A stretch of 64,000 bases of DNA from Bartonella krasnovii. Lineage in GTDB: Bacteria; Pseudomonadota; Alphaproteobacteria; Rhizobiales; Rhizobiaceae. Numbering within the stretch: the stretch's first letter is position 1; every line of letters begins with the position of its first letter. Positions 1 to 64,000 of this stretch are shown here, one piece after another. The notes beneath the pieces were generated by a model. It was given only the letters and a program-made list of their open reading frames with translations. It ran no database searches and was not told the origin of the DNA. The position numbers and the translations under genes were made by a program. Where the stretch lies: positions 1,781,001 through 1,845,000 of the forward strand of contig NZ_CP031844.2 in the NCBI RefSeq assembly GCF_003606345.3, written 5' to 3'.

Positions 1-779
1 ATGAAGTCATCTCGAACACTGAAGAATACCTGCTGCTCAAAAGATTTAGAACGCTTACCTCGATAAAACAAAAAGCTTTTTTACAGCTCATCATGGATGA
101 GAATGCAAGCTAACATCACGCACGAGCACACCACATTCTCTATAAAGCGATACGCGCTATAAGGTGCACCACGCTCTTTTCTTACCTCATACACTTTGAA
201 GGGACACACGCCCCTTCTCAATCCAATTTCTCAGCAATCAGGCTTCTCGGAACACAACTCCGCTTTCCGTTTCATGGAATTGATTTCACAAGATTATTCG
301 GACAAGTTTCCCCGCACAATATCCACGCGTCATTCTCATAAAACAACGCCTCATGATTTTACAAAATTTCTATCACCCGTATTTCTCTCATCCGTCTCAA
401 TGAGATTTACGACACAATGGGATAAATTTCCCCAAAATCCTCAAAAGTCTCAAAAATTTTTGTGCAATTTTTTAAAAAGCTTGCGTCTTGGCACTTTTTA
501 TGGTCTTGCAAAGAACTGAAAAGCAAAAATACATCAAGGTCCTTTTTGTCCTTAAACTTTTCTCTGCAAAGTTCATAAGAAAACTTATGAGAAAACCCCA
601 TGAGCAAATCCATGGTAAGACAGATGAAAAGCCCACAAAGACCATGAGGAAACCGCAAAACGAACAAGAGGTTTTGAACCTAAAAACAACAAAAGAGTTT
701 ACTGTTAAGGCAGCAAAAAAAGCGCCGTAAGGACAAAGTAAGAAAACTCTTTTTGCAAGAAGAGAATTGGATAGAAACA
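1..779. other. Intergenic region upstream of efp
   Basis: No convincing gene is visible. Short open frames occur on both strands but have no recognisable protein character and overlap one another. The last part presumably holds the efp promoter, although no clear -35/-10 pair stands out. The first ~66 bases may be the edge of a gene or remnant continuing outside the window; this cannot be decided here. Confidence 0.5.
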
Positions 780-1355
780 ATGAAAATTAATGGCAATGAA
801 ATTCGCCCTGGTAATGTAATTGAGCATCAAGGAAGTTTGTGGGTTGCTGTGAAATGCAACGCCGTAAAACCAGGAAAAGGTGGTGCATTTAATCAAGTTG
901 AACTAAAAAATTTGCTTGATGGTACAAAACTCAATGAACGCTTTCGTGCTGCTGAAACGGTAGAGCGCGTACGTCTTGAACAAAAGGACTTTACCTTTCT
1001 TTATCAACAAGGTGATGCCCTCGTCTTTATGGATTCAGAATCGTATGAACAATTGGAATTGCAAAAAGATTTTGTTGGAGAACGTGCTGCTTTCTTGCAA
1101 GATGGGATGACTGTCACAGTTGAACTTTATCAAGAAAAGCCTATCGGCATTTCCCTTCCTGATCAAGTTGCTGTCACGATTGTGGAAGCTGATCCAGCTC
1201 TCAAAGGACAAACGGTCACAGCTTCTTATAAACCCGCCATTCTTGAAAATGGGATTCGTATTCTTGTTCCCCCTTTTATGAACGCCGGTGAGCGTATCAT
1301 TGTCGACACCAACGAGTTGATCTATTTGCGTCGTGCAAATGAAAAAGATAAATAA
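780..1355 (+). CDS. efp: Translation elongation factor P
   Basis: EF-P binds between the ribosomal P and E sites and relieves stalling at consecutive prolines. The 191-residue product has the family length and layout: an N-terminal KOW-like domain (about 1-65) and two OB-type domains (about 66-128 and 129-190). The loop PGKGGAF near residues 31-37 carries the lysine (K33) that is modified in many bacteria. The ATG at 780 is preferred over an in-frame start at 753 because family members begin with a short [15 protein letters not shown] sequence. suhB follows 12 bp downstream on the same strand, suggesting cotranscription. No EpmA or EpmB gene is seen in the window. Confidence 0.95.
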
Positions 1356-1367
1356 AGGAATAACAAG

Positions 1368-2159
1368 ATGGCTCATTCTGCAATCATGAATGTCATGGTG
1401 CAAGCTGCCATGAAAGCAGGGCGCTCGCTCGTGCGTGATTACGGTGAAGTACAAAATTTGCAAGTGTCTTTAAAAGGGCCAGCCGATTACGTCAGTCAAG
1501 CAGACCGTAAAGCGGAAAAAATTATTTTCACTGAACTGAGCAAAGCACGCCCTAAATTTGGTTTTCTGATGGAAGAGTCTAAAGAAATCATTGGAGAAGA
1601 TTCACAACATCGTTTTATCGTTGATCCTTTAGATGGCACCACAAATTTTCTCCATGGCATTCCTTTTTTTGCCGTTTCCATTGCTTTAGAAAGCCAAGGC
1701 AAAATCGTTGCGGGTGTCATTTACAATCCGGTAAGTGATGAACTCTTTACCGCAGAACGGGGTAGTGGTGCTTTTTTTAATGACCGGCGCTGTCGTGTTT
1801 CTGCGCGGCGCAGACTAGAAGATTGTGTCATTGCCACAGGCATGCCTCATTTTGGCCGCCCAGGTCATGGAACCTATCTCATTGAATTGCGTAATGTGAT
1901 GGCAGAAGTTGCTGGCCTTCGCCGTTTTGGTGCAGCATCCCTTGATTTAGCTTATGTTGCAGCAGGTCGAACCGATGGCTATTGGGAAGACAACCTGCAA
2001 ATTTGGGATATGGCTGCTGGAATCTTGATGGTTCGTGAAGCCGGTGGTTTTGTCACCGATAAAGAAGGCGGTGATGATATATTCCGCAAAAAGAATATCC
2101 TCGCCGGCAATGAACACATTCGCACCAAACTAGAAAGAATTCTCAAAAAAGGTATTTAA
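1368..2159 (+). CDS. suhB: Inositol-1-monophosphatase family protein
   Basis: This is a Mg-dependent phosphatase of the IMPase/SuhB family. It hydrolyses inositol monophosphates, and in E. coli SuhB also takes part in rRNA transcription antitermination. The 263-residue protein shows the metal-binding signature DPLDGTTN at residues 86-93, an upstream acidic EE pair at about 69-70, and the C-terminal IWDMAAG motif that supplies the last metal ligand. The ATG is preceded by AAAGGAA at good spacing, 12 bp after efp, so the two are probably cotranscribed. The exact substrate in this organism cannot be told from sequence. Confidence 0.93.
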   Translation: MAHSAIMNVMVQAAMKAGRSLVRDYGEVQNLQVSLKGPADYVSQADRKAEKIIFTELSKARPKFGFLMEESKEIIGEDSQHRFIVDPLDGTTNFLHGIPFFAVSIALESQGKIVAGVIYNPVSDELFTAERGSGAFFNDRRCRVSARRRLEDCVIATGMPHFGRPGHGTYLIELRNVMAEVAGLRRFGAASLDLAYVAAGRTDGYWEDNLQIWDMAAGILMVREAGGFVTDKEGGDDIFRKKNILAGNEHIRTKLERILKKGI

Positions 2160-2649
2160 ACCTTATAATCATAATCTTTTAAAAAACCGGTCCTAAAAAG
2201 CCCCTTAAAACTTGTCCCCTCCTCTTTAAAGTTTTATAAAATCTTAAAAAAAAACAATGTGAAGAGAGGCTTTTTAACTGTTCTTTACAGACACAACAGA
2301 AAATGACATGAGATGATGACAAAACTCTACCACCAAACAACCAATGCCCCTAAAAATGCAATGACAGCTTATCCAATATTATTAAACCTGCTATTTTTCT
2401 CAATTCCCCTATAAACAAACTAGAAAACAAAGAACCCATCACAACAAAACGCTTCAAAAAGCAACAAGCACACCAGAAACAAGCCTCTTTATTCTCTTAA
2501 GAAATCACCCTTACACAGCGCGCAAAAGCTTTCCTCCAAGCAGCCTCTCTTCTCTGCTAAGAGCTGTCATACATGCCTCTCACTGCTTTTCACCCCTATA
2601 GAGTGACAGAAACTTCAGCAAATTCATTGCACGCCCCATCCCCCTTTAT
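2160..2649. other. AT-rich spacer without recognisable gene
   Basis: About 490 bp between convergent suhB and the unknown minus-strand gene. No coding frame, tRNA or strong terminator hairpin is visible. Several A- and T-runs follow suhB. Confidence 0.5.
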
Positions 2650-4113
2650 TTAATTGTCTTGTAAACAGCCTATGAACTGTGCACGAGATCTGTAGTAACA
2701 AAAATGCTTATTTTCAAAAATCGCTTCCTGCATTTCTCTCTTAACCTGTTCTCGATCCTTTTTAACAGCCTCTTCTATTTTCTTTAGCTGCTTCTCACCG
2801 AAAATACTTTTTAATTTTTTTTGTGAATTGCTTATTCCAACAAGCTTCTCCCAAAAGATCAACCGATCATCACATTTCTCATTTGAGGATCTTAGCCATT
2901 CTCTAGCACCTAATTTGTAAGCTTCTTCAAATGTTGGTAACTCTTCAACAATGAAGAGATCGTTTCCCCTCTTTTTATCATTTTCTCTACAAATATTGAT
3001 CGCATTTTTAACTGTATTAAAATCGCAACTCTTATCAAAGGCAAGATACCCCTGTTTCACTGTCTTAATAAGCTTTTTATAGTAAATAAACGTTTTTCTT
3101 GCCGTTTTATAATCACTGGAAATATCATACAATAACGACAGCACATCCTTTTTACACTGTAATAATAATGCATATTGATCAGACAAAGAATTCGAATGAT
3201 TTAATATTTCACTTATCTCTTCATATTCTGTAGTAAGTATCGATATATTGTCCCACAATGTATCGATATTTTTTTGATTTTCAGTCTTCTTTTTAGATGG
3301 TTTTTCTCTATACCGTTCATATTCAGCTGTAATCATATCATCAACCACATATAAACACCAATGAAGCGACAGCATTGTATGTTTATATCGCGTTTTTTTC
3401 GTAACAGGATCTACAAATTTTTGCAGAGAAATTCCATTTTTTAGCATTAACCACACTGTTTTAGCAAAATATTTCTTAAAACTGGAATTAACGAAAATAT
3501 GAAATATTTCTTCATAATGCTTTTCAATCAAGTCTTCTTTGAGTGCCTCTTTGTACAATAAACACAATTCCCTCTTCCCATGCGCACAAATATTCTTGAG
3601 TTCCTTTTCATACAATGAATATACCTTTTCTTGCCCTTGTACACACATCCCCTTTACCAATGAAGGTCTATTGCCGCTGACCTTTATTCCTGCTCTAGGG
3701 TTTTTTATCCCCAATACATTCCTCTCCCATTGCCTTACTCCCTCATTCCATTGTTCAATCCATTCTTGTGATATTTCTTGCGTTTTTTGAAAAAGCCTTT
3801 GTTCTCCTTCTTCAACAATCTTTTTATATATCTGATACTCTCGATCTTTTTGCTTAAGTTGTTTAGTCAATTGTTTGTTATGATAAATTTTAGCTACCAG
3901 TATTATACCTCCCACACAAAACACTATTCCCATTGCAAAGCCTAACAACACGTTCGTTGAGTATCCCCAATACCACAACCCACCCATCACTATGGCGAAT
4001 ACAACCAATCCCATACAAACAGATTGCTTCTTCCACTTTCGGATAAACTTAATTATAGTTATTATGAAACCAATTCTTTCTATCGTGGCAATAATTACGT
4101 CTATTATCTCCAT
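2650..4113 (-). CDS. Unrecognised membrane protein with coiled-coil cytoplasmic domain
   Basis: I do not recognise a family. The 487-residue product starts with a hydrophobic segment (about 8-24) and has two strong membrane segments at roughly 33-51 and 55-75. A highly charged, Glu/Lys/Gln-rich, probably coiled-coil stretch follows from about 78 to 130, then a long mostly helical soluble region with many aromatic and Lys residues. There is no signal peptide cleavage site, Walker motif or obvious catalytic motif. The ATG is preceded by AGAGGGA. The gene stands alone between long spacers, is very AT-rich, and has an extremely AT-rich upstream region. It could be an accessory gene, for example an envelope or defence-type effector, but no function can be assigned. 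Confidence 0.7.
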   Translation of the reverse strand: MEIIDVIIATIERIGFIITIIKFIRKWKKQSVCMGLVVFAIVMGGLWYWGYSTNVLLGFAMGIVFCVGGIILVAKIYHNKQLTKQLKQKDREYQIYKKIVEEGEQRLFQKTQEISQEWIEQWNEGVRQWERNVLGIKNPRAGIKVSGNRPSLVKGMCVQGQEKVYSLYEKELKNICAHGKRELCLLYKEALKEDLIEKHYEEIFHIFVNSSFKKYFAKTVWLMLKNGISLQKFVDPVTKKTRYKHTMLSLHWCLYVVDDMITAEYERYREKPSKKKTENQKNIDTLWDNISILTTEYEEISEILNHSNSLSDQYALLLQCKKDVLSLLYDISSDYKTARKTFIYYKKLIKTVKQGYLAFDKSCDFNTVKNAINICRENDKKRGNDLFIVEELPTFEEAYKLGAREWLRSSNEKCDDRLIFWEKLVGISNSQKKLKSIFGEKQLKKIEEAVKKDREQVKREMQEAIFENKHFCYYRSRAQFIGCLQDN

Positions 4114-4415
4114 CCATTATTTCCCTCTTTATTATTTATGCAACCTTCTCATCAATACCTCAATATTGTATCATTATGTGTATATATGATTCGCTACTAT
4201 CTATATATTCTATTTTAATTGATATAATATACAACATATAGATATTTTTATTAACAGAATACAACAGTTTGTATTTAATTAGGTTACTTTTGTTGATTGA
4301 TACACTTTAAAGAAAAGCCAGCCCTCAAAAATTGATAAGCATGGCTGTAAAGAGGGATATTTATACCCTTAAAGAGACGGCTCTTGTATCAAGATCTCTT
4401 ATTCGTGTGGATCAC
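4114..4415. other. Spacer and probable promoter of the unknown gene; 3' flank of the ABC exporter
   Basis: The part next to 4113 is extremely AT-rich and probably contains the minus-strand promoter of the unknown gene. The part from about 4315 to 4415 is the downstream flank of the ABC exporter and has a diverged inverted copy at about 7557-7635. Confidence 0.5.
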
Positions 4416-6206
4416 CTACTCGGGTGAAAATTGTAATTTTGCAAGATAAGCATAAACGCCATTTTTTGCCACAAGTTCGGCATGGGTTCCCTCTTCCACA
4501 AGGGCACCTTTCTCCATCACAAGAATACGATCCGCTTTTAAAATGGTTGCCAAACGGTGCGCGATCACCAATGTTGTGCGGTTTTTCATCAGCCCTTCTA
4601 AGGCTTCTTGCACAAGTCTTTCACTGTTTGCATCTAAAGCAGATGTTGCTTCATCAAGCAGTAAGAGGGGCGCATTTCTTAAAATTGCCCGTGCAATACC
4701 GATGCGCTGCTTTTGCCCCCCAGAAAGCATGGTGCCGCGTTCTCCCACTTGTGTATCCAAGCCATCAGGTAAAGCTTCAATAAATTCAAGGGCATTCGCG
4801 GCTTTAGCAGCAGCAATAATATCCTCTTCCATAGCATTTTCAGTCCCGAAAACAATGTTATCGCGCAATGTACCATCAAAAATAGCAACATCTTGGGGAA
4901 CATAAGAAATTGCACCACGTAAATCCTTTAAAGAGAGGTGATCAATCTCCACGCCATCAAGTCGAATTTTTCCACTTGTTGGGTCATAAAAACGCAAGAT
5001 TAAAGAAAAAAGTGTGCTTTTTCCTGCCCCTGAAGCGCCAACAAAAGCAACCGTTTCACCCGCTTTGATCGAAAAGGAAAGCGCGCGTAAAATCTTCTCT
5101 TGTGGTCTAGAAGGATAAGTAAAATCAACATGATCAAAAACAAGTTCACCTCGAATAGGTTTTGTCAAAGAGACAGGTTTTTTGGGCGCTAAAATCATGG
5201 GTTGTTCTTGCAATAATTCAGCCAATCGTTCAGCAGCGCCTGCGGCTTGGATTAATTCAGCCCCCAATTCCGATAATTGCGCAAAGGTTGAGGCACCAAA
5301 AACGGCATAAAGGACAAATTGCCCTAAGGTTCCCCCTGTCATCGTTCCATTCAAAACATCACGCGATCCAATCCACAACACAGCAACCACACTGCTAAAC
5401 ACAAGAAAAATGGCAAAGCCCGTAAAAAAAGAACGCAAAATCACAGAAGCCCGCGCTGTCTGAAAGGCGCGTTCTACCAACTGAGAAAAACGTGTCGAAA
5501 CAAGTTTTTCAGCGGTAAAAGCTTGCACCGTGCGAATAGCGCTGACCTGTTCTGTTGCCACAGCATTAGCATCAGCAAGACGATCTTGCGCCGCACGCGT
5601 ACGCGCACGAACTTTGCGCCCAAAAACCACCAAAGGAATTGCCACAACAGGAATAGCAGCCAGAACCAGCAGAGACAATTTAGCATTGGTGATCACCATC
5701 ATCACGACAGCGCCAGTCACGATAATCAGCTGACGCAAAGCCGTAGAGGCGGTTGAGCCAACAGCCAATTTTATTTGTGTTGTATCTGTTAGAAGTCTTG
5801 AAACAATCTCGCCGGAATGCGACCGATCAAAAAAAGCAGGAGAAAGTTTCATAATATGGATAAACACATCACGCCGTAAATCAGCAACAATCCGTTCTCC
5901 CAATGTGATAACACAATAATAACGGCAAGCTGAAGAAAAGGCGAGAATCAAAGCTAATCCAAACAAAATTCCAAAATAAAAATTGATATGTCCATGGCTT
6001 GAATAAGAAAAACCATGATCAAACATTTGGCGGATTGCTATGGGCAAAGCTAATGTGACAAGAGCTGCAACAGACAAAGCAACAAAAGCAAAGATAAACA
6101 ACCAGCGATAGCGCAAAAGATAAGGAACAAAAATGGCAAGCGAAGAGAATGGAGATTTTTTAAGAGAAGGCTTTGTAGATTTTTCTGGATGATGATATAA
6201 TTTCAT
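4416..6206 (-). CDS. ABC exporter, fused permease and ATPase (MsbA/lipid exporter-like)
   Basis: This is a half-transporter of the type IV ABC exporter fold, predicted to act as a homodimer in the inner membrane. The 596-residue protein has a six-helix membrane domain (about 25-325) and a nucleotide-binding domain with Walker A GASGAGKS at 390-397, signature LSGGQ at 494-498 and Walker B LLLLDEA just after 513. Its substrate is unknown. It resembles MsbA and multidrug exporters, and in Rhizobiales such a gene commonly neighbours rpmE. The ATG at 6206 has a GCGGAG ribosome site. rpmE is divergent. A decayed partial copy of the last ~140 codons lies inverted on the other side of rpmE. Confidence 0.9.
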   Translation of the reverse strand: MKLYHHPEKSTKPSLKKSPFSSLAIFVPYLLRYRWLFIFAFVALSVAALVTLALPIAIRQMFDHGFSYSSHGHINFYFGILFGLALILAFSSACRYYCVITLGERIVADLRRDVFIHIMKLSPAFFDRSHSGEIVSRLLTDTTQIKLAVGSTASTALRQLIIVTGAVVMMVITNAKLSLLVLAAIPVVAIPLVVFGRKVRARTRAAQDRLADANAVATEQVSAIRTVQAFTAEKLVSTRFSQLVERAFQTARASVILRSFFTGFAIFLVFSSVVAVLWIGSRDVLNGTMTGGTLGQFVLYAVFGASTFAQLSELGAELIQAAGAAERLAELLQEQPMILAPKKPVSLTKPIRGELVFDHVDFTYPSRPQEKILRALSFSIKAGETVAFVGASGAGKSTLFSLILRFYDPTSGKIRLDGVEIDHLSLKDLRGAISYVPQDVAIFDGTLRDNIVFGTENAMEEDIIAAAKAANALEFIEALPDGLDTQVGERGTMLSGGQKQRIGIARAILRNAPLLLLDEATSALDANSERLVQEALEGLMKNRTTLVIAHRLATILKADRILVMEKGALVEEGTHAELVAKNGVYAYLAKLQFSPE

Positions 6207-6397
6207 AAAACTCCGCTCACTCTATTAAATGATTTAAACACGTGACACAATGATGCATCTTGAACACTTGTTTTTTGATGCGTGCTCAGCTATAGGAATA
6301 AATACTTTAATCAGTGTATCAAAAAGACAAAGGAAGCGCACTTAAAAAAAAATCGAGTAAGTGTTCTTTCATTCTATAAACGCAAAAGGTTTGACGC

Positions 6398-6619
6398 ATG
6401 AAAGCGAATATTCATCCTAACTATCATAAAATTACCGTTGTTATGACGGATGGAACCCAATATACAACGCGCTCCACTTGGGGAAAAGAAGGGGATACCC
6501 TTAATTTAGACATTGATCCAAGAACGCATCCAGCATGGACAGGTGGGTCCCAGACACTCGTAGACCGTGGCGGTCGCCTTTCTAAGTTCAAAAATCGTTT
6601 TGGCAATATTGGTATGTAA
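6398..6619 (+). CDS. rpmE: 50S ribosomal protein L31
   Basis: This is a component of the large ribosomal subunit, near the central protuberance and the intersubunit bridge. The 73-residue protein has the usual length and the typical N-terminal NIHPNYH and C-terminal region with DRGG and KFKNRFG. It lacks the CxxC zinc-binding cysteines, so it is a zinc-independent (C-minus) form. The ATG follows an AAAGG box. It is divergent from the ABC exporter with a 191-bp spacer that should hold both promoters. A hairpin and then a terminator-like structure follow. Confidence 0.97.
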
Positions 6620-6621
6620 AA

Positions 6622-6639
6622 ACCTCATTCTCATGAGGT
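6622..6639 (+). repeat. Perfect short hairpin just after rpmE
   Basis: ACCTCAT-TCTC-ATGAGGT forms a perfect 7-bp stem with a 4-base loop, starting two bases after the rpmE stop codon. No T-run follows, so it may stabilise the 3' end rather than terminate. A similar sequence (CTCCTCTCATGAGG) recurs around 6827-6840. Confidence 0.5.
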
Positions 6640-6663
6640 ACAAAGATTTTAAACAAAACGATT

Positions 6664-6689
6664 GCCTCGTTAAGCGATGAGGCTTTTTT
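6664..6689 (+). terminator. Rho-independent terminator of rpmE
   Basis: The stem GCCTC/GAGGC with a short loop is followed directly by a run of six T, 45 bp after the rpmE stop. This is a standard intrinsic terminator. Confidence 0.75.
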
Positions 6690-6819
6690 GTGCTGTAAAG
6701 AGTACATTTTAAGATATTAATTTAAAAACGTATCCAACAGAAATATAGCGGTCTCAAACCCTTATAAATCGTGATGGCTGCGTTTTTTTTAAATTTAAAG
6801 ATCAATTGAGATATCAGCA

Positions 6820-6872
6820 TAAGCCTCCTCTCATGAGGCATAAACATTTCAAATAAAAGGATTGCAAACAGT
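6820..6872 (+). repeat. Diverged copy of the sequence downstream of rpmE
   Basis: The segment around CTCCTCTCATGAGGCATAAA and on to AAAAGGATTGC resembles 6621-6666 (CCTCATTCTCATGAGGTACAAA ... AAAACGATTGC) in the same order. It looks like a partial tandem duplication of the rpmE 3' flank. The similarity was judged by eye. Confidence 0.4.
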
Positions 6873-6885
6873 TCATCTTTTTTGA

Positions 6886-7556
6886 ACTGAAAATCCCCAT
6901 GAAGAGGACATTCTTGCCGCTGCTAAAGCGGCTAATGAACTTGAATTTATTCAAGTTTTACCGGATAGCTTGATGACAGAAGTGATACCATACTTTCTTG
7001 AAAGGCAAAACAACGCATTAGTATTGCACGTGCGATCTTAAAAATACCCCCTCTTGTTGCAGTTTGGCACCATCATTAATTTGCCAGCTCCCAATGTTGC
7101 TACAGCCCTTAGCACTTGAGACATTCCATTATAGGCATTTTAAGTCCCTTCTTTATAATTTTTATCCACACGGGCTTCCCCCACTTGTAACGTGCAAGCG
7201 AATGGTTTTGGTTGATTCAACATAAAAACAGCTTTGAAATGAGAAAATCCTACAATGTTTAGGACTCTCATCCAATATACAAAACAATGAATTATTATCA
7301 ATCAAAGCGTTGCTGCTTGATTGAGCAACATCTGCTTTAGATGCAAACAGTGAAAAGTTGGTACAACAAGCCTTAGAAGGATTGATCAAAATCGTATAAC
7401 TTTGATAATTGCTCACCGTTTGGCAATAATTTTAAAAACGGATCGTATTCTCGTGATGGATAAAGGCACCCTTGTAGAAGAGAGAGCCTATACTGAACTT
7501 GTGGCAAAAATGGTGTTTATGCTTATCTTGCAAAATTGCAATTGTCACCCGAATAA
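6886..7556 (+). pseudogene. Decayed inverted copy of the 3' end of the ABC exporter
   Basis: Read on the plus strand, this segment matches the exporter at 4416-6206 from about residue 456 to its C-terminus. Recognisable pieces are TEN..EEDILAAAKAAN, a Walker B/D-loop piece ATSALDANS, LIIAHRLA and the final ELVAKM..YAYLAKLQ..PE. Frameshifts and stops break the frame. At about 7061-7306 there is some 250 bp of unrelated sequence that interrupts the copy just before the D-loop motif. Homology continues beyond the stop to about 7630, covering the native downstream flank. It has no start or promoter of its own and cannot encode a working ATPase. Confidence 0.85.
7061..7306. other. Unrelated insertion inside the exporter pseudogene
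   Basis: About 250 bp with no match in the parent gene separate the two conserved halves of the pseudogene, between the LLL of Walker B and ATSALDANS. No terminal inverted repeats or target-site duplication are obvious, and no coding capacity is seen. Confidence 0.5.
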
Positions 7557-8527
7557 GAGATTTTAATACAAGAGCAGTATTTTTAAGGGCATAAATACCA
7601 CTCTTTACAGCCATGTTTATCAATTTAAAAGGGCTCATGGAAAAAGAGGGGCAAGAATTGAGATGTTTTTCTTCTTAAATTCTGGCTGTTCTTTTCTCTG
7701 CGTGAGAAGAAGCATTTTTTATAAAAACGCTTTTCCTTTGTGTGCAGAATATAAAATGATAGGCAAGTTAGTCTCTATGGATCATTAAGGTGTGCAAAGA
7801 GCTCTCTTCATAACAGCACTCTCATGTTGATTTATAAGAACAATTCATTGTTTTTCATGAGAAAACTTCATATCATAGGATTTTCTCATATCAACGCCCC
7901 ATAGTGAAACACACAAAATCTCTTGCTTGCACATCATAATAGGTAATCAACTAATTCGACATCTATACCCACAAAGCGAAATATTTACGTGTCAACTTTC
8001 CTTTACAGTCATTAACCAAGAGCCTTCAAAATGACCTTTTAGAAAATAGAACTAAAAGGATGAGTCATTCAAAAATCATTTTATGATATAGCTCTATCAC
8101 GAGCACCTAAAATACGCCTTTGTTGCTAAATATCCCCTTATATCGTATCAATTTTGTAGAACGCTTTAAACCCTTTACATTTAAATCAAAAAATCATAAT
8201 TGGATTATATTGCATAAAGATGTTTTCTCATTTTTCCATTTAACACACGATAACATACCATTGAGGCCCCCTGAGAAGCTTTCTCCCCTTATATCATGAC
8301 TTCATAAGCCGCGTGAAAAGGACACGATAAGCCGTTTTGGTGTCTTAAGGTCAAGGACACCGTTAAGCGGCCTATAAGACTTCCTTTGAGCTTTTAAGGA
8401 CCAAGGTCTGTTATAGTCCCTTCATTAAATGCAGCTCTAATGTCATGATTTTTGAGAACGATTATTAAGAATTTAAGAGGCTGTCCGCCTCTCATTTTGA
8501 TTTATACACAACCAAAGTACGCTCTCT
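7557..8527. other. Spacer with copied flank and one partial dispersed repeat
   Basis: The first ~75 bp copy the downstream flank of the ABC exporter (inverted). Around 7824-7870 the motif TTGATTTATAA followed by TTCATTGTTTTTCATG matches the dispersed intergenic repeat seen at 36400. The rest shows no gene. Confidence 0.5.
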
Positions 8528-8941
8528 TTATTCAGGGAGAATAAGAACATACCCTGGAGGTGCTAAACGGAATAAGAGAGCATCATACCCCCAACTAGCA
8601 GACATGCAGAAAATATAAGAAATGCCTTCACCAATTGCTAAGAGTAATGTGAACGATAGAGCGGCTTCATCTGCTGTTGCTTCGCGGCGTTGTAAAAAAT
8701 ATCCGTAAAAAAATAAAATGCACCCGATTCCACTCACCGCCCCAAAGACGCCTAATGCGGTATGAATCGGTCCACGCATGTTGAATAGGATAAGAAAAAT
8801 TGTAAAAATAAACACGCTGAATATTCCAGCGAATACCCCACGTACGATATGGCAAAATTTTCGCATCATAATTGCAGAAACGCTCTTTTCTGCGTATCGA
8901 TTTTTTTTGGTGCTTGTATTCTTAGAAGATATGCTGTCCAC
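8528..8941 (-). CDS. Small multi-pass membrane protein, unknown function
   Basis: The 137-residue product has a charged, Ser/Lys-rich N-terminal tail of ~30 residues and three to four hydrophobic segments (about 37-52, 58-80, 92-112 and a short one near the C-terminus). No family is recognised. The predicted start is GTG, with a strong G-rich ribosome site (GGGGGAG) only a few bases upstream; an internal start at the MMRKF residues is the alternative. It stands alone between long spacers. The even hydrophobic pattern suggests a real inner-membrane protein, but its role is unknown. Confidence 0.6.
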   Translation of the reverse strand: MDSISSKNTSTKKNRYAEKSVSAIMMRKFCHIVRGVFAGIFSVFIFTIFLILFNMRGPIHTALGVFGAVSGIGCILFFYGYFLQRREATADEAALSFTLLLAIGEGISYIFCMSASWGYDALLFRLAPPGYVLILPE

Positions 8942-9466
8942 AACTCCCCCCCCTCGATTTTAAAGCTAAAATGCCATGAAATTAATTTTCTATAATGATA
9001 TCATCATAAAATACAAGAAAAATTTATTCATTTTAATAAAAAAGAGGTGTTTTATTGAGATACAAATCTATCTTCTTTCGCAAGAGTTCTCCAACCCGTT
9101 CGTCAATAGAAGACCACCCCCATTGAAGAGAAAGCTATCCTGACACATAAAATCTTCATAAGCTGTATGTCTAATCCATAGAGAAACCACAACTCTCCAA
9201 TCGCCCCGCTTATCCACCTTTGTAAAACTGTAATCAAATGGATTCTGCTGATGATGAGCAATGATAACATGAAGAAGAGAAAATATCACAATATCAAACG
9301 CTTCAATATAATATCATCTTTATGATTTTTATTTAAAAAGTACGCCCTCCCTCATGAATGACAACACACTGCTGCGCATTCACGAATTTCCTTTAAAACA
9401 CCATCTTCCCTTCTTACAAACGCACCTCTCCCGCAATCTTACCTCACAATGGCACGCATAAAGACT
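8942..9466. other. Spacer with a doubtful small open frame
   Basis: A 73-codon minus-strand frame (9068-9289) has some protein-like composition, including an acidic/aromatic stretch, but has no ribosome site or recognised relative. It may be a gene remnant. Otherwise nothing is seen. Confidence 0.35.
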
Positions 9467-9974
9467 TTTAAAATATCCAATGAAAAGACCCCTCTGAGAA
9501 AGCTTTCAAATCTAAAACGCCCTCATCATTTTTATCATGATGAGGACTCCAAAATCACGCAAAAACATGCAAAATATCCGCGCATTTAGGCATAGAGCTT
9601 GTACTTCAAGCGCTGTCCTTTTCCTGTTCTTTTATCCATTGTCCTAAAGCAGCCAAATGATTCATCTGCGCACGATGACAAAATGTCTTTTGGGCAACAG
9701 CAATATTTTCATGGCAACCAGCCCATGCTTTTAAAGCAGCCGCTTGCAATGCTCGTCGATCAAGAAAAAGTCAATTTCCAAGGCAATGCCCCTAAACTAT
9801 TCATGGCAGACAAATGCGCTGTCGCTTCCTGATCAGATTGTCCGAAAGACAAGAAAAGCAATTCTTAAGAACAGCATAAGGGACCGTTTGTTTAAGCACA
9901 CGGACGGTCTTTTCAGCCACCTCTTCAACACCAGCCTTGGCGTACATCCTTATCCCCAATCACCCTATTGGGTT
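9467..9974 (-). pseudogene. Tandem partial copy of the fba 3' end
   Basis: This ~505-bp block repeats the last ~115 codons of fba and its downstream flank, in direct orientation next to the native 3' end (9975-10481). Small indels and substitutions break the reading frame. Both edges carry TTTTAAAAT: it precedes the copied flank at about 9467 and is found inside native fba at about 10477. This suggests the tandem duplication formed across a ~9-base microhomology. The copy lacks a start and promoter. Confidence 0.9.
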
Positions 9975-10020
9975 TTAAAATATCCAATGAAAAGACCCCT
10001 CTGAGAAAGCTTTCAAATCT

Positions 10021-10052
10021 AAAACGCCCTCATCATTTTTATCATGATGAGG
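10021..10052 (-). terminator. Probable terminator of fba
   Basis: A perfect 9-bp stem CCTCATCAT/ATGATGAGG with a 7-base loop lies about 60 bp downstream of the fba stop and is followed on the minus strand by GGGCGTTTTAG. The T-run is short and slightly displaced, so efficiency is uncertain. The same hairpin is duplicated at 9521-9545 in the partial copy. Confidence 0.5.
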
Positions 10053-10113
10053 ACTTCCTCAATTACACAGAAACATGCAAAATATCCGCGCATTTAGGCA
10101 TAGAGCTTGTACT

Positions 10114-11145
10114 TCAAGCACTGTCCTTTTCCTGTTCTTTTGTCCATTGTCCTAAAGCAGCTAAATGATTCATCCGCGCACGATGACAAAATGCCTTTTG
10201 CGCAACAGCAATATTTTCATGGCGACCAGCCCATGCTTTTAAAGCAGCCGCTTGCAATGCTCGTCCATAAGAAAAAGTCAATTTCCAAGGCAATGCCCCT
10301 AAACTATTCATGGCAGACAAATGCGCTGTCGCTTCCTGATCAGATTGTCCCCCAGAGAGAAAAGCAATTCCTGGAACAGCACAAGGGACCGTTTGTTTAA
10401 GCACACGGACGGTCTTTTCAGCCACCTCTTCAACACCAGCCTTGCGCGCATCCTTGCCATCAATCACCATATTGGGTTTTAAAATCATCCCCTCTAAAAC
10501 AACACGAGCTTCAAATAGTTCTTTAAAGACAGTTGTCAAAACAGCGTGTGTCACCTCAAAACAACGGGCAATGGAATGTTGACACGACGGTCCATCCATA
10601 AGCACCTCCGGCTCAACAATCGGCACAATATTGAGTTCCTGACATAAAGCAGCATAACGAGCGAGAGCTTGCGCATTTTGATTAATGGCACCTCTTGTTG
10701 GCAGCGTGTGTGCATCAATGGCAATCACCGCGCGCCATTTCGCAAAACGGGCGCCCAAAGCATAATAGTCTTTCAGCCGCTCACGGAGACCATCTAACCC
10801 TTCAGTAATTGTCTCTTGGGGAAAAGCAGCCAAGGGCTTAGCACCGGTATCAACTTTAATTCCTGGCAAAGCACCCGCATCCCGAATAAGATCCGTCAAC
10901 ATTTGCCCTGTTGATGCTTTTTGTCGAATGGTTTCATCAAATAAAATAACACCAGAGATAGCACTTTCCATAGCTTCTTTTGCGCTAAAAAGCATTTCAC
11001 GATAAGCGCGGCGGTTATCCTCATTGGACTCAACACCAATACTTTCAAAACGCTTACCAATTGTTGCAGTACTTTCATCGGCAGCCAAAATACCCTTACC
11101 AGCATGCACCAGAGAAAGTGCTATATCTTCAAGACGTTCATTCAT
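10114..11145 (-). CDS. fbaB: Class I fructose-bisphosphate aldolase
   Basis: Cleaves fructose-1,6-bisphosphate to dihydroxyacetone phosphate and glyceraldehyde-3-phosphate, or the reverse in gluconeogenesis, by a Schiff-base mechanism. The 343-residue length and motifs fit eukaryote-type class I aldolases: GKGILAADES near 16-25, the KW pair at about 136-137, and the Schiff-base lysine in LEGMILKPN (K223). The ATG is preceded by AGAGGA. It lies downstream of tkt, gap and pgk on the same strand, with ~110 bp to pgk, forming a glycolysis/pentose-phosphate cluster. The native 3' end is followed by a decayed tandem copy of itself. Confidence 0.95.
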   Translation of the reverse strand: MNERLEDIALSLVHAGKGILAADESTATIGKRFESIGVESNEDNRRAYREMLFSAKEAMESAISGVILFDETIRQKASTGQMLTDLIRDAGALPGIKVDTGAKPLAAFPQETITEGLDGLRERLKDYYALGARFAKWRAVIAIDAHTLPTRGAINQNAQALARYAALCQELNIVPIVEPEVLMDGPSCQHSIARCFEVTHAVLTTVFKELFEARVVLEGMILKPNMVIDGKDARKAGVEEVAEKTVRVLKQTVPCAVPGIAFLSGGQSDQEATAHLSAMNSLGALPWKLTFSYGRALQAAALKAWAGRHENIAVAQKAFCHRARMNHLAALGQWTKEQEKDSA

Positions 11146-11255
11146 AAAAAATTCCTCTTTATTTTATCGCATTTTCAAACATCAGCAATATGATCATCAT
11201 ACTTGACACAGCCTATGATCTTACAGCTCTTTCAATTTTCCCTTCAACAAAGTCT

Positions 11256-12449
11256 TTAAGCTTGCATAAGAGCAAGAATACCAGGAAGCACCTTACCTTC
11301 CATCCATTCTAAAAAAGCCCCTCCTGCAGTTGAGAGATAAGTAAAATCATTAGCAACACCCGCATGATTAAGAGCAAAAACTGTATCGCCTCCTCCCGCA
11401 ATTGAAACTAACTTGCCCATCAAACTGCGTTCTGCGGCATGGCGTGCAACGGCAATTGTTCCTTTATCAAAGGGAGACATCTCAAAAACACCAAGAGGTC
11501 CATTCCACACAAGAGTCGCAGCCTTATCTATCGCGCTCTTGATATGAGCAATAGAGCGCGTTCCAATATCCAATATCATGCCATCCGCAGGAATATCGCT
11601 AATATCATAAAGACGATGCGGTGCATTTTTTTCAAAGCGAAATCCAACGATAGCATCCATAGGCAGTAGAAGTGTACAGTGACATTCCTGCGCTTTTTTA
11701 ATAATTTTTTTGACCGTCTCCATCAATTCGTGTTCACACAGTGACTTCCCCACATGAATGCCTTGCGCGGCTAAAAAACTATTGGCCATCCCACCCCCAA
11801 TAACCAAGGAGTCGACTTTTTCCACCAAATGATTGAGAACAAAAAGCTTACTGGAAACTTTTGCCCCTCCCACCAGTGCGACCACAGGATGCGTTGGATT
11901 TCCAAGCCCTTTTTCTAAGGCCTGCAATTCCCCTTGCAGTAATCGCCCCGCATAAGAGGGTAACAAATGGGTTATTCCCTCCACTGAAGCATGGGCACGA
12001 TGAGAAACCGAAAAAGCATCATTGACATAAAGATCCCCATTATGGGCCAAAGCTTCTGCAAAAGAACAATCATTCTTTTCCTCACCGGCATAAAACCGAA
12101 CATTTTCGAGCAATACAACGCCTCCATTTTGCAATGACTCCACCGCTACCTGTGCAGCTGAACCAATACAGTCCGGCGCAAAAGCAACCGGCTGTTTTAT
12201 GATCTTTTCCAGCACCGGCACAACAGAACGGAGTGAAAATTCTGACTCGACCTTTCCTTTGGGGCGACCACAATGAGAAAGCAGAATAAGCTTGGCTCCC
12301 CGCTTTTGCAGTTCAACGAGCGTCTCTTTATGGCGTTTAAGACGCGTTTCATCGCAAACTTTACCCTGTGCCATAGGAACATTAAAATCCACCCGCACAA
12401 GCACACGCTTTCCAGCAACATCAACATCATCAAGTGTACGAAAACCCAT
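11256..12449 (-). CDS. pgk: Phosphoglycerate kinase
   Basis: Transfers phosphate between 1,3-bisphosphoglycerate and ADP in glycolysis. The 397-residue protein has the two-domain PGK layout. The N-terminal substrate-binding motif VRVDFNVP is near residues 18-25 and a basic patch HCGRPKGK is near 59-66. GGAKVSSK is in the nucleotide domain and a GGGDT glycine-rich loop is near the C-terminus. The ATG is preceded by AGAGGAA. It lies between gap (about 575 bp upstream, with a terminator after gap) and fba (110 bp downstream), so pgk probably has its own promoter and may be cotranscribed with fba. Confidence 0.97.
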   Translation of the reverse strand: MGFRTLDDVDVAGKRVLVRVDFNVPMAQGKVCDETRLKRHKETLVELQKRGAKLILLSHCGRPKGKVESEFSLRSVVPVLEKIIKQPVAFAPDCIGSAAQVAVESLQNGGVVLLENVRFYAGEEKNDCSFAEALAHNGDLYVNDAFSVSHRAHASVEGITHLLPSYAGRLLQGELQALEKGLGNPTHPVVALVGGAKVSSKLFVLNHLVEKVDSLVIGGGMANSFLAAQGIHVGKSLCEHELMETVKKIIKKAQECHCTLLLPMDAIVGFRFEKNAPHRLYDISDIPADGMILDIGTRSIAHIKSAIDKAATLVWNGPLGVFEMSPFDKGTIAVARHAAERSLMGKLVSIAGGGDTVFALNHAGVANDFTYLSTAGGAFLEWMEGKVLPGILALMQA

Positions 12450-12991
12450 TCGCTATTTCCTCTTCACTTTCCGTTGTTTTAAACAAAAATGCATCGAACA
12501 AACCTGCTTAATTCTCTTTCCACTAAAACCTCTTCTTTGCTTTTATAGGTCCCCTCTTTGTTTTTGCATGAAAAGGACCAACAACAACAGCCCCCTTCTC
12601 TCAACTCTCTGTCTGAAAATCAAAAGCCTCCATTGTCAAACGTATCCATGGTCAAATATACAAAAGCCTCCATTGTTCTTAATCTTCTACATTCCATTGT
12701 TTCCAACAAATGTATTGGCTCAATTTTATTTTCACTAAAACACCCTTTTACTTTTATGCAAAAGAGTTTACCTCTTTCGTTTTCTGACGTTTTCTCAAAA
12801 ATTGTCCTGTATCAGATGTTACTTTTTCAAGCTTACTCTTTCACGCAACTTTTAAAAGTGCCTAGCGCCTTGTATCAAAAAACACCATCAATCTTTCAAC
12901 AGCATCCTCTCTCTCGCGCATAAAACAATAACCTGTCTAGACTTTCTCAAAAGAATGCGCCTTAATTTGTACAAAACGAGGCTTTTTCTTA
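12450..12991. other. Spacer between gap and pgk
   Basis: No gene is seen. It contains a short direct repeat, CAAAAGCCTCCATTGT, at 12621 and 12661 (40-bp period). The region next to 12450 should hold the minus-strand pgk promoter. Confidence 0.45.
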
Positions 12992-13014
12992 TAAAAAGAG
13001 GACCCTAAGGTCCT
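12992..13014 (-). terminator. Rho-independent terminator of gap
   Basis: A perfect 6-bp stem AGGACC/GGTCCT with a 4-base loop lies 12 bp after the gap stop codon. On the minus strand it is followed by CTTTTTATAAG, a short T-run. Confidence 0.8.
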
Positions 13015-13025
13015 TCTTATGGTAT

Positions 13026-14033
13026 CTATATTGTCTTAGCAAAAGCCACCGCCGTATCACTCATACGGTTAGAAAAGCCCCATTCATTATCATACCAAAC
13101 GAGAACACGACAGAGCTTACCATCAATCACTTTGGTTTGATCATTATGAAAAATCGCTGAATGCGGATTATGATTAAAATCACAACTCACAAGCTTTTCT
13201 TCTGTCATATCCAAAATGCCCTTTAGAGGACCTCGTGCAGCAGCCGCAATAGCTGTATTAATTTCTTCAATTGTTGTGGAACGCTGAGCCGTAAATGTCA
13301 AATCAACCACAGAAACATTAGGGGTTGGAACACGAATGGACACCCCATCAAGCAATCCCTTTAATTCTGGCAAAACCAACCCCACAGCTTTTGCCGCTCC
13401 GGTTGATGTAGGAATCATCGAAAGAGCAGCCGCACGCGCACGATAAAGATCACGATGCATGGTATCTAAAACGGGCTGATCCCCCGTATAAGAATGGATT
13501 GTTGTCATAAAGCCCCTTTCAATACCCACCGTGTTATGCAAAACTTGTGCAACGGGCGCCAAACAATTGGTTGTACAAGAGGCATTTGAAACAATACGAT
13601 GCTCACGGCTTAAAGACTGATGATTAACCCCATAAACAACCGTAAGATCTGCACCCTCTGAGGGAGCGGAAACCAGAACACGCTTTGCCCCTGCATCCAA
13701 ATGTGCCTTTGCTTTATCACGCGCCGTAAAAATGCCCGTACATTCCAACGCGATATCGATATCCAAATCTTTCCAAGGCAATTGTGCTGGATCACGCTCT
13801 GCACAGACCTTTATTAAACCAGTTCCCACATCAATGGCATCGCCCACCACCTTAACATCCTCAGGAAAACGGCCATGAACTGAATCATAGCGCAACAAAT
13901 GGGCATTTGTTTCCACCGATCCCAAATCATTAATTGCAACCACTTCAATATCTTTTCGTCCACTTTCTATCAGTGCCCGTAAAATATTGCGTCCAATACG
14001 ACCAAACCCATTAATTGCAACACGAACTGTCAT
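13026..14033 (-). CDS. gap: Glyceraldehyde-3-phosphate dehydrogenase, type I
   Basis: Oxidises glyceraldehyde-3-phosphate to 1,3-bisphosphoglycerate with NAD. The 335-residue product has the Rossmann motif NGFGRIGR (8-15) and the catalytic SNASCTTN with C153, followed by HSYTGDQ and the conserved STGAAKAVG. The start at 14033 (ATG, with GAGGAAAC upstream) is chosen over an upstream in-frame start at 14072 because the family begins directly with the Rossmann strand. An acidic D36 after strand 2 suggests NAD preference. It lies 182 bp from tkt and is followed by a terminator. A decayed fragment of a gap-like gene lies at 59887. Confidence 0.97.
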
Positions 14034-14215
14034 TTCACATGTTTCCTCATCTAATTTTTTAAAGCATAACATTTAAAACACAACAAATGGGCATTTTCCA
14101 ATCCCAAACCATAAATTCCCAAGACATCAATATCTCGATAAATTAATCACTTACCCACAACACTGCACAGAGTATAATACCCGACAACCACCCCCGCTCA
14201 TGACAACACACACTG

Positions 14216-16222
14216 TCATCTTGTTTTTTCTTCTGCGATCTTTTCCAGCTCTCTTTCAACAATTGCCACGACATTTTCAAAAGTAAGACCAAAATGTGCA
14301 TAAAGGTCATCAATTGTTCCACTCGCCCCAAAGCCCTCCATACCAATAAAAATCCCATCACAGCCAATAAAACGGTCCCATCCTTGAGCAACAGCAGCTT
14401 CAATCGCGATTTTAATCGGCGCATCGCCAATGAGAGCCCGCTGATAGGAGCAAGACTGTTGAGAAAAGAGTTCAAAACAAGGCACAGAAACCACACGTGT
14501 TGGGATACCTTTTTCTTCTAAGACCTCACGTGCTTTAACCGCAATTTGCAACTCTGAACCGGAAGCAAACAGTGTCACTTGTGCTTCATCACTGGCTGTT
14601 AACAATTCATAAGCACCAAGCATACAGAGATTTTCTTCTTCATACTCTTGACGCAACAGCGGTAAATTTTGTCGACTCAAAGCTAAGGTAGAAGGCGTGC
14701 TACGCGCTTTCAAAGCCAATTGCCAACACTCAATTGTCTCCATAGCGTCAGCAGGACGGAATACAAGATGATTAGGCATAGCACGCAGGCAAGCCAAATG
14801 TTCCACGGGTTGATGGGTCGGACCATCTTCTCCAAGCCCAATAGAATCATGGGTCATGACATAAACCACCCGCAGCCCCATAAGAGAAGACAAGCGCATA
14901 GCAGGACGCATATAGTCAGAAAAGCATAAAAATGTTCCCCCATAAGGGATAAAGCCTCCGTGGAGAGCGAGCCCATTCATGATAGCGCCCATAGCATGTT
15001 CACGAATACCATAATGGAGATAGCGCCCTGAAAAATCCTCCGCCGTGATACTTTTCATCTGGCTGCTTTTTGTATTATTAGATCCTGTTAAGTCGGCAGA
15101 ACCACCAATGGTCTCACTCACGACTTCATTGATCACTTCCAAAGCCATCTCAGAAGCTTTACGCGTAGCAACAACAGGAGACTCTTCAACAAGCTTCTGT
15201 TTATAAGCATCCACAGCACCATCAAATCCCCCCACGAGATCACCACGCATCAATCTTTCAAATTCCACCCGCTCTGAGACAGGAAGATCAGCCAATTTTT
15301 CTTCCCACTTTTGTCGCTTTTTAGCAGCATTAAGCCCTGCCAAGCGCCAATTATCAAGAATATCGGCTGGAATAACGAAAGGCTCTGCCTCCCACCCTAA
15401 GGCGATACGGGTCTCAGCGATTTCCCGTGCTCCTAAAGGGGCCCCATGAACTTTATTGCTTCCCGCTTTATTGGGCGCCCCAAAGCCTATCGTTGTTTTA
15501 CAGGCAATCAACGTTGGTTTATCACTTTTGCGTGCTGCTTCAATAGCTTGTGCAATAGCGGCTTGATCATGCCCATTTACTTTGAGTGTATTCCAACCGG
15601 ATGCTTTAAAACGGGCGATTTGATCTGTACTATCCGCAAGAGAAATTTCTCCATCGATAGAAATATTATTATCATCCCACAACACGATAAGCTTATTAAG
15701 TTTCAAATGTCCTGCCAAGGAAAGTGCTTCTTGCGAAATGCCTTCCATCAGGCATCCATCCCCCACCAACGCATAAGTATAATGGTTGATAAGATCGCCA
15801 AAACGGGCATTTTGCAACCGTTCTGCAAGAGCCATCCCCACGGCATTCGCTAACCCCTGTCCCAAAGGTCCTGTCGTTGTTTCAATTCCTGCCGCATGCC
15901 CATATTCTGGATGACCTGCAAGCTTTGCCCCTAATTGGCGAAAACTTTTTATATCCTCAAGTGAGATATCTTCATAACCAGAAAGATACAGCAGAGCATA
16001 AAGCAACATAGATCCATGTCCTGCTGATAAGACAAAACGATCACGGTTAGGCCAACGAGGTTTTTTAGGATCATGAGCAAGGAATTGTGTATAAAGAACC
16101 GTAGCAATATCAGCGGCTCCCATTGGCAAGCCGGGATGACCAGAGTTGGCTTTTTCAATCGCATCAATAGCAAGAAAACGGATAGCATTGGCCATCTGAT
16201 TCTGTTGGTGGGTATTTGTCAT
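14216..16222 (-). CDS. tkt: Transketolase
   Basis: A thiamine diphosphate enzyme that transfers two-carbon ketol units in the non-oxidative pentose phosphate pathway. The 668-residue length is typical. Visible features are the N-terminal GHPG motif near residue 28, the ThDP motif GDG...DDNN around 153-185, the central catalytic GSADLTGSN, and the GIREHAMG motif of the pyrimidine domain. The ATG at 16222 has a weak ribosome site and a second Met at residue 10 is possible. tkt heads the minus-strand cluster tkt-gap-pgk-fba. Confidence 0.96.
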
Positions 16223-16570
16223 GAATGATCGACCATTTCGTTAAATACGTTATACTGTTGCTTTTTCCGTATTCTCTTAGATTCTCTTTAAATTCCTTAA
16301 GAAATACTCTTTTTTTCATCATCAGCGTGAGACTTTTTGTCATCGCTTCACATACATTAATAACACATTCCCCTCACGCATCCTGTATATCCATGTCATT
16401 TATGACAATACGCGCAAAAAATCCAGCTTTTAATTAATATCTATCCCCTGCTTTGCTTGCTAAAATATCCTACATACTTAAAAATGAAAGAGACACACTA
16501 TGAAAATGTAAGTGATTCGTTTTTGCATAACGCATTGATAAAGGATACAATTACTCAAAGGACAAAAGCA
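16223..16570. other. Divergent promoter region between tkt and the DUF4164 gene
   Basis: About 350 bp of AT-rich sequence separates two divergent genes. An open frame upstream of the DUF4164 start (from 16457) is in frame but does not look like family sequence, so it is treated as leader. No other feature is seen. Confidence 0.45.
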
Positions 16571-16846
16571 ATGAACCAAGAGACTACGGTTCTGCAAGAT
16601 GCTCTAGAGCACTTAGAAAAAGCACTTAGAACCTTAGAGATCACCATAATAAACCGCAACGCCGTTATTGATAAAAATAACGAATGGGAAGAAGAAATTC
16701 AACGAATGAATGCTGACCGCAGCCATCTTGCTCAAGCACTTGACAAAGCTGAAGCCCAAATTGAACGCTTAGAATCCGTTAACAAAGAAGTTTCCAAACG
16801 TCTTATTAAAGCAATGGAAACGATTCGTGTTGTCATTGATAGATAA
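16571..16846 (+). CDS. DUF4164 coiled-coil protein
   Basis: The 91-residue product is almost entirely a charged amphipathic helix (about 5-85), rich in Glu, Lys, Ala and Leu, ending in METIRVVIDR. This matches DUF4164, a small Rhizobiales family usually found immediately upstream of zapA. The ATG at 16571 has AAAGGAC upstream. The in-frame extension to 16457 would make the protein atypically long. It is 28 bp upstream of zapA and very probably cotranscribed. A role with ZapA in division-ring assembly is plausible from context but not shown. Confidence 0.8.
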   Translation: MNQETTVLQDALEHLEKALRTLEITIINRNAVIDKNNEWEEEIQRMNADRSHLAQALDKAEAQIERLESVNKEVSKRLIKAMETIRVVIDR

Positions 16847-16874
16847 AGGTTTGGATAAATAAAGGTTTGAACGT

Positions 16875-17258
16875 ATGGAAACAGTTTCCGTTACCATTGA
16901 TGGTAAAAACTATCGTATGGCTTGTAATAAAGGACAAGAAAGTCATCTTATTGCGCTTGCAGCTCAATTAGATCAATATATCACCCATTTAAAGAAAAAT
17001 TTTGGAGAAATTGGCGACCATCGTTTATCGGTAATGGCGGGCATAATGATTATCGATGAAATGGAAGAAATAAAACGAGAAAATAAAAAGTTACAAGAAG
17101 ACTACGATGCTCTTTTACGACTCCACAATGAAAAGGAGCGCGCCATGGGAAGAATTATGCGTGACACCACACAACGCATTGAAAAGCTCACCAATCAATT
17201 GCTCAAAGATGACCAAAATAGCAAAAACATTCAAGAACAAGAACAAGAAGATTTCTAA
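16875..17258 (+). CDS. zapA: Cell division protein ZapA
   Basis: ZapA binds and bundles FtsZ protofilaments at the division ring. The 127-residue protein has the N-terminal globular domain (about 1-50: VSVTIDGKNYRMAC, then HLIALAAQLDQYI) and a C-terminal coiled coil (about 60-120). The Glu/Gln-rich tail is typical of alphaproteobacterial members. The ATG at 16875 is preceded by AAAGG. It is the second gene of a two-gene unit with the DUF4164 gene. In other proteobacteria 6S RNA often follows zapA, but I could not recognise it here. Confidence 0.88.
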   Translation: METVSVTIDGKNYRMACNKGQESHLIALAAQLDQYITHLKKNFGEIGDHRLSVMAGIMIIDEMEEIKRENKKLQEDYDALLRLHNEKERAMGRIMRDTTQRIEKLTNQLLKDDQNSKNIQEQEQEDF

Positions 17259-17955
17259 ACAGCACCATCACGAAAAAAAGCAAGCCGATTTGACTTTTTC
17301 TCCACACCTCAAAAGGCACAAAAAACTCTCCTCCCCCATAAACAGTTCGATTTCTTATTAAGAAAATTCCAGTGACTAGTTACGCATTGCCCACACAGAA
17401 TTAGCTTAAAATCAGATCAAAAAACTCTCTTGAATATTTCATTGATACACAAACTCTTCATACTTCCAAGATTCCGCCTTATACTACCATGCTAGCAATG
17501 AGATATCTCGCACAATAAACGCCCCAAAATCACCCCCCCAAAAAACAAATGTCATTGTTAAAAAATCGTAATGTATAAAGCCAACTGCTTTTACATAAAA
17601 ATGGCGCATGAACAGCATATTTTTTAAATACGTTCACCCATTACTTTATTCTCATGCCTAATCTTCATCATTTTGGGGAACACATAATTTTATTCAATTC
17701 TATTTGCAAAAGTTTTATCCATTCACAAAAGCTTAAAGTGAAAAAAATTTTAAAGCTCTCATTCAAATAGCAAAAGAATAAATTTTCATGATCAATGAAT
17801 CTCTCGCTTATAAAACATCAATAAAGCGATATGAAACATATTTTAAAAGGTGATAAAAAGAAAATCCACCATAGGTAACCATCTTCAAAACGAAAGATAA
17901 AATTCCCATATCACCACATCCCACCCCAAAACCTAATGCCCAAACATTATAATAC
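17259..17955. other. Long spacer after zapA
   Basis: About 700 bp without a recognisable gene. It lies where 6S RNA (ssrS) is often found after zapA, but I see no convincing long bulged hairpin, so no RNA is called. A structural-RNA covariance search would decide. Confidence 0.4.
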
Positions 17956-18040
17956 CGTGTTTTCACAATGGAAGATCAAAGCAATAATCGGTCTATTGGG
18001 ACGCTCACGAGAAGCACGCAGACCCGTTGTTTCTAAAACC
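17956..18040 (-). pseudogene. Short decayed copy of an internal pyk segment
   Basis: About 85 bp match 18301-18385 inside pyk almost base for base (for example ATAATCGGTCTATTGGGACG), in the same orientation. It encodes part of the C-terminal domain (RERPNRPIIAL region). The copy lies 40 bp beyond the native pyk stop and has lost the intervening coding sequence, consistent with a partial tandem duplication followed by a deletion. Confidence 0.85.
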
Positions 18041-18080
18041 CATTCAAAGGCACATGGAAAAAACACCATGTATAAGCGGA

Positions 18081-19517
18081 TCAAATCCCCTTCGTTCCAT
18101 CTGGAGAGACAGAGGCAATACGCAAAAGGTTTGTTGCACCAGGCGTTCCAAGGGGAACACCGGCTGTCACAAGGAAGCGATCACCTCCTTGGCAAAAACC
18201 TTCCTGAAAGGCAATGATAGCTGCACGATCAACCATATCCTCTAAATTCTTCGCATCCGCAGTAACCACACAATGAAGCCCCCAAACGAGTGCCAAACGC
18301 CGTGCTGTTTCCACAATGGGCGATAAAGCAATAATCGGTCTATTGGGACGCTCACGAGAAGCGCGCAGACCCGTTGTTCCTGAAGCCGTATAGGCAACGA
18401 TAGCGGCAAGTGAAAGTGTTTCAGCAATCTGACGCGCTGCAAGAGAAATCGCATCCGTCCCGGTTGATTCTGGTGTTGGATGTTGTGCTCCAACCTGAGC
18501 AGCATAAGTTTGATCTTGTTCAATTTGCCGTGCGATTTTATCCATCATAAGCACCGCTTCTTCTGGATAACGACCAGAAGCAGATTCAGCCGACAACATC
18601 ACCGCATCTGTTCCAGCATAAACCGCAGTCGCCACATCCGATACTTCTGCACGCGTTGGCACAGGAGATGTGATCATTGACTCGAGCATTTGTGTTGCTA
18701 CCACCACCGGTTTTCCAGCTAAACGGCAAGCTTTGATCAGCTCCATTTGAATCGCAGGAACCCTTTCCAGAGGCATTTCCACCCCGAGATCTCCGCGTGC
18801 AATCATAATACCATCAGAAACGTCAATAATCTTTTCTATATGTTCCAAGGCTTGAGGCTTTTCGATTTTAGCCATCAAAGACACTTTGCTTTTTGTTAAC
18901 CGGCGCACCGCTATAATATCTTCTGGACGTTGAATAAAAGAAAGGGCAACCCAATCAACAGGCTGCTGTAACAGAGCCTGAAGATCAGCCTTATCTTTTA
19001 AGGTCATCGAATCAAAAGGCAAAATTGTATCCGGAAAACTCACACCTTTTCGATCAGAAATACGGGTTCCAGCAACCACACGACACTGAACAAAATGATC
19101 ATCACACACTTCAGCACGCAGTTCTAACTTTCCATCATCAATTAACAAGCGATCCCCTGGTTTAATCGCTGAAAAGACATCCTCATGAGGGAAAAAAACA
19201 CGCTGTGCATCGCCAGCCACATCGCGATGATCTAACGTAAAGCTTTGCCCGACACGCAAATCTTCTTGACCTTTGTCAAAACAACCAATACGCAGTTTTG
19301 GTCCCTGAAGATCCACCAAAATACCAATGGGGCGCCGAACCGTTTTTTCAACCTCCCGTATTGACTTAACCAAATCGCCCAGCGTGTTACGATCCGTATG
19401 ACTCATATTAAGGCGAAAAACATCTGCCCCTGCCCTAAAAAGCTTCTCAATCATTACACGAGAAAAAGAAGAAGGACCAAGAGTCGCAATAATTTTTACT
19501 TTACGGGCCCGTTTCAC
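18081..19517 (-). CDS. pyk: Pyruvate kinase
   Basis: Converts phosphoenolpyruvate and ADP to pyruvate and ATP. The 478-residue protein begins KVKIIATLGPSS and shows the substrate motif FRLNMSH, the catalytic lysine motif MAKIEKPQA, the metal-binding IARGDLGVE and the TRAEVSDVA helix, followed by the C-terminal allosteric-type domain. The start is GTG at 19517, overlapping the stop of the upstream DUF1036 gene as GTGA, so translation is probably coupled. The two genes form an operon. A decayed copy of an internal 85-bp segment lies just downstream. Confidence 0.96.
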   Translation of the reverse strand: MKRARKVKIIATLGPSSFSRVMIEKLFRAGADVFRLNMSHTDRNTLGDLVKSIREVEKTVRRPIGILVDLQGPKLRIGCFDKGQEDLRVGQSFTLDHRDVAGDAQRVFFPHEDVFSAIKPGDRLLIDDGKLELRAEVCDDHFVQCRVVAGTRISDRKGVSFPDTILPFDSMTLKDKADLQALLQQPVDWVALSFIQRPEDIIAVRRLTKSKVSLMAKIEKPQALEHIEKIIDVSDGIMIARGDLGVEMPLERVPAIQMELIKACRLAGKPVVVATQMLESMITSPVPTRAEVSDVATAVYAGTDAVMLSAESASGRYPEEAVLMMDKIARQIEQDQTYAAQVGAQHPTPESTGTDAISLAARQIAETLSLAAIVAYTASGTTGLRASRERPNRPIIALSPIVETARRLALVWGLHCVVTADAKNLEDMVDRAAIIAFQEGFCQGGDRFLVTAGVPLGTPGATNLLRIASVSPDGTKGI

Positions 19518-20002
19518 GGTGGAGAATTTCCTGAAAAAGAAGGGATAACTGAATTGTTGAACAAAGAATCATCCGTCAACTGTACCATCCAACTGGTTTG
19601 ATTACCGGTATCGATTTCCTTAAACTCAGCCTTTTGATATCCACGCGGGAAACAATCATGAACCCCTTGAATGGTAAATTGGCTATCTTGCACACACATG
19701 GTGACAGAGCCTGCCCAGCTTCCTTTTTTTTGTGCTCCTTCCGCATAAAAATAATAAAACCGCGAGGCAAGAGGTCCTTCGATTAAGGTCTTACATTCTG
19801 TCACGGGAACCACCCACCAGCCTTCGCTCACCCACCCTGAAAACGTACGATATCCAAGAGCAACCCCTACAGACTGTTGCGTTGTATTACACACTCTAAA
19901 GTCAGCCTTTGCACAAACAACAAGGGGAAATAAGAGCAAAATGCTCAAAAGAAAAACCTTTAATCTTTTCTGAAATGCCCAATATTGTTTTTTCAAAATC
20001 AC
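19514..20002 (-). CDS. DUF1036 family exported protein
   Basis: The 162-residue product has an N-terminal signal peptide (charged start, hydrophobic core at about 16-30, then CAKA-DFRVCN). The DUF1036 core follows, with conserved cysteines and aromatic motifs such as FSGWVSEGWW. DUF1036 proteins are secreted or periplasmic, of unknown function, and in Rhizobiales often sit directly upstream of pyk, as here. The start is GTG with a good AGAGGAAG ribosome site. It overlaps pyk by 4 bp. A regulatory or envelope role cannot be told from sequence. Confidence 0.85.
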   Translation of the reverse strand: MILKKQYWAFQKRLKVFLLSILLLFPLVVCAKADFRVCNTTQQSVGVALGYRTFSGWVSEGWWVVPVTECKTLIEGPLASRFYYFYAEGAQKKGSWAGSVTMCVQDSQFTIQGVHDCFPRGYQKAEFKEIDTGNQTSWMVQLTDDSLFNNSVIPSFSGNSPP

Positions 20003-20267
20003 AAAACTTCCTCTATAATATCAATTCCCAAAACACATTATACGTCTTTTTTTTCAAAAGCCTTTCAACTCTTAAAAACATATATTTTTATATTTTTCTT
20101 TTTATAGCCCTTTTATCGATGCATATATCTTAAAAACTTTACAAAATATTTAAAGTCAATTTGTAAAAAAACTGTGGTGCTTGATTGATTTTTTATTTTT
20201 CAAGCTTTTCCAACATAAACTTGTCATCAAAAAAATAACTTAAAACATATAACCTGGAGAAAATACA
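20003..20267. other. Divergent promoter region between the DUF1036 gene and gapR
   Basis: 265 bp of very AT-rich sequence lie between divergent genes. No motif is confident enough to name. Confidence 0.4.
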
Positions 20268-20528
20268 ATGAATGATACAGTGACCGATCAAACACACGCT
20301 ATATCTGTCAACCAATTACGCTCTTTTATCGAACGAATTGAACGCCTAGAAGAAGAAAAAAAAACCATTTCCGATGATATTAAAGACGTCTACACGGAAC
20401 TTAAAGGCTCTGGTTTTGATAGCAAAGCTGTTCGAAGCATTATACGGTTGCGTAAAAAAGAAGAGCACGAACGAATGGAAGAAGAAGCCATCATTGAACT
20501 TTATAAAAATGCGCTTGGGATGAGTTAA
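20268..20528 (+). CDS. gapR: GapR family DNA-binding protein (DUF2312)
   Basis: GapR is a small nucleoid-associated protein of alphaproteobacteria that encircles overtwisted, AT-rich DNA and helps replication and topology control. The 86-residue length and sequence are characteristic: a coiled-coil helix with [16 protein letters not shown] (about 17-32), then [16 protein letters not shown] and the basic [10 protein letters not shown] patch that contacts DNA. The ATG has a CTGGAGA ribosome site. It is monocistronic. Confidence is high because the family is short and strongly conserved. Confidence 0.95.
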
Positions 20529-21084
20529 TAATATTGATAACATTGGAAATTTTCTTAAAGAAAATGGAAAGAAACGCATGAATACACAAAAATTCTGCCC
20601 ACTGTGGGTAGTTTGTGCAAAATAACACAAAATTTATATAACTTGTGACAAGACAACTTCACAGGATGTATAACATTGCAACAGCCCTCACATTTGAAAG
20701 GATTCATGAAAAGCGCATTTTTACTTCTTATTCTGCAATCATTGTATCCATAGGGGCCTCTTTACCCAGAGGAGCGTTTTATCTATACGGGTCTCCCCTT
20801 GTAAGCCAACCCCACACTTGTGCATGACAGCAAAGCATTTTTGAGTCCTTCAACCTAAAAACAGATGTGAAATTGAAAAACAATGAATGGTGATGATCAA
20901 TCAACTCATTCTCTAGGATAAAAAAATATTTAAAGGGATCAGCAGCAGAAATTCGCTAAACAAAGGTCTGAATTGTTTACAGAAGAGAGATGGTTAAGGA
21001 TCTTCATCTTGTTAAGATCGTGAAAAATTCGGCATATTTAGACATCTGGCATAAAGCTCTTTAATAGAGCTTTATTCAAATCTT
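20529..21084. other. Spacer between gapR and rimJ
   Basis: About 555 bp between convergent genes. Small open frames have no protein character. No strong terminator is seen. A short CCCAC/GTGGG inverted repeat occurs near 20600 but is too tight to form a good loop. Confidence 0.4.
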
Positions 21085-21651
21085 TTATTCAAGTCTATTG
21101 ACGGGCTTATAACGCTCATTGATTAAAGAAGTTAGAATATGATCTCTCCATTTTCCAGAAATCATCAAATAATCTTTGGCATAGCCTTCTTTTTCAAAAT
21201 GAAGGCGCTTTAATAAAAGTTCGCTTTTTATGTTCTCAGGTCTATAATTTGCCATCACTCTATGCAAATGATAAACATGAAAGATATGGCGTATGAGAGC
21301 CGATAAACTCTCAAACATAAGGCCTTTGCCTTGTTGTTTCTCATCAAGAGAAAAACCAAGATGACAGGCTTGAAAAACACCACGAACCACATTTGTGAAG
21401 TTTACAACACCGATGATTGTATTTTCATTTTTGAGTCGTACGGCATATCGATAGGCTTGCCCTTGTGCGCTTTCATAAGCAAATGCATTGGCGCGTGCTT
21501 TCCAAGCTGTTAGAGTGTAGTAACCCTCAGATCTCAACGGTTCAAAAGGGCGCAGATGATTCGCATTCCGCAGGTAATAAGCAGACAGTTCAGCGGCATC
21601 TTCTAAACCAATCAATGTGGAAATTGTTCGCTTTGTTTTAATTGTCATCAT
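21085..21651 (-). CDS. rimJ: GNAT acetyltransferase, RimJ-like
   Basis: A 188-residue GCN5-related N-acetyltransferase of the RimJ/RimL group, which acetylates protein N-termini such as ribosomal protein S5. The sequence shows GVVNFTNVVRG (central strand), the acetyl-CoA loop region EKQQGKGLMFESL near 121-133, and the conserved Asn-containing segment MANYRPENIKS. Two adjacent Met codons (21651 and 21648) are possible starts, with AGGAG upstream favouring the second by spacing. The gene stands alone. RimJ is the best family match, but acetyltransferase targets are hard to predict. Confidence 0.8.
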   Translation of the reverse strand: MMTIKTKRTISTLIGLEDAAELSAYYLRNANHLRPFEPLRSEGYYTLTAWKARANAFAYESAQGQAYRYAVRLKNENTIIGVVNFTNVVRGVFQACHLGFSLDEKQQGKGLMFESLSALIRHIFHVYHLHRVMANYRPENIKSELLLKRLHFEKEGYAKDYLMISGKWRDHILTSLINERYKPVNRLE

Positions 21652-22190
21652 TTTCTCCTGCTAGAAATGTTACAATAACACGTTGATTTGTCGTGACATA
21701 ACGTCAAATACTGTGAGCTTTTCCCATCACAAAGCTTCTCATATAAGAATCAATGAGGATCATTTTTTTCCTTCATAAACAGTCATAAACAGTATTGGTG
21801 TGTTTAAGGTATAAAATAAAAACAAGAGAATGCTTTTTATAAATGCGCTCAAGTGCCACGGGTTATAGCAATATTAGGAACTTGCAAAGTGTGTGAATGT
21901 ATTGCTCTGCTTGCATCCAGGGCATTTTGAAAAACGCACCACACCACTAATTTTTTCTTTATCAAGATTTTTTATCAAAAATTGTGCAAAAAAAGCCAAA
22001 CATAAACAGTAAAGTTTGCTTCAAAAAAAACATTAACCAGCGTTATAATTTTTAACCGCAGTCAAAAGCATATTTCTACAATCTGCTCTTTATGAACTCA
22101 TAAGGCACGGTCGTCATTCTTCAATATTTCCAAGCGCTTCTACAGAAAGCGATGAGACAATACGAATCTCTTAAAATGCTTAGTGGGACA
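21652..22190. other. Spacer between uup and rimJ
   Basis: About 540 bp with no recognisable gene. The region next to 21652 presumably holds the rimJ promoter on the minus strand. Confidence 0.4.
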
Positions 22191-24056
22191 TTACCGTGAA
22201 CATGCTTCTATTTCTTCGCGTAAAATTTCAAGTTCTAGCCATTCTTCTTGCTTTTGTGTGCAAATATTTTTCTTTTTTTCCAATGCAGTTGATAAACGCT
22301 CAAAACGTTCTTTATCACTGCGATAAAGAGTGGGGTCAGAGAGTTCTTGTTCAATTTTTTTGATTTCATTTTGCAAAACAGCGATTTCTTCAGGCAATTT
22401 TTCCAATGCATAAACCTGCTTATAGGACAATTTTTTTCGTGTTTTCTTCTCTCCCGCACTATCCAAGCTAGGATCTGTTGATGAGGCATTTTTTCCGCTC
22501 TTCCCTGAGCAAGATTTTGCAGATGCTTTACGGTGCGATAATTCTATTTCTTTGCGTTGAAAGGTCAAAGCCTGTTTATTTTGCGCCATCATATCACTAT
22601 AACCACCCGCATACAAAACCCAATGACCATCGCCCTCCGGTGCCAACATATGCGTTACAGTACGATCTAAAAAATCTCTGTCATGGCTTACCAACAACAC
22701 TGTTCCCACAAAATCAGCAATAAACTCTTGCAACAAATCCAAAGTTTCCATATCCAAATCATTGGTTGGTTCATCAAGAATTAAAAAGTTTGCCGGACGC
22801 GAAAGAAGGCGCGCAAGCATGAGTCGTGCTCTTTCTCCTCCAGAAAATTCTTTAAGGGGGGTGCGCGCTTGTTCCGGCAAAAATAAAAAGTCTTTCATAT
22901 AAGAAACCACATGCCGTTCCTGCCCATTGATCACAAGAGTATCACCCCGCCCCCCTGTGAGATAATGTGCCAAAGTTTCTTCTTCATTGAGAATACGTTG
23001 CTGATCAAGCAATGCTATAGAGAGGTTATAGCCATGCCTCACCGTTCCACTATCCACGGCTTCTTGCCCAATCAACGTGGAAAGAAGCGTTGTCTTTCCG
23101 ATGCCATTAGGCCCTACCAAACCGATTCGCTCCCCCCGCTGAATACGCAAAGAGAAATCTTTCACGATAACGCGATCCCCATAGGATTTTGAAATTTTTT
23201 TTGCTTCGAGCACCAATTGACCAGAATCATGACTTTTAGCAGCGCTCAACAGTGCACTTCCAGGCTGCCCTTTATAGGTTTGATGACACTGTCTTAAGTT
23301 TTTTAATTCGCTCAAGCGCCTTACATTACGCTTACGTCGTGCGCTCACGCCATAACGCAACCATTGCTCTTCACGGACAATTTGACGCCCCAATTTATGC
23401 TGCTCGAGTGCTTCTTCTTCTAGAGCTTTATCGCGCCAATTCTCAAATTCTGAAAAACGCTTTTCCAGTCTTTTCGTTATCCCACGATCAAGCCATACCG
23501 TTGAACGCGTAACATTTTCCAAAAATCGTCGATCATGAGAAATCACCACAATCGCTGAACGCAAAGAAGACAAAACCCCTTCCAACCATTCAATGGTTGG
23601 TAAATCAAGATGATTGGTCGGCTCATCTAAGAACAAAATATCAGGTTTTGCTGCAATAGCCCGTAACAATGAAACGCGCCTCTTTTCACCCCCCGAAAGC
23701 GTTTCTAATTTTTCTGCACCCGAAAATCCTAAATTTGTGCGAAGCATATTGATCCACTGAACATCCAGTGTCTCGTCCAATCCTGCTTCCATATAAGCGT
23801 TAATATCCGCAAAACCTGAACAATCCGGATTTTGAGCGACATAACGAAGTGTCACGCGAGGGTGGCGAAAAATTTCGCCACCATGAGGCTCTAATATTCC
23901 TGCGGCAATCTTTAACAGAGTGGATTTTCCACAACCATTACGGCCCACCAACGCAATACGCGCCCCCTGCTCAACCGATAAACAAGCTTGGTTGAGCAAA
24001 GGTGTTATCCCCACGTTTAAGAAAATGCGGTCAAGCCGCAGCAATGGCACCGCCAT
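22191..24056 (-). CDS. uup: ABC-F family ATPase (Uup-like)
   Basis: ABC-F proteins have two ATPase domains and no membrane domain, and act on ribosomes. Uup has also been linked to DNA structure. Domain 1 has Walker A GRNGCGKS, signature LSGGEKRR and FLDEPTNHLD. Domain 2 has GPNGIGKTT, FSGGERARL and LDEPTNDLD. A linker and a Ser/Lys-rich stretch lead to a C-terminal coiled coil (last ~75 residues) typical of Uup. The start at 24056 is chosen because its ATG overlaps the stop of the upstream lipoprotein gene as TAATG; the longer alternative would begin with TTG at 24077. The product is 621 residues. Confidence 0.9.
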   Translation of the reverse strand: MAVPLLRLDRIFLNVGITPLLNQACLSVEQGARIALVGRNGCGKSTLLKIAAGILEPHGGEIFRHPRVTLRYVAQNPDCSGFADINAYMEAGLDETLDVQWINMLRTNLGFSGAEKLETLSGGEKRRVSLLRAIAAKPDILFLDEPTNHLDLPTIEWLEGVLSSLRSAIVVISHDRRFLENVTRSTVWLDRGITKRLEKRFSEFENWRDKALEEEALEQHKLGRQIVREEQWLRYGVSARRKRNVRRLSELKNLRQCHQTYKGQPGSALLSAAKSHDSGQLVLEAKKISKSYGDRVIVKDFSLRIQRGERIGLVGPNGIGKTTLLSTLIGQEAVDSGTVRHGYNLSIALLDQQRILNEEETLAHYLTGGRGDTLVINGQERHVVSYMKDFLFLPEQARTPLKEFSGGERARLMLARLLSRPANFLILDEPTNDLDMETLDLLQEFIADFVGTVLLVSHDRDFLDRTVTHMLAPEGDGHWVLYAGGYSDMMAQNKQALTFQRKEIELSHRKASAKSCSGKSGKNASSTDPSLDSAGEKKTRKKLSYKQVYALEKLPEEIAVLQNEIKKIEQELSDPTLYRSDKERFERLSTALEKKKNICTQKQEEWLELEILREEIEACSR

Positions 24057-24442
24057 TAACGAACGCGGCGCGGACAAGGTGCTTTATACATCACCCCTCT
24101 TGCATCACGGTAAGTACATAATTGTCGTACAGGAACTCTTTGCGCACAAGGTGCTTGGTAAACATATCCTCTGCGAGAGCGATATGTACACAATTGTGAG
24201 GCCTGTTTTTGTTGTCTTCTTTGATTTACAGCCTCACCCGTTACTACTCCAGCCAAAGCCCCAAATGCCGCACCAGTAAGCGCTGCTCCAGGTGTACTTC
24301 CACCAATAGCCGTACCCGCCAAGGTCCCAATTGCAGCTCCTCCTACACCGTAACGAGCAACGCGTTCATCCGTTGTCGTACAAGCCACCGAACTAAAACC
24401 AATCGCAGAAACGACAGCCACTTTTAAAATTGATTTTAACAT
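24056..24442 (-). CDS. Glycine-zipper lipoprotein (17 kDa surface antigen-like)
   Basis: The 128-residue product has a short hydrophobic signal ending in SSVAC, a plausible though not ideal lipobox. A Gly/Ala-rich segment (about 33-75, GVGGAAIGTLAGTAIGG) follows, which is a glycine-zipper membrane motif. The C-terminus carries two similar Cys-containing repeats (QLCTYRSRRGYVYQAPC and QLCTYRDARGVMYKAPC). The ATG at 24442 has a strong AAGGAGAG site; an in-frame start at 24463 is less likely. It overlaps the uup start as TAATG. It is probably an outer-membrane-associated lipoprotein of unknown role. Confidence 0.8.
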   Translation of the reverse strand: MLKSILKVAVVSAIGFSSVACTTTDERVARYGVGGAAIGTLAGTAIGGSTPGAALTGAAFGALAGVVTGEAVNQRRQQKQASQLCTYRSRRGYVYQAPCAQRVPVRQLCTYRDARGVMYKAPCPRRVR

Positions 24443-24545
24443 AGTAAAATCTCTCCTTCTCAATATCCATACATAATATATCGTTTATGTCGGTACTCAA
24501 TCACTAAGCCCCCCCCTGCCTTATTCAAAATATATTGGAAGAGCT

Positions 24546-25181
24546 TTACGAAATAGGCACAGACGCTAACAATATAGCTTTTCCAGAACCTAAATGGCAA
24601 GAAAAGGTTCCACAAATACGGTTAGAAAGTGTTAAAGAAGAGCCAAATGACACATTTTTATCACAAATTGGCCATTTTACTCCTTCAAGCGTTAAGCCTT
24701 GTAAGTCAGAAAAACCGATAAGACTAAACAAACATCCTTCAGGCAAATCATATGATACAAGTTTTGGCAAAACCGGCCAGCCTTCTTCCAAACCGCTTGT
24801 CAACAACACTGAAACCCCTTTTTCAGCCATCATCAACGCTTGCGTCATATGAGAAAGGCTATGATCACTTCGCTCTCCTCCCAAAGCCCCGCACAAAATC
24901 AACTTTTTAGCACCCTTTTGTAGTGCTCTTTCACAAGCCAAAGCACTATCTGTCATATCTTTATCAGAGGGAAAAACTTCCCGCGGAACATGGCTATATT
25001 TGTCAATCAGAGTCTGATCAGATGAATCGAAATCCCCCAACCATAACTCAGGCATCACGTTAAGTGCTGCCGCATGACGCATCCCACCATCCGCAGCAAT
25101 CACCCGACTGTTTTGAATTTGATTAAGTAAACGATCAGTGATAAAAAGATCTCCATTTAACAATATTGTAAATGTTGTCAT
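24546..25181 (-). CDS. thiN: Thiamine pyrophosphokinase
   Basis: Transfers pyrophosphate from ATP to thiamine, giving the thiamine diphosphate needed by transketolase and pyruvate dehydrogenase. The 211-residue protein has the family motifs: AADGGMRHA (about 30-38), the metal-binding LGDFDS (about 49-54) and the DKDMTDSALA helix, then GALGGERSDHSL. The C-terminal beta domain is complete. The ATG at 25181 has no strong ribosome site. It is divergent from the M48 peptidase gene with ~150 bp between. A TPP riboswitch was looked for upstream and not recognised. Confidence 0.9.
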   Translation of the reverse strand: MTTFTILLNGDLFITDRLLNQIQNSRVIAADGGMRHAAALNVMPELWLGDFDSSDQTLIDKYSHVPREVFPSDKDMTDSALACERALQKGAKKLILCGALGGERSDHSLSHMTQALMMAEKGVSVLLTSGLEEGWPVLPKLVSYDLPEGCLFSLIGFSDLQGLTLEGVKWPICDKNVSFGSSLTLSNRICGTFSCHLGSGKAILLASVPIS

Positions 25182-25329
25182 GTCACATTTTGCCTTTCAC
25201 AAAATTTTCATCTCGAGCATCCCTTTATCCATGAGAACTATTTTTTCTAAACAATAACCGTGATATAGCCAAACGAATCCTCATCCCTAAAGCTTCTCTC
25301 AAAAAGACACACACGATACAAAGACACCC

Positions 25330-26892
25330 ATGAAATTTGCCACATTCCAAAGCAGAAATAACCTGCACCGCGATCCAATACACGCCATTTTTCAACGAAA
25401 TTTTCTTTTTCGCTCTCTGCCTTATAAAGCAACTTTCATCAGTTTAATGCTTCTCCTTTCAGCTTGTCATACACCCCTTTCTCAAAATGACAAGCTTTCT
25501 TCCAGTTCTTCTGAAATAATCAAACGTACCGACAGTCATAATATCTATGTCACATTAAGCACACTGCAACACCCCCGTATTTTGCAAATGTATGGTGGTG
25601 CCTATCATGATACAAAACTTGAACGCTTTTTAGCAAAAATCATCCGTAAACTAACCATTGCATCCCACCATTCTCCTCAAAGCTATTCTGTCACAATTTT
25701 AAACTCAGAAAATGTCAATGCATTTGCACTCCCCAATGGCTCGATCTACATCACCCGTGGTATGCTAGCACTTGCCAACGATTCTTCAGAAGTTGCTGCA
25801 ATTTTAGCCCATGAGATGGCCCATATCAGAGCTAATCATGGCATTTTGCGCCTACAAAAAGAAGCCCAATTGAAAAAGATGACAAATCGTATGTCTCCAC
25901 ATCTTTTTTCTACTATGGGAAAAAATCGCAATCCCGTACACAACAAGCAACAACTTGCACAATTTTCCCGCAATCAAGAGCTGGAAGCTGATTCCCTTGC
26001 CCTCGAAATGCTCCAACAAGCAGGATATGATCCATTTGCCTCCCCACGCTTTCTTCAAACAATGGAAGCCTATAGTGCTTTTCAGAATATTTCTGGCACT
26101 AAAAATGCTTCCTTAGACTTTCTAGCGTCTCACCCAACCACCCCTCAACGCATTCGGCTTGCGATAGAAAAAGCCCGTAAAATCAATCAACAAAACAACG
26201 GAAATACTGATCGTGATTCTTTCCTCAAAAGCATTGATGGCATGACTTTTGGAGGAAGCTTTTACACAGGCTTTATACGTGGCAACGAATTTATTCATCC
26301 GCAATGGCGCATCGCTTTTTCTGTTCCCAATAATTTTACAATAGAACATTCAGCACAAACCGTTTGGGCTAGCGGGCCCAATAAAATTGCGATTCGCTTT
26401 GATGCCATTCCCCATCCAGCGAAAATGTCTGCAAGTGATTATTTGAAAAGCGGGGGAATTATCGGGCTAGACCCATCATCTATCCATCCCCTCACAATTC
26501 AAGGGCTCCCTCATCAAGGACACTTAAATCAAAATTTACTTGCAGCGCAAGCTCGTGCGACTCACGAACAATGGCAATTTGATGTGGTTGTCATTCCGTT
26601 CAATAACTATATTTTTCGTTTTCTAACAGCCGCCCCCTATAATTCTCAAAATTTTGCAGAAATTGCCCAAAAAACGGTCCAAAGCTTTCACCCTCTTTCA
26701 ACTTTAGAGTTAAAAAAATTGAAACCCTTAAAGATCAGTATTATTCGCGTTAAACAAGGAGAAAATATTGCAAATCTTGCCAATAAAATGCAACACACAC
26801 CAAACAAAGAAAAACTCTTTCGGATTCTCAATGCCCTCTCACCAACTCAAACGTTACGCGCTGGTACAAAAGTAAAAATTATCACCGAATAA
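25330..26892 (+). CDS. M48 family zinc metalloprotease, lipoprotein, with C-terminal LysM-like region
   Basis: A 520-residue envelope metalloprotease related to BepA/LoiP, which handle misassembled outer-membrane proteins. A lipobox LLSAC places the lipid cysteine at C46, after an unusually long N-terminus; the true start may be nearer the hydrophobic segment. The zinc motif HEMAH is at 161-165 and the third ligand is in NQELEADSLAL (about 218-228). A second domain (about 290-455) resembles the Rhizobiales extension of this family. The C-terminus (about 470-520) resembles LysM, with IRVKQGENI and RAGTKVKII. It is divergent from thiN and convergent with rpoH. Confidence 0.85.
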   Translation: MKFATFQSRNNLHRDPIHAIFQRNFLFRSLPYKATFISLMLLLSACHTPLSQNDKLSSSSSEIIKRTDSHNIYVTLSTLQHPRILQMYGGAYHDTKLERFLAKIIRKLTIASHHSPQSYSVTILNSENVNAFALPNGSIYITRGMLALANDSSEVAAILAHEMAHIRANHGILRLQKEAQLKKMTNRMSPHLFSTMGKNRNPVHNKQQLAQFSRNQELEADSLALEMLQQAGYDPFASPRFLQTMEAYSAFQNISGTKNASLDFLASHPTTPQRIRLAIEKARKINQQNNGNTDRDSFLKSIDGMTFGGSFYTGFIRGNEFIHPQWRIAFSVPNNFTIEHSAQTVWASGPNKIAIRFDAIPHPAKMSASDYLKSGGIIGLDPSSIHPLTIQGLPHQGHLNQNLLAAQARATHEQWQFDVVVIPFNNYIFRFLTAAPYNSQNFAEIAQKTVQSFHPLSTLELKKLKPLKISIIRVKQGENIANLANKMQHTPNKEKLFRILNALSPTQTLRAGTKVKIITE

Positions 26893-27275
26893 GGCTTTTT
26901 TATCTGCGACAATCTTGATTCTTTTCTGTCTTTAATCACGCCCTCCCCCCAAATATTTGTAAATGCAACCAGCTTCATCACGCCCTACCACCCCCCCCCC
27001 GCATCTATATCCCTTAAAAAAGCCTATCGCGGTTTATATAGCGTGAAGATCTTCTACAATGAACTTGTATCAAGAAGAGCAGAGCGCAATTTCTGCACAG
27101 ACCATCTCAAAGAAACATCACCCTCCAATCTCCCTCTGCTCATAAAGACGGTTCACTGCACCTCAAAAGGAGGCATATGGCTTGATAAAGCAAACTGAAC
27201 CCTCAATCAGAGCTTCATCATGCCATACGCCCCCGCACCTAAGCACTCTTCTTCCCCTCACAAAGTCTTCACGGC
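26893..27275. repeat. Spacer containing a diverged tandem copy of the rpoH 3' end
   Basis: The stretch at about 26970-27110 resembles 27216-27345 in order and orientation. Matching pieces are AGCTTCATCA, a C-rich run, TTTATATAGCGTGAAGATCTTCT against TTATATATCGTAAGCGTCTTCT, and AGAGCAGAGCGCAATTTCTGCA against AGAGCAGAACGCAATTTCTGCA. The copy covers the last ~20 codons of rpoH plus the downstream flank. It cannot be expressed as a protein. Confidence 0.75.
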
Positions 27276-28187
27276 TTATATATCGTAAGCGTCTTCTGAA
27301 TGAACCGTAAGGAGAGCAGAACGCAATTTCTGCAAAGCTCGTGCTTCAATTTGACGCACGCGTTCTTTCGAAATTCCTAATCTTTCACCCAAGACTTCTA
27401 AAGTCGCCCCCTCTTCATTTAAGCGACGAAAGCGAATAATTTCCAGCTCCCTTTCGTTGAGAATTTGCAACGCATCGTAAAGCCATTGCGTACGGCGTTG
27501 ACCATCAATCACTTGCTCAATTAAAGCATCAGGCAGCGGACTCTCATCAACCAAAACATCCATCTTCGCAATGGGATTATCACTGTTTTCAGAAACAGAA
27601 ACACTCAAAGAATTATCCGAACTGGAAAAACGAAAATCCATTGTTTCCACATCGCGTACAGAAACACCGAGTTTTTCAGCGATTGTGCGAAAAATATCCT
27701 GCTTTGATAAAGCACTATCATCTTGCACCAGTTTTGCACGCAAACGCCGCAGATTAAAGAAAAGTGCTTTTTGCGAAGAACTGGTTCCCCCTCGAACAAT
27801 TGACCAGTTTCGCAAAATATAATCTTGAATAGAAGCCCGTATCCACCATGTTGCATAAGTTGAAAAACGCACTTCCCGATCAGGTTCAAAACGTGCAGCA
27901 GCTTCCAACAGTCCCACATATCCTTCTTGTACCAAATCCCCTAAGGGCATTTTGAAACGTTTAAAGCGGTTTGCAATAGCAATCACCAAACGCATATGAG
28001 CTGCGGCAATTTGATGCATGGCATCATCATCGCGTTTATCTTTCCATCGCAGAGCCAAATCATGCTCTTTTTGTCGTTCTAGATAAGGTGCTTGCATAGC
28101 AGAACGCATCATATTACGTCCTAAGCTTTTGTCTGCATCGCTATAATTTTTGCTGCTTTTATAAACAGCATTTGAAAGATTACCCAT
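27276..28187 (-). CDS. rpoH: RNA polymerase sigma-32 factor
   Basis: Heat-shock sigma factor that directs RNA polymerase to chaperone and protease promoters. The 303-residue protein carries sigma region 2 (about 55-125, DLVQEGYVGLLEAAARF and the aromatic ATWWIRASIQDYIL). The RpoH box QKALFFNLR is at 139-147 and region 4 lies near the C-terminus with an HTH around LGERLGISKERVRQIEARAL. The ATG has an AAGGGG ribosome site. Rhizobiales often have two RpoH paralogues; only one is in the window. A decayed copy of its 3' end lies directly downstream. Confidence 0.96.
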   Translation of the reverse strand: MGNLSNAVYKSSKNYSDADKSLGRNMMRSAMQAPYLERQKEHDLALRWKDKRDDDAMHQIAAAHMRLVIAIANRFKRFKMPLGDLVQEGYVGLLEAAARFEPDREVRFSTYATWWIRASIQDYILRNWSIVRGGTSSSQKALFFNLRRLRAKLVQDDSALSKQDIFRTIAEKLGVSVRDVETMDFRFSSSDNSLSVSVSENSDNPIAKMDVLVDESPLPDALIEQVIDGQRRTQWLYDALQILNERELEIIRFRRLNEEGATLEVLGERLGISKERVRQIEARALQKLRSALLTVHSEDAYDI

Positions 28188-28766
28188 AATAACCCCTTGC
28201 GATTAAAATTATCAAAATTGATTTGGCAACGACATCATTGTTCTTTCTTAAAAAGAACTCAAAAGTTGTCCACTTCTGAACTCACTACTTTAGCGTGTAA
28301 ATTTATAATCGCAATTGTTTTTTTTATGATCATGATAAAACTTCTTGTCATAAGACATAATTTCACCTGCAAAATACCCCTACAATATGCCTTTTAGTCT
28401 ATGAAATATTTGAAAAAAGCTTCTCTTCACTTTTCATGACAAAACAACAAAAAAATAAAATACTCAGACAAAATACATGCTGTTTTTTTGATGACTGATT
28501 CCATTTCCTTTTAATTTTAGAGAATCTGCTTATACTTTTTACGCTTTTGGTTTACATTACAACCAATAAGTGTAATTTACAAATATAAACTATTCCAACT
28601 GAATGAAAACTGAATAAAAAAGCAGCATCTAAGTTTTAAAGACGCAAAAAGAAACATCAAAAAACGACAGAATGATTGAAGCAAGCGCAACAAACGTGTT
28701 AAAGAGAGAACAGCATTATGGAGTTGTCGCAAAAGGCTTTTTACCACTGTCACACTGAGAAAGAAA
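28188..28766. other. Divergent spacer between rpoH and the helicase remnant
   Basis: About 580 bp of AT-rich DNA. It lies where the missing N-terminal helicase half would be expected, yet I see no recognisable helicase codons, so that half seems to have been cleanly deleted or has decayed beyond recognition. The side next to 28188 should carry the rpoH promoter. Confidence 0.45.
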
Positions 28767-30353
28767 ATGATCATGGATAGCAAGATTGTTCAACAGAATG
28801 AGATTCTTCAGGATGATATTCTCATTGAAAAATATGGAAGAGGTAAATTTGAAGGTTTTCGTTTTTATGCCAACAAAAATAATAGCGACCAAACAGCTGA
28901 GTCTCAATGCTCAACAGAGAATGAGAATTTGATTCTTGCTTTTTCCAAACGTGCAACGCGTTTTTGTGCTTGTGCAAATGGTGATTTTACCCTCAGTTCT
29001 GATGGCATTGTGCGTTGGATTGGTCAACCTGTGGGACAACTTGTTGCGACAGAAGATTTTTTCAAACCCAAATTGATTGTTTTAGCAGACACGCAACTCA
29101 TCGGAGAATCCCGCGATAACGTCATAAAACGATTAGAGCGCTTTGTAACCTTTCATTTTGAAACGGCTTTAAAGCCCCTTTTTGATTTGCGCAATGCTGA
29201 TAATTTAACAGATTCAACCAACAGTCTTGCCTTACAACTGGTTAACGCTTTAGGGGTTTTACCCCGCCGCGAAGTTTTAGACCTTGTCAAAAACCTTGCG
29301 CAAGAATCACGTGCCGTACTTCGGCGTCTAGGTGTGCGTTTTGGTGCTTTTCATATCTATGTTGCAGGCATGCTTAAACCCGCTCCGGTCCAAGCCATTA
29401 CCCTTTTGTGGAATCTTCAAAATGCGGGACAAGACCAAACGGGCTTGGGTGAAATTTTTACAGCGCTATCTGCCGGTCGAACCTCTTTAATTGTTGAGCC
29501 TACCTATAACCGACAATTTTATCAATTAGCCGGGTACCGAATCTTAGGACAACGTGCCGTACGGATTGATATTTTAGAACGTCTTGCCAATCTCATCCGC
29601 CCCACCCTTCAGTGGAAACAAGGAAGTGATCCCAAACCCGATGGCGCCTATGACGGCAAAAGCTTTTTTGTGACCCCAGCCATGATGTCTATTCTTGGGG
29701 CCAATGGGAACGATATGGAAGAAATCCTCAAAGGACTTGGCTATCAATCATACAGCATAAGCAATACTATTTTTGAACAAAATCTTCTAGCTCACCAAGC
29801 CCCTTTTCCTGTCAAGGCAACAACACAAGCGACCCAACCAGCAGAGTGTGTTGGCAGTCTATGGCAAACAATCAGTATTTCAGAAACAACACAAGAAGAA
29901 AAAAATACTTCGTCTTTGAACAGTTCATCCTCTCATATTGAAAAACATCCCCATAAAATCAATCGTTTACCAGCAGCTGAACCTGTTGGAAATTTCACCA
30001 ATCCCACTTCCCCTCTCGCAGAAGATAAAGTTATTTTATTATGGCATTATAGGCATCAATTTCACCACCACACACAAAAAAAACGTGATAAATCTGGACA
30101 TAAGTGGAAAAATAAACCGAAGAGCGCTGTAAAAAGAGGGGACAATGCAAATGGAAATTCCTCTCAAGAAGCATCTCCACAAACAAAACATTCTCATAAG
30201 TTTCATAAGTCCCAAGGCAAGCGTGCAAATTATAAGCCTTTTCAAAAAGAAAAACGTCTTAACCCTGATTCACCTTTTGCAAAATTAGCTGCGCTACGCG
30301 ATCAACTCACCAACCATAAAGACACACACACTCTTTCCTCTAAAGAGCATTAA
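28767..30353 (+). CDS. C-terminal part of an SUV3-like RNA/DNA helicase, motor domains missing
   Basis: The first ~330 residues match the C-terminal half of the large (~900-1100 aa) alphaproteobacterial helicases related to mitochondrial SUV3. Recognisable pieces are GFRFYA, FALSSDGIVRW-like, KPLFDLRNA, ALGVLPRREV, RLGVRFGAFHIY, AGRTSL and VRIDILERLANLIRP. All helicase motifs (Walker A, DEAD-like box, motif VI) are absent, since the frame begins after them. From about residue 375 the sequence becomes low-complexity, rich in Lys, His, Ser and Asn. The frame is intact over 528 codons. In related genomes the helicase is followed by an S4-domain gene, fdxA and carD; here fdxA and carD follow but the S4 gene is missing. 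It is a truncated gene or a retained stand-alone domain. Confidence 0.75.
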   Translation: MIMDSKIVQQNEILQDDILIEKYGRGKFEGFRFYANKNNSDQTAESQCSTENENLILAFSKRATRFCACANGDFTLSSDGIVRWIGQPVGQLVATEDFFKPKLIVLADTQLIGESRDNVIKRLERFVTFHFETALKPLFDLRNADNLTDSTNSLALQLVNALGVLPRREVLDLVKNLAQESRAVLRRLGVRFGAFHIYVAGMLKPAPVQAITLLWNLQNAGQDQTGLGEIFTALSAGRTSLIVEPTYNRQFYQLAGYRILGQRAVRIDILERLANLIRPTLQWKQGSDPKPDGAYDGKSFFVTPAMMSILGANGNDMEEILKGLGYQSYSISNTIFEQNLLAHQAPFPVKATTQATQPAECVGSLWQTISISETTQEEKNTSSLNSSSSHIEKHPHKINRLPAAEPVGNFTNPTSPLAEDKVILLWHYRHQFHHHTQKKRDKSGHKWKNKPKSAVKRGDNANGNSSQEASPQTKHSHKFHKSQGKRANYKPFQKEKRLNPDSPFAKLAALRDQLTNHKDTHTLSSKEH

Positions 30354-30374
30354 AGTAACAAATGGAGTTTGATC

Positions 30375-30716
30375 TTGACCCACGTCGTAACCGACAACTG
30401 CATTCACTGCAAATATACCGATTGTGTTGAAGTTTGTCCTGTTGATTGTTTTTATGAAGGTGAAAATATGTTGGTCATTCATCCTGATGAATGCATCGAT
30501 TGCGGTGTTTGTGTACCAGAATGCCCAGCAGAAGCCATTATACCTGATACAGAACCAGGACTCGAAAAGTGGCTAGAACTTAATCTTCATTATGCAAACA
30601 AATGGCCTAATCTGACAACCAGAAAAGACCCCCTTCCTCAAGCCAAAGAAATGGATGGCGTTCCAAACAAATTAGAAAAGTATTTTTCAGAAAATCCAGG
30701 AAGTGGAGAAGAGTAA
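30375..30716 (+). CDS. fdxA: Ferredoxin FdxA (7Fe/8Fe type)
   Basis: A small electron-transfer protein with two iron-sulfur clusters. The 113-residue product has the N-terminal motif [17 protein letters not shown] and a second set [12 protein letters not shown], typical of Azotobacter-type ferredoxin I, followed by a C-terminal extension. The family starts MxxVVTDNC, which points to the TTG at 30375. GGAG lies 7 bases upstream of it, while an in-frame TTG at 30369 would be too close to that site. It is 21 bp after the helicase remnant and 304 bp before carD. Confidence 0.93.
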
Positions 30717-31020
30717 TGCTACAGTGTACAGCGCTCTCTTGCAACAATTGAAAGACTTCTCTTGTAAAAATAAAAAATCCTCAAGCGAAATGATTGATTC
30801 TTTTGAAGTTTGATGTTAGTGTTATTTTAACATGATCATCTTTCTAAGTATTTTTCTTTGCTTTTTTTAGTAAAGCAATGTATTTTTTTTGAATTTAAAA
30901 GTACTCGGCTTTTATGCTCACTTAATTGGTACAATATACTTGGTTAAAGAAAACTCAACCCTCAGGTTTATAACCTGTTTTCCGATGCATTTGTTGATCA
31001 TAAGGGAGTAAACTAAAATT
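30717..31020. promoter_or_regulatory. Spacer with probable carD promoter
   Basis: About 300 bp of AT-rich sequence between fdxA and carD. A promoter for carD is expected here, but no -35/-10 pair is clear enough to mark. The ribosome site AAGGGAG is at about 31001-31007. Confidence 0.4.
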
Positions 31021-31605
31021 ATGGCATCCCAACATGGAACGTCCTCAAAAACTAAAGAATTTGCAACCTCTGAATATATCGTCTACCCCACGCATGGAGT
31101 AGGACAAATTATAGCGATTGAAGATCAAGAAGTTGCTGGGCATAAATTAAAACTTTTCGTTATTCATTTTGCAAAAGATAAAATGGATGTCAAAGTCCCT
31201 ATTGCAAAAGCTCTTTCCGTTGGAATGCGTAAATTATCTGCTGGAGATTCCGTCGAACGCGCGTTAAAAGTTTTACGCGGAAAAGCACGCGTTAAACGAA
31301 CCATGTGGTCCCGTCGTGCTCAAGAATATGACGCTAAAATCAACTCAGGAGATCTTATTTGTATTGCTGAAGTGGTTCGTGATCTTTTTCGCTCTAACCT
31401 ACAGCCTGAACAATCCTACTCTGAGCGCCAACTTTATACCGCTGCTCTTGAAAGAATGGCCCGCGAAATTGCAGTTATTAATAGCCTTTCTGAAACAGAA
31501 GCAATTAATCTCATCGAGATGCACCTTTCCAATAAGCCAAAACATGAATTTAAAACTGAAAGAGAGGAAACAGCTGAAAACAGTAAAGCTGTCTACGCTG
31601 CATAA
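31021..31605 (+). CDS. carD: CarD family transcriptional regulator
   Basis: CarD-type proteins bind the RNA polymerase beta subunit and stabilise open complexes at housekeeping and rRNA promoters. The 194-residue protein has the CarD/TRCF RNA-polymerase-interaction domain at the N-terminus (about 15-75, EYIVYPTHGVGQIIAIEDQEVAG) and a helical C-terminal domain (about 85-165) with the basic SRRAQEYDAKINSGD segment. The tail is acidic and variable. The ATG is preceded by AAGGGAG, and a terminator follows 32 bp after the stop. The fdxA-carD neighbourhood is typical of Rhizobiales. Confidence 0.93.
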   Translation: MASQHGTSSKTKEFATSEYIVYPTHGVGQIIAIEDQEVAGHKLKLFVIHFAKDKMDVKVPIAKALSVGMRKLSAGDSVERALKVLRGKARVKRTMWSRRAQEYDAKINSGDLICIAEVVRDLFRSNLQPEQSYSERQLYTAALERMAREIAVINSLSETEAINLIEMHLSNKPKHEFKTEREETAENSKAVYAA

Positions 31606-31637
31606 TACACTCTTTCATAACAACAGGATATTTTGAT

Positions 31638-31667
31638 AAAACCAGCTTTTTGCTGGTTTTATTTTTT
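31638..31667 (+). terminator. Rho-independent terminator of carD
   Basis: A 9-bp perfect stem AAAACCAGC/GCTGGTTTT with a 5-T loop, followed by ATTTTTT, begins 32 bp after the carD stop. Confidence 0.85.
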
Positions 31668-32422
31668 ATCATCCTCTGTATTCTCAAGGATAAAATTTCT
31701 TAAAGCACCAATCAACACTCTAGCTTTTCGAAAAATTGTACTCGCCACCGTTTCATGCGCTTTACTTCACATAGCAAGCTCATTGACTAATCATCATAAT
31801 ACATCATTTTTATATTCAATCATCAGTACGAATACAGAAAGATGCTTTCCCATTAAACCATTCAAATGACTCCTTCACACATCCTAATAATTCAACATAT
31901 TGATTTATAAAGATAATTTATAGTTTTTTTTCTTATATTGAATGCTCCCTGAATATCGTAAAGTTTTTTCGTTTCCAATCTATTGCGTGTTCAATCAATT
32001 AAAAACACTCGCTTACCCGTTACAAACGGAGAGGTTATGTAAGTAAAAACTTTACAAAAAAGGCATGTCTATTATGAACCATTTCAAGAGTCAAAAGCTA
32101 TTCGCACACCCACGAGCTCACAAAGTGTATGACAGTGCTAGCCTGCACTTTTATGCAGCTAAAGGTAAATAAATTTTATATTATTTCATGGAACTTGTTA
32201 TGCCTTTCACGAGAGCACTGTCGCAAAATAGGTTGAAAAGTACGTTGCAAGAGGTTCTTAAAAAAACACATAAGATGATGTTACAATACAAAGATATCCC
32301 TTTTGGAGTGTTTTATTTTACATGATGGTTGGTAATCTCATCAAAGAACAAGAAAAACACACCCCACAATAGAATCATCTTCTTACGGAAAAATCTTACC
32401 CTCTATTCTAGGAAGCAGAAAA
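31668..32422. other. Spacer holding a dispersed intergenic repeat and a tiny open frame
   Basis: From about 31893 to 32095 lies one copy of the dispersed repeat marked by ATATTGATTTATAA and, ~145 bp later, ACGGAGAGGTTATG. A 32-codon open frame (32074-32172) follows, but nothing supports its translation. No other gene is visible. Confidence 0.4.
31893..32095 (+). repeat. Dispersed intergenic repeat, copy at 31.9 kb
   Basis: Shares an ordered series of motifs with 36401-36600: ATTGATTTATAA at the left, CTGAATAT in the middle, ACGGAGA(G/T)G..ATG and GTAAAAAC.TTACAA at the right, then ATGTCT(A/C)TTATG. The ACGGAGA-ATG part looks like a ribosome site and start codon, but here the frame closes immediately (ATG TAA). 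It may be the duplicated 5' region of an unknown gene. Confidence 0.6.
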
Positions 32423-33014
32423 TGCACAACTAAAGAGCGTGCATTCACCAAGAAGTCAAAGGAAACCTAAGCATAGAAGAGAGATAAAATACTAAAGTCT
32501 TAAACCACGAAAACGGAACATCCACGATACATTCCCGTTTTTTAGATCAATAGCTTCTTTTCAAATCAATGGCATGAGGGCAACGCAAGGTTACCTCAAC
32601 AACCATCTTAAAGTGCAAATGCACAACTAAAGAATGCGCATTCACCAAGAAATCAAAAGAAACCTAAGCATAGAAGAGAGATAAAATACTAAAGTCTTAA
32701 ACCACGAAAACGGAACATCCACGATACATTCCCGTTTTTTAGATCAATAGCTTCTTTTCAAATCAATGGCATGAGGGCAACGCAAGGTTACCTCAACAAC
32801 CATCTTAAAGTGCAAATGCACAACTAAAGAGCGTGCATTCACCAAGAAGTCAAAGGAAACCTAAGCATAGAAGAGAGATAAAATACTAAAGTCTTAAACC
32901 ACGAAAACGGAACATCCACGATACATTCCCGTTTTTTAGATCAATAGCTTCTTTTCAAATCAATGGCATGAGGGCAACGCAAGGTTACCTCAACAACCAT
33001 CTTAAGGCAGAAAA
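32423..33014 (-). repeat. Three 197-bp tandem copies of the rpmF 3' end and flank
   Basis: Repeat units begin at 32423, 32620 and 32817 (period 197 bp), and the same unit start recurs at 33015 just downstream of native rpmF. Each unit contains a copy of the last ~33 codons of rpmF (around ATCCACGATACATTCCCG), with an extra T that shifts the frame and a shared ~18-bp insertion. The three copies are nearly identical to each other and less similar to rpmF, so one diverged copy was probably amplified later. Confidence 0.92.
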
Positions 33015-33085
33015 TGCACGACTAAAGAATGCGCATTCACCAAGAAATTAAAGGAAACCTAAGCATAGAAGAGAGATAAAAACAC

Positions 33086-33265
33086 TCAATCCTTAACCAC
33101 TAAAACAGAACGTCCACGATACATTCCCGTTTTTAGATCAATATGATGAGGGCGACGCAACTCACCAGAATTTTTATCCTCGATATAAGTCGGCGCCTTC
33201 AGAGCATCAGCCGAACGGCGCATGCCCCTCTTCGCTGGAGAGGTTTTTCGTTTAGGTACAGCCAT
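33086..33265 (-). CDS. rpmF: 50S ribosomal protein L32
   Basis: A 59-residue protein beginning [20 protein letters not shown], the unmistakable L32 start. It continues with [21 protein letters not shown] and [10 protein letters not shown]32 is a late-assembling large-subunit protein. The alphaproteobacterial form lacks the zinc-binding CxxC pairs, as here. The ATG has a GGGAG site at 9-base spacing. The gene is divergent from ispA with a 438-bp spacer. Three tandem copies of its 3' end lie immediately downstream. It is short enough to be missed by length-limited gene calling. Confidence 0.95.
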
Positions 33266-33703
33266 AAAAAGTCACTCCCAATCCATTAAAACAAGAAAAG
33301 CAATGCCAAAAATGACAATGCTTCATTTAAAAACACCATAAAATTCGAGGACATTATATACTGATAAAAAAGAAGAGGCAATGTCAAAATGATCTTTCTC
33401 TTACTAAAAATAACCTTCCTTTTATCGAAAATGGTAACACAATGACCAAATGAAGAGCAAAAGCACCACAAAGTTTATAAGTTTTATACACCCATGAAAA
33501 TATTTCCATAAAGCTAATATTTAATTTTTATTTGGCATTATTTTATTAAGCTTTAAAAGGGATTTGCACATATAGTAAAGATACGCATAATAAAGAGAAA
33601 TGGATTTTTAATAAAAACCTACGCCCATTGATGAACACAAGAAAAAGCAATAACCTCTCTCTTTGAACATCATCATTATTTTGTAAAAACAAAGGAAGCA
33701 AGA
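33266..33703. promoter_or_regulatory. Divergent promoter region between rpmF and ispA
   Basis: 438 bp of AT-rich sequence between divergent genes, expected to carry both promoters. No gene is seen. Exact promoter boxes are not assigned. Confidence 0.45.
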
Positions 33704-34606
33704 ATGCACGAATTTACCACCCTTCTTGCAAAACATGGCCAAAGCGTTGAAAATCGATTGAACATACTGTTAAGTGATCATATCCAAACTGGTGAAATTT
33801 CACGCCCTGAAAACTTAATAAAAGCCATGCGCTATGGGGTGCTAAACGGTGGAAAACGCTTGCGCCCTTTTCTCGTGATTCAAAGTGCTGCACTTTTTGA
33901 TATCCCTGTAGAACATTCACTTGATGTTGCATGTGCCTTAGAATGTGTTCACTGTTACTCGCTCATTCACGATGATCTTCCGGCCATGGATAATGATATC
34001 CTCCGGCGCGGGAAACCCACCGTCCACATAGAATTTGATGAAGCAACAGCAATTCTAGCAGGCAATGCCCTCTTGACATTTGCCTTTGAAATCATTGCCG
34101 ATAAAGCTGATGCATTATCTACAGAGATGAGAATAAAATTGATCACAGCTCTTGCACAATCAGCTGGACTTGGTGGTATGCTAGGGGGGCAAATGCTGGA
34201 TCTTGAAGCTGAAAAAAGACCGCAAAAAAGTACTGACATCATCACACTACAACGCATGAAAACAGCTTCTCTGATAAGCTTTGCTTGCCAAGCAGGCGCC
34301 ATCATTGGCAATGCGCCAGAAGAATTATCGGCAAACTTGACGGCTTTTGGAACCTACCTTGGTTTAGCCTTTCAATTAACCGATGATCTTCTTGATGTTA
34401 CTGCCAACACACAAACCCTAGGAAAAACCGCCGGAAAAGATGAAACAGCACAAAAGGCAACTTTTGTTCGTCTCTATGGCATTGAAGAAACTCAAAAAAA
34501 GCGAGATGCGCTCATCACAAAAGCAGAAGCCCTCTTACACCCTTTTGGTATCAAAGCACTTCCTCTCCAACAAGCAGCGCGCTTTAGTGCAACACGCAAA
34601 AATTAA
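33704..34606 (+). CDS. ispA: Polyprenyl (farnesyl) diphosphate synthase
   Basis: A trans-prenyltransferase that condenses isopentenyl diphosphate with allylic diphosphates to make C15 (or C20) chains for ubiquinone, undecaprenyl phosphate and hopanoids. The 300-residue protein shows GGKRLRP (IPP binding, about 46-52), the first Asp-rich motif DDLPAMDND (about 86-94) and the second DDLLD (about 228-232), with GKTAGKDE after it. This pattern fits short-chain IspA-type enzymes. The ATG has AAAGGAAG upstream. ispG, of the same pathway, is 2.2 kb away. Confidence 0.92.
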   Translation: MHEFTTLLAKHGQSVENRLNILLSDHIQTGEISRPENLIKAMRYGVLNGGKRLRPFLVIQSAALFDIPVEHSLDVACALECVHCYSLIHDDLPAMDNDILRRGKPTVHIEFDEATAILAGNALLTFAFEIIADKADALSTEMRIKLITALAQSAGLGGMLGGQMLDLEAEKRPQKSTDIITLQRMKTASLISFACQAGAIIGNAPEELSANLTAFGTYLGLAFQLTDDLLDVTANTQTLGKTAGKDETAQKATFVRLYGIEETQKKRDALITKAEALLHPFGIKALPLQQAARFSATRKN

Positions 34607-34819
34607 CGTCATCCGCCCTATTGCATTCCGCTCTATTGTACAGAGCCTACACTGTTCCCTTTGTTAAATGTCCAAGAGATTTTTTTAAAAATCTTACCAT
34701 TGATCTCCATGATATTATTGCTCCCATCATTCAATGGATAAAACCTTGAAGGGGATATAACAAACCCTAAGAAAGGTTTTATGAAAACAAACACATGAAT
34801 TTATAAAACACACGTATAA
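34607..34819. other. Spacer between ispA and the broken MFS gene
   Basis: 213 bp between convergent genes. No gene or clear terminator is seen. Confidence 0.35.
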
Positions 34820-35996
34820 TCATAATCTCACTGAGCTTTTTTGAGCGTTCCTTCTTAAAAAAAATACTGCCAACAAGTAAATCAATAAATAAAGAGCAAA
34901 AATATAAACGAGTGAGAAAAAGCCAAACCTATTGACCATAGAAGCACTCATATAAAAAAACACCAAGAGACTCAGTCTTCCAACGGTTGACAAGAAAGAC
35001 TCATATGTAGCCCTGAAATGATCGCTTATACAATCATGCAAAATAACTTCTACACGCAGATAGGTATACTTAATGAGATAAAAAATCATACAGACGAAAA
35101 TGACAGCAATTTCTTTTCTTGGTTCAAAGAAAGCCATTGTAAAAATCAGGGAGGCTGAAAGAAGCAGCAATAAAACAAAATTTATCTTCTCACTTAATTT
35201 TGTAAAGAGAAAACTAGCCAAGAGCTGAGAGAGTAATATCAGTGAAAATGTCACCCCAAGATCAAAATAAGTGACATGAATATGATGATCTTTAAAGATC
35301 CACTGCCAATATTGCGAAAAGATATTGAAAAAAATCAATGAAAAATAAAAGCATAAAGAGATATAAGGAACTTGAACAAAAATAGAGATCATCTCTTTAG
35401 CTTCACAAGCGAAAAAATTTTCCTGAAGAGAATTTCTGTGGCTAGGTCTTTTTTCTCCTTTAAGATCATCAAGAAAAAATAGACCAAAGAATGTTGTCAT
35501 CAACATTAAAAATGCCGCGATATACCATATATATTGGCTCGAATAATCAGCAAAATAAGCACCAATCAAACTAAAGATAAACATGCCAATGTAATTATAT
35601 TGAGAACTTAATCCCAACACTTTTTTAGTCGATGTCACTTTTGCTTTTGCATATTGCAAAAAGTAAAGCATTATAAGCCCCCGCAATCAATGTCAGCGAC
35701 ACTGCATTAAAAGATTCTGCCACAAGAAAACCGTAAAAGCTTGTAGAAACGCCCATAAGAAAGAGCCATATAGCAGCAAAAGCCGCTGCTAAAACAATCG
35801 ATATTTTATAACTTTTTCGATCGGCAAAATACCCCAGAGGAATATCAGTCACCATCATAATAAAAGCCTGAAATGACTTAATGATCCCGATATCAATAAG
35901 CGTTAGCCCTTTTTCAAGCATATAAAAGACAATAAAAGCGCCTGTTAAAATTCTTATACCGTTAAATAAAAAGCCAAAGGCGAATATACTTTTCAT
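34820..35996 (-). pseudogene. MFS transporter broken by a frameshift
   Basis: Two overlapping minus-strand frames together make one ~400-residue major facilitator. The 5' frame (35625-35996) has the first three to four membrane helices, with the MFS loop motif DIPLGYFADRKSYK after helix 2. The 3' frame (34820-35686) has the remaining ~8 helices. The break is near 35650-35680, where the reading shifts from AYNALLF to AKAKVTSTKKV. The sequence there has only a 5-base T-run, so phase variation is not obvious. Both frames are otherwise clean, suggesting a recent break or a sequencing error. Substrate unknown. Confidence 0.75.
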
Positions 35997-36804
35997 TCAT
36001 TCCCCCAATAGCGCCCCAAAAAGGCATCTATATACATTATTTTATATCCATAAAGCTGATTTTATGACAAATAGGACAATAACCACTATAAGGATCTTCA
36101 GTCCTATCAATTTTATAGCTGGAAAAATGCTTCAAAATACCGAAAGAAAGAATGAATCATGTTCTTTTTATAATTTGTCAAAGTCTTTTTAATATTCCAC
36201 GAACGCAAAAACCACCAACGAGCCAGCATCCACATTTACGGATCTATCAAAATCTTCATATCATTTTACTGAATAGTCTTAACAAACTCAAACGCATCGA
36301 TATCAGTCATAGGCTTTTTATAACATGCATAACATCTGGTTTTCCTTGAGATCTTAAGCGGTCCTATAGCTTTCACCGTACAAAGCAATCTATAACACAC
36401 AATACATTGATTTATAATCATCATTCATTGTTTTTTTCATGTCGAATGAGAATCCTGAATATTGTACTGTTCTTTCATCCACTCATAGTGCATCAATTCA
36501 AATGACTTAACTGAGCCTATTAAAAACGGAGATGACATGTGCGTAAAAACGTTACAAGTAAAAACTAAAATGTCTCTTATGGTACCATCTCAAATTTTAA
36601 GAACTGTATAAAAGAAAGCGCAAACATATGATGCTGCTGATTTTTTTATTAAACTTAAAAGATGGGGGGACTCTCTCTAAGTTCTATACCCTTCGCGAGA
36701 ACTTTACCATAATAACATTTCATAAATCCTATCGTAAAATGGAAACCTTAAGAGATATCTCTTTAAAACAAGGTATCTTTTTTACTTCAACCTTGTGCAA
36801 TTGT
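35997..36804. other. Spacer with a dispersed repeat copy
   Basis: About 800 bp. Positions 36401-36600 hold the second clear copy of the dispersed repeat. The rest has short open frames without protein character. Confidence 0.45.
36401..36600 (+). repeat. Dispersed intergenic repeat, copy at 36.4 kb
   Basis: Ordered similarity to 31893-32095: ATTGATTTATAA, TTCATTGTTTTTTTCATG, CTGAATATTGTA, then ACGGAGATGACATG and GTAAAAACGTTACAAG. Here the ATG at 36537 opens a 24-codon frame starting MCVKTLQVKTKMSL. Partial copies lie at 7824, 38437 and 53577. Confidence 0.6.
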
Positions 36805-38046
36805 TTAACCTTGTCCAAAGCGTTTATGAATATAATCACTCAAAAGCCCCTCGAATTCTTCAGCAATGTGATCACCTCGCAAAGTTTTTACCTTTTGTCC
36901 CTCAATAAAAACGGGTGCCGCTGGACTTTCTCCCACGCCGGGCAATGAAATTCCAATATCCGCATGTTTTGATTCCCCCGGTCCATTGACGATACACCCC
37001 ATCACAGCAACCTTCAAACTTTCAACCCCGGGGTATTTTTCACGCCAAACGGGCATATTTTTGTGTAAATCTGTTTCAATTTTTTGCGCCAATTGCTGAA
37101 AGACCGTTGAAGTTGTACGGCCACATCCAGGACAAGCTGCAACCACGGGGAGAAATTGCCGAAACCCCATCACTTGCAAAAGTTCTTGCCCCACTTTTAC
37201 TTCTCGTGTTCGATCCCCACCCGGTTCTGGCGTTAAGGAAATTCGTATTGTATCGCCAATCCCTTGCTGTAATAAAATGCCCAAAGCCACTGAAGAAGCC
37301 ACAATCCCCTTCGTTCCCATCCCTGCTTCTGTTAAGCCCAAATGAAGGGCATAATCACAACGCTCTGCCAAGGCAATATAAACAGCAATAAGATCTTGAA
37401 CATCACTTACTTTAGCAGAAAGAATAATTTTATCACGCCCCAATCCCATCTCTTCAGCCCAAAGAGCCGACCGTATAGCCGACTGCACAACCGTTTCCCG
37501 CATTACTTCAGCAACTGATAAAGGGTTTTCTTGTCTCGCATTTTCATTCATAAGCTGTGTTAACAACGCATTATCAAGAGAGCCCCAATTCACGCCAATG
37601 CGAATAGGTTTATGATAACGACAAGCAATCTCAATAATTTCTGCAAATTGACGATCTTTTTTGGCGCCAAAACCCACATTTCCAGGATTGATGCGATATT
37701 TGGCAAGTGCCTCAGCGCACGCCGGATGCTCTGATAAAAGCTTATGGCCAATATAATGAAAATCTCCAACCAATGGGACAAAAAATCCTAACCGCTCCAA
37801 TCGCTCTCGTATTTTTGGAACAGCTGCCGCCGCTTCATCACGATCAACCGTAATACGAACCAATTGTGAGCCCGCTTGCCAAAGAGCAGCCACTTGAGAA
37901 ACGGTTGCATCAACATCAGCAGTATCTGTATTGGTCATTGACTGTACAACTATCGGGTTCTGTCCCCCAACCATTATATCACCAACAGCAACACCAACAG
38001 AGTGACGACGCTCAAGAGGTTTCGATAAAAAATAGGTCGTACTCAT
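36805..38046 (-). CDS. ispG: 4-hydroxy-3-methylbut-2-enyl diphosphate synthase
   Basis: The penultimate enzyme of the MEP pathway. It converts methylerythritol cyclodiphosphate to HMBPP with a 4Fe-4S cluster. The 413-residue product has the N-terminal TIM-barrel domain ([12 protein letters not shown] near 31-42, VGDFHYIG) and a C-terminal cluster domain with ACPGCGRTT and [10 protein letters not shown] supplying the cysteines. The ATG at 38046 follows a GAGGAG site; an immediately preceding in-frame TTG at 38049 is the alternative. Together with ispA it shows that isoprenoids are made by the MEP route. Confidence 0.95.
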
Positions 38047-38956
38047 CAACTCCTCAAATTTTTAAAATCTGCACGATCAGTCATCATTGACATTGACTTT
38101 CTCCGCGCTTCAAAGGACAAACACACACTACCCACCAATCTCAACAGATTGCTTAAAGTTCCATCTGTTCCCCCTGATGCAATTTAAGCTCATAAGCGAG
38201 AGGTCCATTTCATAGATGCCTCAGACAAATCCTCCCACGCCTGCTCACATTCATAGTTTTACACTTGGTTGCTCCAAAAAGAAACTGAAATCAGACAAGG
38301 ACAAAATCACATTTTTTAAGTAGCACCCTATACCCTTACATCCACGTCATCGAAAAACAATATTTTACAACACAATAGATAACACTTATCACAGCACAAT
38401 TTTTAAAAATGCGCGAAAGGTACCACCTAATTAAGACAACATATTGATTTATAATAATCTCTTTTTTATAAATTTGAATAAAAAAACTTAAACATCGTCA
38501 GCTTCTCTCATTTCAGATTTGTTCATCATCAGTCAAAGCTATGCCCCTTACACACTTAAAAGCGCCCATGGAGATAAAACTAAAAAAGTAAAAATACTTG
38601 AAGAACTGTCTCCAAAAGCAATCGCAATACTTTGAAACAAGGACAAGATAATCAAGATAATGAAGCACCCAACTTGATCCCTTTATAAAATAATGATGGG
38701 GATGCACATCGAACTTGATAGCCCTCACGAGTAATTATTCTTTGCAGAAGATTTTACCGTATATCCTTCACCCCCCTCATTATGAAATGAACGCAAGCCC
38801 GTTAAGAAATGCTTCATTAAACCCAAACGCTAAATTTTCACCTTACCCCCCAGCCGCATAATCAATGCAACCTTTCAAATTTTAAGCCGTTATAGCAAAA
38901 CCCCAAATAAAATTCCAACGATCATGCAACAATTTAACACATGAAGGAGTCTACAG
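38047..38956. other. Spacer with a partial dispersed repeat
   Basis: About 900 bp, AT-rich. A partial copy of the dispersed repeat (ACATATTGATTTATAATAATC) is at 38435-38465. No gene is recognised. Confidence 0.4.
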
Positions 38957-39244
38957 ATGTGCCTATTTTCAACCAATGCTAAAAATGCTAAAATTAAAAA
39001 ACGTATTGCACAATTAAAAAGAGAACTGGTCCCCGTAAATCATTGGAGTTCTCAAAATGATAGCTTTGAAAATATTTCTGAGCTGTTTAACACATGGAAA
39101 CAAAAGGGGCGTCATGCGCTTTATCACCTAAACGAACAGGCAACAGAATTAAAGAAAAAAGCAAAAGAAAACCCTAAAAAAACCCTTGCATTAGCTGCAG
39201 GATTAGTTGTAGCAAGCCTCTTACTCATACGTAAAAATTACTAA
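38957..39244 (+). CDS. Small membrane-anchored protein (DUF883/ElaB-like)
   Basis: The 95-residue product has a basic, amphipathic N-terminal helix (about 5-27), a helical middle rich in charged residues, and a single C-terminal membrane segment (about 72-91, TLALAAGLVVASLLLI) ending in RKNY. The KENPKKTLALAAG junction is typical of DUF883/ElaB/YqjD-type proteins, which are tail-anchored in the inner membrane and in E. coli bind ribosomes. The ATG at 38957 has AAGGAG upstream and a terminator follows. The family assignment is tentative. Confidence 0.7.
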   Translation: MCLFSTNAKNAKIKKRIAQLKRELVPVNHWSSQNDSFENISELFNTWKQKGRHALYHLNEQATELKKKAKENPKKTLALAAGLVVASLLLIRKNY

Positions 39245-39429
39245 CACCAATAACTTTTCCCTTTTAATGCCCGATTCAAAGCGGGCATTTTTTCTGTCGT
39301 TGATAAAGCATAATACTTGACACCTCTAACCTTATGCCCCCAAAGAATAAATTTTTCACCCCACAGTCTATCATCCAGCTTTTTATCAATGCAATCTCTC
39401 TCACACATGCAATCCGCACCACCACACAC
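39241..39429 (-). CDS. Possible small protein or 3' gene remnant, unknown
   Basis: A 62-codon minus-strand frame, GTG start, with natural-looking composition (VRGVKYYALSTTEKMPALNR near the end) and four cysteines. It overlaps the terminator of the neighbouring convergent gene and the last 4 bp of that gene. No family is recognised and no ribosome site is clear. It could be the tail of a lost gene. Confidence 0.3.
   Translation of the reverse strand: MCGGADCMCERDCIDKKLDDRLWGEKFILWGHKVRGVKYYALSTTEKMPALNRALKGKSYWC
39266..39293 (+). terminator. Rho-independent terminator after the DUF883-like gene
   Basis: An 8-bp stem AATGCCCG/CGGGCATT followed by TTTTTCTG lies 22 bp after the stop of the 38957 gene. 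It may work in both directions. Confidence 0.8.
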
Positions 39430-40148
39430 AAAAGAACAAGTATTTCTAAAGAAAGAAAGAAAACTTTGCTATAGATATGCAGTCCATACGAATATTTAGT
39501 ATGTTAAATACATCTGATCTCTCACCTCAAAGGAGGGAATATTCACGGTAAATAAAATAACACCCCAATTTAATCTCAAAATTCTCCAAGATTTATTTTA
39601 AATGTAGGCTAAAATAACAAATTAATACTGGAAAAAATTACACTTTTACTCTATGTACTCCTGCTTATCATTGTAATTAGGGAAAAAAGGGGAGATATTT
39701 TGATATTGAGAACTTACACTTTTCTCACAAACAGATGTTTTTTACAAAAATTTGCCTTTAGACAAAAGGAATGTTTCGCAATAGCCGTGTGTACAGCATC
39801 CTTTGAATTTCAAATACATGCCTTCGCAGTAATTCTGCCATTTTTTTTCAACGAATTTTACTAAAACATAGAACAAATAAGACAGGCTATTTACAAAAAA
39901 GTGTGTGAAAAACAAAAAACCATTCAACAGCTCATTGACCAACTTAAAAGTCCTAAAAACGATCAACTTTAACCATTCAAGCACAATACACAGCCCTGCA
40001 GATTTACGAATGCGAATTCTATAAATACAAGCTTTGGCAATAATTCAACAAGCAAAAGAAAAACGTGAAATGAAAGAATGATAGAAAACGACACAAAAAT
40101 TATACCAAACCACTTCGTGGTCATTAAACTGAAAAAAGGAGCAAAATC
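39430..40148. other. Accessory spacer with possible gene remnants upstream of the EexN-like gene
   Basis: Two short plus-strand stretches look like coding sequence: 39871-39972 (EQIRQAIYKKVCEKQKT, ending KNDQL stop) and 40025-40081 (IQALAIIQQAKEKREMKE stop). Both are charged and helical and end in stop codons, and they are in different frames. They may be remnants of a VirB5-type or other type IV secretion gene, since eex genes often follow virB5. This is inference only. Confidence 0.3.
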
Positions 40149-40589
40149 ATGAACAAAGCCATTATCACAGCAATGCTGTTGTGCACTGCCATTATCACTG
40201 TTGGTTGCGAAAAAACCTACAGCGTAGAAGAATTTAAAAAAGATAAAAAATTATTCGAAGAGTGGGCAGTGAGATGTGGATGGTCAGGAACTTCAAAAAA
40301 TTGTGAAAACGTACGAGTAGCCGATCATGAACTTGCCATAGAACGTCAGAAAAAAGCTGAAGAAGAAAACCGTAAACGTAGAGAAGAATGGGAAAAAAAG
40401 CAAAAAGAAGAGGAAGCAAAAAGAAAAGAAGAATATGAAAAGTGGAAAGCTGATGCTGAAAAACGGAGAGCTGAAAGTGAAGCTAGAGGACGAGCTAAAC
40501 TTGAAGAATTACAGCGAATACAAGAAGAGAATATTCGTAAAATGTTTGGACCTAAAGAACAAACTGAAAAACAACAAGAAAACGACTAA
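40149..40589 (+). CDS. EexN family lipoprotein with charged coiled-coil tail
   Basis: EexN-type lipoproteins are small outer-envelope proteins associated with entry exclusion in conjugative systems; Bartonella carries several. The 146-residue product has a lipoprotein signal ending in a TVGC-like lipobox, with Cys20. It continues with EKTYSVEEFKKDKKLFEEWAVRC and SKNCENVRVAD, matching the family core with its two conserved cysteines. From about residue 65 the protein is an extremely Glu/Lys/Arg-rich coiled coil (KKAEEENRKRREEW...), longer than the usual core. The ATG has AAAAGGAGC upstream. No intact conjugation gene is nearby, so it looks orphaned. Confidence 0.75.
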   Translation: MNKAIITAMLLCTAIITVGCEKTYSVEEFKKDKKLFEEWAVRCGWSGTSKNCENVRVADHELAIERQKKAEEENRKRREEWEKKQKEEEAKRKEEYEKWKADAEKRRAESEARGRAKLEELQRIQEENIRKMFGPKEQTEKQQEND

Positions 40590-41478
40590 ATCAGAAAAAT
40601 ATTTATGGCAACATTGCCTTTAGCTTGATTAATCAGAATTGATTATAAAAAATCATAACAGAGCACAATTTAAAAATTGTGCTCAATTTTCATAGAAATA
40701 AAAAAAGGGAAATAGATTATCGCAATAGAATAATGCTTTTAAGCACCCTGCAAGAACTTATCAAAACACACAAGTAAAGAAGAGTATTTAAAGAACGATA
40801 GAAAAAAGGTATATCGACCCAAAGAGATAACGGTTTAATCCCCTATACAATGATGATAGACAACATCACGTCTTTTATTTGTTTTATCTACTCTAATAAC
40901 CGTATCTTGTACACCCTATTTATAGATTACAATATTATACGTTTGTCAATTATACGTTTGTCACTGTAAAGCTATAGCGCTACAATTTTTAAAACTTAGT
41001 ATCCTTGTTACACACACAACATATGCTTATAGACTTGGGTCAGAGAGATATATCAAGCCTTATACTTTTGCACATGTCCCACAAGGAGTACACTCGAATA
41101 AAAAAGAAGCACCTCCCCCACACCTGAAAGGACGGGAATTTCACCCAGCGCTAATACTCATCTGGCATCTTTTCCAGCAAAACCTCTCACTTCCCATCCA
41201 TACCACCCCACATCACCATACCTTAAAGGACGCTGTTGCGAGAGTATAGCAAAGCACCTTATCAATTCTCCCCTAGACTGAGTTATTTTAAAAGAAATAG
41301 AAGGGATTAAAGAGGCATGCGCTTTAATGTTCTTTAGAGCATTATTTACATCATGACCAATAAGAACTTTAAGAACTTTAAGAGATAGATCATCACAAAC
41401 CAAACGAAATCTTCTAAAGTGAACAACCACTTGCTATAAGAAAATGGTACAAAAATTAAATTGAAAAAACCCAAAATT
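40590..41478. other. Spacer with one doubtful open frame
   Basis: About 890 bp. A minus-strand frame at 41158-41430 (90 codons) contains a protein-like stretch (LRYGDVGWYGWEVRGFAGKD) but has no recognised relative or ribosome site. It may be a remnant. A direct repeat of TTATACGTTTGTCA occurs near 40935-40965. Confidence 0.35.
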
Positions 41479-42483
41479 TTATCCTCCAGAATCGACCCGC
41501 TGCGAAGTATCCACATACGTAACCACAGACATCCCAGGAATGAGCTTTTCGATCCCTTCTTGACCAGGATCTAAAGCAATCCGTACTGAAATACGTTGCG
41601 CAATTTTGATAAAATTACCAATTGTCGTATCCGTTTTTAACAATGAAAACTCTGAACCTGTCGCTGGAGCAAAACGAACCACACGCCCTGTTAACTTTTT
41701 GTTGTTCAATGCATCAACAGAAAAAACAACCGGTTGTCCCACACGCATCTGAGAAAGTTGCGTTTCTTTATAATTAGCAATAATCCAAATATCATCAGAA
41801 ATGACCGAGACCAATTGCGTCCCCGGCATAACATATTGTCCCACCCTAGCGCCAACCAATCCAATATAGCCTGTTCGAGGCGATAAAATCTTTGTATGAT
41901 CGAGATTGAGTTTTGCCAACTCAACCCCCACCTTTGCTCCCGCAACTTCTGACTGTAAACTTTGCCGTTCAAGACTTAATTGTTTTTGCAATTGCCGTTT
42001 TGTTTCCAGTGCCGCCAAGAGTTGTGAAAGAGGACGAGAAACAGCAGTTGCCATATTTCCAAAGCCTAACTTTTTATCAGGAACCACATTGGAGAATGCT
42101 CGTGAACGGGCTAATTCAACTTCTGCTGTATTAATTTCGCCCTGTAAAAGCTGTGCTTGCAATTCAATACTGGCTAATTTCGCATTTTTTGAATCAAGAA
42201 CAGCTTGTGCCCGTGCAAATTGCTGACGAAAAAGAGAATCATCAAGCTCAAAGAGCAACATTCCCTTCTCAACGCGTTGATAATCTTGCACATAAATCCG
42301 TGCGATAACCCCAGAAATCTGTGAACTAACCAAAGTAACCTCACCTTTAATGGAAGCATTATCCGTTATTTGAATATTGCTCACAAAAGGAGGAAGCCTC
42401 CAAGCCCACAAAATCAACAAAACACCCGTAATACCTGATAGGAATGCAACAATCGTAGCCTTTGACCGTAATGCTTTTATCAT
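41479..42483 (-). CDS. HlyD/EmrA family membrane fusion protein
   Basis: The periplasmic adaptor of a tripartite efflux pump. The 334-residue protein has one N-terminal membrane helix (about 10-30). A first lipoyl half (KGEVTLVSSQISGVIARIYV, about 47-66), a long alpha-hairpin (about 85-195), the second lipoyl half (KILSPRTGYIGLVGARVGQYV) and a beta-barrel domain follow. The ATG at 42483 is chosen because GAGGGG lies 8 bases upstream; an in-frame GTG at 42492 abuts that box. It is 24 bp downstream of the MFS gene, forming an EmrAB-like operon. Substrate unknown. Confidence 0.88.
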   Translation of the reverse strand: MIKALRSKATIVAFLSGITGVLLILWAWRLPPFVSNIQITDNASIKGEVTLVSSQISGVIARIYVQDYQRVEKGMLLFELDDSLFRQQFARAQAVLDSKNAKLASIELQAQLLQGEINTAEVELARSRAFSNVVPDKKLGFGNMATAVSRPLSQLLAALETKRQLQKQLSLERQSLQSEVAGAKVGVELAKLNLDHTKILSPRTGYIGLVGARVGQYVMPGTQLVSVISDDIWIIANYKETQLSQMRVGQPVVFSVDALNNKKLTGRVVRFAPATGSEFSLLKTDTTIGNFIKIAQRISVRIALDPGQEGIEKLIPGMSVVTYVDTSQRVDSGG

Positions 42484-42507
42484 TTTTTGCACCCCTCTTC
42501 TATGGCA

Positions 42508-44139
42508 TCACTTTTTTTCTAATGCACGCACAGAGCATGACTTAACAACCATTGTGACAAGAAAAATAACGAATACAACCATTGAAATATAAAAATAAAG
42601 CCGAAAAACGTCATCATAAGCAAAAATATTTGCTGTTAACTTAAATTTCTCTATCAACAGAGAAGTTCCCTGATCACTCCCCAAGCCATGAGCAACAGGA
42701 GCACCATAAGAAGGCGAAAATAAAGTATTCATCTCACCAGAAATAAGCGGATCAGTTACAACAATATTTTGTGTCAAGGATTCAAAGTTCTTATGGGCAA
42801 AATAAAACTGCAGACTGCCAAAAAAAGCCGACCCCATCAATCCCCCTGTTACTTGTGTGAGCAAAAAAACAGCAATAAAACTCAAAACATAACGCGGCCC
42901 TCGCTCACCAGCAAGCACAAACCCTTTGAAAAGAGCAGGAGGTAAAAAAAGGGCATAACTAAAACTCACCAATCCTTGGCTCAACATCATGTCTTGCGGA
43001 CGCGTTAAATGATTTACACGACTGTCTAAATAAGCACCAAGTGCCAAACACCCCAAAGATAACAGATAAAAATAATCCTCACGCCCTGCGCGTAAAAAAA
43101 ACACACATACAGCTCCCCCTAACAAAATCCCCAATGTTACCGCAAGATACATGGGCGCCATCTCACGATTGAGCAAACCAAAAAGATTAAAAAAACCAAC
43201 AGGCAAATTGGATCGCTCCAACAAGAAAACATGAAAAATCAATAAAATAAAAACAGATTGAATCATTTCTTTACTAAAGATCCAACGCAGATCAATCAAT
43301 GGTTTTTCTCTATTAAGCTCAATCATAATAGCAACAGCCAAAGAGAAAATAGCCAGTGCGAGTCCCCAACCAATCCATGGTGCTTCATACCACCAATACA
43401 ATACGCCAACAGACATAATCACGGCATTAAGACCAAGACCAAGAGCAATCAAACCATAACTTATCCAATCTAACTTTTGAATAACCTTACTACGGACAAC
43501 AGGGGTCAGGGGCAAAGTATAGATACAAACCAAACTGATGAGAACCAACCCCATTTCCAGAGCAGAAAGACTGGAAAAGCCACCATTTTCCAGCAAGTCA
43601 GGAGAAATCAAATGGGATAAAGGTGCTGCTAAAGCCGCATTCATATAATTCAAACTAAGACCAACAGTAAACTTCTTTGCCGGTGCAAAAGCCTCCATCA
43701 TATAAAGCAACGCAAGTGAAGCCAAAGGTGCAGCAGCAATCCCCGCAAAAAAACGAATAATCAGCGCAGAACGCAAATCAGTCACAAAGAGCTGCAAAAC
43801 GCAAACCAAAACGAAGCCAAGGATCGACAGTTCAGCAAAAGCACGCAATCCAAATTGATAGCGGATTTTGATCAACATAATTGCCACACTTACATTTGGT
43901 GCCATATAGGCTGCAACCAACCATGTTGTCTCGGCTAAAGTCGCGTGAAAATCACCCGTCAAATGGACAATATTAGATTGAACAATATTGGCCCCTAAGC
44001 CATAAGCCCATTGCAAAATAAGAGAAGCAAAAATATAAACAAAACATTTCGGCAAAGGTCCCGCAAAAACACGACCAGGGTGAGGGAAAGGTTTTCCGCC
44101 CCTTTTAGCAGACACAACCGTACTCCTTTTTCCGCTCAT
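42508..44139 (-). CDS. MFS efflux transporter, DHA2/EmrB-like
   Basis: A 543-residue inner-membrane proton-driven exporter with about 14 predicted membrane helices, the size and topology of EmrB-type (DHA2) drug transporters. Helix 1 (about 33-55) is followed by the periplasmic loop ANIVQSNIVHLTGDF. The segment TTWLVAAYMAPNVSVA and the conserved polar loop after helix 3 fit the family. The N-terminal ~28 residues are basic and cytoplasmic. The ATG has AAAGGTG upstream. It is the first gene of a pair with the adaptor at 41479-42483, and lies 24 bp downstream of atpC, so read-through is possible. Confidence 0.88.
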   Translation of the reverse strand: MSGKRSTVVSAKRGGKPFPHPGRVFAGPLPKCFVYIFASLILQWAYGLGANIVQSNIVHLTGDFHATLAETTWLVAAYMAPNVSVAIMLIKIRYQFGLRAFAELSILGFVLVCVLQLFVTDLRSALIIRFFAGIAAAPLASLALLYMMEAFAPAKKFTVGLSLNYMNAALAAPLSHLISPDLLENGGFSSLSALEMGLVLISLVCIYTLPLTPVVRSKVIQKLDWISYGLIALGLGLNAVIMSVGVLYWWYEAPWIGWGLALAIFSLAVAIMIELNREKPLIDLRWIFSKEMIQSVFILLIFHVFLLERSNLPVGFFNLFGLLNREMAPMYLAVTLGILLGGAVCVFFLRAGREDYFYLLSLGCLALGAYLDSRVNHLTRPQDMMLSQGLVSFSYALFLPPALFKGFVLAGERGPRYVLSFIAVFLLTQVTGGLMGSAFFGSLQFYFAHKNFESLTQNIVVTDPLISGEMNTLFSPSYGAPVAHGLGSDQGTSLLIEKFKLTANIFAYDDVFRLYFYISMVVFVIFLVTMVVKSCSVRALEKK

Positions 44140-44163
44140 GTCACCTTTTCCTAATATACCCTG

Positions 44164-44580
44164 CTACGCTTCTATCAACACAGAACCATCCGCTGACAAT
44201 TGCTGGAAAAAAGCCTCTATTTTAGGATTGTCCGCATTACTCGTTCCCCCCTCTAACGTCGCTTGAACCTGCAAAATCTGCTGTTCTAAGACATCAAAAG
44301 AAAGATGCTCCACAGCCACAACATGCTCGACCAATAAAGAGCAGCCCGAAAAGGTAATATTTGCAACACCTCCGCAAACAGCAAAGAGCTTTTCTCCCGC
44401 AGCAGTGCGGACACGAACACTCCCCAACACAATGCTTGCCACCAATGGTGCATGATGTGCCATCACAGTCAAAGAACCTGAAGCTGAAGGAAGAACAACA
44501 GACACCACCTGCTCTGAAAACACAATCTTTTCAGGCGATACAAGCTCAAACAAAAAATGCTCTTCTCTATTGTTTTCCAC
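44164..44580 (-). CDS. atpC: ATP synthase F1 subunit epsilon
   Basis: Epsilon links the F1 rotor to the c-ring and inhibits ATP hydrolysis. The product has the N-terminal beta-sandwich (FLFELVSPEKIVFSEQVVSVVLP, then GSLTVMAHHAPLVASI) and a helical C-terminus. The start is uncertain: GTG at 44580 has GGAG six bases upstream and gives 138 residues, while a GTG at 44592 in the same frame gives 142 residues without a good ribosome site. It is the last gene of the atpHAGDC operon, 128 bp after atpD. Confidence 0.93.
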   Translation of the reverse strand: MENNREEHFLFELVSPEKIVFSEQVVSVVLPSASGSLTVMAHHAPLVASIVLGSVRVRTAAGEKLFAVCGGVANITFSGCSLLVEHVVAVEHLSFDVLEQQILQVQATLEGGTSNADNPKIEAFFQQLSADGSVLIEA

Positions 44581-44707
44581 AAAAGTCTCCACAATACCCG
44601 ATAGAAGGACTCTCAGCCCTCTTTAACAACTTGTTTTTTTTCAACAACTTTCCCTTTTGAATGACCAATTCATGACAGATTTTTCCTTAAATAAAGAAGC
44701 TTCTGAT

Positions 44708-46321
<1,614 letters not shown>

Positions 46322-46334
46322 TTACCTTTTCCAT

Positions 46335-47258
46335 TTAAAGCGCTTCAGCGCCCGCAATAATTTCGATCAATTCTGTCGTAATTTGTGCCTGACGTTGACG
46401 ATTATAAGCCACCGTCAATTTATTAATCATTTCACCTGCATTACGCGATGCATTGTCCATAGCTGTCATCTTTGCGCCCATTTCACCAGCAACATTTTCG
46501 AGTAAAGCCCGAAAGATTTGCACTGAAAGATTGCGTGGCACAAGCGCCTCTAAAAGAGAAGCAGCATCAGGTTCATATTCATAAACAATTGCCTCAGAAA
46601 CAATCCCTTGTGAACCTTTAGGCTCTGTTTGCTCCCCAATTTCTATTGCCTCAACAGCTGCTTTGGGAGCCCCCATTGGGATCAAGCCAAAAGCTGTTGG
46701 ACGCTGATTAATTACGGAAACAAATTCAGAATAAAACAGTGTACAAACATCGAAAGCGCCTTCATTGAACAAATCAACAATGCGTTGACTAATCATCATC
46801 GCTTCTGCAAAACCAATTCGCTTTACAGCATGTAAATCGATGTGATCAATCATCAAACTTTTGTAATCACGCGATAAGATATCCGCACCTTTTTTTCCCA
46901 CAGTGATAATTTTCACAATTTTACCAGTGGTCAACAGTGCTTTAATCTGCTCACGAGCACGACGAGCGATTTGCACATTAAAAGCACCACATAAACCGCG
47001 CTCAGCCGTACACACCACCAAGAGATGCACATCATCGCGCCCCGTACCCCGCATAAGAGCCGGAGCATCAACACCATCCACATCAGAAGCAACACTGGTT
47101 AAAATATCGGCCATCCTCTTCGCATAGGGACGTGCAGATTGCGCCGCCTCTTGCGCACGATGCAACCTTGCTGCCGCAACCATCTGCATAGCTTTGGTAA
47201 TTTTCTGTGTTGCTTTAACCGAAGCGATACGGTCTCTAAGATCCTTTAATGAGGCCAT
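46335..47258 (-). CDS. atpG: ATP synthase F1 subunit gamma
   Basis: The central rotor shaft of F1. The 307-residue protein starts with [24 protein letters not shown], the antiparallel coiled-coil helix, and has the Rossmann-like middle (RGLCGAFN near 89-96). It ends with the conserved C-terminal helix containing [12 protein letters not shown] and [15 protein letters not shown]. It lies 20 bp before atpD and 20 bp after atpA in the operon. Length and motifs are normal. Confidence 0.96.
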
Positions 47259-47278
47259 TCAAGCATTCCATCAATTCA

Positions 47279-48814
47279 TCACGAAAAATTTTTCGCATAA
47301 GTGTTAAGAACAGTTATCAACTTATCTTTTATCTCATCTGTTATCTGTTTTTGCTCAGCAATTGCTTTTAAGAGATCTTGATAATCACTCCGCAAAAGCA
47401 CCAAAAGCCCTTGCTCAAACCGCGCTACATCAGAAACTGCTAGAGAATCAAGATAGCCATTCACCCCTGCGAAAATAACCACCACCTGTTCTTCTGTTTT
47501 GAGTGGAGAAAATTGTGGCTGTTTTAAGAGCTCTGTCAAACGCGCTCCCCGATTCAAAAGTCGCTGGGTTGATGCATCCAAATCAGAGCCAAACTGTGCA
47601 AAAGCTGCCATTTCACGATATTGCGCCAATTCACCTTTAATCGAGCCAGCAACCTGTTTCATTGCCTTAATTTGTGCAGCAGAACCAACACGCGATACGG
47701 AAAGACCAACATTTACAGCAGGACGGATACCCTGATAAAATAAGTTGGTTTCCAAGAAAATTTGCCCATCGGTAATTGAAATCACATTTGTTGGGATATA
47801 AGCTGAAACGTCATTTGCTTGCGTTTCAATCACCGGCAAGGCTGTCAATGATCCCGATCCATTTTCCGCATTCAATTTTGCCGCCCGTTCTAAAAGACGT
47901 GAATGAAGATAGAAAACATCACCAGGATAAGCTTCACGCCCCGGTGGACGACGAAGCAAAAGAGACATTTGACGATAAGCCACCGCCTGTTTTGACAGAT
48001 CATCATAACCGATCAAAGCATGTTGCCCATTATCGCGGAAATATTCGCCCATCGCGCATCCCGCAAGAGGTGCAATAAATTGCAAGGGAGCAGGATCAGA
48101 AGCGGTTGCCGCAACGATAATAGAATACTCCAGTGCTCCACGTTCTTCTAAAACTTTAACGAATTGTGCAACCGTTGAACGTTTTTGACCGATAGCCACA
48201 TAAATACAATAAACTTTGTCCTGCTCTCGTTCAGCCCCTTTTTCATGAAAAGGTTTCTGGTTTAAAAATGTATCGAGCAAAATCGCTGTTTTTCCTGTTT
48301 GGCGATCACCAATCACCAACTCACGCTGTCCCCTTCCAATAGGGATGAGCGCATCAATCGCTTTTAATCCGGTTGACATAGGCTCATGCACAGACTGACG
48401 CGGAATAATCCCCGGTGCCTTAACATCAACACGACGACGCTCTGTTTCCTTAATAGGTCCCTTACCATCTATAGGATTTCCAAGAGCATCGACCACACGG
48501 CCAAGCAAAGCGGGACCCACAGGAACATCCACAATAGCGCCCAATCGCTTGACACAATCCCCTTCACGAATATCGCGATCTGAGCCGAAAATGACCACAC
48601 CAACATTGTCAACTTCCAAATTAAGCGCCATCCCGCGCACACCATTTGGAAAAGCGACCATTTCCCCAGCTTGAACATTATCCAAACCATAAACACGAGC
48701 AATACCATCCCCCACAGAGAGGACCCAACCAATTTCTGAAACCTCAGCCTTTTGGTCAAAGTTTTTGATTTGCTCTTTTAGAATTTTTGAAATTTCAGAT
48801 GGTCTAATATCCAT
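47279..48814 (-). CDS. atpA: ATP synthase F1 subunit alpha
   Basis: The regulatory nucleotide-binding subunit of F1. The 511-residue protein starts [16 protein letters not shown], has Walker A GDRQTGKT at 169-176 and the conserved alpha-subunit signature [14 protein letters not shown]. The beta-barrel, nucleotide and helical C-terminal domains are complete. The ATG overlaps the atpH stop codon by one base (TGATG), implying translational coupling. Confidence 0.97.
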
Positions 48815-49398
48815 CAGCTGACCTCTTTTTTCAATGCAAGCTTAAGCGAAGACAATTTTGTTAGAAGAGACGTATCAATTTGAAACGCCCCGACACGAAC
48901 GATTAACCCACCAAGAATTGTTGGATCCACAGTGATGTGTAGTAAAACTTTTCCCCCAACGACACCTTCTAAAGTCTCACACAACTCTTGTTTTTGTTGA
49001 GAACTTAAGGGGCGCGCAGAAATTATTTGCGCAGTAATTTGCCTACGAGCGCGTGCAACGCAACGCTGAAAGGCATGTAAAATACCAAATACGGCACCAA
49101 GCCTACGGTTTGCTGCAATAACGCGTAAGAAATTACCAACAATCTGCCCTGCTTCTTTATCAGCAAATTTAATGTTTTCACAAACAGATTGCATTATCTT
49201 AATTTGCTCTTTGACTGAAAAGAATGGACTGAGAACGAAGTGTTTTAAATCCTCATTCTGCTCTAAGACAAGCAAAAAATCCTCCACTGCCTTTTCAATC
49301 TTTTCAACGTTTCCTGCTTCTTGAACGCAATTAAAAAGCGCTTGCGCATAGCGTTGATCTACCAACGGCAGCGGTATGAGAGAAAATGAATCCGACAC
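48814..49398 (-). CDS. atpH: ATP synthase F1 subunit delta
   Basis: Delta connects the top of F1 to the peripheral stalk. The 194-residue protein has the family motif RYAQALF near residues 16-22, an N-terminal six-helix bundle, and the C-terminal signature [14 protein letters not shown] (OSCP/delta signature) near 160-173. The start is GTG at 49398 with GAGGCGG upstream. It is the first gene of atpHAGDC; the operon promoter should lie in the spacer above 49398. F0 genes are not in the window, as is usual in this order. Confidence 0.95.
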
Positions 49399-50095
49399 GA
49401 AATACCGCCTCTTTCCCTTGAGCGACTCTCTGATAGTTATCAGATGATAATGAAACAGACATTCCCAATCTTAAGAATCTTCTTCTTAAAACCTAGAACA
49501 AAAACCAGTTGGTTTCTAGCATAGACATAGCCGACTCGCAACACCACAAATCGCTGCTTTTTAAAAATTTTAAATAAAATATTCAAAATAGTTTTGAAAA
49601 GGATTTTTTTAGATCGCCAAGATGGCATCATGATTTTTTTATGCTTCTTTTTAACATACTGTAAAAAAGTTACGCTCTTTAATTTTGCTTCAAACAAAGC
49701 AAAATCAGAAAAAACGGCCCTTCCTTAAAGATCACCTCTCTTATCTTCACAAAAACTTTAACGAGAAGCTAGAAGCGACTGTAACTGCAAAAGTCTATTA
49801 TTTCAAATGGATAAGCAAGATATAATAACGGACATCTCCCTTAAAATTAAGGAAAATTGATCATTTTTCTCTTAATATCCACTCTTTTTAAAACGTTCCA
49901 CAAACTACTATATTACCCAAGTATATTGTTTTGTAAAAACACTTTCTATAAACACTCTCAAATATCAAGAGCTTTTAGAAGCTCAATAATGGTGTCAACT
50001 TATGGCTTTATGAAATAAAGATAGGGAAGCCTTTAAAGGCGTTTTCATTTATGCAAAGCGTTTACATTATTGACGTGCAACATCATAAAATGAAT
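49399..50095. promoter_or_regulatory. Spacer with the atp operon promoter region
   Basis: About 700 bp of AT-rich sequence between the atp operon and the decayed priA copies. The promoter of atpHAGDC is expected next to 49398. An 85-codon minus-strand frame here (49440-49697) is very Lys/Phe-rich and unlikely to be real. Confidence 0.4.
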
Positions 50096-50511
50096 TCAAG
50101 CTTTCTTGGATAGTTTTACGCCACACGAGCGCCTCATCTTGTAACGTTCAAAAGGTAAAAAACTTAATAAATCAATGTCTTGTACGAATAAGGGCGATGC
50201 CTCTGTTCCTCCCATAACTTCCTCCCATAAGCAAGATATTTTTCTCCCGTAGTGCGGCTTGATGGAGTGCCCGCGCATAATATTGTAGCGACTTGACGCT
50301 GTTGTGCAGACACAATCAAAGAGGCAAGACGCCCATAGGAGGGAAAATAATAATGCTGACGTGCTGTAATCTCCCGTGTGTAAAAATCTTCTGGTTTGCA
50401 TGAAAGTAAAGCTTTTATGAGCGGATAATCCGGTTAATAGGTTTGCAATACCTAAACTTTCCAATCCCACCCGCCCTGCTCTTCCAGCCACTTGAGAGAG
50501 AAATTTGATTT
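50096..50511 (-). pseudogene. Second, more decayed tandem copy of the priA 3' end
   Basis: Continues the tandem series. It matches priA from the GRAGRVGLESLG region through about the SAQQR segment and then diverges, with several indels and stops. It shares the odd left edge (CTTGAGAGAGAAATTTG) of the first copy, showing that both derive from the same duplicated unit. Confidence 0.85.
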
Positions 50512-50976
50512 TTAAAAAAAGCTTTGCGGATCAATATCAATTTGGACCCGAACGGAACTGGGCATTTTGGGGCTATTGCTCAGCATTGCCCGAATGAACC
50601 CTTGTATATCAAAAGAGCGCTGACCTTGCAGTAAAAGCCGAAAACGATAACGCCCCCGAACCAGAGCTAAAGGCGCTTCTGCGGGTCCCATAACTGAGAT
50701 ATTTTTTTCCCGCGGTGCGGCTTGACGCAGGGCCCGCGCATAATGTTGTAGCGACATGACGCTGTTGTGCAGACACAATCAAAGAGGCAAGACGCCCATA
50801 AGGGGGCAAATGATACTGTTGACGTGCTGTAATCTCCCGTTTGTAAAAATCCTCTGGTTGGCATGAAAGTAAAGCTTTTATGACCGGTTGATCCGGTTGA
50901 TCGGTTTGCAATAATCCTAAACTTTCCAATCCCACCCGCCCTGCTCTTCCAGCCACTTGAGAGAGAAATTTGATTT
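50512..50976 (-). pseudogene. First tandem copy of the priA 3' end
   Basis: A 465-bp direct repeat of the last ~155 codons of priA, including the stop codon. It is nearly identical to the native end (RVQIDIDPQSFF is fully preserved), but a small rearrangement near 50745-50757 shifts the frame. It begins inside the helicase C-domain motif (GRAGRVG), so it has no motor or start codon. Confidence 0.93.
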
Positions 50977-53172
50977 TTAAAAAAAGCTTTGCGGATCAAT
51001 ATCAATTTGGACCCGAACGGAACTGGGCATTTTGGGGCTATTGCTCAGCATTGCCCGAATGAACCCTTGTATATCAAAAGAGCGCTGACCTTGCAGTAAA
51101 AGCCGAAAACGATAACGCCCCCGAACCAAAGCTAAAGGTGCTTCTGCAGGTCCCATAACCGAGATATTTTTTTCCCGCGGTGCGGCTTGACGGAGTGCCC
51201 GCGCATAATGTTCCGCGGCTTGACGCTGTTGTGCAGACACAATCAAAGAGGCAAGACGCCCATAAGGGGGCAAATGATACTGTTGACGTGCTGTAATCTC
51301 CCGTGTGTAAAAATCCTCTGGTTGGCATGAAAGTAAAGCCTTTATCACCGGATGATCTGGTTGATAGGTTTGCAATAATCCTAAACTTTCCAATCCCACC
51401 CGCCCTGCTCTTCCAGTCACTTGGGAAAGCAGCTGGAAGGTACGTTCACTGGCGCGTAAATCGCCATTGGCAAGACCAAGATCAGCATCAATCACCCCCA
51501 CCAGAGAGAGCTTGGGAAAATGATGTCCTTTAGCGACCAACTGTGTCCCAATAATAATATCCACATCGCCATTGGCAATGGCTTGCAATTCGCTTCGCAA
51601 CTGCCCAATCCCCCCTTTGAGATCTGTTGAAAGAATCAATGAGCGCGCTTGAGGAAAAATCCCTTTTGTTTCTTCTGCAATTCTTTCCACACCTGGTCCA
51701 CAAGCTACGAGATGATCTAATGTTCCACATTCAGGACAGGCTTCTGGAAGGGATTGATGATAGCCACAATGATGGCATTTCAGTTGCCCTTGCGCGCGAT
51801 GTTCGACCAACCAACTTGAACAATCGCTACAATGAAAACGATGTCCACACACTCGACATAAAGTTAAAGGCGCATAACCACGGCGATTAAGAAAAAGCAG
51901 CGCCTGCTCACCTTTCTCAAGTGTTTGTTTTAAAGCCCTTTCAAGGGTAAAAGAAATAAAGCGTCCCTTTTGCACTCCTCCTTGACGCATATCAATGACC
52001 CGCAACTGTGGAAGGGAAACTTCTTTAAAACGGGAGGGTAAATGCACCTTTTGATAACGCCCTTTTAAAACATTGGCTTGGCTTTCAATCGACGGTGTTG
52101 CTGAGGATAAGATAACAGGAAAATGCTCAAAAGAGCCCCGCGCAACAGCCATATCACGCGCATGATAAAAAATGCGCTCTTCCTGTTTATAAGCGCTATC
52201 ATGCTCTTCATCGACAACAATCAAGCCAAGCGCATGAAAGGGAAGGAAAAGTGCCGAACGAGCCCCCGCAACAACACGCACCCGCCCTTCTGCAACTTGC
52301 CGCCAGACACGTTCTCTACGACGTGGTGTCAAATCGGAATGCCATTCTGCTGCCGCAGCGCCAAAGCGTGCATAAAAACGATCTAAAAATTGCTGTGTTA
52401 AAGCAATTTCTGGCAATAAAATTAAAACTTGGCTACCCCCTTTGAAGGCTTGAGCAACCGCTTCAAAATAAACTTCTGTCTTTCCAGAGCCCGTCACACC
52501 ATCGAGCAAAAAAACTTGAAACTGAGAAGATAAAACACCTTCCCGCAACAGTTTTGCTGCTTCACTTTGTGCCCCCTGCAACTGAGGAGGACAAAAGTCA
52601 GGATCGGGCATACCAACAAGATCAGGAGCAGGAACTTTAACATCTTCAAAAATTCCTAGTGCTTTTAAACCTTCAACAACAGAAACAGAAGTTCCAGCCG
52701 CATGTGCAAGACCAGAACGTGTCCATATCTTCTCACTGCGCACCAATTCCAAAACCCGTGACCGCGCTGGTGTGAGACGTTCCACATCCCCCCCACAATA
52801 GCGCAATCCCAGCATCTGCGCTTCCGGCTCTAAAGCAGCCGGTACAGACAAAACCAATCGTGCAACAAGACCAAAAGGCGTCATGGTATAACGGCTAACA
52901 AACCGCAAAAATGCAATCATTTCTGGCTTTAATGGGGGGCAATCAAAAACATGTAAAAGAAAGCGTAATTTTTCACGCGCTACCGAAGCAGTTCCTTGCC
53001 CATCCTTTGTTTTCTCTCCAACCTCCACAACAAAACCGCAAAGCTCACGCCCCATCACCGGAACCCGAACAAAAGAACCAATTTCCACTTTCATAGAAGA
53101 CGGAACTTTATAACTATAAGCATGCGCAACAGGAAGAGGCACCAAGACAGATACGACCTTTTCCTCTATCAT
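50977..53172 (-). CDS. priA: Primosomal protein N' (replication restart helicase PriA)
   Basis: A 3'-5' DNA helicase that reloads the replisome at stalled forks. The product has 731 residues: the N-terminal 3'BD, a winged-helix domain, Walker A GVTGSGKTEV (near 223-232), DEEHD (motif II), the zinc-binding region with paired cysteines (CRVCGHRFHCSDC, CHHCGYH, CPECG), and GRAGRVG (motif VI). The ATG at 53172 is preferred (AAGGTGA upstream); the longest frame would start with TTG at 53196. Two partial copies of its 3' end follow in tandem. It lies near the atp operon and fsa, a common Rhizobiales neighbourhood. Confidence 0.96.
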   Translation of the reverse strand: MIEEKVVSVLVPLPVAHAYSYKVPSSMKVEIGSFVRVPVMGRELCGFVVEVGEKTKDGQGTASVAREKLRFLLHVFDCPPLKPEMIAFLRFVSRYTMTPFGLVARLVLSVPAALEPEAQMLGLRYCGGDVERLTPARSRVLELVRSEKIWTRSGLAHAAGTSVSVVEGLKALGIFEDVKVPAPDLVGMPDPDFCPPQLQGAQSEAAKLLREGVLSSQFQVFLLDGVTGSGKTEVYFEAVAQAFKGGSQVLILLPEIALTQQFLDRFYARFGAAAAEWHSDLTPRRRERVWRQVAEGRVRVVAGARSALFLPFHALGLIVVDEEHDSAYKQEERIFYHARDMAVARGSFEHFPVILSSATPSIESQANVLKGRYQKVHLPSRFKEVSLPQLRVIDMRQGGVQKGRFISFTLERALKQTLEKGEQALLFLNRRGYAPLTLCRVCGHRFHCSDCSSWLVEHRAQGQLKCHHCGYHQSLPEACPECGTLDHLVACGPGVERIAEETKGIFPQARSLILSTDLKGGIGQLRSELQAIANGDVDIIIGTQLVAKGHHFPKLSLVGVIDADLGLANGDLRASERTFQLLSQVTGRAGRVGLESLGLLQTYQPDHPVIKALLSCQPEDFYTREITARQQYHLPPYGRLASLIVSAQQRQAAEHYARALRQAAPREKNISVMGPAEAPLALVRGRYRFRLLLQGQRSFDIQGFIRAMLSNSPKMPSSVRVQIDIDPQSFF

Positions 53173-54160
53173 ATTTGAATTCACCTTTTTAACCAATCTA
53201 TGATCTCCCCCCTTATCTACAATCCTTTTGTCTAGATTGTCTTGTCTACGATTATCTTGAGCACCAACAGGTCCACAGCTTATCTTTAAACACTCTTATA
53301 AAATTCATTGTGAGCTTCAATCATTCTTCCCTTTCACAATAAGCTTCTCACAAGTATCCTTCTTAATACGCATTTCATCACAAAAACACCAATCTCATCC
53401 TCTTAGCAAACAAACAACGCTATTCTCCAGTGCAAATAAAACCCATCACGATTAAGCCTTCAACACAACATGATCACTGCATATCACTACACTCCTTAGC
53501 GATCCCATAATTGTAATTTCATGCCCAACATAAACACTTTTATTTTCTTTCTACCTCATATCTCAACTTATCATCAACATATTGATTTATAAAGATAAAT
53601 CATTTTTACATATCGTAATAAAAACGCTCAATATGAGAATTTTTTTATTATAATAAATTCTTTAAACGTAGAAAAACTTCACGTGTAAAACGCATATCTT
53701 CTTTAATGGTACTTTACGACACAAAAATATCCATTCACTGACATGCGACAATTGAAATAAAATGTCCCATAAGATAAGGAAAGCATCTTATAAAATTCTC
53801 AAATATCAAGAGCAATCACCAATGGAAAATGAGCAAGGGGTGTGACAATGCTCGCTTATTTTCATAAATATAAAGCAATCACTATGCAAAGATGCCACTA
53901 CACAAAAATGCTCATGCACAATTCCTACGTCTTATGACAAGCAACGCCATGAAATAGACATAGAAAAAACATTAAATCTTTCTTTACAGAAAGCAAATGC
54001 AGATGAACACTATGGCATCTTTTTTTATTAGCATCATGGCATTTCTATTTTTATAGAGATATTCATTCTTCCTCTTGCTTTTGCTGTCAACAATAGCGCA
54101 TAACAAAAAAGCAAGGCAAGACAAGATAAAATGTGAAAAGCTAAAAGGAAGAGGTTAGAG
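53173..54160. other. Divergent spacer between priA and fsa with a dispersed repeat copy
   Basis: Nearly 1 kb with no gene. A copy of the dispersed intergenic repeat occupies about 53574-53730 (ACATATTGATTTATAAAGATAA at the left, ACGTGTAAAAC...CTTTAATGGTAC at the right). Confidence 0.45.
53574..53730 (+). repeat. Dispersed intergenic repeat, copy at 53.6 kb
   Basis: The left end is nearly identical to 31893 (ACATATTGATTTATAAAGATAA). The right end resembles 36540-36590 (TAAAAAC/TAAAAC, then ATGTCTCTTATGGTAC against ATCTTCTTTAATGGTAC). The middle is shorter than in the other copies. Confidence 0.5.
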
Positions 54161-54814
54161 ATGAAATTTTTTGTGGACAGCGCCAATATTGAAGAAATCC
54201 GAGAATTACAGAATTTAAGCCTTGTTGATGGTGTGACCACCAATCCCTCTCTTATCCTAAAATCAGGACGCAATATTCTTGAAGTGACAAAAGAAATTTG
54301 TTCTCTCGTTAGTGGGCTTGTTTCTGTTGAAGTTGCCGCAACAGAATTTGAAAACATCATGAAAGAAGCGGCTGTTTTAGCAAAAATTGCTGATAATATT
54401 TGCATCAAACTTCCTTTAACTCTAGATGGATTAAAAGCTTGTAAAGCCCTTACAGCAGAAGGACTAAAAACAAATCTCACCCTTTGTTTTTCTGCCAATC
54501 AAGCCCTACTTGCTGCCAAAGCAGGTGCAACCTTTGTTTCGCCTTTTATTGGAAGACTCGATGATTGCGGACTCAATGGAGGTGAACTCCTTCATGAAAT
54601 TCGCACAATTTATGATAACTATAACTATAAAACACAAATCTTAGCCGCTTCAATCCGTACCGTTAACCATGTCAAAGAAGCAGCCCTAAGCGGTGCTGAC
54701 GTTGCAACAGTTCCACCCGCAATCTTAAAAGCCCTCGTCAAACATCCGCTTACAGATAAAGGGTTACAAATATTTCTCAACGATTGGCAAAAAACAGGAC
54801 AAAATATTGCCTAA
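54161..54814 (+). CDS. fsa: Fructose-6-phosphate aldolase / transaldolase-like protein
   Basis: A small TIM-barrel enzyme of the TalC/FSA subfamily. The 217-residue protein has the start MKFFVDSAN, the DGVTTNPSL motif (about 23-31), the Schiff-base lysine in CIKLPLT (K83) and [11 protein letters not shown]. Proteins of this length act either as transaldolase or fructose-6-phosphate aldolase. With tkt in the window, a transaldolase role in the pentose phosphate pathway is likely. The ATG has GGAAGAGG upstream. It overlaps the 3' end of lptE by 4 bp, convergently. Confidence 0.92.
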
Positions 54815-55425
54815 GGACGAGAAGTTTTATTGGAAAGATCTCTAGAAAGTAACAAAAAAATCTGTTCAGCCAGCTCTTCTGCCACACGCTTTTTGGCATC
54901 TTCTTCTGCTTGCATCGTTGCATATTCTTGACGAAGTCGCTCAAAAGATGCGTTCATTATTGCTGTTCCTTTTGCAACAGGCCTATTTTTCATATCCTGC
55001 AAGGTATAGGAAGCTTTGCTCATAACAGTTCCAACAGAAGGTCGCCCCTTTCTCTTTTTCTCAAAATCAACTTCTATCTGCATCGATTCTCTTGTCAAGA
55101 AGGATATCTGCAATGCCAATTGATAAGCCGGTTGAGAAGGTTTACCCCCCTTTCCATACAACAAAAACAGCAGATGATTGCGCACCATTTGTCCAAAACG
55201 ATCCGAAGGCTCTTCCACAACGATAGAGCTAAGCTTTTGTGCAAGCCCCAAAGAAGCTTGTTCAGAAATAGAATTCTGATACGCATGAGACCCCTCATAA
55301 ACAGCAGAATTCATTGCCCTTAAACTCTGCGACTCTTGACGATAGAGCGGTTCAATTTTGCACCCATACAACAGTGTGCAGACACCCGCTAAAACGACAA
55401 GAATAAAACTTTTAAAGAACGACAT
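54811..55425 (-). CDS. lptE: LPS assembly lipoprotein LptE
   Basis: The outer-membrane lipoprotein plug of the LptD/E translocon that inserts lipopolysaccharide. The 204-residue product has a signal peptide with the lipobox LYGC (C22) and the early IEPLYRQ motif typical of alphaproteobacterial LptE. An alpha/beta domain and a C-terminal amphipathic helix ([17 protein letters not shown]) follow. It overlaps leuS by 14 bp and is probably cotranscribed with it. In many Rhizobiales the order is leuS-lptE-holA; here no holA follows, and fsa occupies the opposite strand instead. Confidence 0.88.
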
Positions 55426-58072
55426 TCACAATCCTTTGTGGAACAATAATGATTTTTTTCACCGGTTTTTCGCTCAGCTGCATCTGTACGAAATCTAAAG
55501 CCAAAACCGCTTCTCTAATCATCGTCTCATTCGCAGTTGCAGAAACGGTCACCTCACCGCGTTTTTTACCATTAATTTGCACCGGCAAAGTATAGCTTTC
55601 TTCAACGATTAATGCGGGATCATAAACAGGCCAAGCAAGTTCAGACATTAAAGTTTTCTCCCCTAAAGCCGCATGGCATTCTTCCGCTAAATGGGGCATG
55701 ATCGGTGCAATCATGACAAGGAAAAAATCCATAGCTTGACGTAAAGCGGCTTTCATTTCATCCTCAACATCTGCCACCTTATTTAACAAAGGGGCCATAA
55801 TATTCAAGAATTCATAAAGACGTGCAATAGCCCGATTAAAGGCAAATTTTTCTAAATCATCTTCGACAGCGTGGAGCGTGCGATGTGCAACCTTTGACAG
55901 ATCCAAAGCCGCTCCCTGATGCCCTGCACAAGGGGCCACATCCTTTAAAACAGAAGCACTCAACGCCACATGGCGCCAAACACGCTGGACAAAGCGATGC
56001 GCGCCTTCAACACCCGATTCTGTCCAGATGACATCTCTTTCCGGCGGTGAATCAGACAACACAAACCAGCGCACCGTATCAGCGCCATAGGAGGCAATAA
56101 TATCATCAGGATCAACAACATTCTTTTTTGATTTTGACATTTTCTCAATTAAACCAATCGTCACTTCGCTTTGATCGGTCAATTTATAAGCACACCGTTT
56201 TCCATCTTTTTCAACAATCGAAATTTCTGCTGGAGAAACCCACCCTTGATCATCGCGATAGGTTTCATGCACCACCATCCCTTGCGTAAAGAGCCCCTTA
56301 AAAGGCTCATCCACACTCACATGACCAACCAATTTCATAGCACGCATAAAGAAGCGCGCATAAAGAAGATGGAGAATCGCATGCTCAATTCCACCAATAT
56401 ATTGTTGCACAGGTAGCCATTCAGTGGTTGCTTGTTTTTCAACAGGTTCTGCGGCAAAAGGAGCCGTAAAGCGTGCATAATACCAAGAAGAATCCACAAA
56501 AGTATCCATGGTATCGGTTTCACGTTTGGCAGGTTGACCACAGGAAGGACAAGCAACTTCCTGCCACCTTTCATGCCGCGCAAGAGGATTACCCGGTTGA
56601 TCAAAAGTAACATCATCAGGCAATATAACCGGCAAATCAGCCCGTGGTACAGGCACAACCCCACACGTTTTACAATGGATCATCGGAATAGGGCATCCCC
56701 AATAACGTTGACGCGAGATTCCCCAATCACGCAATCGAAATTGCACTGTTTTTTCCCCTTGTGGTTGCCCATTGAGCACTTGCCCCTCAAGCCTTTTAGC
56801 CACTTCTTCAAAGGCTTGTTGAGGTGTCAAACCATCCAAAAAGCGAGAATTAATAATCACCCCATCACCAACATAAGGTGTTTCAGCAATGACAAAATTT
56901 TCTGCTTGCTCTCCTTTTGGCAAAACCACTGGTTTTATCGGAAGATCATATTTACGCGCAAAATCAAAATCTCTCTGATCATGGGCTGGACAGCCAAAAA
57001 CAGCCCCCGTTCCATAGTCCATCAACACAAAATTAGCGATATAAACGGGAATATGCACCGCCACATCAAAAGGATGCACCGCCACAAGCGATGTGCAAAA
57101 CCCTTGTTTTTCCGCTGTTTCAAGAGCTGCTGTTGTCATTCCTCCACTCCGACAACTTTCAATAAAAGCCGCCAGGGCTTTGTCTTTTTTTGCAAGAGAT
57201 TGTGCAATAGGATGATCAACAGACAGAGCCAAAAAGGAAGCACCAAACAAGGTATCAGGACGCGTTGAATAACAAACAACCTCATCAAAGGACTGACAAA
57301 CATCATGAGTATCTCTTACATCATCAGCTGTTGCCTTTAAAGCCCAACGAATCAGCAAACCTTGGGATTTTCCAATCCAGTTTTTTTGCATTGTGCGCAC
57401 TTTTTCCGGCCATTGATCCAGTTCTTCAAGTCCTGCCAAGAGATCTTCACTAAAGTCACTAATTTTGAAAAACCACTGGGTCAATTCACGTTGTTCCACC
57501 AACGCCCCAGAACGCCATCCCCTTCCATCCACAACCTGTTCATTGGCCAAAACAGTATGGTCAACGGGATCCCAATTGACCTTAGCCACTTTACGCGCCA
57601 CCAACCCCTTTTGATAAAAATCAAGGAATAGCATTTGTTGGCGGTGGTAATAGTCCACATCACACGTTGCAAATTCACGCGCCCAATCGAGTGAAAGACC
57701 TAATTGCTTTAATTGTCCACGCATGACGGCAATATTTTCATAAGTCCACGTTTTAGGATGCACTTTACTTTGCAAAGCAGCATTTTCAGCCGGCATCCCA
57801 AAAGCATCCCAGCCCATAGGATGAAGCACATTAAAACCCTTCGCGCGTTTATAGCGTGCCACCACATCTCCCATAGCATAATTGCGCACATGCCCCATAT
57901 GAATACGGCCTGATGGATAAGGAAACATCTCTAAAACATAATATTTTTTACGGCAATCTTCCCCTACAGTCTGAAAAATTTTCCTTTCATCCCAAATTTC
58001 TTGCCATTTTTTTTCTCGCGCACGTGGATTATAGCGTTCACCTATCTTATAATGCTCAATTGTCATTCCCAT
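55412..58072 (-). CDS. leuS: Leucyl-tRNA synthetase
   Basis: A class I synthetase that charges tRNA-Leu. The 886-residue protein shows [12 protein letters not shown] with the HIGH-type motif HMGH at 58-61, the CP1 editing domain (about 235-430), the zinc-like ribbon HCKTCG...CPSCG, the KMSKS loop (EKMSKSKKN near 645-655) and the anticodon-binding and C-terminal domains. Starts at 58072 or 58066 are both possible. It is the first gene of a leuS-lptE unit. Length is normal. Confidence 0.97.
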
Positions 58073-58231
58073 GGTACTCTTTTAATAAAACTAAACCAAA
58101 AACTTGTTTTATTATGCTTGACCATGGATTAACCTCATCGTCAACATTTTCGTGCAATATTTCCCTAAGTATTTTATAAAAATAACCAACCTTTGAATAA
58201 AACTTGAATAAAAACGGTAAAGCACAAAAAT

Positions 58232-58921
58232 ATGGATACACAAACGCTCCCCCAAGCTTCCTCCACTAAAGCATTGCAAAACCTTCAAAAAGACATTGCG
58301 ACACTATGCCAAGAGCTACAACGCCCCGTGGAAGAAGTTGAACTTATTGCTGTTTCAAAAACTGTTTCTACTGATGATATACGTCCCCTTTTGCAAGCCG
58401 GTCACTCTCAATTTGCAGAAAATCGTGTGCAAGAAGCAACACAAAAATGGCTGGAGTTACGTCAACAATTTAAAAATATTAAACTTCATCTCATCGGTCC
58501 TCTACAATCCAATAAAGCCGCTGAAGCTGTTAAAATTTTTGATGTCATTCAAACGGTTGATCGTGAAAAAATAGCCAAAATTTTGGCAGAAGAAATGCAA
58601 AAACAACAAAAACATCTTCCCTGCTATGTTCAGGTCAATATTGGCTTAGAACCGCAAAAGAGTGGTGTTGCCCCGCAAGAAGTAATCCCTTTTGTTTCTC
58701 AATGCAAAAACAACTATGGGCTTGATATCATTGGTTTGATGGCCATCCCCCCTGTCGAGGAAAATCCTGGACCCTATTTCGCCCTCCTAGCAAAACTCGC
58801 CAAACAAGCCGCTCTTCCAAAGCTTTCCATGGGCATGTCTAATGACTTTAAAACAGCCCTACAATTTGGCTCGAATGTCCTTCGCATTGGCTCTGCTTTA
58901 TTTGGCAAGCGCCCTGTATGA
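58232..58921 (+). CDS. YggS family pyridoxal phosphate homeostasis protein
   Basis: A PLP-binding TIM-barrel protein of the YggS/PROSC family, with no known enzymatic activity, that buffers PLP and affects amino-acid metabolism. The 229-residue protein has the PLP lysine in IAVSKTV (K43), FAENRVQEA, HLIGPLQSNK, and the C-terminal LSMGMSNDF and RIGSALFG motifs that bind the phosphate. The ribosome site is weak. It is divergent from leuS with a 160-bp spacer. Confidence 0.92.
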   Translation: MDTQTLPQASSTKALQNLQKDIATLCQELQRPVEEVELIAVSKTVSTDDIRPLLQAGHSQFAENRVQEATQKWLELRQQFKNIKLHLIGPLQSNKAAEAVKIFDVIQTVDREKIAKILAEEMQKQQKHLPCYVQVNIGLEPQKSGVAPQEVIPFVSQCKNNYGLDIIGLMAIPPVEENPGPYFALLAKLAKQAALPKLSMGMSNDFKTALQFGSNVLRIGSALFGKRPV

Positions 58922-59886
58922 AGCTATTTTTCTTCATATAAATTCCCCTTAAAAACTTTACAAACAAACAAAAAACAACAGACATGAAAAATATTTCTCT
59001 CAAGCTCACTAAAAGCGCAACTCTAGTAGAAAAGTTCCCGTTTCTATTTCTCCCTATAAGATGAGACAAAGGAGCAAAAAACTGCTCTTCCTAAACTTCT
59101 CATCAGCACATCCTTAACCCATAACATGACTTCCACACAGCTCTGCTTTTCTTTTATATTCCCACACCTTAGCTCTACTTCGCCCCCTTCTGATCCCACG
59201 CTACCAAAAGCATCTTTAAAAAAGAGCTCCTGAATATAAAAACAAAATAATAATAATAATAGGTGCGTTGCGCATAAATGAAAAAAACTGTCGTGGAATA
59301 AATAATCGCAAAAGAACATTCAAAACGATTATCGTAATGGTTTCCATTAAAAAACACGAATTCTCTTAATTCCCTCAACACGCGTAAACAATTTCTCCAC
59401 ATACCAATAACGTAAAGTAGGCCAAAAGAAGCTTAGGTCTATCAACATAGCACTTCAATTCTCTTACTAAGTCACTTGAGCACAATAAGCACCTCAAATG
59501 CCAAAGCGAACATAAAAAAACAGTGCTAAACAACATGATAGCAATCATAAAGACAACGCAATAGCGTAGAGATTTTCTCCACACTGCAAGAAGCAAGAGG
59601 CAAGGTGTGACCAACAATCGCTAAAAAAGGCATTAACCCCATTCATACAGACAAACAATAACAACGCAACGGAGTTCAATTATAAATATGTTTAAAAGAA
59701 AATACCAGGTGCATACTTTTTCTAAATTTAAACTTTAATTAAGAAAAAGTATTGATACTATTCTTTATATTTTTAAAGTATTATAAATGATATGTTTATC
59801 TATACATAATATACTTATTAATTATAAAGTATTTTTATTTTTAAAATTTAATTTTGTGATACTGTTTTTAATATAGATAATTCAAG
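58922..59886. other. Long AT-rich spacer
   Basis: Nearly 1 kb with no recognisable gene. Several short minus-strand frames are hydrophobic but lack protein character. From about 59690 the sequence is extremely AT-rich. Confidence 0.4.
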
Positions 59887-60145
59887 TTGGTGCCCATTGC
59901 ACAAATTTTGCATAACACCGTGGGCATCGAAAGGGGCTTTATAACAACAGTCCATTCTTATACGGAGGAGAGAATTAAAACAGGCAGTTCAAGTTTATCA
60001 CATGCTTCACATGGCACAACAAGTTTCTGGGGAGAATATAATACTGGTGGTTATATCTAGAGTTCAAGCAAAGCTGCACTGTTTGGTACTGATGCAACAG
60101 CGGTAGGCGTTGGATTGGCAAAAGTTGTTTTTCCCGAAGTATCAA
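59887..60145 (+). pseudogene. Fragment of a gap-like gene
   Basis: The first ~84 bp (59887-59970) translate to [18 protein letters not shown] and TTVHSYTE. They match native gap from about residue 158 and are close to its DNA (only about ten mismatches by eye). A middle part with unrelated sequence follows (Ser/Gly-rich). At about 60075-60145 a stretch ending GLAKVVFPE weakly resembles GLVLPE of gap. There is no start and an in-frame stop lies between, so it is a dead fragment, about 46 kb from native gap. Confidence 0.75.
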
Positions 60146-60679
60146 TACCTATAAAAAGTAGCTGTAACAGCAGCCTATAGAGTTGCAGGTCTTTTCTCTA
60201 CAGCCAAGAAGTGCCATAAGTAAACTCAAGAAATATTATTTTAATTTGTAGATAATAACAAAGCGAGATATCTCTGAAGTTAATAGAATGAGAAACATCT
60301 ATTTAAGGAGTATAGCAAAATAAATGTCTGATAGCTATGGATAAAATAGTTTTCAGAGATATTTATTATGAATTGCATCTTATAGTTATGATTTTATTAT
60401 AAAAAAACACTCTCATTCTCCCTTCTTTTTTATATGATATTTTTTTATGTCTTTAATATTTTTATAAAAAGCTCTCTACCACAATAGGCTCTGCCGCATT
60501 TGAGCATCCTAAAGAAGCATAAAATACGCTATTCAATATTATCACATCAGATTTTAAAATTGACTATTCCAATCTTTGTCATTTAATCTACCCTAAAAAT
60601 GAAAAGTTTATGGGGAAGTTTTGCCTAAAGATACCATGGCTCATTTTCTCTACAATAAATAAATGAAAAGAGGGAACTT
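60146..60679. promoter_or_regulatory. Spacer upstream of acs
   Basis: About 530 bp of AT-rich DNA with no gene. The acs promoter is expected near its right end. The ribosome site GAGGGA is just before 60680. Confidence 0.4.
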
Positions 60680-62623
60680 ATGTCTGAAAAAATTTATCCA
60701 ATATCAGATGATATAAAAAAAAATGCTCTCATCAACGAGAAAACCTATCAACAGTGGTATCAAGAAAGCATCAATGATCCAGAAAGCTTTTGGGCAAAAC
60801 ATGGACAATGTATTGAATGGTTTAAACCTTTTACAAAAGTAAAAAATACGTCTTTTAATGATGATGTATCAATTAAATGGTACGAGGATGGAATAACAAA
60901 TGTTGCCTATAATTGCATTGATCGCCACTTAAAAGCCCATGGAGATAAAATCGCTCTGATTTGGGAAGGAGATAATCCCTATCATGATAAAAAAATAACC
61001 TATAATGAGCTTTATGAACATGTTTGTCGTTTTGCCAATCTCTTAAAGAGCCGTGGCATTAAGAAAGGCGATAAAGTAACCATTTATCTTCCCATGATTC
61101 CTGAAGCTGCCTATGCCATGCTCGCCTGTGCCCGCATTGGTGCTGTTCATTCGGTTATTTTTGCAGGCTTTTCTCCTGAGGCGATAGCAGGACGCCTTGT
61201 TGACTGTGAATCAACCTTCATTATTACCGCTGATCACGGCTTGCGTGGTGGCAAAAGGATTAACTTAAAAGACAATGTTGACCATGCCATTGAGATTGCT
61301 GCCCGTCAAAATGTGTATGTTGATCAAGTCATGGTTATACGGCGAACTTGTGGACCAATTGATTGGGTAGAAGGACGTGATTTTTGGTACCATGAAGAAA
61401 TCGTTGATACCAAAACAGACTGTCCAGCAGAACCCATGAATGCTGAAGATCCGCTTTTTATTCTTTATACTTCAGGCTCCACCGGCAAGCCCAAAGGTGT
61501 TTTACATACCACAGCGGGCTATCTTATTTATGCCGCGATGACCCACAAATATGTTTTTGATTATCATCTGGGTGAAGTTTACTGGTGTACAGCCGATATT
61601 GGTTGGATTACGGGACATTCTTATTTGGTTTATGGCCCTTTATGTAATGGCGCTACCACTTTAATGTTTGAAGGCACACCAACCTTTCCTGATAAGGGAA
61701 GATTTTGGGAAATTGTCGACAAACACCAAGTTAATATATTCTACACCGCGCCAACCGCTATCCGCGCCTTAATGGGAGCAGGAAATTCGTTTGTTGAACG
61801 CTCGAAAAGAACATCTTTACGTCTCTTAGGAACCGTAGGTGAACCGATTAATCCAGAGGCATGGGAATGGTTTTATCACACAATTGGGAATGGCCGTTGT
61901 CCTATTCTTGATACATGGTGGCAAACAGAAACAGGGGGCCATATGATCACACCTTTGCCTGGTGCAATACCCCTCAAAGCAGGATCAGCCACACGTCCTT
62001 TTTTTGGTGTTCACCCCCAAATCGTTGATGCTGAAGGCAATGTTTTAGAAGGTGAAGCAGAAGGCAATCTTTGTATCAGCGATTCATGGCCTGGACAAAT
62101 GCGCACGCTCTATAAGGATCACGAGCGCTTTATTCAAACGTATTTTTCTACCTATAAAGGAAAATATTTTACAGGCGATGGCTGTAGACGCGATAGCGAT
62201 GGTTATTATTGGATTACAGGACGGGTTGATGACATTCTCAATGTCTCAGGGCACAGGTTAGGAACTGCGGAAATTGAATCCGCCCTTGTTTTGCACCCTG
62301 CTGTATCAGAAGCCGCTATTGTTGGTTACCCACATCCTATTAAAGGACAAGGAATTTATAGTTTTGTCACTCTCATGGAAGGCAAAACATCCAGTGACCA
62401 ATTGCGGAAAGAGCTTATTCAACATGTCAGAAAGGAAATAGGCTCCATTGCCATCTTGGATAAAGTTCAGTTTGCTCCGCAACTTCCCAAAACGCGATCA
62501 GGAAAAATTATGAGACGTATTTTACGCAAAATTGCTGAAAATAATTTCGATAATTTAGGAGATACTTCAACCCTTGCCGAACCACAAGTTGTCGAAGATC
62601 TGATTGCCAATCGACAAGATTAA
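60680..62623 (+). CDS. acs: Acetyl-CoA synthetase
   Basis: Activates acetate to acetyl-CoA through acetyl-AMP. The 647-residue protein has the family length. Motifs include [12 protein letters not shown] (the A3 phosphate loop, near 264-275), WWQTETGG (about 414-421), the hinge region with TGD and the C-terminal [11 protein letters not shown] with the catalytic lysine that is regulated by acetylation in other bacteria. The start follows a GAGGGA box. It stands alone. It links acetate use to the TCA cycle. Confidence 0.97.
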
Positions 62624-63077
62624 GGAAAGGCGACAAAATACAACATACGGTGTTTTTTGTTTTTTGCGCAAATATCTCGGCATTGTTATGAAAACCACTG
62701 ATGAAAAGAAAAAATTCCAAATGGGAATATGCATTTGAATAAAAAAATGAGATAAAAAGAACAACTGAGCTTTTTAAATTGCCTTTTTAATGGCTTCATA
62801 CCCACTCAATGCAAAAAAGTCTCTGGAGAAGAAGGAAAGATAGTTCTGATGTTTATACTAGAATCACTTTGAATTTCCTGCTAAAATCATAAATAAAGAG
62901 AGAAAGAGCAAGTATAAATAATAATATTTTTGAGCAAGAATATTTATCGATAACAAAAGCGCAGAAAAAACCATGAAATTTAAAATGAACAAGCTTACAG
63001 CAAAAGCCTAAGGCAATGAAAAGGAAAAAATTTTTAGAATAAATGCTACAAGATAAAATCAGGAGTAAGAACAAAAA
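62624..63077. promoter_or_regulatory. Spacer upstream of ftsE
   Basis: 454 bp, AT-rich, no gene. The ribosome site AGGAG at 63061-63065 lies before the GTG start of ftsE. The ftsEX promoter is expected here. Confidence 0.45.
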
Positions 63078-63737
63078 GTGATTCATTTTGAAAATGTTGG
63101 TCTGCGCTATGGAATGGGCCCAGAGGTCCTTCGCGATATCAGCTTTCATATTCCTGCTGGCTCATTTCAATTTCTCACGGGGGCCTCTGGGGCGGGTAAA
63201 ACATCATTGATGCGTTTGATGTTTTTGGCACTCAAACCAACGCGTGGTCATATTGATTTATTTGGAACAGACACAGCTTTACTCAAACGACAAGAGCTCC
63301 CAGCTCTGCGACAACGTATTGGTGTGGTTTTTCAAGATTTTCGTCTCCTTGACCATATGACCACTTATGAAAATGTCTCTTTGCCCTTACGCATTAAAGG
63401 GCAAGAAGAAGCAACCTACCGCAGTGAAGTAGAAGATCTTCTCTGTTGGGTAGGTCTTGGGGATCATATTCATGTTTTACCACCGGTTCTTTCCGGTGGG
63501 GAAAAACAAAGAGTCGCCATTGCGCGCGCGCTTATTGATCAACCTGAAATTCTTCTTGCGGATGAACCAACAGGAAATGTCGATCCGCCCTTAGCAAAAC
63601 GTCTGCTACGTTTGTTTATTGAATTAAACCGTTTTGGAACGGCTGTCATCATTGCCACCCATGATATCGCCTTAATGGAACAAGTTGCAGCACGACGTAT
63701 GCTTCTCCATAATGGACGGATGACGATTCATGAATAA
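63078..63737 (+). CDS. ftsE: Cell division ATP-binding protein FtsE
   Basis: The ATPase of the FtsEX complex, which signals across the inner membrane to activate peptidoglycan hydrolases at the septum. The 219-residue protein has Walker A GASGAGKTS at 35-43, signature LSGGEKQR near 139-146 and Walker B ILLADEPTGNVD. The start is GTG, with AGGAG 12 bases upstream. It overlaps ftsX by 8 bp, implying coupled translation. Confidence 0.95.
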   Translation: MIHFENVGLRYGMGPEVLRDISFHIPAGSFQFLTGASGAGKTSLMRLMFLALKPTRGHIDLFGTDTALLKRQELPALRQRIGVVFQDFRLLDHMTTYENVSLPLRIKGQEEATYRSEVEDLLCWVGLGDHIHVLPPVLSGGEKQRVAIARALIDQPEILLADEPTGNVDPPLAKRLLRLFIELNRFGTAVIIATHDIALMEQVAARRMLLHNGRMTIHE

Positions 63738-64000
63738 ATTGTTTTCTATTTTTACCGGCAATAAAAAAAACACAACGGCGATTATTCCCAGTAGCAACAT
63801 TTCTGGGCAAGCGCTGGTTGCCGTGATTGCTATTATGACATTTCTCTCAAGCCTCACCTTAATTGGTGTTGATTTAATCCAGCGCTCTGCCAAAAATTGG
63901 AGCAATCAAATTAGCTATGAAGCCACAATACAAATACGCCCCATTGACAATGTTGATATCAACAAAGCACTTCATGATGCAGTAACATTGGTTAAAACCT
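63730..64000 (+). CDS. ftsX: Cell division permease FtsX (5' part, cut by the window edge)
   Basis: The membrane partner of FtsE. About 90 codons are visible: a short cytoplasmic start (MNKLFSIFTGNKK), the first membrane helix (about 27-47, ALVAVIAIMTFLSSLTLIGV) and the beginning of the large periplasmic loop (SYEATIQIRPID). The ATG lies inside the ftsE 3' end (8-bp overlap ATGAATAA). The gene continues beyond the window. Confidence 0.92.
   Translation, partial: MNKLFSIFTGNKKNTTAIIPSSNISGQALVAVIAIMTFLSSLTLIGVDLIQRSAKNWSNQISYEATIQIRPIDNVDINKALHDAVTLVKT

Follow-up and report, generated by a model that had tools for sequence, protein, structure and literature searches.

Why should one stretch of bacterial DNA carry so many fragments of genes that are also present intact beside them? 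The original prediction for our window (the whole stretch analysed, 64 kb of Bartonella krasnovii, whose genome we label G000) was that six genes each keep promoterless copies of their 3′ end just downstream, produced by continuing tandem duplication and filtered by selection against promoter-bearing 5′ fragments. Self-alignment bears out the existence of partial copies: gene-only E-values run from 2e-7 (rpoH) to 8e-159 (fba), with 0 for priA, and because all are 2e-7 or lower these matches are not due to chance. The complete gene persists at each locus, all six being open frames.

Partial gene copies in the window

The class I fructose-bisphosphate aldolase gene fba (10114–11145, minus strand; NF033379 above cut-off) is complete, and its 3′-end array (9466–10490, minus strand) comprises two tandem units of ~506 bp (9466–9985 and 9973–10490; 94% identity), with the last 377 nt of fba plus ~141 nt of flank in the unit. 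The unit borders share a 9-mer, TTTTAAAAT, against a random expectation of mostly 0–2 bp, a base-level result for the fba array only. Complete priA (50977–53196, minus strand; PriA_C, PriA_3primeBD and DEAD) has a 3′-end array of 2.6 464-bp units at 50223–51429 (minus strand), the distal unit truncated. The 59-aa frame at 33086–33265 (minus strand), found by a six-frame motif scan, its ends derived manually from the translated sequence, is presumably rpmF, as we recognise in it the motif of ribosomal protein L32; its array (32415–33143, minus strand) repeats a 197-bp unit, the last 58 nt plus flank, 3.7 times. Beside the complete pyruvate kinase gene pyk (18081–19517, minus strand; NF004886 above cut-off) lies an 83-bp remnant of a ~346-bp 3′-end unit (17958–18040, minus strand; nt 1131–1212), 90% identical to 18306–18387. 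A complete sigma-70-family gene, putatively rpoH (27276–28187, minus strand; Sigma70_r2 and Sigma70_r4), has a minus-strand copy of its last 62 nt plus flank at 26971–27100 (74% against 27211–27337).

For these five genes the copies lie in direct orientation just downstream, as had been proposed; the sixth departs from the description. The complete MsbA-type ABC exporter gene (4416–6206, minus strand; NCBIfam TIGR02204 above cut-off) is, by self-BLAST, the source of an inverted copy upstream of the gene (6878–7635, plus strand), which is split into 6878–7055 and 7310–7635 and holds ~437 nt from the end of the exporter gene together with ~96 nt of the flank beyond it, at 74–81% identity. The gap fragment reported elsewhere in the window is present, but it is gene-internal and includes no 3′ end: it copies nt 511–593 of gap (source 13480–13562) in inverted orientation 46 kb away (59887–59969, plus strand; 89%) and is unique to this genome among 61 of the genus. 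The complete GAPDH gene gap itself (13026–14072, minus strand; TIGR01534 above cut-off) also has a 5′-part copy (nt 120–180) directly upstream of its start (14081–14135, minus strand; 79%, E 2e-8). At gathering thresholds the window has no Rfam family match.

Duplicated units are mostly about 170–690 bp long and are repeated as many as six times. Direct abutting copies with periods of 197–506 bp occur in G000 at fba, priA, rpmF, fumC, an rcdA-like gene and a cyclo-ligase gene; such constant-period adjacency is absent from the inverted ABC exporter copy and, by now, from the pyk and rpoH remnants. Across species the pyk unit ranges from one remnant to three full units plus remnants, and the priA tree shows re-duplication or conversion within single species. 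Together with copies in every stage of decay, these changes support the idea of continuing tandem duplication. One to four 5′ pieces of gap lie upstream of the gene in 23 of the 61 genomes (four in one genome); an apparent 5′ copy of priA in G005 was dropped, being the gene's own 5′ part past an alignment gap.

Repeats collapsed or expanded during assembly could produce a similar picture, and contigs do end at the fba copies in some drafts (G019, G032 and G035). However, similar borders recur in independent assemblies, the pyk copy starting at nt 1128–1134 in 12 genomes (exactly nt 1131 in seven) and the priA copy at nt 1768–1775 in eight, and duplicates made by assembly cannot be diverged copies. 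The comparison with related genomes proposed as a check on misassembly thus speaks for real copies, and we consider an artefact extremely unlikely.

Distribution around the run-off replication locus

As a landmark we used the phage exonuclease gene of run-off replication (ROR), whose orthologue in G000 lies on C1 at ~1672 kb (PHROG exonuclease), 109–173 kb from the window. The gene occurs in 16 of 20 genomes at 72–86% identity, and its position matches the ROR exonuclease of B. australis as listed in Table 2 of Guy 2013 (PMC3610622). A portal-family search for the gene transfer agent (GTA) cluster gave no match and did not locate the cluster, and rRNA landmarks were left unused, the SSU rRNA having been missed by the genome search. 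The GC content of stretches at 1.65–1.84 Mb is 40–41%, compared with 35–39% in other stretches between 1.33 and 2.12 Mb; it is higher at 0.76–0.93 Mb, and 41% at 1.28 Mb.

We sampled 2064 kb of four Bartonella genomes (G000, G013, G036 and G051), of which 884 kb are near the ROR locus, meaning within 285 kb of the exonuclease gene, and 1180 kb are far; this limit was chosen only once the data of G000 had been looked at, where the sampled stretches plus the window cover 864 of 2158 kb. Genes shorter than 150 aa, and therefore rpmF, are outside the counts, as is murA (L148), which is visible by eye and failed the array rule. Paralogue arrays, recognised by full-length or large-ORF neighbours and comprising 114 genes (61 near, 48 far and 5 in G021), were removed, and fba matches in G035 and G054 were omitted as ambiguous (contig edge, broken gene).

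Under these rules, 33 of the 37 genes with partial copies lie near the ROR locus and four far from it, a count that excludes genes fitting neither class (two 'down5' genes far from the locus in G013; two 'up3' genes and one 'down5' gene near it in G051, where an additional 'down5' piece is part of a gene already counted). G000 contributes 12 of its 14 such genes to the near class, and the near and far counts are 7 and 0 in G013, 11 and 2 in G036, and 3 and 0 in G051; without the discovery genome, 21 genes are near and 2 far, in 600 kb each. The step is significant in three single genomes, and G051 has the same direction (alone p 0.10, not significant). With rising distance, the density per 100 kb is 3.8, 5.6, 4.4, 1.9 and 3.0 inside 285 kb, and 0.5, 0.3 and 0.3 beyond. 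The pattern had been presented as a feature of one 64-kb segment; in the G000 sample it spreads over about 0.5 Mb, and this regional confinement to the ROR zone is a stronger regularity than any preference for gene ends. Our literature searches found no earlier report of clustered partial copies near ROR.

Such a zone could reflect tolerance rather than rate, if duplication were uniform and copies survived in the zone because its intergenic stretches are long and under little constraint. In the four genomes the noncoding share is indeed larger near the ROR locus (290 of 884 kb) than far from it (278 of 1180 kb). Yet per noncoding kb the pooled excess remains about eightfold (33 genes per 290 kb near versus 4 per 278 kb far, p 1.3e-6), and the additional noncoding DNA may itself stem from duplication, so that we hold this explanation to be unlikely, if worth keeping in view. 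Local repeats, counted with paralogue arrays retained and ORFs of <150 aa taken as noncoding, number 35 near and 6 far outside ORFs of at least 150 aa, 42 and 6 where they partly overlap such ORFs, and 18 and 13 inside them (884 and 1180 kb), the last a per-kb excess in the zone of less than twofold.

Beyond these samples, 128 kb of fba loci from seven Bartonella hold 19 gene events, and the fba loci of 68 other Hyphomicrobiales (1349 kb) hold no 3′ copies, two 5′ copies and three inverted ones. A bee-type Bartonella lacking the ROR gene yielded 1 event in 400 kb sampled. On the other side, the fba loci of B. bacilliformis and B. melophagi have no copies under the same rule, and G004, where the position of the ROR exonuclease agrees with that in B. 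australis, has the gene and zero copies in 200 kb close to it.

Gene ends and gene starts

Exclusive copying of 3′ ends had been proposed, and the 5′ copies of gap refute it. Across the sampled stretches, where equal numbers of the two kinds would have spoken against the original prediction, the numbers are unequal: 3′ copies affect 21 distinct genes and 5′ copies 6 in the four-genome sample (p 0.006), or 24 and 9 counted as gene rows (p 0.014) and, with stricter filtering, 19 and 8 genes (p about 0.05), with inverted copies kept out (one row in G000 and one in G036, the latter with a 5′ copy). A moderate 3′ bias is thus likely.

A model in which tandem duplication is uniform and selection strictly removes 5′ fragments that bear a promoter would account for this excess, but it is very improbable as the whole explanation. 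Its strict form already fails on the 5′ copies, present both in the window and, for gap, in 23 of the 61 genomes, and the distribution is not uniform. Nor is the promoter filter itself borne out, given that clear 5′ units span only 25–114 bp upstream: those of gap in G051 and priA in G036 reach 25–30 bp from the called start codon, which is probably too short for a promoter, and that of the 5-formyltetrahydrofolate cyclo-ligase array extends 114 bp. Transcription–replication collision was ruled out as a source of the bias, as orientation relative to ROR forks has no effect (14 head-on and 10 co-directional 3′ copies; 255 and 211 background genes).

Run-off replication as a candidate cause

We give slightly better than an even chance to a zone of local duplication around the phage-derived origin, caused by run-off replication and filtered by selection; that run-off replication is what causes the zone is probable. 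Within about ±285 kb of ROR, tandem duplicates of short segments (about 0.1–1.5 kb) are far commoner than elsewhere; additional forks from the ROR origin may stall or run off, and tandem copies may then arise where short direct repeats allow slippage or template switching. In line with the less than twofold excess of repeats inside long ORFs, selection would purge gene-internal copies, thin gene-start copies, which displace or double translation starts, and tolerate gene-end copies, so that 3′ copies would prevail about 3 to 1. Because the proximal copy is homologous to the intact gene, arrays could grow, shrink and partly re-homogenise, while distal units would decay; the copies need have no function. 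Two observations count against causation, namely that copy-free G004 carries the ROR gene and that the density shows a step whereas published amplification declines gradually. The copy-free fba loci of B. bacilliformis and B. melophagi and the lack of an orientation effect likewise weigh against this reading. Moreover, other causes co-vary, since the ROR zone is a known high-plasticity zone with secretion-system genes.

The zone is also over-represented in GTA particles in published accounts, and 14-kb fragments packaged mainly from it might recombine imprecisely to leave partial tandem copies. The units are not fragment-sized, however, and are adjacent and in direct order, which makes this route distinctly unlikely. 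Integrative elements prefer gene 3′ ends, and integrative elements or insertion sequences targeting these ends could leave copies as attachment-site duplications. We give that reading almost no credence: with a length of hundreds of bp and as many as six repeats, the units directly adjoin one another at fba, priA and other loci, and the clustering extends to arrays outside long ORFs; no element or integrase lies between the abutting copies at fba and priA. Reverse-transcribed 3′ ends were rejected because the copies include downstream flank and stand in tandem. A common plasmid origin was set aside for 30600–38200 only, where these 7.6 kb of the window found no near match in a plasmid collection.

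More tentatively, at somewhat less than even chances, the domesticated phage origin may be a regional mutator whose additional, non-productive forks raise the rate of small tandem duplications over about half a megabase. Partial gene copies would then be a fossil record of past run-off replication in lineage-4-type Bartonella, and ROR activity could be read from genome sequence alone, which would give a cheap means of telling in which lineages, and where, it has acted. GTA and ROR research centres on gene exchange, to which a local mutational cost or benefit for the host chromosome would add a novel effect. The arrays also offer a natural data set on the way in which selection treats duplications of different parts of a gene.

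Tandem duplication through slippage or template switching at short direct repeats is a general bacterial mechanism. The arrays resemble its products in their adjacent direct units and, at fba, in the 9-bp repeat that borders the units, but unlike the general case they are focused on one chromosomal zone in several genomes. Within the genus, the B. henselae MLVA VNTR loci BHV-A to -E, as described in PMC2687025, are likewise tandem arrays of variable copy number. The closest parallel in place is the high-plasticity zone of the ROR origin and BaGTA (Berglund 2009, PMC2697382; Guy 2013, PMC3610622), which has the same landmark, the ROR exonuclease orthologue, and likewise extends over several hundred kb; amplification on that scale around the origin is described in published work on B. 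henselae and B. grahamii. One passage of PMC2697382 mentions 236 pseudogenes, most of which are what remains of full-length genes. The portions of these two papers that treat the zone cover amplification, packaging, a GC gradient, imported genes and recombination, and the clustered partial-gene tandem copies are what sets the present pattern apart.

Partial gene copies in the window and along the source chromosome

The window spans 1781001–1845000 of contig C1 in the source genome (G000), which is 2.19 Mb in two contigs. The fba protein of the window shares 94% identity with its homologues in B. tribocorum, B. queenslandensis and B. massiliensis, indicating a close relationship to these Bartonella. 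The original prediction held that six genes have 3'-end copies downstream. Self-alignment and a six-frame motif scan confirm direct copies for fba, pyk, rpoH, priA and rpmF, but the ABC exporter copy proved by self-alignment to be inverted and upstream of its gene. Contrary to the claim that 5' portions are never copied, nucleotides 120–180 of gap recur at 14081–14135, immediately upstream of the gap start. The gap fragment at 59887–59969 is a gene-internal piece by self-alignment; it lies within an open frame at 59887–60060 (window 59887–60200), the rest of which is not GAPDH-like by eye and which may consist of several gene pieces fused together. Self-alignment also finds a family of small repeats scattered in the gaps between longer ORFs, in both orientations and with pieces about 69–100% alike; its longer members lie at 31893–32087 and 36400–36593, with shorter kin at 7185–7305, 7823–7897, 20874–20905, 38437–38523 and 53574–53625.

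We sampled the source chromosome in 40 evenly spaced 20-kb stretches, which with the window cover 864 of 2158 kb, and compared each ORF of at least 150 aa with 2.5 kb on both sides. Accessory gene arrays aside, partial copies fall almost only at 1.44–1.97 Mb. The copy-bearing genes there are fpr-like, histidine-kinase-like and rcdA-like genes ('-like' marks a family score under the curated cut-off), one without family, murA, fumC, holA and the window genes; for 5-formyltetrahydrofolate cyclo-ligase, in the same segment, the copied part is 5'. Outside it we found a 3' copy of a gene without family (0.65 Mb) and a 66%-identical upstream 5' copy (1.35 Mb). Near the segment's centre, at about 1.672 Mb, lies a phage exonuclease gene, our landmark for run-off replication (ROR). 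The cyclo-ligase array (L148:9437–10148), 15 kb from ROR, comprises three to four 213-bp units, each formed by the first 98 nt of the gene and 114 bp upstream.

A zone of partial copies around ROR

Of 20 genomes searched, 16 carry an orthologue of the exonuclease at 72–86% identity. G014, G021, G052 and G055 lack a match at E 1e-10 and are probably bee-type, judging from how strongly they diverge and from a locus named as B. choladocola. The match in G004 (1395210–1395887) agrees with the B. australis ROR exonuclease at 1395225–1395860 (Guy 2013 Table 2, PMC3610622).

In G013, G036, G051 and G004 we took ten stretches near the ROR gene and ten far from it (200 kb each), with the 285-kb border between near and far taken from the G000 data, and in G021, which lacks the gene, 20 spread stretches (400 kb); a single rule set served for all 141 stretches and 1696 ORFs. 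Genes that have a downstream 3' copy or an upstream 5' copy number 12 in 284 kb near and 2 in 580 kb far in G000 (Fisher test per gene, 2e-5), 7 and 0 in G013 (0.003), 11 and 2 in G036 (0.008), 3 and 0 in G051 (0.10), and none on either side in G004; G021 has one in its 400 kb. With the discovery genome excluded, 21 near stand against 2 far over equal lengths (binomial about 7e-5). By distance bin, density is 1.9–5.6 per 100 kb inside 285 kb and 0.3–0.5 beyond. Among the gene-end arrays examined, the one with most units lies in G036 (L179:15424–17164) and has six, each 290 bp long, derived from the 3' end of a gene and 96–98% alike.

In seven Bartonella fba loci (L003–L009, together 128 kb), 13 genes show 3' copies and 6 show 5' copies; none occur in 42 kb of B. 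bacilliformis and B. melophagi fba loci or in 63 kb of bee-type ones. At 68 other Hyphomicrobiales fba loci (1349 kb), compared for copies alone, there are no 3' copies, two 5' copies and three inverted copies. A 1245-nt ORF beside fba has an upstream 5' copy in B. tribocorum (L003) and B. queenslandensis (L004), near 8430–8520; the survey used for these loci reported none in the window.

Copied gene ends and repeats outside genes

Near ROR, 3' copies belong to 24 genes and 5' copies to 9 (p 0.014), or to 20 and 8 with the window left out (p 0.036); with the filter tightened to 60 nt, 75% and a distance of 1 kb, the numbers are 19 and 8 near ROR (p about 0.05) and 2 and 0 far from it. With orthologues collapsed, 26 families divide into 20 with only 3' copies, 5 with only 5' copies and one, priA, with both (21 to 6, p 0.006).

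Copy counts over species are non-independent. Among 61 genus genomes, pyk has downstream copies of its 3' half in 23 (one of these 3.8 kb off) and an upstream 5' copy in none, gap has upstream 5' copies in 23, fba has 3' copies in 15 (two ambiguous genomes excluded), and priA has 3' copies in 18 and 5' copies in 2. One more apparent priA 5' match was the gene's own end and was dropped. In eight of the 61 (G005, G009, G015, G016, G033, G045, G050 and G059) the nucleotide search for pyk finds nothing at E 0.001; fba and gap match there. The same gene end is used again after a unit has arisen. The priA copies start at nt 1768–1775 in eight genomes, and in the priA tree, where 7 of 21 inner branches are weak, the G049 copy, the G039 copy and one G000 copy each cluster with their own gene, those of G032 and G054 cluster together, and those of G017, G035 and G046 join the distal G000 copy. 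This mixed grouping argues for inherited duplication with later re-duplication or conversion. The fba unit in G000 is flanked by the 9-mer TTTTAAAAT; random points share mostly 0–2 bases.

Local direct repeats were counted in G000, G013, G036 and G051 over 884 kb near and 1180 kb far. With ORFs of at least 150 aa as the reference, repeats lying wholly outside number 35 near and 6 far, those with partial overlap 42 and 6, and those inside 18 and 13, in a count that includes paralogue arrays and scores small-ORF arrays (such as L130 and L120) as outside. Copies inside genes are scarce, and the distribution points to a process combined with purifying selection on coding sequence, rather than to a special property of gene 3' ends.

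Replication from ROR and earlier reports

The zone, the genomes that bear it and the scarcity of copies within genes are observed; extra forks fired from the ROR origin are the putative cause of the duplications. Gene orientation relative to these forks had no effect, so simple head-on collisions are unsupported. The main counter-evidence to causation by ROR is G004, copy-free despite its ROR. A putatively weaker ROR activity outside lineage 4 would reconcile the two, with lineages presumed from priA identity of at least 80% to the window.

We drew on parts of PMC3610622, PMC2697382, PMC3483213, PMC2687025 and PMC11091102. The sections used of the ROR literature (PMC3610622, PMC2697382) make no mention of ROR amplification for G004, and titles and abstract openings in open-licence PMC literature yielded no earlier report that the ROR zone holds partial copies of genes. 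The same sections describe ROR as an origin derived from a phage; in B. henselae and B. grahamii, amplification from it covers several hundred kb (PMC3610622, PMC2697382). B. grahamii is also described there as having 236 pseudogenes, mostly remnants of full-length genes (PMC2697382), and these remnants may include partial copies of the kind found here.
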